Positions 1 to 22,020 of a stretch of 22,020 nt of DNA are shown here, in pieces. The first letter of the stretch is position 1, and each line of letters opens with the position of its first letter. The stretch is from a virus. The translations under genes were made by a program, and so were the position numbers. The notes beneath the pieces are model-generated. The model searched no databases. It worked only from the letters and a program-made list of their open reading frames with translations, and was not told the origin of the DNA. The DNA is taken from positions 1-22,020 of IMG/VR virus record IMGVR_UViG_3300015241_000035. One strand, given 5' to 3'.

Positions 1-129
1 GACATCCCCCGGCCCTTGATAGGTCGCCACCCCTCCCGGCGCCCCCTTCCCCGCCCCCGTCAACGGGACTTGCGCGCAGGCGCTCCAGCTAACCAGCAGC
101 GCGAAGAGGAGGGATGTGATGCGGAGCAT
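1..129 (-). CDS. Exported fibre-like protein, N-terminal fragment (runs off left edge)
   Basis: This is an open frame from an ATG at 129 to the first base of the window (43 codons), with no stop. It opens with MLR, a hydrophobic core LLFALLVSW, and a likely signal peptidase I site SACA before QVP. The following residues, VPLTGAGKGAPGG then YQGPGDV, are rich in Gly/Pro; from memory, such a segment is common near the start of tail or surface proteins of alphaproteobacterial phages. It begins 10 bp after the stop of the upstream gene in the same direction, so it is probably co-transcribed. A cysteine lies inside the putative cleavage region, but the preceding residues (W-S-A) do not form a good lipobox. 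The function of the missing part cannot be judged. The signal peptide is clear; the fibre role is inferred from context. Confidence 0.7.
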   Translation of the reverse strand, partial: MLRITSLLFALLVSWSACAQVPLTGAGKGAPGGVATYQGPGDV

Positions 130-139
130 GGTCGAGGAC

Positions 140-1159
140 CTATTGTTGAACATAGGTGACATTGCCAGCGATCAAGGACGTGCCGGACTGCAACAGACAT
201 AGCGCGGATGCCGCCGTGGTGACGCCGACCGATCCATTGCCGCTGCCCTGGGTAAAGCCGCCATTGGCCGCCAGAGACATGCCGCTGGCCGCCGTCGTCG
301 AGCCCCAGATCGCATGCTGGGCCGATGCGCAGGCGCCGCCCGTTCCATCGATGAAACTCAACTTGATGGCCGTATCCGTGATGGCCGAAATCGAGCAGAC
401 GTAAATCACGGTCGATCCGGACAAGGGGATGAGGGAGACTGGGCCGCCGGATGTCGTCGAGAACGGCGCGTTGAGTTTGATTTTGGAATTGCAGGGGTCG
501 TCGCTGACATAGCCGATGCGGGCGGTGCCGGATGGAACTGATGCTGCGATTAAAGTAGCGAGATTATTCCCGGGAATTACATCGATAGGGAGTGCCCCAG
601 TCCCGGCGACCGTTGCGTTGATGTTCGTTCCACCGACCTGGGTGACATTGGTTGCACCCCCAGATCCGCCACCGCCGCCTCCGGATCCCGTTGGCAACCC
701 GGAGCCGCCGACCATATTCACCGTGGTCGTCGACGTCGAGGTGATGCAGGTCAATTGAGTATTGGCGCCGACTGTGAACGCAAACCATGAGTTGGGCGGA
801 ATCAACTGATCGGAAGTCGTGGCCGATGCGCCGAGTTTGCAATAGGCGCCATTCGTGGCACCGACATTGCTTGCGATGACTACGGCCCCGGTCGGAAGCG
901 TTCCCATGACGCCGCCCGTCGTGACGCTGATCGGCGTGCCGGTTGATTGGATGGTTGGAAAGCCCGTGATGGACGCTGATACCGTCGCATTGACGCAGAG
1001 CTTGAGCGTGGAATCGACGGTCAGATAAGCGAGGCTGTCAGTAGCGCTTTTCCCCGTACCGCAACCGCTCGGTAATAGAACAGGAGAACCCTGAGCATGA
1101 ACCTGTCCGATCATGCCAGCAAAGCAAAGCAGCGCTGCCGCAATTAATTTGCGAAGCAT
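140..1159 (-). CDS. Exported glycine/serine-rich phage protein, fibre-like
   Basis: 339 aa. I chose the ATG at 1159 over an in-frame start at 1201 because AAAGGAG lies just upstream and because the signal peptide begins here: MLRK, a hydrophobic stretch AAALLCFAGMIG, and cleavage at VHA before QGS. The mature part is rich in Thr, Ser, Gly and Ala and looks like beta-structure. A glycine-rich linker sits near residues 160-170 (encoded around 660-690) and separates two halves. The second half has several cysteines (DPCNSK, VYVCS, GACAS, ALCLL), which would suit an oxidising periplasm. I recognise no catalytic motif. It is probably a virion-surface or secreted protein of the fibre group, since it sits in the same late transcript as others with the same kind of leader. 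Its exact role is unknown. Confidence 0.75.
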   Translation of the reverse strand: MLRKLIAAALLCFAGMIGQVHAQGSPVLLPSGCGTGKSATDSLAYLTVDSTLKLCVNATVSASITGFPTIQSTGTPISVTTGGVMGTLPTGAVVIASNVGATNGAYCKLGASATTSDQLIPPNSWFAFTVGANTQLTCITSTSTTTVNMVGGSGLPTGSGGGGGGSGGATNVTQVGGTNINATVAGTGALPIDVIPGNNLATLIAASVPSGTARIGYVSDDPCNSKIKLNAPFSTTSGGPVSLIPLSGSTVIYVCSISAITDTAIKLSFIDGTGGACASAQHAIWGSTTAASGMSLAANGGFTQGSGNGSVGVTTAASALCLLQSGTSLIAGNVTYVQQ

Positions 1160-1201
1160 GGTGATGTCTCCTTTGAGGAAAGTTTTAGAATATGGGGACA
1201 A

Positions 1202-1220
1202 CTGCCAGATGCGATGGCAG
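1202..1220. other. Small inverted repeat in a 159-bp gap
   Basis: CTGCCA at 1202-1207 and TGGCAG at 1215-1220 form a 6-bp stem with a 7-nt loop. They lie in the 1160-1318 gap, in which I see no gene. On the minus strand the stem is followed by TTGTCCCC rather than a T-run, so it is not a convincing intrinsic terminator. It could be an mRNA-processing or stability hairpin ahead of the 339-aa gene, or chance. Confidence 0.25.
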
Positions 1221-1318
1221 CGCTACCGGTTCGGTTATTTCTCAGTCTTGATGCGGCGCCACGCGGCCGGGGTGACCGTTCAGTGCTACGGCCAAGGCAG
1301 CGGCGAGGTGATTCAAAC

Positions 1319-1702
1319 CTAAGTCATGCTGCCCGGCAGAAAGCAGCGAATCTGGTTCAGATGCCCATCCCGCCGATACGGCCAGACCATGGTCGTTCCG
1401 GCGCGGTTCGGACCATCGACCACGGCGCTCTCGGGCACGTCGACCCATTCGCCCTCTAGCCGGACGCGGTAATGGCCGTCCTTGGTTTCCCAATCGACGT
1501 CGTCGAGCCGTAGCGCATCGGAGCCATCGCAGCAGGGCGATTTCACCTTGCTCGAAAGACCCATGAACCAGCCGTCGAGTTCGGGACGGGCGACGTCGTG
1601 GGCGCGGGCCGCATGCCAGGCGAACATGCTGGCTACAACTGCGAAGACGATGATCAGGAAGCGGCGGATCGTGCGTGGACTGTCGTGTTCGATCTTACTC
1701 AT
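1319..1702 (-). CDS. Small periplasmic protein with CC motif, unknown function
   Basis: 127 aa. The N-terminus has basic residues (TIRR), a hydrophobic segment FLIIVFAVVASMFAW and an ARA site before HDVARPELDGWF, which reads as a Sec signal peptide or signal anchor. The mature part has a CCDGSDA motif near residue 57, then a beta-rich stretch with repeated V-W and R-L-E-G-E-W patterns, and a late single cysteine (IRCFLPG). Three cysteines in an exported protein suggest one disulfide and a possible metal or redox site, but no named family is certain. From memory, similar short proteins occur in Bradyrhizobium-type genomes. Its start overlaps the end of the upstream gene by 8 bp (ATGAGTAA), so translation is probably coupled. 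Confidence 0.75.
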   Translation of the reverse strand: MSKIEHDSPRTIRRFLIIVFAVVASMFAWHAARAHDVARPELDGWFMGLSSKVKSPCCDGSDALRLDDVDWETKDGHYRVRLEGEWVDVPESAVVDGPNRAGTTMVWPYRRDGHLNQIRCFLPGSMT

Positions 1703-2006
1703 CGGAGTATTCGCGATCTATGCCGCGGGTGCCTTTGATGAATCCTTGGCCACGCCGCAACTCATCGTACCACTTCATCAGAAGGCCGATTTGCACTTCC
1801 TGGACTGCGACTTTGCCGAGCGTCTGACTGAAGGCCTTGAACTCGGTTTTCATTTCAGTGAGTTCTTTGGTCAAGGCCTCGAGCGTGAGGCTCATTCCCG
1901 TTTCGTGGCCGCCGCGGCGATAGAGAAAGGCTGCTGCAACCGCCAGCGCGCCGCCGACTGTTAGAAGGTCGCCGAGTTTAATCGTCCATTCGAATGTCGG
2001 TATCAT
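1695..2006 (-). CDS. Single-pass membrane protein with coiled coil, possible lysis accessory
   Basis: 103 aa. Residues ~10-28 (LGDLLTVGGALAVAAAFLY) form one transmembrane helix followed by RR. Residues ~38-70 are rich in Leu, Glu and Lys with heptad-like spacing (LEALTKELTEMKTEFKAF) and look like a coiled coil. One helix plus a coiled coil resembles inner-membrane spanins and XhlA-type lysis proteins in outline only; I see no family signature. The start is the ATG at 2006, right after a purine-rich GAGATGGA. A long inverted repeat at 2015-2063 abuts this ribosome-binding region and could influence its translation. It is translationally coupled to the periplasmic protein downstream. Confidence 0.7.
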   Translation of the reverse strand: MIPTFEWTIKLGDLLTVGGALAVAAAFLYRRGGHETGMSLTLEALTKELTEMKTEFKAFSQTLGKVAVQEVQIGLLMKWYDELRRGQGFIKGTRGIDREYSDE

Positions 2007-2014
2007 TCCATCTC

Positions 2015-2063
2015 TTTCTAGAGGTAAACCAAAGCCGCCGCCTCATAGGATTTACTCTAGAAA
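2015..2063. promoter_or_regulatory. 13-bp inverted repeat before the coiled-coil gene; possible RNA pseudoknot
   Basis: TTTCTAGAGGTAAA (2015-2028) pairs with TTTACTCTAGAAA (2051-2063) over 13 bp with one bulged G. The loop between them is 22 nt. Part of the loop (CCAAAGCCGCCGC, 2029-2041) can pair, less perfectly, with 2067-2082 (GCGGCGCC then TTTTTGG) in two 5-bp blocks. The order arm A, arm B, arm A', arm B' is that of an H-type pseudoknot or of two mutually exclusive hairpins. It lies in the 102-bp gap between the outer-membrane protein and the coiled-coil gene, and ends about 8 nt before the latter's ATG. It could terminate, attenuate or gate translation. There is no T-run next to it on the minus strand. 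Confidence 0.45.
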
Positions 2064-2108
2064 ACTGCGGCGCCGTTTTTGGTTCGGCACCGCGAATTGC
2101 TTGTGAAG

Positions 2109-2783
2109 TCAGAAATGATAGCTGAACCCGAACGTCCCGCGGTTCTCCGTGCTGACGATCGCCGGAACGCCGGGAATGGCGGATACGTTGGTCGCGCCAT
2201 ACTGTGCATTGAGGTAGTCGACGTCGATCGTGAACCGGCTGTTCGGCACGAAGAAATGAGCCGCCGCGCCCGCGCAGTAGCCTGTCAGCGCGCCGTTCTG
2301 GCAGGCGCCGATCAGGACCGTCGGGACCGCAGTCGAGATCGGGCCGGGCAAGATGATTGGCGCAATATTGAACATCGTCGCCAGGTTGCCGCCGAACTCG
2401 ACGCCTTCGAAGGCGAAGAACTTGTTCGATTGCGTGAGCGTCAGTCCGCCGATGTTCGGGTTCTGCTGGCCGACGGCGTAGTCGCCTTTGGCCTTCACTC
2501 CGAGCCAATAGGTGCCGTTGTAGAACTGATATCCGCCGTTGATGCCCATGTACGTGCCATTGGCGCTGAGACTCGCCAGGTTGATCACGTTGACGCCGGA
2601 ACCGGAGCCGGATAGCTCGGCGCCCAGGAAGAAGCCGGAACAGCCGGTGGCGTCGCATGGGGCTTTCAGCGGGGCAAACGCCGGTGCCTTGATGATCGGG
2701 GCGGCGTTCATATCGGCAGCATAGGCGGCCGAGATCATTCCAAGGCCTGCCATGAAGGCAAGCAGTATCGTTCGCAGTTTCAT
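2109..2783 (-). CDS. Outer-membrane beta-barrel protein, Omp25/31-like
   Basis: 224 aa. I chose the ATG at 2783 because of CAGGAG upstream and the signal peptide that follows: MKLR, hydrophobic TILLAFMAGLGMI, and AYA before ADM. The mature chain has alternating hydrophobic and polar stretches (GINGGYQFYNG, YWLGVKAKGDY, FFAFEGVEFGGNL, FTIDVDYLNAQYG) and ends FGFSYHF. A terminal Phe on a final beta-strand is the known recognition signal for the BAM complex. This pattern fits small alphaproteobacterial barrels of the Omp25/31 type. Four cysteines (CDATGC, ACQNG, GYCAG) are unusual for such barrels. Within a phage late region its role could be altering the host surface or blocking superinfection, as proposed for lambda Lom-type proteins. 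That is inference. Confidence 0.8.
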   Translation of the reverse strand: MKLRTILLAFMAGLGMISAAYAADMNAAPIIKAPAFAPLKAPCDATGCSGFFLGAELSGSGSGVNVINLASLSANGTYMGINGGYQFYNGTYWLGVKAKGDYAVGQQNPNIGGLTLTQSNKFFAFEGVEFGGNLATMFNIAPIILPGPISTAVPTVLIGACQNGALTGYCAGAAAHFFVPNSRFTIDVDYLNAQYGATNVSAIPGVPAIVSTENRGTFGFSYHF

Positions 2784-2827
2784 TTGCGTGTACTCCTGAG
2801 TTGAGATTTTGGAAGGTTTGTGGACAA

Positions 2828-2858
2828 TGACCGGGATCGCGCGCGGCGACACCGGTCA
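2828..2858. terminator. Hairpin after the gp49-like gene
   Basis: TGACCGG (2828-2834) and CCGGTCA (2852-2858) form a perfect 7-bp stem around a 17-nt GC-rich loop. It lies in the 84-bp gap between the gp49-like gene (stop at 2868) and the start of the outer-membrane protein. On the minus strand TTGTCC follows, not a run of T, so it is at best a weak intrinsic terminator. It may separate lysis-region transcripts from the outer-membrane gene. Confidence 0.3.
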
Positions 2859-2867
2859 GGTTATCTG

Positions 2868-3230
2868 CTAGCGGAGGGCTTCGTTGAAAGGAGCCCGGCC
2901 GGACAGCGCATTCTTCAGGGCATAGCCTTCCAGCGCCCAGATCTGCTTGCGAGCGTCCTCACGGGCGATCTTGCCGCCGAGTTCGAGATCGTAGTTCTCG
3001 GGGCTTGCGCACGCGCTCTTGCCGACGAGGGTGAAGCCGTTCTTGAGCGTCAGCACGCAGATCGTGAGGCACTTCAGCGCTTCCGAATGCGGCTGGTTGA
3101 ACAACTCTGATGCACGGCCCCACGCCTCGGAGGCGATCTGCGTGTCGATCAGTTCCGGCGTCAGGCGCGGTGCGGTCTTTCCTTTGCGAACAATCTCTTC
3201 CTCGATCGCAGTTTCGTCTTTGGTGGTCAT
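2868..3230 (-). CDS. N4 gp49 / Sf6 gp66 family phage protein
   Basis: 120 aa. I recognise the conserved core of the phage family named after N4 gp49 and Sf6 gene 66: an early APRLTPELID segment (about residues 20-29), TICVLTLKNGFTLVGKSAC (about 56-74), then ASPENYD, a G.KIAR block and KQIWALEGY near the end. The family is small, cytoplasmic and common in tailed phages, often near the lysis or late-accessory genes. No biochemical role is established that I know of. The start ATG at 3230 follows AGGAAG. There is no signal peptide, unlike many neighbours. The family assignment is strong; the function is unknown. Confidence 0.88.
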   Translation of the reverse strand: MTTKDETAIEEEIVRKGKTAPRLTPELIDTQIASEAWGRASELFNQPHSEALKCLTICVLTLKNGFTLVGKSACASPENYDLELGGKIAREDARKQIWALEGYALKNALSGRAPFNEALR

Positions 3231-3279
3231 CGGTTCTTCCTATGCGGGATATTGCCGGAATCCGTCCGGCGCGGAATTA

Positions 3280-3639
3280 CTATGCGCCGCTCGCCGACTT
3301 GGCGATTGCGGCAACTGCCGGCCCGGCACCAGGCGCCACATCGATCTTGCTCTGAGCGGGATCCATTGCGGCGATGGCAAGAGGCGTCTTCGCATGCGGC
3401 CCGACCGCGATGCTGGCGCCGCCATCGACCACGTTGTCCGCCTGGGTCCGAAGGCCGCCAAACATCGTCACGAGACCCCCGAGAAATCCATTACCGAGCG
3501 TCGCGAGTGCCAGGATCGCCTTAACTACGATCGGGCTCAAAAGCAGATCACCCAACTGACTTGATCCGCCAAGTAGCGTGGTGTTGAAAAGAATGATGAT
3601 GCCGAACCACTGAATTGTCGTGATGTCCCTGAATGTCAT
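3280..3639 (-). CDS. Two-helix membrane protein, holin-like
   Basis: 119 aa. AAAGGA lies a few bases before the ATG at 3639. Two hydrophobic segments are visible: residues ~8-24 (TIQWFGIIILFNTTLLG) and ~32-60 (LLLSPIVVKAILALATLG, then FLGGLVTMFGG). The C-terminal half is polar, Ala-rich and likely soluble. Two helices with a soluble tail, placed a few hundred bases downstream of an endolysin, fit a class II holin by position. Holins share little sequence, so this is inference. It could also be an unrelated small membrane protein. The long Ala/Pro-rich tail (about 55 residues) is larger than the short charged tail usual in holins. Confidence 0.7.
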   Translation of the reverse strand: MTFRDITTIQWFGIIILFNTTLLGGSSQLGDLLLSPIVVKAILALATLGNGFLGGLVTMFGGLRTQADNVVDGGASIAVGPHAKTPLAIAAMDPAQSKIDVAPGAGPAVAAIAKSASGA

Positions 3640-3640
3640 C

Positions 3641-3829
3641 TTATTTCCTTTCTGAATGCATTTTTAAAAACTCGGAACGCTCGATCAATTTCGGCACATA
3701 GAGTTGCCGGCACCACGCTCCATCGGAATGACGCTGCACCCAGACGCAGTCTTCCTGCGACATCGGGCCGGTGAACGCGACCGGCTGTTCAACCGCAATC
3801 GGATTGAAGGCCGCGAGGAACCAAAGCAA
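3641..3829 (-). CDS. Small cysteine-pair protein near lysis genes
   Basis: 62 aa, using a TTG start at 3829, 2 bp after the stop of the upstream gene. I see no good ribosome-binding site, so coupling to that gene would be needed. The N-terminus is hydrophobic (LWFLAAFNPIAV) and may be a short membrane or export segment. It is followed by EDCVWVQRHSDGAWCRQL, with two cysteines 13 residues apart, and a basic C-terminus. The gene is followed at once by the holin-like ORF. Position and size would allow a spanin-type or other lysis accessory role, but I recognise no family. The start is uncertain; the next in-frame Met would remove the hydrophobic part. Confidence 0.5.
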   Translation of the reverse strand: MLWFLAAFNPIAVEQPVAFTGPMSQEDCVWVQRHSDGAWCRQLYVPKLIERSEFLKMHSERK

Positions 3830-3831
3830 GG

Positions 3832-4050
3832 TCAGGGCGCGACCGTCGCGCTGTACATCTTGCGCTGCATCTCGGCATATTCTTGCGGATGCGCGCGCCA
3901 GAAACGAAGCTGCGCCTTCTCGCTCCGGCAGACGTTCTCGACGCAGATCAGCATCGGACCGGCGCGCTTGACTTGGCAGAACATCGGCGTGTTCGGCAGC
4001 AGCGAGAGACAGACGGCGCCGGCTTTCATCACGGCGGCAAGGGACATCAT
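3832..4050 (-). CDS. Small cysteine-rich protein downstream of endolysin
   Basis: 72 aa. GAAAGGAAT lies just upstream of two consecutive ATGs (4050 and 4047). The N-terminus is weakly hydrophobic (LAAVMKAGAVCLSLLPN), and there are cysteines at FCQV, LICV and NVCR. The C-terminal third is charged and probably helical (RFWRAHPQEYAEMQRKM). The cysteine layout loosely resembles that of the next small gene, with which it is nearly contiguous, so the two may act together. It starts 13 bp after the endolysin stop. No family is recognised; a lysis-accessory role is only a positional guess. Confidence 0.6.
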   Translation of the reverse strand: MMSLAAVMKAGAVCLSLLPNTPMFCQVKRAGPMLICVENVCRSEKAQLRFWRAHPQEYAEMQRKMYSATVAP

Positions 4051-4063
4051 GACAGGATTCCTT

Positions 4064-4732
4064 TCAGGCTAGCCCGAAGGCATGTTTCCAGAGCTTGATC
4101 GATGCCTGCCGCTGTTTTAGCCCGATCAGTCCACCGTTGAGATGGCGCGTCTCATTGATCTCATCATCACGCTCTGCATAAATCAGGCATTTACAGATCA
4201 CGACAAAATCGACGATGCCGCATTCGAGGAAGTGTTCCGGCGTGTTGATCAGTTCGGGATGATTGAGGAGATCGATTTTCATCAATTCGCCGAGTTGACC
4301 ATAGGCTTCGCGGCCCGTGGTTTGCGCTGGGCCCCGACCGCGGTAATTCCAGCCGTCATCCGTGCCAGGACGATTGCCCATCCGTCCATTGTAGGCCTGA
4401 TCGGCGATCAGTTGCGGCTGGTGCTGCTTGGCGATGGCCTGTGCCATGGTGAAGTGGCTCGGCCATTGCGAATGCAGCGTCGCGGCGCGATAGTTCAGGT
4501 TTTCTTCGACCTCGATCCCGCCCCCGCATTCCTCCGTAAACTCGCCCATCATGTTGGCGACCCCCATGGGGGTCTTGAAACTGTATTTCGCAAACAGCGC
4601 CGGAGCCTGAGCGGTCATCGCGGCGCGCAATCCGGGAATTCTGTCGTCCCCATGGGGCCACAGCATCATCAGGGCGGATGCGAATTTCGGCGCAACGGCG
4701 TTCGCGCCTTCCAGCGCGAGAATATTGGTCAT
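4064..4732 (-). CDS. Endolysin, glycoside hydrolase family 19 (chitinase-like)
   Basis: 222 aa. I chose the ATG at 4732 because CCGGAG lies about 8 bases upstream. GH19 lysins cleave the glycan strands of peptidoglycan. The signature is clear. E68 in EECGGG corresponds to the first catalytic Glu of the usual AHETGG segment. EENLNYRA (about residues 76-83) supplies the second acidic residue. Then come AYNGRMGNRPG, DDGWNYRGRGPAQTTGREAY, and LNHPELI. These match the substrate-cleft blocks of phage and bacterial GH19 enzymes. The length fits a single catalytic domain with no separate cell-wall-binding module. No signal peptide is present, so release to the periplasm would need a holin; the two-helix protein at 3280-3639 is the local candidate. 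Confidence 0.92.
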   Translation of the reverse strand: MTNILALEGANAVAPKFASALMMLWPHGDDRIPGLRAAMTAQAPALFAKYSFKTPMGVANMMGEFTEECGGGIEVEENLNYRAATLHSQWPSHFTMAQAIAKQHQPQLIADQAYNGRMGNRPGTDDGWNYRGRGPAQTTGREAYGQLGELMKIDLLNHPELINTPEHFLECGIVDFVVICKCLIYAERDDEINETRHLNGGLIGLKQRQASIKLWKHAFGLA

Positions 4733-4752
4733 CGGAAATACTCCGGTACGGG

Positions 4753-4767
4753 GCAACCAATGGTTGC
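4753..4767. promoter_or_regulatory. 15-bp palindrome, operator-like
   Basis: GCAACCA, one central A, then TGGTTGC make a perfect 7+7 palindrome. It lies between the divergent starts of the endolysin (4732, minus) and the small plus-strand gene (4835). Length, symmetry and place fit a binding site for a dimeric repressor, but no matching second copy was noticed in the window. The structure could instead be an RNA hairpin in the endolysin leader. Confidence 0.35.
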
Positions 4768-4834
4768 TCCCGAGGAGGTTGTGAATTAGAATTGAATGCT
4801 GGAGGGACTACGCCAGATATTCGGAGGGTAATTT

Positions 4835-5023
4835 ATGATTTACGCGATCACGGCGGCCGCTGCCGTCATTATTATTGGACTCATTGTCTCGACATCGGCC
4901 TGCGCCAAGCACCGATGTGATCTCTCCGAACAGGAGATGGCGGCGCTTCGCAACTATCGCGTCGAATATAGTTATTGGTCGGTTAAACCAGCTCATTTTC
5001 ACATCGCGGAAACAGACCGCTAG
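4835..5023 (+). CDS. Small plus-strand membrane or exported protein
   Basis: 62 aa on the strand opposite its neighbours. A very good ribosome-binding site (CGGAGGG) lies 6 bases before the ATG, which is the main reason to accept it. Residues 2-18 are hydrophobic (IYAITAAAAVIIIGLIV), followed by STSACAKHRCDLS, which could be a signal-peptide end, or a poor lipobox at Cys23. The remaining ~35 residues are polar. There is no positive charge before the hydrophobic stretch, so orientation is uncertain. The gene fills the only gap between the fibre genes and the endolysin. Its stop overlaps the stop of the convergent fibre gene: the bases CTAG at 5020-5023 give TAG on both strands. Its function is unknown; it looks like a moron. 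Confidence 0.7.
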   Translation: MIYAITAAAAVIIIGLIVSTSACAKHRCDLSEQEMAALRNYRVEYSYWSVKPAHFHIAETDR

Positions 5024-6693
5024 GTGTGATAGTGACAACTGCCAAATACTGTCCCGGCAGTTCCAAACTGAGCGGCAGTGATGTTTGCGGATGTCGTTGA
5101 GCTTCCTTGAAACAAACCTATCTGGCTTGAATTTGGGTTGATCACGGCTCCGACGAAGACATTTGCCGCCGTGAGCCCGGTTACCGTATAAAAACCAATC
5201 GAGCAGCTTGCAAAATCATTTGCCGCATTTGCCGAACTCACCGGAAGTCCGGAGATTGAGACATTTCCGGTCGGGCTTCCAGTCCAGCCCGAAAGGGTGA
5301 TGGAAAACCTCGCAGTGACCTGCCGACCAATCTGTTCGTAAGAGCCGACCTGAAACGTATAGGCCGGAGTTCCTACCGTGGCGCTCGTCGTAATCGCCGG
5401 TGTCCATGATCCCGCGGTGTAGGTGGGGAAACCGCCGGCACCGTTGGCGGCGATAGCCAGCGCCGTTTGGACACCTGCGCCTGAACCACTCAACCCTGTT
5501 GCGATCGGCAATCCCGTTGCATTCGCCAATATGGCCGATGATGGCGTTCCAAGTGCTGGCGTTATAAGCGTTGGCGAAGTCGCGCGGACATAGGCTCCCG
5601 TACCGGTCGGTGCAGTGCCATTGTTGAGCAGCGAACCACCGGTGAGATTGAGATTGCCGGCGGCCGGCGCCGAGGTTGAATTGCCGATGACCCAACCGCC
5701 CGCCTGGCTTATCCAGCCCCGGCATGTCGTATTGGTCTGGTCATATAGGAAAAAGACTGTCGTACCAGCACCGGGACCGCAAGCGCCATCGGCGTCGAGT
5801 CCGAATATCCATTGATAGGTGCCATTTTGCCATGCCGAATAGGCATTGCTGTTCACACCGGATGAAAGGGTCGAGATGATAGCGGTACCGCTTCCGCCTG
5901 AAAATGATTGATTCCCGGTCCAGATATTGGCATGAGCCAGATTCAGACTTGCAATTACATTTCCACTGGTCGGCGATATTGTCAGCGTGCCATCGCTGTT
6001 GACGATCGAAAACACCGGCGCCGTGCCATTGATGAAAACGCTGGTCGCATTCAGCGATCCCGGACCTTTGTCACCTCCGGTTGGGGATCCGATGACGACG
6101 CCGCCGTCATTGTTGAACTTGACGATCGAGGCCATCATCGTCGAATTGTCGGGTGTGGTCGCGATATCGCAGTAGGTGCCGGCCGCACTTCCCGAAGCCC
6201 AGGTCTGATCGGCGAAACATCGGAATGCGGCGAACGGACCGACATTGGCCAATCCATTATAGCCGAACGCATTCAGGCTGACGATTTCCGAAGTGCTGGT
6301 CAGCGTGGTCGGGCTGCTGACCGTGCCGTTCGCGCGCACGCCTGAGAAATGCGAGCTCGCGTCGAAGGAATCAATCTCAAATCGCCCGGCTAATGTTGCA
6401 GGCGCGCTTCCCTGTAGCAGCGTTCCGCTCTGCGGCGTCGGTAGCGAGACTCCATTGAGATTGATTCCCTGATAGGCCGAAAAGATATTGGTCGTCAGCA
6501 GGAACGGGATCGACGCATTCTGGTCAAGCGTGACCTGACGCGCAACCAATGGCGTAATCGCGCCAACATGATTGTCCGCATAGGAGAGATTAATTTCGGC
6601 ATTGAGCGCGGTCGGTGTCTTCTTGGTGCCGGTCTGAGCATGTGCCGAGGTGACCACGAATAAACCAGCGATCAAAAATGCAATTCGTTTCAT
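5020..6693 (-). CDS. Exported tail-fibre-like protein with N-terminal DN-ITP module
   Basis: 557 aa. The start ATG at 6693 lies 3 bp after the stop of the upstream fibre gene. A Sec signal peptide is clear: MKR, hydrophobic IAFLIAGLFVVTSA, and AHA before QTG. Residues ~25-52 (K-T-P ... I-N ... DN ... ITP ... R) match a short module seen at the start of many phage fibre-like proteins, and also match the upstream gene. The body is Ser/Thr/Gly-rich beta-type sequence. Near the middle is the familiar phage block GTGAYVRATSPTLITPALG, followed by ATGLP and GLSGSGAGV. The C-terminal ~120 residues look like a separate globular domain (VGSYEQIGRQVTARFSITLSG). The likely role is receptor contact or surface decoration. 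The leader is the odd point, because fibres normally assemble in the cytoplasm. Confidence 0.82.
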   Translation of the reverse strand: MKRIAFLIAGLFVVTSAHAQTGTKKTPTALNAEINLSYADNHVGAITPLVARQVTLDQNASIPFLLTTNIFSAYQGINLNGVSLPTPQSGTLLQGSAPATLAGRFEIDSFDASSHFSGVRANGTVSSPTTLTSTSEIVSLNAFGYNGLANVGPFAAFRCFADQTWASGSAAGTYCDIATTPDNSTMMASIVKFNNDGGVVIGSPTGGDKGPGSLNATSVFINGTAPVFSIVNSDGTLTISPTSGNVIASLNLAHANIWTGNQSFSGGSGTAIISTLSSGVNSNAYSAWQNGTYQWIFGLDADGACGPGAGTTVFFLYDQTNTTCRGWISQAGGWVIGNSTSAPAAGNLNLTGGSLLNNGTAPTGTGAYVRATSPTLITPALGTPSSAILANATGLPIATGLSGSGAGVQTALAIAANGAGGFPTYTAGSWTPAITTSATVGTPAYTFQVGSYEQIGRQVTARFSITLSGWTGSPTGNVSISGLPVSSANAANDFASCSIGFYTVTGLTAANVFVGAVINPNSSQIGLFQGSSTTSANITAAQFGTAGTVFGSCHYHT

Positions 6694-6696
6694 TGC

Positions 6697-8592
6697 CTAA
6701 TGCACCGAATTCGGCATTGAAGCTACGCCGTCCCACCAATCCCATGTCCCGCTGGTGGGAATGAGATTGTGCACATTGGATACCATACCAAAGGTCCCTT
6801 GCGACGTCAGGCGTTGCAAGCTCGGCCCTCCCATGTTTCCAACGCCGGAAACGTTCGTGTAAGCCTGTGGGCCAAACGATGAGAAGGTGTTGTCGGTGGT
6901 GGTGATGAGTGTCGAGTTTACGCTGGTCGTGGTCCATTCGATCTTCGCCATCACGCCGCCGAGCGATTTATGATAGCAACCGAGCGAGATGGCCTCGAGA
7001 TCGAGATCGGTCCAGCCCCATAGCGTGCCGATCGGATTGTTGAACTGCAGGATCAACGGCGTCAGCAGGGGCGGATTGCAATGTCCTTGCGCAGCAATAT
7101 ACTCATCCGAGTTCTGATGTAACTGACCTTGCACGATGGATGGTATGAATGCGCATGTAGGCAATGCCCAATAGATCACATCACCATTATTTCCCAGCTT
7201 GTTAAGACTGACTGAAACCGAGGTTGCACCTGCAGTGATTGTGCGTGTCACCGGCTCGAATTGATAGCCGCCAAATGCCACACCGGTGCCGACCGAACTA
7301 CTGGTCGTCCCCGAGCTATCGGTAATCGATATGCTCCAGGTATTAGCGCCGCCCTGCACGGTCTGGTTGGCCGCCACGCCGCATGAGATCGCAATACCTT
7401 GGAAGCGACCGACCTGATTGGCCGGTACGGTCCAAGTGAGAGATTCCGTTCCCGCCGCCCCTCCCCTGGTTCCCAAAACCCGGATTGCGCCAGGATAGCT
7501 GTGAGCGGAGAAATCATCGGGAAAGGATGTCAAGCTGGTCGTAATCGACCAGCCATCCGGTCCGATATTCAGGCCGCCGCTCGTCCTGGCGATGGGGTAA
7601 AGCACTGCAGCGGTGCTGACGGTGGGAGATACTCCTATAAAATATCCTTGCACAGTGATCGAAGTATTCGGGACAACAGTAATGACGCGAGCGCCCATGA
7701 TATAGCAACTATTCGCCGTGCCGCCAGAACCCGGGGAGCAGCCACCCGCACTACCAAAGGTAGCTGTGCAGGCCACCGTGCCTGCATTGCAGCTAATATA
7801 GCCGCCTCCGGAGAAACCCCAGAACGCATCATAGGCGGCAGTCGTGAATGACGCCGAGGTCGCCACGGCGATGATGTCACCTACTTTGATCTGCTGTGTG
7901 TTTGCGCAGATGAAAGTAGGACTGGCGTTCGTAGTGCTGAATGACGCACAACTCGCCGGGGTTTGCGGGCCCGTGCCGGTAGCATTCTGTTTGACGTTTA
8001 GCACGTCGCCAGTGATCATCTGCCATTGCACATTCGGCAGAAGATTATCGACACTACCGACGCCGGGACCCGCATTTGTTGATGTGCCACATGACCATGC
8101 ATCGGTCGATTGCGCATAGTTGACATGCTGGCCGAGACTATCAAGGCAGTTTGGGACAACCGACCAAATCGGTGTACCCGCAACATCAATCGGGGTCGCA
8201 TGCGCGGCCGGACTTGCCGCGATCTGTGCTACACTGGCGGATCCGGCTAGATTGGAAAAATTAATCTGGGTGCAGACTGGGGACCCTGTCCCGGTCGTAA
8301 TCGTTTGAATCCATAGATTGGATGCACATGCGACCGCGAAGATGCCACCAAGCCCACCGTTCGTCGCCGGCGGAATATTCGCGCTCGGGATGACCGAGGT
8401 AACCGGCAAATAGGCGCTGGTGATTTCGGTGGTGACGAACCGCAGATCGAACGGCGTGATCCGGTTCTGATCGTTATCCGGAAACAGCGTATTGATATCC
8501 GTGCGAATTTGCGCGGGCGTCTTTTGCGCATATGCCGGCCATGCCATCAGGCACAGCAAAGCGATCGCCACTCGGATGTGATGCAGAATCAT
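6697..8592 (-). CDS. Exported tail-fibre-like protein
   Basis: 631 aa, starting at an ATG at 8592 with no strong ribosome-binding site, 24 bp after the upstream stop. The signal peptide has a hydrophobic core VAIALLCLMAWPA and an AYA site before QKT. Residues 24-51 (KTPAQIRTDIN, PDN, ITPFDLR) form the same short module as in the downstream fibre and in many phage fibres. The middle contains Cys-rich loops (SCNAGTVACTATFG, GGCSPGSG) and beta-type repeats. The C-terminal ~170 residues (from about YIAAQGHCNPPLLTPL) may be a separate binding domain. It is probably a surface fibre or decoration protein. Cysteine content and leader both suit folding in the periplasm. No enzymatic motif was seen. 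Confidence 0.8.
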   Translation of the reverse strand: MILHHIRVAIALLCLMAWPAYAQKTPAQIRTDINTLFPDNDQNRITPFDLRFVTTEITSAYLPVTSVIPSANIPPATNGGLGGIFAVACASNLWIQTITTGTGSPVCTQINFSNLAGSASVAQIAASPAAHATPIDVAGTPIWSVVPNCLDSLGQHVNYAQSTDAWSCGTSTNAGPGVGSVDNLLPNVQWQMITGDVLNVKQNATGTGPQTPASCASFSTTNASPTFICANTQQIKVGDIIAVATSASFTTAAYDAFWGFSGGGYISCNAGTVACTATFGSAGGCSPGSGGTANSCYIMGARVITVVPNTSITVQGYFIGVSPTVSTAAVLYPIARTSGGLNIGPDGWSITTSLTSFPDDFSAHSYPGAIRVLGTRGGAAGTESLTWTVPANQVGRFQGIAISCGVAANQTVQGGANTWSISITDSSGTTSSSVGTGVAFGGYQFEPVTRTITAGATSVSVSLNKLGNNGDVIYWALPTCAFIPSIVQGQLHQNSDEYIAAQGHCNPPLLTPLILQFNNPIGTLWGWTDLDLEAISLGCYHKSLGGVMAKIEWTTTSVNSTLITTTDNTFSSFGPQAYTNVSGVGNMGGPSLQRLTSQGTFGMVSNVHNLIPTSGTWDWWDGVASMPNSVH

Positions 8593-8616
8593 GCGCTCAA
8601 TTCATTTCGAAGGGTT

Positions 8617-10482
8617 TCAGCCGCGATATTGCGCCGACAGCAGCATGAAATTTTGCGTGCCGTTCCACGTGGACACTGTAGCGCCTAAGCCATTCTCAAG
8701 TGCTGTGATGACATTGATGCCGATCGCCGGCGCGGCTTTATAACTGCCAGCAATTGAATTATTGAAAGTATTGCCGGCTGTGCCGGCTCCATTGGAGAAA
8801 ACAGTAATGCCATTTTTTCCGCTGAGCACCGTCGTCGAATTATAACCTATGCCGACTTGGCCGGCCGCTGTCTGGCTATTGCCTATACTGCCCCCGACAA
8901 AAGCCGTTGTATTGAGATCGAACGGTTCTTCCGATAGGCCGGTAAAAATCGTGATGCTATTGGCTGAATTGCCATTGGCCGCCCGCACCGTATTCGGAGT
9001 ATAGGACCATGTCGCCGTATTATCGCCGCCGATCATCGTGATCTGCTGGCGGTTATAAAAATTCCAGACTCCCCACTTCCGACTTTGGCCGTAGGTCTTG
9101 TAGGCCGAGACCTGACCCGCGCTGGCATCGATCGAGAGGGACCCGACCATCGTGCACTGGTTGGCCGGGATCGTGTAGGACGACAGCCCATTGTAGGCGA
9201 TGTAGGAATTGGCATTCACCCAGATGCCCTGCAGGCGAATGATCTGCGCCGAGCCCGCGCCACTGCCACGCGAACCGGATCCGGCCGAAACATTCGACCA
9301 GGAGGGTCCGGCAACCAGCGTCGGAACGCCGTTGTTGGAGAACACGCATTCGTCCTGAATCGTGTTCGAGGTCGAGCCCGACGCGGTCAACGTCGTCGTC
9401 AACTCGCTGAAGGTGGTATTGACAAAGGCCGAGCCATTGAAGATCGGAATCTGATTACCGACGAACGGCGAGTAATAGACTGTGACCGCGCCGACCACGT
9501 CGCCGGTCTGGATCACGTCGCCGGAGGCCTGCCCGATCAGATTGAGATAGCCCTGCGGCGGCACCAGCGACCCGGACGAGGTCGATCCGCCGCCCGAGGC
9601 GGCCGGGTTGACCAGATGGAATTGAACGTTCGTAGCATCATAGGTGATCATCGGCGTATTGGCCGGGCCGATCTCCCCGCCGGTCAGCGGTGCCGGGCCG
9701 GTCGGGGTATCCTTGATGAGCGCGATCGCGGCGCCGCCCGAAACCGCCACCGTGACAGGTCCATTATTCGCCACAGCGGCCAAGAACTGGATCACCGTGC
9801 CATCTTGATGCGAGAATGCGCTATCGGTGACCGCAATCGCGTTCGGTGTGCCGGTAGCCAGCGCCGCCCAGAACACGCCGGTCGGGCCTGTGGAGGCCGT
9901 CAGCTTCGAATAGACGGTATTTCCGAGGCTATCCTGGACCACCATCAGGTAGATACCGTTACCGTAGATGACGGCGCAGCCATTCTGATCTAACGGAACC
10001 GGGTTCTGATTATTCGTGGTTTCAGCGGCATCCTGCCAGGTCTGCTTAAAGGTCTGGGTGTTCGGAATGAAGAAGCTGACCGACCCGCCGGCCAGCGATG
10101 AATTGATGGAAGTACTTGCAACAGCTACGGAAAATCCGCTTCCCGTGCCTCCGATATTGGCCGCCGCGGCGCTCAGGACGTCGCCGACGACATATTGAAT
10201 GCCGGGATTCAGGACCGTGACCTGGGTGACAATCCCGCCCGAAACCGTTATATTTGCGGTCGCCTGTGAACCTGAACCGCCGGTCAGGGACACACCACCA
10301 TAGGCGCCATTTGTGTAAGCCGATCCGCCCGTGATGGTCCCGAGCGTGCCGAGCATCCCGTTGATGCCGGTCTGGGCTTGAAAGCAGGTCATCCCGGGCG
10401 GCAAAATTGTTGCCTGGGCGAGGACCTGCACGCAGGACAAAACGACCGCGCAAGCGGCGATGAGGAAGGTTTTGAATTTCAT
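8617..10482 (-). CDS. Large exported fibre-like protein, first of the fibre cluster
   Basis: 621 aa. A longer in-frame start exists at 10566, but the ATG at 10482 begins a typical signal peptide: MKFK, TFLIAACAVVLSCV, and VLA before QAT. The longer form would bury this leader and run antisense to the plus-strand gene, so I use 10482. Residues ~50-125 (GGSAYTNGAYGGVSLTGGSG ... GGIVTQVTVLNPGIQYVVGDVL) form a beta-repeat block that I know from many phage virion proteins. A Gly/Ser linker (GGGSTSSGS) then separates an N-terminal half from a beta-rich C-terminal part. Base composition falls toward the C-terminus (about 48% GC by hand count at 8701-8820 against about 61% at 9541-9660), as often seen in exchangeable receptor-binding domains. 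Confidence 0.82.
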   Translation of the reverse strand: MKFKTFLIAACAVVLSCVQVLAQATILPPGMTCFQAQTGINGMLGTLGTITGGSAYTNGAYGGVSLTGGSGSQATANITVSGGIVTQVTVLNPGIQYVVGDVLSAAAANIGGTGSGFSVAVASTSINSSLAGGSVSFFIPNTQTFKQTWQDAAETTNNQNPVPLDQNGCAVIYGNGIYLMVVQDSLGNTVYSKLTASTGPTGVFWAALATGTPNAIAVTDSAFSHQDGTVIQFLAAVANNGPVTVAVSGGAAIALIKDTPTGPAPLTGGEIGPANTPMITYDATNVQFHLVNPAASGGGSTSSGSLVPPQGYLNLIGQASGDVIQTGDVVGAVTVYYSPFVGNQIPIFNGSAFVNTTFSELTTTLTASGSTSNTIQDECVFSNNGVPTLVAGPSWSNVSAGSGSRGSGAGSAQIIRLQGIWVNANSYIAYNGLSSYTIPANQCTMVGSLSIDASAGQVSAYKTYGQSRKWGVWNFYNRQQITMIGGDNTATWSYTPNTVRAANGNSANSITIFTGLSEEPFDLNTTAFVGGSIGNSQTAAGQVGIGYNSTTVLSGKNGITVFSNGAGTAGNTFNNSIAGSYKAAPAIGINVITALENGLGATVSTWNGTQNFMLLSAQYRG

Positions 10483-10491
10483 GGATCGCCT

Positions 10492-10944
10492 ATGAGCCGA
10501 ATTTCGCGACGCGGCGTCTGGTTCGCCGGCATCCTGCTGCTCTTGTTCTGGAGTCTTGCTTCGCATCCCAACTGGGTCGAGACGGCATCAGCGCCCGCCG
10601 GAATGATCGTCTATCTCGCGTTCGTCTATCGCTGGCTGTTCCCCGAGAAGATCACCATGCGCGGAATATGGTTCAGCGCAACGCTTTTCATTTGCTGGTA
10701 TTTTGCGTTTTATACCGAATGGACCAACAACAACTGGGCGCTCGCCGGCATGATCGTATTTCTGTTTTTCTTCCACGGCCTATTGTGGCCGGAGGAAATT
10801 GCCGCCCTGGAGCGTCGCCGGCAGCGTGGAACGGTAGAGATAATTTCCGAGTGCAGTTTCCGTCGGGTTTCCGAGCGACCGATTGATCAGCCGCTCCGTC
10901 AGCGCATTGCTGCGCAACCCAGCGCCGGCGCCCCGCGCCAATAA
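10492..10944 (+). CDS. Four-helix membrane protein made of two tandem copies; plus-strand moron
   Basis: 150 aa from the ATG at 10492; a weak GGA lies 6 bases upstream. Longer in-frame starts upstream run antisense to the fibre signal peptide and look artificial. Residues 7-54 and 57-103 are an internal duplication: both begin RG(V/I)WF(A/S), contain AGMIV(Y/F)L, and end (F/W)PE(K/E)I. Each copy holds two hydrophobic helices, so the protein should cross the membrane four times. The final ~45 residues are polar and basic, and are encoded antisense to the 3' end of the 619-aa gene. It starts only 9 bp from the divergent fibre start. I know no matching family. A lysogenic-conversion or lysis-modulating role is possible, but only inferred. 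Confidence 0.78.
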   Translation: MSRISRRGVWFAGILLLLFWSLASHPNWVETASAPAGMIVYLAFVYRWLFPEKITMRGIWFSATLFICWYFAFYTEWTNNNWALAGMIVFLFFFHGLLWPEEIAALERRRQRGTVEIISECSFRRVSERPIDQPLRQRIAAQPSAGAPRQ

Positions 10945-12639
10945 CGCGCTGCCGAGCGTCGCTCCGACGCCCATTGCCGCCGCACTCATCGGCACCTCGC
11001 CGGACAGAATCCCAGCGCCCGCCGTACCCGCCCCGCCGAGCAGATGCATCAGCATGCCGCGCTCGGCCGTCCCGGAGCTCGGCGGTTCCTTCATGAAACG
11101 CTGGCCGATGTCCGATAGCGTCTTGAGGTCCCCACCACCGCCATAGGCCGAGCCATGCGTGCCCTTGAACGAAGTGTTGACCCTCCCCTGCAGCAGGGCT
11201 GGGCTGATATCCCCGGTCGGCGCTTTCGCCACCAGTGGCTCGACCGTGCGCAGATTGCGCCATTGCTGACGCGCCTGCCGCAGATCACCGATCACATCCG
11301 GCGCCGCCGAACGCTCCATTGCCCCGTCAAGCGCATCGCGGATATCGCGCGCGGAGTTACGGATGTTCGGATTCTGCGATTGCATCGCCCGATCCAGCGG
11401 CGTGCCGCGGCGGGTCAGATTCTGATAGATTTCGCCCGTGATCGTGTTGGTATGCGGGTCGACCAGCCCTGCAATGTTTTGTACTTGGCGGATCAGCGGT
11501 TCGACTTCGCCCGGCGTCATGGTCGCCTGCGCGTCATGAATGGTCTGGCGAAGCTCGACCGCGAGTTGCGGATCGGCATGGATCACCGGCGTCCGCGCAG
11601 CAACGCCCTCAAACACATTTCCGATCCGATCGCGGGCCTGCCCCATGACCTGAGGCGTGATGCGCTCGGCATTCTCGCCGAACGTATTGGCGACCGCCCG
11701 ATTGAAGCCGGTCTGCATTTCCTCTCGATGGGGACCACCGCCGCTGCCCGGGATCTTGTTGAGGACCGAATTGAGAAACCGCACGGTCGGATTCGACGAA
11801 ACTTCGCCGGTGCCGACCGGGATATTGAACTGATTCCGCGCGGTCGCGGCGAGATTCGCCGTCTCCGGACTGACGCGACCGACAAGGGCATTTGCCGCCC
11901 CACCAGTCGCTCTCAATGCGACTGGGAGCGCCGCGGTCGCGGCCATACCCATCAAGGGATCGCCGGTCTCATCGGTCACCGCCTGTCCCAGCGCGCCGGT
12001 GGCACCGAGCACCGGTGCCTCCCGAATGAGCGATGATGTCAAGCCGTTGACGGGTGCCGCCGCACCTCGCACCCCAGGGCCAAGGCTTCCGACGACGGTC
12101 TGGATGCCCGTTTGCGCGAGCTTTTGGCCCTGCGTCGTCGGAACATATTCACCGGTCCGCAAGAGCAGCGTATTGGAAGCTTCCGCGCCACTCGGCAGTA
12201 CATGCTCCGGATTGAGCGCGTTCTCGAGGCCAGCGAGTGCACCTGGCCGGTTTTCGGAAGCAGCCTTGCGCGCGGCCAGATCGGCTTGCACATCCTCCAG
12301 TGGCTTGCCGGTCGCAGCGCTGATGCCACGCGCCATCAGATAATCGACGACATGTCCGGTATTGCCGACTGCGCCGACCACGTCGCCCGCGCCTTTGATG
12401 GCACCGGTCGCGATATTCTTGAGCGGCCCCCAGATGCCTTCATGCTGTGAATTGGCGAGCATGCCGGGCAGACCAGTTCGCTCTACGGCCGTGGCCGGCT
12501 TTTTCTCTTCGGTCAGCACTGATGGTCCAGCGAGCCACGTCTTATCGAAATCGCTGGGATCGAGCACGCGCGTACCCGTAGCGGCCGGCATTGATGCCGC
12601 GCCCGATGTTCCCCATACGGAATCGAAATCATCGGCCAT
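10780..12639 (-). CDS. Large DNA-ejection/internal virion protein, P22 gp16 position
   Basis: 619 aa, starting at 12639 with a TAATG overlap on the previous gene. No signal peptide. The N-terminal ~60 residues are acidic and probably disordered (DDFDSVWGTS, then DPSDFDKTW). Two Gly/Ala-rich amphipathic regions follow: residues ~75-95 (IATGAIKGAGDVVGAVG) and the stretch ~525-570 (LLGGAGTAGAGILSG, AAMGVGATLGSALL). The middle is helical, with a phage-like NPTVRFLNSVLNKIPGSG segment. Size, place at the end of the ejection group, and membrane-active-looking segments fit a P22 gp16-like protein that leaves the head and enters the host envelope with the DNA. The assignment is by position and character, not a clear motif. 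The last 165 bp overlap the plus-strand membrane gene tail to tail. Confidence 0.75.
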   Translation of the reverse strand: MADDFDSVWGTSGAASMPAATGTRVLDPSDFDKTWLAGPSVLTEEKKPATAVERTGLPGMLANSQHEGIWGPLKNIATGAIKGAGDVVGAVGNTGHVVDYLMARGISAATGKPLEDVQADLAARKAASENRPGALAGLENALNPEHVLPSGAEASNTLLLRTGEYVPTTQGQKLAQTGIQTVVGSLGPGVRGAAAPVNGLTSSLIREAPVLGATGALGQAVTDETGDPLMGMAATAALPVALRATGGAANALVGRVSPETANLAATARNQFNIPVGTGEVSSNPTVRFLNSVLNKIPGSGGGPHREEMQTGFNRAVANTFGENAERITPQVMGQARDRIGNVFEGVAARTPVIHADPQLAVELRQTIHDAQATMTPGEVEPLIRQVQNIAGLVDPHTNTITGEIYQNLTRRGTPLDRAMQSQNPNIRNSARDIRDALDGAMERSAAPDVIGDLRQARQQWRNLRTVEPLVAKAPTGDISPALLQGRVNTSFKGTHGSAYGGGGDLKTLSDIGQRFMKEPPSSGTAERGMLMHLLGGAGTAGAGILSGEVPMSAAAMGVGATLGSALLARGAGAGLRSNALTERLINRSLGNPTETALGNYLYRSTLPATLQGGNFLRPQ

Positions 12640-13823
12640 TACTTCAGTCCGCCCGGATTAATAATCCCGGCTTCATGCGCGGCCTGCACCTGCAATTTAA
12701 AGAGATCGCGCGGGCCGGGCTTGCCATCCTTGCCCTCGGAGAAGCTTTCGATCACCTTCTTACGCTGGTCCGGGCTCATCAGATCAAAGCCATAGGCGCG
12801 CGGATCATGCGCGAGCTGCCACTGGCTGGCCCATTTCGTGAACTGGTTATCGGGCAGTCCGGACTTTTCGAACTCGACGAGCTGCGCCTGCTTCATACGG
12901 CGCAAAGCGAGCGCGGATTTGGCGACATCGGTCGCGGCGGCATTCGAGATGCCCACACTCGGATTACCTGCAAAGGAAGCCGCTAGCTTGTCATTCGTCC
13001 CAGTATTGCCGTTCTGATTGACGAAATCCGTGAGATATTTCTTGGCTTCATCGAATGTCTTGATCTTGCTCGTGTCGAGACCGGGAATGCCGGCCGATTG
13101 GAGAAACGATTTGACGTGGTTGAATTCCTCGGTGCCGGGGCCGGTCCCGGTCTTGCCGAGTTTTTCGAGCGCCGGAATTGCCTGCTCGAGCGGAAACACT
13201 TCCTGCCGATAATTCAATGCCCGCTGGCGCGATGCATTGAGCGCCTCGCCGGCGCCCTGTCCGGTCGCGACCTGGGCTTCGCCCACGCCCGGCGCCAAGC
13301 CCGTTGCCATCGCGCCAGTTCTGACCGCGGTCGTTTGCGGCACGGAAACTGGCTCGCCGGCCGGGCCCGGCGGCCCCGTCACCCGCGACACCATTGCCTC
13401 CGGTGATAGCCCCATCGTCCGCAGCGTCGCGATCCCATTGCGCAGATTCTTCGGATCGCGCAGCGCTACATCCGCAACCGTATTGATCGTCGCGGCCGAG
13501 ATATTCGGATGCACGGCGCGGATCGCCATCTTCATCCGATAGATATCGTCTGGTTTGGCATCGTCCGGCAGCGTCCCGAAATAGTGCGCCGCGATCTGCG
13601 TGGCATCTTCGTTCTGCTTCATCTGCGCGGATTGGTTCTGAATATTCTGCCCGGTCAGCGCCGCTTGCGGCTGCTGCGACAATGCGCCGAACTGCTCCGA
13701 TTTCAATCGATAATCTTGCAATCCGCTCATCAGTCCGATCACCTTCGAAGGATCGCTGATCAGCGCATTACTGCCGGCCTGCGGCGCGACCGGCTGCGGA
13801 TATAAACTGTTCATATCCGCCAT
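12639..13823 (-). CDS. Internal virion/ejection protein, P22 gp20 position
   Basis: 394 aa, starting with a TAATG junction. It is a largely helical, Gln/Ala-rich protein: residues ~45-70 are very Gln-rich (ALSQQPQAALTGQNIQNQSAQ), then come helical segments (DDIYRMKMAIRAVHPN). A Pro/Gly-rich hinge near residue 150 (VTGPPGPAGEPV) leads to a second helical part that ends with LFKLQVQAAHEAGIINPGG. There is no signal peptide, transmembrane segment or catalytic motif. It lies between the gp7-like and gp16-like genes, where P22 has gp20, an ejected protein. I infer that role from gene order and composition only. Confidence 0.72.
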   Translation of the reverse strand: MADMNSLYPQPVAPQAGSNALISDPSKVIGLMSGLQDYRLKSEQFGALSQQPQAALTGQNIQNQSAQMKQNEDATQIAAHYFGTLPDDAKPDDIYRMKMAIRAVHPNISAATINTVADVALRDPKNLRNGIATLRTMGLSPEAMVSRVTGPPGPAGEPVSVPQTTAVRTGAMATGLAPGVGEAQVATGQGAGEALNASRQRALNYRQEVFPLEQAIPALEKLGKTGTGPGTEEFNHVKSFLQSAGIPGLDTSKIKTFDEAKKYLTDFVNQNGNTGTNDKLAASFAGNPSVGISNAAATDVAKSALALRRMKQAQLVEFEKSGLPDNQFTKWASQWQLAHDPRAYGFDLMSPDQRKKVIESFSEGKDGKPGPRDLFKLQVQAAHEAGIINPGGLK

Positions 13824-14377
13824 TATGCCGCGCCCTTGTAGTTCGCATGCAGCGCCGCGAGGTGGCCCATGTGATCATCCGGATGGCTGATGTCTTTGGT
13901 CCCTTCGAAATGATCCGCGACCGCGCCGAAATGCGGGCTGGTCGCGCCATAATGATCGAGCAGGTTGTTTTCCGCGGATTGCGCCTGCTGCATCATGGTC
14001 TGCAACCATTTGCGCTGCTCCAATGGTTCGCTCGGCACATTGGCGAGCTGTGACACCGCCTGCGGCGCCGAGAGTATCCGCTCGGCGACCAAGTTTGTCA
14101 TGCCGTCGATGATTCGAGATTTGACATCGGATTTGCCGGTCGCTGCGTCTTTCAGGATCGCCGTCAACTGGTTCTTGATCGCAGAGAAATGGCGCAGCGC
14201 CGCGACGGTCTGTTCGTGTGTTGGCGGCGGCGGCGGCGGGGCGGCACCGCCCGCTGGCGCACCAGGAGCAGCCGGCGGCCCGGCCTGCGGGGAAGCCATC
14301 TGCTGCAGGCCATTGCCAGCCGCCCCGGTCTGGTCGGGGATCGGTGGCAACCCACCATTTGAAAGCGCGTTCGGCAT
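13823..14377 (-). CDS. Proline-rich late protein of the ejection group
   Basis: 184 aa with a TGATG start overlap. Residues 1-55 are disordered and Pro/Gly/Ala-rich, ending in a run of six prolines. The rest is helical (HEQTVAALRHFSAIKNQLTAIL ...) with a His-rich C-terminal end (HYGATSPHFGAVADHF, SHPDDHMGHLAALHANY). It is inserted between the gp7-like and gp20-like genes, and in P22 I know of no counterpart. It may be a chaperone or a minor internal virion protein. No family is recognised. Confidence 0.7.
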   Translation of the reverse strand: MPNALSNGGLPPIPDQTGAAGNGLQQMASPQAGPPAAPGAPAGGAAPPPPPPTHEQTVAALRHFSAIKNQLTAILKDAATGKSDVKSRIIDGMTNLVAERILSAPQAVSQLANVPSEPLEQRKWLQTMMQQAQSAENNLLDHYGATSPHFGAVADHFEGTKDISHPDDHMGHLAALHANYKGAA

Positions 14378-15099
14378 CAGGAGGCCTGCAACATTCCGCC
14401 GTTGACGCTGGTCGGCCCTATAGCGCCGGGAATACTGCTCCCGCTATAGAGGCCGCCACCGCCGCCGCCGTTATTGAATAACTGGTTGTAGAGCAACGCA
14501 TTCGAGCCCACCCCCGCGGCGCCAGTCAGCCCCCCAGCGAGCGCATTGGCCGATCCGAGCGTCCCGGCCGCTAGCGCATTGCCCGTATTCGTCAAGGTGC
14601 CGGCCTGCGCGTTGCCGCTTGCGATCGCGCCGCCGGCGAGCGCACCCGCCGCGTTCGCGCCCATTCCCGCATAGCCCTGCAATGCGTTGACCGTATTGCC
14701 CCAGGTATTCTGCGCCAGGCCATTATTGTACTGCGAGATCGCCGCGGCGAGATTGCCACCGCCCGAGGCCCCGCCGCGCGCCGCCAGCGCATTGGTCGCT
14801 GCCATCGTGCCGTATTGCGAGGCGAACTGGAATCCTGGCGTCTGCGCCAGCAATGCGTTCTGATTGGCACCTGGCGTGATCAGCCCCTGCAAAGTCGGCA
14901 GCACGCTTTGACCGCCGCTGATGAAAGGCTGCAATGAACCCTGCGCCGTTTCGAACATCTTTTGCTGCTGCGCCAGCGCCTGCTGCTGCATGGCGACCTG
15001 CTGCGATGCCGCACTCTTCGATGCATTGGCGCCGATCGCGGCGCTGCCGATCGATCCGATCGCGCCTATTCCTCCAGCGATCAGCGCGGTGGTCGGCAT
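14377..15099 (-). CDS. P22 gp7-like DNA transfer protein
   Basis: 240 aa. Residues 6-25 form a Gly/Ala/Ile-rich hydrophobic segment (LIAGGIGAIGSIGSAAIGAN), followed by a Gln-rich helix with coiled-coil character (residues ~30-52, QQVAMQQQALAQQQKMFETA). From about residue 130 the chain is built of Gly/Ala/Asn repeats (AGMGANAAGALAGGAIASGN ...). This layout of hydrophobic N-terminus, Gln-rich coil and Gly/Ala repeats is typical of P22 gp7-like ejection proteins, which travel into the host envelope ahead of the DNA. It starts 1 bp after the preceding stop. A gly-rich segment near the C-terminus (NNGGGGGGLYSG) may be a flexible linker. Confidence 0.75.
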   Translation of the reverse strand: MPTTALIAGGIGAIGSIGSAAIGANASKSAASQQVAMQQQALAQQQKMFETAQGSLQPFISGGQSVLPTLQGLITPGANQNALLAQTPGFQFASQYGTMAATNALAARGGASGGGNLAAAISQYNNGLAQNTWGNTVNALQGYAGMGANAAGALAGGAIASGNAQAGTLTNTGNALAAGTLGSANALAGGLTGAAGVGSNALLYNQLFNNGGGGGGLYSGSSIPGAIGPTSVNGGMLQAS

Positions 15100-15100
15100 G

Positions 15101-15859
15101 TCATTTCACCTTGATCACTTTGAAGGAGCCGTCCGTGACCATCAATAGCGCGTTGCCGATATCGATCATGAGCGGCGATTTCGAAATCAGCGCGATCAGC
15201 CCATAGCCCGCGAACTTCGCCCAGCGGTTATAGAGCACGACCGCCTTTTCCGGCTGATCGCCATAGATCATCTCGGCGCAGGCCCCGACATAGCGATCGT
15301 GACATTCCTCATCGGGATGATTTTCGTGCAGCATCTTATGGCGCGCGAATTCTTCATCTAGCCGCGTATGGAATGCTCGCCCGCTGGCGATCAGGTCATC
15401 GGATCGACGCGCCCAGTCCTCATATTTCATAGTCCAATAGGACATGTCGGCTGTGCCCGATTCCGTCGCCCACACGCCCTTGCGATCGAACTCATGCACG
15501 GCGCCGACCAGCTTGCAGAAGTTCGCGGCGGCCTTGTTGAACGCAGGCACCCGGGTCTGCAGGATCATGCAATCCGTATGCGTGAACATCCAGCGATAGG
15601 CCGCCAGCGAGGCGCGGATCGCATGCCGTCCGCGATAATTTTCCAGAAACGAGGTATGCACATCGTAGATTCCGGGCTCGGATTGCCCGAAAATGATCCC
15701 GCCGCCCTCCGTCATCAGCAGCACATTCAGCGGATTCTCGATCACCGCGCTGATATCGAGATCACCCAGTTTGAGGCCCGGCGTTCGCATCTGATCGAAC
15801 ACGGAGGGGTCATTCAGGATCGGATTGATCTCGGAAGCATCGAAAGAGCGGCGGATCAT
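15101..15859 (-). CDS. GNAT-fold virion-associated protein with C-terminal extension
   Basis: 252 aa, ATG at 15859, 3 bp after the previous stop. Residues ~40-130 follow the GNAT acetyltransferase layout: a strand with NVLLMTEGGGIIFG, a loop YDVHTSFLENYRGRHA (the RG-R-A positions resemble the acetyl-CoA loop), a helix, then FNKAAANFCKLVGAVHEFDR, which matches the late GNAT block. T7 gp13 and related phage proteins have a GNAT-like core in an internal virion protein. The last ~90 residues (ECHDRYVGACAEMIYGDQPEKAVV to the end) form a second domain that I know only loosely from other phage proteins. The gene lies between the gp10-like and gp7-like genes, where P22 has gp26 and gp14. Whether it binds acetyl-CoA is unknown. 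Confidence 0.72.
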   Translation of the reverse strand: MIRRSFDASEINPILNDPSVFDQMRTPGLKLGDLDISAVIENPLNVLLMTEGGGIIFGQSEPGIYDVHTSFLENYRGRHAIRASLAAYRWMFTHTDCMILQTRVPAFNKAAANFCKLVGAVHEFDRKGVWATESGTADMSYWTMKYEDWARRSDDLIASGRAFHTRLDEEFARHKMLHENHPDEECHDRYVGACAEMIYGDQPEKAVVLYNRWAKFAGYGLIALISKSPLMIDIGNALLMVTDGSFKVIKVK

Positions 15860-15862
15860 GAT

Positions 15863-17374
15863 CTAGGCCGCATGCTTGATCCCGGTGGCGAAGGCCTGGT
15901 TCAATCCCGTCGGCATGCCCGCCGACCATGACAGTTCGAATACGAAATCTCGGCCCATTCCGAGGCCCCGCCAGCGCAGCATCGATCGGAAATGGCCGGC
16001 GCTGATCAAGGTCTTGACCCGGTAATTGCCGAACGTCGCGCCGCCATCCTTGGAGACCCGTAAGCCCACCTGCGGCGGTCCGATCTTGGTCTGCGGCCCG
16101 AAACCATCCGAAAATCCATCCGAGAACGCATTGGAGATTAGAGGCCCCTCGGCCGAGCCCGCCAGCATGCCGGTCTGCATGTCGGCTATGAATTCGGTGA
16201 TCGTCAGATTTTTCAATTCATCGACGATATGCGGAAATGAGCGGATGCAGGAAATCGGCTGGCCGGCATCATTCATCACATTCTGATCGATCGCGTAGAT
16301 CTGCCCGGTTTCCCAATCCATCCCAACATTGGTGTCGTAGGCGAAGGCGTGGAAGCACACCCGTTCGCGATTGAGGTTGCCATTATCGTCGGTCCAAGCC
16401 CGCTGGTGCCATAGCTTGGTCGCGAGATCGTAGCCCCAGGACTTGTTCGCCGACGGGAAATGAGCCACCACGAAAGTATGACCGCCCTGCTGATAGGTAT
16501 AGCAGATCGCATCGGTGAGTTTCGGATAGGTCAGCCACTCGTCTTCCAATGCAAAGGTCGAGATCTTCTTGGCGCCATAGCCTTCGATCATCAGCATGAT
16601 CGCGCGACCGTCCTTGTCCTGCGAGAGCCAGAACGCGTTGACATCCGTCGTGCAGATCGAATAAGGCGCGATCGTGCCATGGGGCACGAACTGCCCGAAC
16701 ACTTCCTCGAGCGGAAAGATCGGATCGCCGGCATCGAACCATGGCTCGGCCGTCATGGTGCCGATCGGCCAGAGCGTGCGCTGGCAGGCGATCAATGCTT
16801 GGATCGGATCGCCGAACGTGCCCTTGGAGGCCGTGTCCAGCGCATTGAACGCGACCTGCTCCGACAGCGAACAATAGAAATTGTTGGTCCCGATCTGATT
16901 GAAGAAGAAGAACGTGTCGAAGAACTGCACCCGCGTCGAACCCGTGAACAGTCCGGTCGTATCGACAATCTGCGTCATCTGGCGCGATGTCATGTTGATC
17001 TGATAACCGAGCGGCGAATTGTCGACCAGCACGATTTCGTTGCCGTTCGATTGGCCGTTGTCGTCCATCGAGACCGGCGTGAACCGGTTCTGGATCAGCC
17101 CTAGATTATTGAACTGCCAGTTCCGATCGATGTAGTAGACGTTCGGCCCGACCACGCCGTAGAGATCACCGTTCGAGACCCGGAACACGCCACGACCACG
17201 ACCCTGCACCGGCGGCGCGCCGAGCGCGCGCAAGCCCGGGCGCGGGTAGTGCGTGAACGGCGATTCCGGATCGGTCTCGTCCGGGTTGTTCTCCGGCCAC
17301 AGATTAACGCATCTTTGGGCATTCGCGATCAGTTCGCGCGCCACATAGGCACCGGCGCTGAGCGGGATCTTCAC
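15863..17374 (-). CDS. P22 gp10-like tail hub / packaged-DNA stabilisation protein
   Basis: 503 aa with a GTG start; GTGA overlaps the upstream stop by 4 bp. P22 gp10 (472 aa) is the cytoplasmically assembled hub that closes the portal and carries tailspikes and needle. Here the N-terminus (QRCVNLWPENNP ... TPGLRA-like PRPGLRALG, then GRGRGVFRVSNGDLYGVVG) has the layout of gp10 proteins and the first blade of a beta-propeller. Typical late blocks follow: SANKSWGYDLATKLWHQRAW, TGQIYAIDQNVM, and near the C-terminus SKDGGATFGNYRVKTL with RWRGLGMGRDFVFEL. No signal peptide. The family call is fairly strong and is supported by neighbours on both sides. Confidence 0.85.
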   Translation of the reverse strand: MKIPLSAGAYVARELIANAQRCVNLWPENNPDETDPESPFTHYPRPGLRALGAPPVQGRGRGVFRVSNGDLYGVVGPNVYYIDRNWQFNNLGLIQNRFTPVSMDDNGQSNGNEIVLVDNSPLGYQINMTSRQMTQIVDTTGLFTGSTRVQFFDTFFFFNQIGTNNFYCSLSEQVAFNALDTASKGTFGDPIQALIACQRTLWPIGTMTAEPWFDAGDPIFPLEEVFGQFVPHGTIAPYSICTTDVNAFWLSQDKDGRAIMLMIEGYGAKKISTFALEDEWLTYPKLTDAICYTYQQGGHTFVVAHFPSANKSWGYDLATKLWHQRAWTDDNGNLNRERVCFHAFAYDTNVGMDWETGQIYAIDQNVMNDAGQPISCIRSFPHIVDELKNLTITEFIADMQTGMLAGSAEGPLISNAFSDGFSDGFGPQTKIGPPQVGLRVSKDGGATFGNYRVKTLISAGHFRSMLRWRGLGMGRDFVFELSWSAGMPTGLNQAFATGIKHAA

Positions 17375-17832
17375 GTTTTGATTTCGGTGGGGGTGATGAA
17401 ATAGAACGTGGCGCGCGCATTATGCGCCAGCGAAAATCCCTGATTGACGGCAAGCTGATTGATCTTGCCGCCTGGTGTTGGATAGATCAGCAGCGCGTTG
17501 GCAAGATCGTCATTGAACACGGTCTGGGTCTGCCCCGGTTGCAGCGATGACAACAGCGCGCCGGAAGCCGCCGGCACCGTATCGAATTCGTTCCAGTCGG
17601 AGTCGAGCTGTAGCGCGGTCGCCTGATTGGCGCCGGTCGCCGCCAGTCCGCTCGCGACAGTCGCGGCCGAGAGCGATGCGGTCGCCGCATTCAGCAGATT
17701 GAGCAGGAACTGATAGCCGTCGAAACTCAGCGCATAATCGGTCGCGCTCGGATTCTTCGGATCAGGCGCCTTGACGAAGGGCGATTGCGGCGGCGGAAGG
17801 TTGCGGCCGGAGAATCCGACGACCGATCCCAT
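17371..17832 (-). CDS. Small structural-type protein before the tail hub
   Basis: 153 aa from the ATG at 17832, which overlaps the upstream TGA as TGATG; a GTG one codon earlier is possible. The N-terminus is Pro-rich (GRNLPPPQSPFVKAPDP). A helical Ala-rich middle (FLLNLLNAATASLSAATVASGL) is followed by a beta-rich C-terminal part (LLSSLQPGQTQTVFNDDLANALLIYPTPGGKIN ... ARATFYFITPTEI). The last part resembles the small beta-domain found in the 155-aa protein at 18628-19095 in character: both describe a LxIYPTPG or LTVYPAVA strand, and both end with a short beta-strand. It is probably a minor virion or decoration protein. No named family is certain. Confidence 0.7.
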   Translation of the reverse strand: MGSVVGFSGRNLPPPQSPFVKAPDPKNPSATDYALSFDGYQFLLNLLNAATASLSAATVASGLAATGANQATALQLDSDWNEFDTVPAASGALLSSLQPGQTQTVFNDDLANALLIYPTPGGKINQLAVNQGFSLAHNARATFYFITPTEIKT

Positions 17833-18035
17833 CACCCGATATCTTTCGGATCTTCCCAGACCAGTGACAGATGCCGCTGCGAGGCCTCGCCCAGCGCTTC
17901 GATCGCGCTTGCGTGCTCATTCCTCGCCGCGTTGTCGCGCCGCGGCTTCAGCGACGTGTAGAACTTATCGCCATCCTTCCAGCCATAGACGCAATCACGC
18001 GTCTTGCGCAGATGCGAGTTAGGATTGATCGGCAT
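17832..18035 (-). CDS. Small unrecognised late protein
   Basis: 67 aa. It begins inside the end of the upstream gene (16 bp overlap) and ends with a TGATG junction, so it sits in a translationally coupled chain. The sequence is basic and polar (LRKTRDCVYGWKDGDKFYTSLKPRRDNAARNEHASAIEALG), with a conserved-looking YGWKDGDKFYTSLKP strand. No membrane segment. The function is unknown. Confidence 0.6.
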   Translation of the reverse strand: MPINPNSHLRKTRDCVYGWKDGDKFYTSLKPRRDNAARNEHASAIEALGEASQRHLSLVWEDPKDIG

Positions 18036-18237
18036 GGTGGACCGGTGCTTTCGGGAGCGGTGGAAACCACAGGATCACGGCCTTGCGCCGCGCCCGCCGG
18101 ACCGAGGCCAGTGCCTCTTCCGGATTCTCGAAGGCGATCGCCGGTCTTATCGGGGAGTCCGGCGGATAGCGGCTGACGAGAAAGCCGCGGCGCGGGTCAT
18201 GCCAGCCGTAGAATTGATGGGCTTGGGGCTGGCGCAT
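18019..18237 (-). CDS. Small unrecognised late protein
   Basis: 72 aa from the ATG at 18237, which overlaps the preceding TGA (TGATG) as at other junctions in this operon. A longer form from a TTG at 18294 has a good-looking AAGGAG upstream, but it would overlap the previous gene by 58 bp; I prefer the short form without certainty. The chain is basic, with HQFYGWHDPRRGFLVSRYPPDSP in the first half and a helix EEALASVRRARRKAV followed by ILWFPPLPK. Both this protein and the next contain a Y-G-W-x-D motif, which may mean they are related. The function is unknown. Confidence 0.55.
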   Translation of the reverse strand: MRQPQAHQFYGWHDPRRGFLVSRYPPDSPIRPAIAFENPEEALASVRRARRKAVILWFPPLPKAPVHHADQS

Positions 18238-18614
18238 CACGAGCGCTTCGTCACACCCCATGCTTGGGCCGATCCAGTTGCTACCTTTCGACAAATCGCT
18301 CCTTCGCCAATCGAATGATTAACGGAGGCTATTTGCGTTCCATTTTCATCAAGCAATTCATAACCATCAATGCCTTGACCATAAATCTCAACGATATCGC
18401 CGATATTAAACGATGATGATAATTGAAACACCACCTGCGCCTGTTGAGACGGCGTATAGGGCAACACGGATGCTAATACGATGAGCACATCCGTAGTAGC
18501 GGACGGGGATATCATTGCTGGAGATGCATTGGATCCACCGTTTAGCGAGATAATCTCGAACTTGGCCTTTGTTACGATCTCGGTAATCGGGCCATCAATA
18601 GTAAATGTCGTCAT
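18237..18614 (-). CDS. AT-rich late gene, unrecognised beta-type protein
   Basis: 125 aa, ATG at 18614 with AAGGGAG upstream. The predicted chain is beta-rich (TTFTIDGPITEIVTKAKFEII, DVLIVLASVLPYTPSQQAQVVFQLSSSF, GDIVEIYGQGIDGYELL) and has no signal peptide. By hand count 18301-18420 is about 39% GC, against about 68% at 18061-18180 in the next gene. That contrast indicates a recent insertion from another source. It lies between gp4-like and gp10-like genes, so it is probably a minor virion decoration. No family is recognised. Confidence 0.7.
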   Translation of the reverse strand: MTTFTIDGPITEIVTKAKFEIISLNGGSNASPAMISPSATTDVLIVLASVLPYTPSQQAQVVFQLSSSFNIGDIVEIYGQGIDGYELLDENGTQIASVNHSIGEGAICRKVATGSAQAWGVTKRS

Positions 18615-18627
18615 TGCTCAAACTCCC

Positions 18628-19095
18628 TTACGAAGCGCTCCAGACACCAGCCTTCACGCAGGCGAAGGCGATCTGGACATGGGTCGCGAGCCCACTCGGA
18701 AGCGTCGTATTATTATTGATCGTATCCTGTGCTGCTGTAGCCGGATTGTTGGCGACTGCGGGATAAACGGTCAGCGTCTGCGCTCCATTGTTGTAGAGAA
18801 TGATCTGCGTTCCTGGGACGCATGTGGGCAGGTTGACGCCGGTGCTCGCTGCGACCGTATCGGCCTCCAGAAGATAGACGCCCGCAGGCAATGGAGTCGC
18901 CGTGGCTTGCGTCGTGCCGGCCGCCGTGATGCCGTACTGATAGGCATAGTTCTGGCCTCCAGCCAATCCTAACAGCCACGTCCCATCCGGCGTCTGAAAG
19001 CCATTGACCGGCGGATTGCCGGTCACTGCGAATGCTGCGCCGACGGCCGCCGCGATCAATGCGCCGGCCAGCATATTGAGAATGGTCTTGAACAT
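18628..19095 (-). CDS. Beta-type virion-decoration-like protein with signal peptide
   Basis: 155 aa, ATG at 19095 with CGGAGA upstream. The first 23 residues (MFKTILNMLAGALIAAAVG, then AAFA before VTG) form a Sec signal peptide. The rest, PDGTWLLGLAGGQNYAYQYG, then ATPLPAGVYLLEADTVAASTG, VPGTQIILYNNGAQTLTVYPAV and a final CVKAGVW, is a small beta-sandwich pattern that I associate with phage structural proteins lacking a leader. It is the only exported protein in the head-tail region. Its place right after the gp4-like adaptor makes a virion role plausible, while the leader points to the periplasm. This conflict is noted among the findings. Confidence 0.75.
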   Translation of the reverse strand: MFKTILNMLAGALIAAAVGAAFAVTGNPPVNGFQTPDGTWLLGLAGGQNYAYQYGITAAGTTQATATPLPAGVYLLEADTVAASTGVNLPTCVPGTQIILYNNGAQTLTVYPAVANNPATAAQDTINNNTTLPSGLATHVQIAFACVKAGVWSAS

Positions 19096-19133
19096 TGCAG
19101 GTCTCCGAGAGGTTGTTATGTTATTAAATGCAA

Positions 19134-19913
19134 TTACGGCGTGTCACTGCGATAGTTATAATTCGATCTGCCATTGTTGATCAGTTCGCGCGGCATCCTA
19201 AGCGTCGGAATCTGTGCATTGGCTTTGCGGATGATGTTCTTGCCCTGCGCCGCGAGGATATTCAGATCGCGATCGGCCGGCATCTGGAAGGCCACCTTAT
19301 ATCGACGCGCGAGGCACCATTCCAATGCCGAGATGTACTCCGGCGGAAAGCGCACCATATCCTGCAGATTCGGAAATTGCTGCAGCGTCTGCTTGCATAG
19401 GATATGGATTTCGTAGATCGAGGCCTGCGGCACCGGCCAGGGATATACTTTGCCGATCGGAAATCCGGGATCATAGAACAGCGCCGTCGAGAACGTCCCC
19501 AACGTCTTCAGCCGGATCGCCGCGTAATCCTCATAGGCATCGATTACCTCAAGCGGCCAATCAAATGGCTGCGTTCCGGCGTTCGGCGCTGGGGAACCAT
19601 TATTCGACAATTGCCGCAGGAAGGCGAACTCCAGCCGATCCGGCCGCGGGTTGATGTTGAAGTTCTGTCCTGCGCCAACCGTATAGAACTGCGCGCCGGT
19701 CGAGGCGAAGCCATAATCCACCAACTGAAAGACCATGTAGCGTTCATGTTGCCATTGCGCGATCATGCGGTTGGCGATCGTGAATGCCTTATTGAGAATC
19801 GGCTCATCGACACTTTCGTCGATGCCGATGACCCCCGCCGTAATCAGCGCGTCAATCAGAAGGTCCTGGACCTTCGTTGGCGGCGGTAGCTGCTGGGCGG
19901 GGGCATTGGGCAT
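19134..19913 (-). CDS. P22 gp4-like tail adaptor (head completion protein)
   Basis: 259 aa, ATG at 19913, 3 bp after the previous stop. P22 gp4 (166 aa) binds the portal ring and starts tail assembly. Here a helical N-terminal block (VQDLLIDALITAGVIGID ... DEPILNKAFTIANRMIAQWQHE) matches the start of gp4-like adaptors. The C-terminus has an analogous ending (ANAQIPTLRMPREL), comparable to the APYPSRMP end of P22 gp4. Between them lies an extra beta-rich segment (QFYTVGAGQNFNINPRPDRLEFAFLRQ), which explains the greater length. It lies downstream of the coat, as in P22. The assignment is good but rests on pattern, not alignment. Confidence 0.78.
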   Translation of the reverse strand: MPNAPAQQLPPPTKVQDLLIDALITAGVIGIDESVDEPILNKAFTIANRMIAQWQHERYMVFQLVDYGFASTGAQFYTVGAGQNFNINPRPDRLEFAFLRQLSNNGSPAPNAGTQPFDWPLEVIDAYEDYAAIRLKTLGTFSTALFYDPGFPIGKVYPWPVPQASIYEIHILCKQTLQQFPNLQDMVRFPPEYISALEWCLARRYKVAFQMPADRDLNILAAQGKNIIRKANAQIPTLRMPRELINNGRSNYNYRSDTP

Positions 19914-19916
19914 CGG

Positions 19917-20624
19917 TTATAGGCCGAGTTCTTTCTTGATCCGATCGTTTGACCAGCGCTTGTCGATCTTGATGTTATTCTTTTCGGCAAACTCGATCAT
20001 CGCCGCGCGCTCGATATCGTCGCTTGCACTCGACGTCGATGCGAGCAGATCCGATGCCGGATCGATCATATCGTCCTGCGGAGATGATGTCGGCGCTGCT
20101 GTCGCCGCTGGCTGATTCTGCGGCATCGCCGCCATTACTGCTGCGACGACCGCCGCGATCGCGGTCGCATCGATCCCGCCCGACGATCCCGTCGCCTTGA
20201 CCGCGAGCGCCTGCGCCACGACTTCGGCGAGCCGCTGCGTCTCGCTCTTCACCGGGAGCGACTTGCCGGTCATGTCGATGCGCGGTTTGTTCGGGGTTGG
20301 CGACCAACCGGGACCCAGCAGCATGACCTGACGCTTGCAACCATCTTCATCGAGCGAACCGTCACGATTGCGCATATCGATCAGTTTCGGCTCAAACTCC
20401 GGGTGGTAGACCCACGCCGGAAAGGCGCGATAGCGATAGGGCCGGAAATACTGGCCGTAATGCTTGTGCTTCTTGAAGGCCGCGTAATCCGGGATATGTG
20501 GCGGCTCAATATCCGGCTGCCATTCATCCTCGGAATAGTTCGGGGTATTCGCCCATGCGCCGGGCGTCCAATTGTTCGCGGATTGCCCTTCGAGAATCGC
20601 CTCGTTGTCGCCGACGTAACCCAT
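19917..20624 (-). CDS. Late protein with C-terminal HeH/LEM-like helix pair, unknown role
   Basis: 235 aa from the ATG at 20624, which has AAAGGA just upstream; an in-frame Met at 20672 would overlap the previous gene and is less likely. The first half has a motif often seen in phage structural proteins: YRAFPAWVYHPEFEPKL, then GPGWSPTPNKP. The middle is disordered, Ala/Ser/Pro-rich. The last ~30 residues (AAMIEFAEKNNIKIDKRWSND, then a basic end RIKKELGL) look like a short helix-extension-helix or LEM-like domain that could bind DNA or a partner. It lies between the coat and the gp4-like adaptor, where P22 has no gene. It may be a minor head protein. Confidence 0.65.
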   Translation of the reverse strand: MGYVGDNEAILEGQSANNWTPGAWANTPNYSEDEWQPDIEPPHIPDYAAFKKHKHYGQYFRPYRYRAFPAWVYHPEFEPKLIDMRNRDGSLDEDGCKRQVMLLGPGWSPTPNKPRIDMTGKSLPVKSETQRLAEVVAQALAVKATGSSGGIDATAIAAVVAAVMAAMPQNQPAATAAPTSSPQDDMIDPASDLLASTSSASDDIERAAMIEFAEKNNIKIDKRWSNDRIKKELGL

Positions 20625-20655
20625 GCAATATCCTTTCTGGAAAATTGAGATGCGA

Positions 20656-21087
20656 TCAGATGATCGCATCATCCGTGTGAGAGGTTTCCACCTCCGGAGC
20701 CTTCATCGGCGCATGCAATGGCAGATCGCCGCGTGGCGACAATTCGGCGAGGCTTTCGACCCAGCCCGATCCGAGCTTCGCGGCCTCTTCATCGCTCCGG
20801 ACATGCGCCCAGACCGCGTCGTGGCGCTTATCATAGACGCTGGCCTCGATATCCTTCTCGGCGTGATGGGTGCGTGAGAAGAGCATCTTGGGATATTCGT
20901 TGCTGTCGGCCTCGATGCCGGCGTGGTGCAGCGCCTGGCCGACCTGGTGCAGGTTGAATGGGATCGGCTCGACGCCGAGCTCGGCCGCAACGTCTTCGAT
21001 AAACTTGACGTGGTGACGATCTTCGGGCGGCATCGATTCGAGATGGAAGGTTTCGCGAATGGCGTCGGCAGCTTCTTTCGAATTCAT
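20656..21087 (-). CDS. Small unrecognised head-region protein
   Basis: 143 aa, ATG at 21087 with GGAG upstream. It is an acidic, helical, His-rich protein with no membrane segment: EAADAIRETFHLESMPPEDRHHVKFI, then EPIPFNLHQVGQALHHAG, and HHAEKDIEASVYDKRHD. It follows the coat gene after a hairpin and a 68-bp gap, so it may be expressed at a lower level than the coat. The function is unknown; a minor head or assembly protein is possible. Confidence 0.65.
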   Translation of the reverse strand: MNSKEAADAIRETFHLESMPPEDRHHVKFIEDVAAELGVEPIPFNLHQVGQALHHAGIEADSNEYPKMLFSRTHHAEKDIEASVYDKRHDAVWAHVRSDEEAAKLGSGWVESLAELSPRGDLPLHAPMKAPEVETSHTDDAII

Positions 21088-21118
21088 GGGAATACTCCAT
21101 GTGTTTCAGGTAAGAGGA

Positions 21119-21146
21119 CGGCGAGGCACCATTTGATGCCTCGCCG
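21119..21146. terminator. 10-bp hairpin after the coat gene
   Basis: CGGCGAGGCA (21119-21128) and TGCCTCGCCG (21137-21146) form a perfect 10-bp stem with an 8-nt loop, 9 bp after the coat stop codon. On the minus strand it is followed by TCCTCTTACC, a poor T-tract, so it may terminate only partly. Such leaky hairpins after major coat genes are known to set the coat in excess of downstream genes. Confidence 0.6.
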
Positions 21147-21155
21147 AGACAAATG

Positions 21156-22020
21156 TCAGAGCGAATCGAGCGTAGCGACCCCCCATTCCCCACGAGGCCA
21201 GAATAGCCCGAACAATGCATCGACACGATCTACAGGTTGATCAGTACCTGCTTCGTATACCACGATGGATCGCAACGAACAGCGATCGAACTCGTGCCGC
21301 GCCGCTTCCACCACACCTTTGCCGTTCGGCGGCATCCAGAGCGGCGCAATCACGAGCGACACCGCATCGCGCTGGAATGCCAGCGACTGCCGATAGGTGA
21401 CCGACGCGTTGGCGAACGGTGTGACGACCGCGTTATTGGCGGGCGAAGCCGTCACCGTCATGTAGGCCTGCGCGGTATAGGGCAGACCCGCATACGGCAC
21501 CTGCGAAGCCGGCGGAATCAATGCCGGATAGATCGGGATCGAGGTCGCACCTGCCGGAACATTCGCCGTAACCGTGAACTGCCGAGTCGTTCCGGTCGAG
21601 GCAAAAGTCGTGCGATTGACGGCGTTGACGCCAGCAACCGAGATGATATCGCCCTGGTTGAGCGTGCCGACCAGCGCCGTGATCGTCAGCGCGGTGCCGG
21701 TTTGGTTGGCGCCGTTGATGGTCGCGGTCGTGGCCGAGCCCGTGGTGTGTTTGATCACGGTCTGATCGCGGGCCATGTCGAAACCAAGCGCGTTCTTCAT
21801 CGCGCCGCGCCTGAACTGTCCCGAGATTTCGGTCGCCGGATTGAACTGGCCGGCCAGCGAAGATACTAGCTTGGCATCGGTGTGCGGATCGTTGATGAGC
21901 TTGCGCGCATCCATCGTACCGAGATCTGGCGCCGAATTGTCGTCGAGCAACGCGCCGGCGTTCAGCACCGGAGTCTGGTTAATCGCCAGGATATTGTTAT
22001 TGGCGTCGACATTGGCCGCC
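21156..22020 (-). CDS. P22 gp5-like major coat protein, C-terminal part (start outside window)
   Basis: 287 residues are visible; the frame stays open to the window edge, so the GTG at 21968 is internal and not the start. P22 gp5 (430 aa) forms the icosahedral shell with an HK97 fold plus an inserted I-domain. The block GTLNQGDIISVAGVNAVNR closely follows the P22 stretch G-M-K-R-GD-K-IS-F-AGV, and the next part (RQFTVTANVPAGATSIPIYPAL) follows its companion strand. Earlier, FRRGAMKNALGFDMARDQTV fits the end of the core before the insertion. Near the C-terminus, AFQRDAVSLVIAPLWMPP and VDRVDALFGLFWPR correspond to the last strands of the coat core. The family is fairly sure; the N-terminal ~150 residues are missing from view. 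Confidence 0.82.
   Translation of the reverse strand, partial: AANVDANNNILAINQTPVLNAGALLDDNSAPDLGTMDARKLINDPHTDAKLVSSLAGQFNPATEISGQFRRGAMKNALGFDMARDQTVIKHTTGSATTATINGANQTGTALTITALVGTLNQGDIISVAGVNAVNRTTFASTGTTRQFTVTANVPAGATSIPIYPALIPPASQVPYAGLPYTAQAYMTVTASPANNAVVTPFANASVTYRQSLAFQRDAVSLVIAPLWMPPNGKGVVEAARHEFDRCSLRSIVVYEAGTDQPVDRVDALFGLFWPRGEWGVATLDSL

Follow-up and report, generated by a model that had tools for sequence, protein, structure and literature searches.

Sec-type leaders on the tailspike and fibre-like proteins of a P22-like viral locus, and a possible split route of particle assembly

Described tailspikes and exported tail-like proteins

Tailed-phage assembly is taught as cytoplasmic until lysis. 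The tailspikes of P22 (gp9), Sf6 (gp14), Pam1 and Pan3 are leaderless and fold in the cytoplasm, and P22 gp9, the last part added to the particle, can be added in vitro to particles without a tailspike. The tailspike described here (named, like the other proteins below, by its start position, 10482) shares with this group the head-binding fold and a putative separate C-terminal body, and its gene follows a gp16-like ejection gene, the same position as that of P22-type tailspikes. It differs from them in carrying a Sec leader before the anchor, a cysteine pair in the anchor, and a 73-residue insert. Podoviruses of the PBR31, PAE2, P26218 and X14 type have an Hc3/gp10 protein related to that of the present locus, and tailspike anchors that are 33-51% identical to a leader-bearing L025 protein and are also matched by 10482; unlike 10482, these tailspikes are leaderless, with an anchor that starts at Met1 and is usually cysteine-free. 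A different anchor type, the T7 gp17-type fibre N-terminal domain, begins at Met1 in the leaderless fibres of the cultured phages HTVC010P and Carin1 (Cobetia phage Carin1 Dpo31), but is preceded by a leader in L015_2693.

Exported proteins with tail-like features have been described in other settings. WceF of Pantoea stewartii is a bacterial exopolysaccharide-cleaving enzyme, tailspike-like and exported by Tat, in which a P22-type head domain is retained (PMC7949094). It resembles 10482 in being exported with such a domain, and its structure (6tgf) is among the fold matches of 10482; by contrast, it is the product of a bacterial gene in a polysaccharide locus, uses Tat rather than Sec, and forms a beta-helix trimer that belongs to no virion. 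Lambda Lom, an outer-membrane protein encoded between tail genes and expressed in lysogens (PMC12309495), and the gp40 esterase of phage PBR31 are phage-encoded proteins with signal peptides, located near tail or lysis genes (PMC12309495, PMC10975493). Both are single exported accessory proteins, whereas those of the present locus are fibres, with a predicted virion anchor on 10482.

Leaders in the window and the tailspike at 10482

The window is the whole 22,020-nucleotide stretch analysed (IMG/VR record IMGVR_UViG_3300015241_000035, positions 1 to 22,020). The original prediction, that eight minus-strand proteins begin with signal peptides, held throughout: all eight start where it placed them, each has a tripartite leader, and the five cleavage sites that it quoted (ACA/Q, VHA/Q, AHA/Q, AYA/Q and VLA/Q) are present. 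As it also claimed, leaders occur on all the large fibre-like proteins (621, 631, 557 and 339 aa), and the coat, gp4-, gp10-, gp7-, gp20- and gp16-like proteins have none (the gp4-like gene being recognised by position and homology). Leaders were scored with a home-made tripartite score, not SignalP, combining n-region charge, h-region hydropathy and a c-region matrix from known Gram-negative leaders. By this score, 8 of the 27 window proteins carry a Sec-type leader (Table 1), and the remaining 19 score at most 0.5. The lowest leader score is reached by 1.6% of shuffled window N-termini, giving a binomial p of ~8e-9 for eight leaders among 27 proteins; it belongs to the 1702 protein, whose leader is long with an acidic n-region. 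As a control, 11 of 353 core virion proteins from 80 relatives passed a score of 6 with every start codon tried; half of these passes were the glycine/alanine-rich gp7-like protein. The fibre leaders of the window combine a positive n-region, a hydrophobic core and an AxA-type cleavage site, as expected for Sec and signal peptidase I, and contain no Tat-type motif. A Tat-like leader is present on L015_12330.

Table 1. Features of the window (all on the minus strand; leader scores from the home-made tripartite score)
Feature	Position	Leader and cleavage site	Score	Basis or remark
Further leader-bearing protein, start	1..129	73-129, ACA/Q	18.7	Cut by window end
Fibre-like protein, 339 aa	140..1159	1094-1159, VHA/Q	7.5	
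Exported protein, 127 aa	1319..1702	~1601-1702	4.9	
Outer-membrane-type protein, 224 aa	2109..2783	2718-2783, AYA/A	12.0	
Fibre-like protein, 557 aa	5020..6693	6637-6693, AHA/Q	20.1	
Fibre-like protein, 631 aa	6697..8592	8527-8592, AYA/Q	13.9	
Tailspike with Sec leader, 621 aa	8617..10482		11.0	Leader-bearing orthologues; anchor homology
Tailspike leader, residues 1-22	10417-10482	Predicted VLA/QATILPPG		
Tailspike head-binding (tail-anchor) domain, residues 23-205	9868..10416			Alignment, AF2 model, Foldseek/VIA-align
Insert in anchor, 73 residues, ~residues 53-125	10108-10326			
gp16-like DNA ejection protein	10780..12639	None	-7.3	phrog_26400, E 5e-45
gp10-like head-closure protein (Hc3)	15863..17374	None		phrog_578, E 1e-73
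Small late protein, 155 aa	18628..19095	19027-19095	13.0	Between gp4- and gp10-like genes
P22-type coat protein, partial	21156..22019			PF11651, E 7e-19

Homology and modelling identify the 10482 protein as a tailspike. Its anchor shares ancestry with that of leaderless tailspikes in P22-like podoviruses. A family profile including such relatives matches the PDB entry 7eeq 'Tailspike head-binding domain' (E 3.6e-11), whereas a profile restricted to the four leader-bearing tailspikes failed to recover the PDB domain. For an AF2 model of the domain, confident only over ~residues 107-176 of the domain model, the best Foldseek and VIA-align matches are the tailspike head-binding domains of Pan3, Pam1, P22 and Sf6 (VIA Z 10.3 for Pan3, 9.2 for Pam1, 8.5 for Sf6 and 8.4 for P22), and the best 14 VIA rows are all such domains (14/14, Z 10.3-7.2); the link to PDB domains thus runs via the leaderless relatives and the model built on them. 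In the body, residues 308-607 match the Pam5 'tail spike' (308-597 at 32%), and phrog_5342 'tail fiber' matches the insert region. A full-length AF2 model was discarded (pLDDT 27.7).

The leader takes the place of Met1, with QATILPPG following the predicted cleavage site where the ancestral start reads MATLLPNG. P22-type tailspikes usually have no signal peptide, and here both 10482 and its orthologues (scores 7.6-16.4) carry one; the leader marks 10482 as a variant P22-type tailspike, leaderlessness being a usual and not a defining trait of the family. A lipoprotein (signal peptidase II) reading was rejected, as the leaders have no canonical lipobox [LVI][ASTVI][GAS]C. They hold ALSC or VLSC, with L at -2 and, in three cases out of four, A at -3, and their invariant C17 leaves a small doubt about this rejection.

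Pfam and PHROGs returned little on the fibres besides phrog_5342 on 10482, and a pattern scan of viral contigs for relatives came up empty for the fibres of 631 and 557 aa and for the gp16-like protein. The 8592 protein (14 cysteines in its mature part) shares its body, residues 162-630, with L015_2693 (E 5e-181), which has a different leader in addition to its T7-fibre-type anchor. The 6693 protein (6 cysteines) shares its C-terminal residues 379-557 with the leader-bearing L015_5822 (E 6e-93). The 1159 protein (8 cysteines) has leader-bearing relatives in five loci (L015_11047, L123_2729, L119_4035, L023_5495 and L025_12596); as this protein has no match in 196 Bradyrhizobium-genus genomes, a host-gene origin of the fibres was rejected. 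Of the 129 protein, 43 residues are visible, and its 229-aa homologue L015_11636 has the same leader (E 2.7e-19). The outer-membrane-type 2783 protein matches L015_8795 (E 1e-144) and, distantly, sequences from 3 of 61 Bradyrhizobium-genus genomes. Three viral contigs and two Bradyrhizobium genomes encode relatives of the 1702 protein. Both 2783 and 1702 are probably not virion parts.

Leaders and cysteines in relatives

With the gp10-like protein as bait, 80 viral loci were collected. Comparison of homologues, proposed with the original prediction, found leaders both kept in relatives and present or absent between lineages on the same anchor. Orthologues of 10482 with leaders occur in L047, L048/L050 and L049, and in these close relatives the next fibre, where present, also keeps its leader. 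The tailspike leaders are 61% identical (mean dN 0.26, pairwise dS 0.42-0.86), retaining charge, core and AxA-type pattern despite sequence drift. Among the orthologues the anchor is 84% identical and the C-terminus 38%, a pattern to be expected if the anchor has one constant partner while the receptor-binding part varies. Three of the four sequences lack a methionine between the leader and the anchor start.

This anchor carries a leader in three lineages, against 33 other anchors without one. Bodies have been swapped among N-terminal parts, with the leader kept every time. In the near-complete sister contigs L048, L049 and L050 (46-60 kb), the sole protein with the tailspike anchor bears a leader. 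L005 and L100/L129 have a leaderless tailspike alongside other leader-bearing proteins, so that the leader is not always a tailspike marker. A search of 385 alphaproteobacterial genomes with the tail-anchor profile gave six matches, none with a leader. In the 155-aa family most relatives have no leader, including the close L002, L004 and L049; L048 has one, and L047 has an unrelated one.

Cysteine pairing accompanies the leaders. The mature leader proteins have an even cysteine count in 23 of 28 families (23:5), and the leaderless proteins divide into 76 even and 77 odd (Fisher p 0.001, for counts of homologues that are not fully independent). Only this even-number pattern differs, cysteine density being the same in both groups. 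Exactly two cysteines are found in five of the six leader-bearing anchors, the exception being that of L025, and in none of the 33 leaderless anchors; the pair in 10482, C33 and C169, is missing from its leaderless relatives. C379 and C443 form a second candidate pair in 10482. In the 155-aa family, leader-bearing copies have 2, 2 and 0 cysteines, and close leaderless relatives 2, 3 and 1.

A possible split assembly and its alternatives

Because leaders are conserved in relatives, repeatedly gained and accompanied by paired cysteines, predicted Sec export of the outer-surface proteins to the periplasm is well supported, as the original prediction proposed. For its further suggestion, that they join particles around lysis, support is indirect, from the head-binding domain directly after the cleavage site of 10482 and from its being the only such tailspike in the three sister contigs; we infer attachment of the exported tailspike to particles. 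In the reading considered moderately probable, the outer, receptor-facing proteins would be synthesised with a Sec leader and leave the cytoplasm, signal peptidase would cut the leader, often between Ala and Gln, restoring the ancestral tail-anchor N-terminus, and in the periplasm the chains would fold, form disulfides and presumably trimerise. The leaderless coat, portal, gp4-, gp10-, gp7- and gp16-like proteins would assemble into heads and tail hub, filled in the cytoplasm. Opening of the envelope by holin, endolysin and spanin would mix the two pools, and through its head-binding domain the mature tailspike would dock on the finished particle.

The main alternative, judged rather unlikely, is that the fibres are exported but act free of the particle, as polysaccharide-active proteins or decoys that attach to or remove exopolysaccharide, cellulose or LPS near the lysing cell or block readsorption, the anchor being a stabilising relic. 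WceF is a precedent, and leader-bearing phage proteins with glycosidase domains (GH66 in Acetobacter phiAX1, which has leader-bearing proteins at 17114 and 18083 of L012; GH5 in L124) point the same way; for these exported GH5/GH66 proteins of other phages, a free-enzyme or decoy role is the better reading. Against it for 10482 stand the anchor, one of the best-conserved parts of the tailspike, the near-complete sister contigs without another tailspike bearing this anchor, and the retention behind leaders of two unrelated types of anchor, each of them native to the lineage of its phage; a WceF-like reading in particular is disfavoured by the lack of Tat leaders on the window fibres.

Still less probable is a role at the host surface or in lysogenic conversion, with Lom-like proteins coating or altering the envelope for superinfection exclusion or adhesion. 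The outer-membrane-type 2783 protein, encoded within the cassette in the window as well as in L015, the integrases in some relatives (G589, G003, G004) and the Lom precedent speak for it. It suits 2783 and perhaps 1702, but not the conserved head-binding domain on large fibres; moreover, no integrase was found in G588 and G590, and the genes occupy a late position directly after the gp16-like gene. That the hydrophobic N-termini are non-functional or uncleaved, acting in the particle or a membrane, or lying upstream of the true start, is very improbable: the atypical n-region of 1702 would fit, but the leader pattern persists despite sequence drift, homologues carry unrelated leaders, three orthologues offer no downstream methionine before the anchor, and cysteine pairing follows the leader.

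The broader proposal, given an even chance, is a split assembly in which a cytoplasmic capsid and tail hub would be joined only at lysis by a Sec-exported, periplasm-disulfide-bonded adhesion apparatus, having evolved several times as ordinary tailspike and fibre genes acquired host-type leaders in phages that infect soil bacteria, probably alphaproteobacteria. The open-access literature searched yielded no paper describing leaders on tailed-phage fibres, and as far as it shows, such an assembly route is undescribed for tailed phages. Periplasmic maturation of the appendages, if real, would alter when and where the final assembly step takes place and would make phage infectivity dependent on the Sec, signal peptidase and Dsb machinery of the host. 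This would also explain the disulfide-rich fibres, and such receptor-binding proteins may misfold when made leaderless in the cytoplasm. For annotation, a signal peptide would then not rule out a virion protein.

Signal peptides in the window and its relatives

The eight proteins that the original prediction held to start with Sec-type signal peptides (leaders) stand out clearly on a home-made tripartite score for signal peptides (not SignalP), applied to their N-termini. They score 4.9 to 20.1, the weakest being the 127-aa protein (gene start 1702), whereas the remaining 19 window proteins score ≤0.5. Because shuffled window N-termini reach 4.9 in only 1.6% of cases, eight leaders among 27 proteins are very unlikely to arise by chance (p about 8e-9). 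As a control, a score of 6 was passed by 11 of 353 core proteins from 80 related contigs, with the best start codon chosen.

Relatives were gathered via the gp10-like head-closure protein Hc3. The closest that reach the fibre region are the loci L047, L048 with its near-copy L050, and L049 (Hc3 about 76% identical). The orthologue of the window tailspike (621 aa, gene start 10482) is leader-bearing in L047, L048/L050 and L049 (scores 7.6-16.4). Within this family the leader has a mean amino-acid identity of 61%, an average dN of 0.26 against pairwise dS of 0.42-0.86 (22 codons, rough), and conserved charge, core and +1 Gln. In L047, L048 and L050 the next fibre is leader-bearing as well, but its leader sequences are unrelated. 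More leader-bearing genes lie elsewhere in the contigs of L049 (383, 258 and 995 aa) and L050 (1525 aa). Leader-bearing proteins also turn up in less related phages: in L015, which is a podovirus of another type, in L016, on the 61-kb contig that holds L006, L023 and L025, and in phiAX1, an Acetobacter phage that has been sequenced. The Tat-like leader in L015 (Table) raises the question of whether that protein may be exported folded.

The late genes of the window (22,020 bases, recorded as a virus fragment) all lie on the minus strand. The probable host is an alphaproteobacterium close to Bradyrhizobium, a modest inference made because the 127-aa protein has 62-63% relatives in two Bradyrhizobium genomes, and the outer-membrane protein (gene start 2783) is weakly matched in 3 of 61 genomes from that genus.

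Features of the window and of compared viral loci (L numbers)
Locus	Position	Strand	Feature	Remark
Window		minus	P22-type coat protein, partial	PF11651
Window		minus	gp10-/Hc3-like protein	phrog_578
Window		minus	gp16-like protein	phrog_26400
Window		minus	gp4-, gp7-, gp20-like proteins	position and homology within relatives
Window		minus	three large fibre-like proteins, GH19-like endolysin, holin-like membrane protein, small-gene group	downstream of gp16-like
Window	2109-2783	minus	outer-membrane-type protein in fibre cassette	E 1e-144 with L015, a different podovirus
L015	8795-9475		outer-membrane-type protein in fibre cassette	counterpart of window 2109-2783
Window	10108-10326	minus	73-residue insert interrupting tailspike anchor	51% identity to virion structural protein of Synechococcus phage S-PM2; also matches PHROG tail-fibre and baseplate families
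Window	17371-17835	minus	small late protein, leaderless	same family as 18628-19095
Window	18628-19095	minus	small late protein (155 aa), leader-bearing	same family as 17371-17835
L015	12330-14738		802-aa protein, Tat-like leader MISKRKFLQNASLGVLLFVAQS	adjoins homologue of window 129 protein
L120	from 1909	minus	leader-bearing, 'GNY..YP..G...'-like start
L049	from 66		leader-bearing, 'GNY..YP..G...'-like start	8-9 kb upstream of Hc3, towards coat/portal genes
L025	from 3184		leader-bearing, 'GNY..YP..G...'-like start
L129	from 3864		leader-bearing, 'GNY..YP..G...'-like start
L094	about 8 kb upstream of Hc3		leader-bearing, 'GNY..YP..G...'-like start	towards coat/portal genes, as in L049
L124	3991-8568	minus	leader-bearing 1525-aa protein	GH5 cellulase domain
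L012 (phiAX1)	18083-20008		leader-bearing 641-aa protein	GH66 dextranase-type domain

A tail anchor behind the leader

The protein starting at 10482 is a tailspike. Its residues 130-194 match the start of the Pseudomonas phage PAE2 tail protein (41.5%, E 8e-4), and a leader-bearing L025 protein with the same N-terminal head-binding domain (anchor) matches PAE2 (52%), the PBR31 'tail spike' and others. An AF2 model of the anchor is confident over about residues 107-176 (block means 82-91), and structure comparison, for which Foldseek was also run, pairs it best with PDB entries of Pan3 (Z 10.3), Pam1 (9.2), Sf6 (8.5) and P22 (8.4); each of the 14 top matches is a head-binding domain of a tailspike, as observed on virions. 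The Pam1 domain 7eeq was found (E 3.6e-11) by a profile covering the entire anchor family, but not by one built from the four leader-bearing tailspikes alone. In the leaderless PAE2/PBR31-type tailspikes the related anchor starts at Met1, whereas in the window a leader precedes it. The mature start QATILPPG aligns onto the MATLLPNG-type starts of 15 leaderless viral anchors, so that the predicted cleavage after VLA would restore the ancestral N-terminus.

Among the anchors of all loci examined, 33 are leaderless, and those behind a leader belong to three lineages: L025, L016 and the family made up of the window, L047, L048 and L049. The L015 protein starting at 2693 is a fourth case, on a different anchor: the body of the window 8592 protein (E 5e-181) follows a T7-fibre-type domain, which starts at Met1 in Pelagibacter phage HTVC010P and Cobetia phage Carin1 but after a leader in L015. 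The C-terminal bodies of the 557-aa and 339-aa window proteins also recur in L015, on proteins whose N-terminal parts differ but which again have leaders, so bodies and N-terminal parts have been swapped while the leader stayed. The gene for the 155-aa protein lies between the gp4- and gp10-like genes, and it repeats this pattern inside a single close clade: the copies of the window and L048 carry a leader, that of L047 carries one of unrelated sequence, and those of L002, L004 and L049 have none. The two window members of this family (Table) are a gene duplicate pair.

Paired cysteines

Proteins oxidised in the periplasm tend towards paired cysteines. Even and odd cysteine counts stand at 23:5 in the leader-bearing families and 76:77 in leaderless proteins of the same contigs (Fisher p 0.001, indicative only, since the pattern was seen in the data before it was tested); cysteine density does not differ between these two groups. 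Exactly two cysteines occur in five of six leader-bearing anchors, in two independent lineages and at differing positions, and leaderless anchors have none (29) or one (4). The shared body of the 8592 protein has 10 cysteines, all 10 kept in its L015 counterpart, with 4 and 2 in the unshared parts; every module appears to bring pairs of its own. Cysteine counts in the 155-aa family are 2, 2 and 0 for the leader-bearing copies and 2, 3 and 1 for the close leaderless ones. Judged from sequence, cysteine pairing would be a sign of export independent of the leaders.

Proposed export and docking, or export alone

Computation shows the leaders themselves, that they are conserved and were gained repeatedly, that a tail anchor forms the first mature domain, and that cysteines are paired. 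Beyond this, the likeliest route is one in which Sec would export the leader-bearing proteins, the leader would be cleaved off, oxidative folding would take place in the periplasm, and the exported proteins would dock on finished particles once the envelope opens. P22 gp9 is the last-added part of its particle, and its addition is possible in vitro. The strongest rival is that the proteins are exported but remain free. A precedent is WceF of Pantoea stewartii, a Tat-exported, tailspike-like polysaccharide enzyme that retains a P22-type head domain and has no virion (PMC7949094). Some leader-bearing phage proteins also have GH5 or GH66 domains, and those in L124 and phiAX1 are possible exported polysaccharide degraders. 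Docking is favoured because the tailspike anchor is strongly conserved (84% identity, against 38% for the C-terminal part), because the near-complete contigs L048, L049 and L050 have no second protein with this anchor, and because leaders mark outer parts and not the components on which the interior of the procapsid or the tail hub depends. The outer-membrane-type protein (224 aa) likely has a host-surface role, by analogy with lambda Lom (PMC12309495), of which its L015 counterpart is likewise an analogue.

Tailspikes and fibres as such are already known. A search of open-access full-text literature gave no description of Sec-leader tailspikes or fibres with paired cysteines that recur in several lineages of phages, and there is a real chance that they represent a new assembly route.
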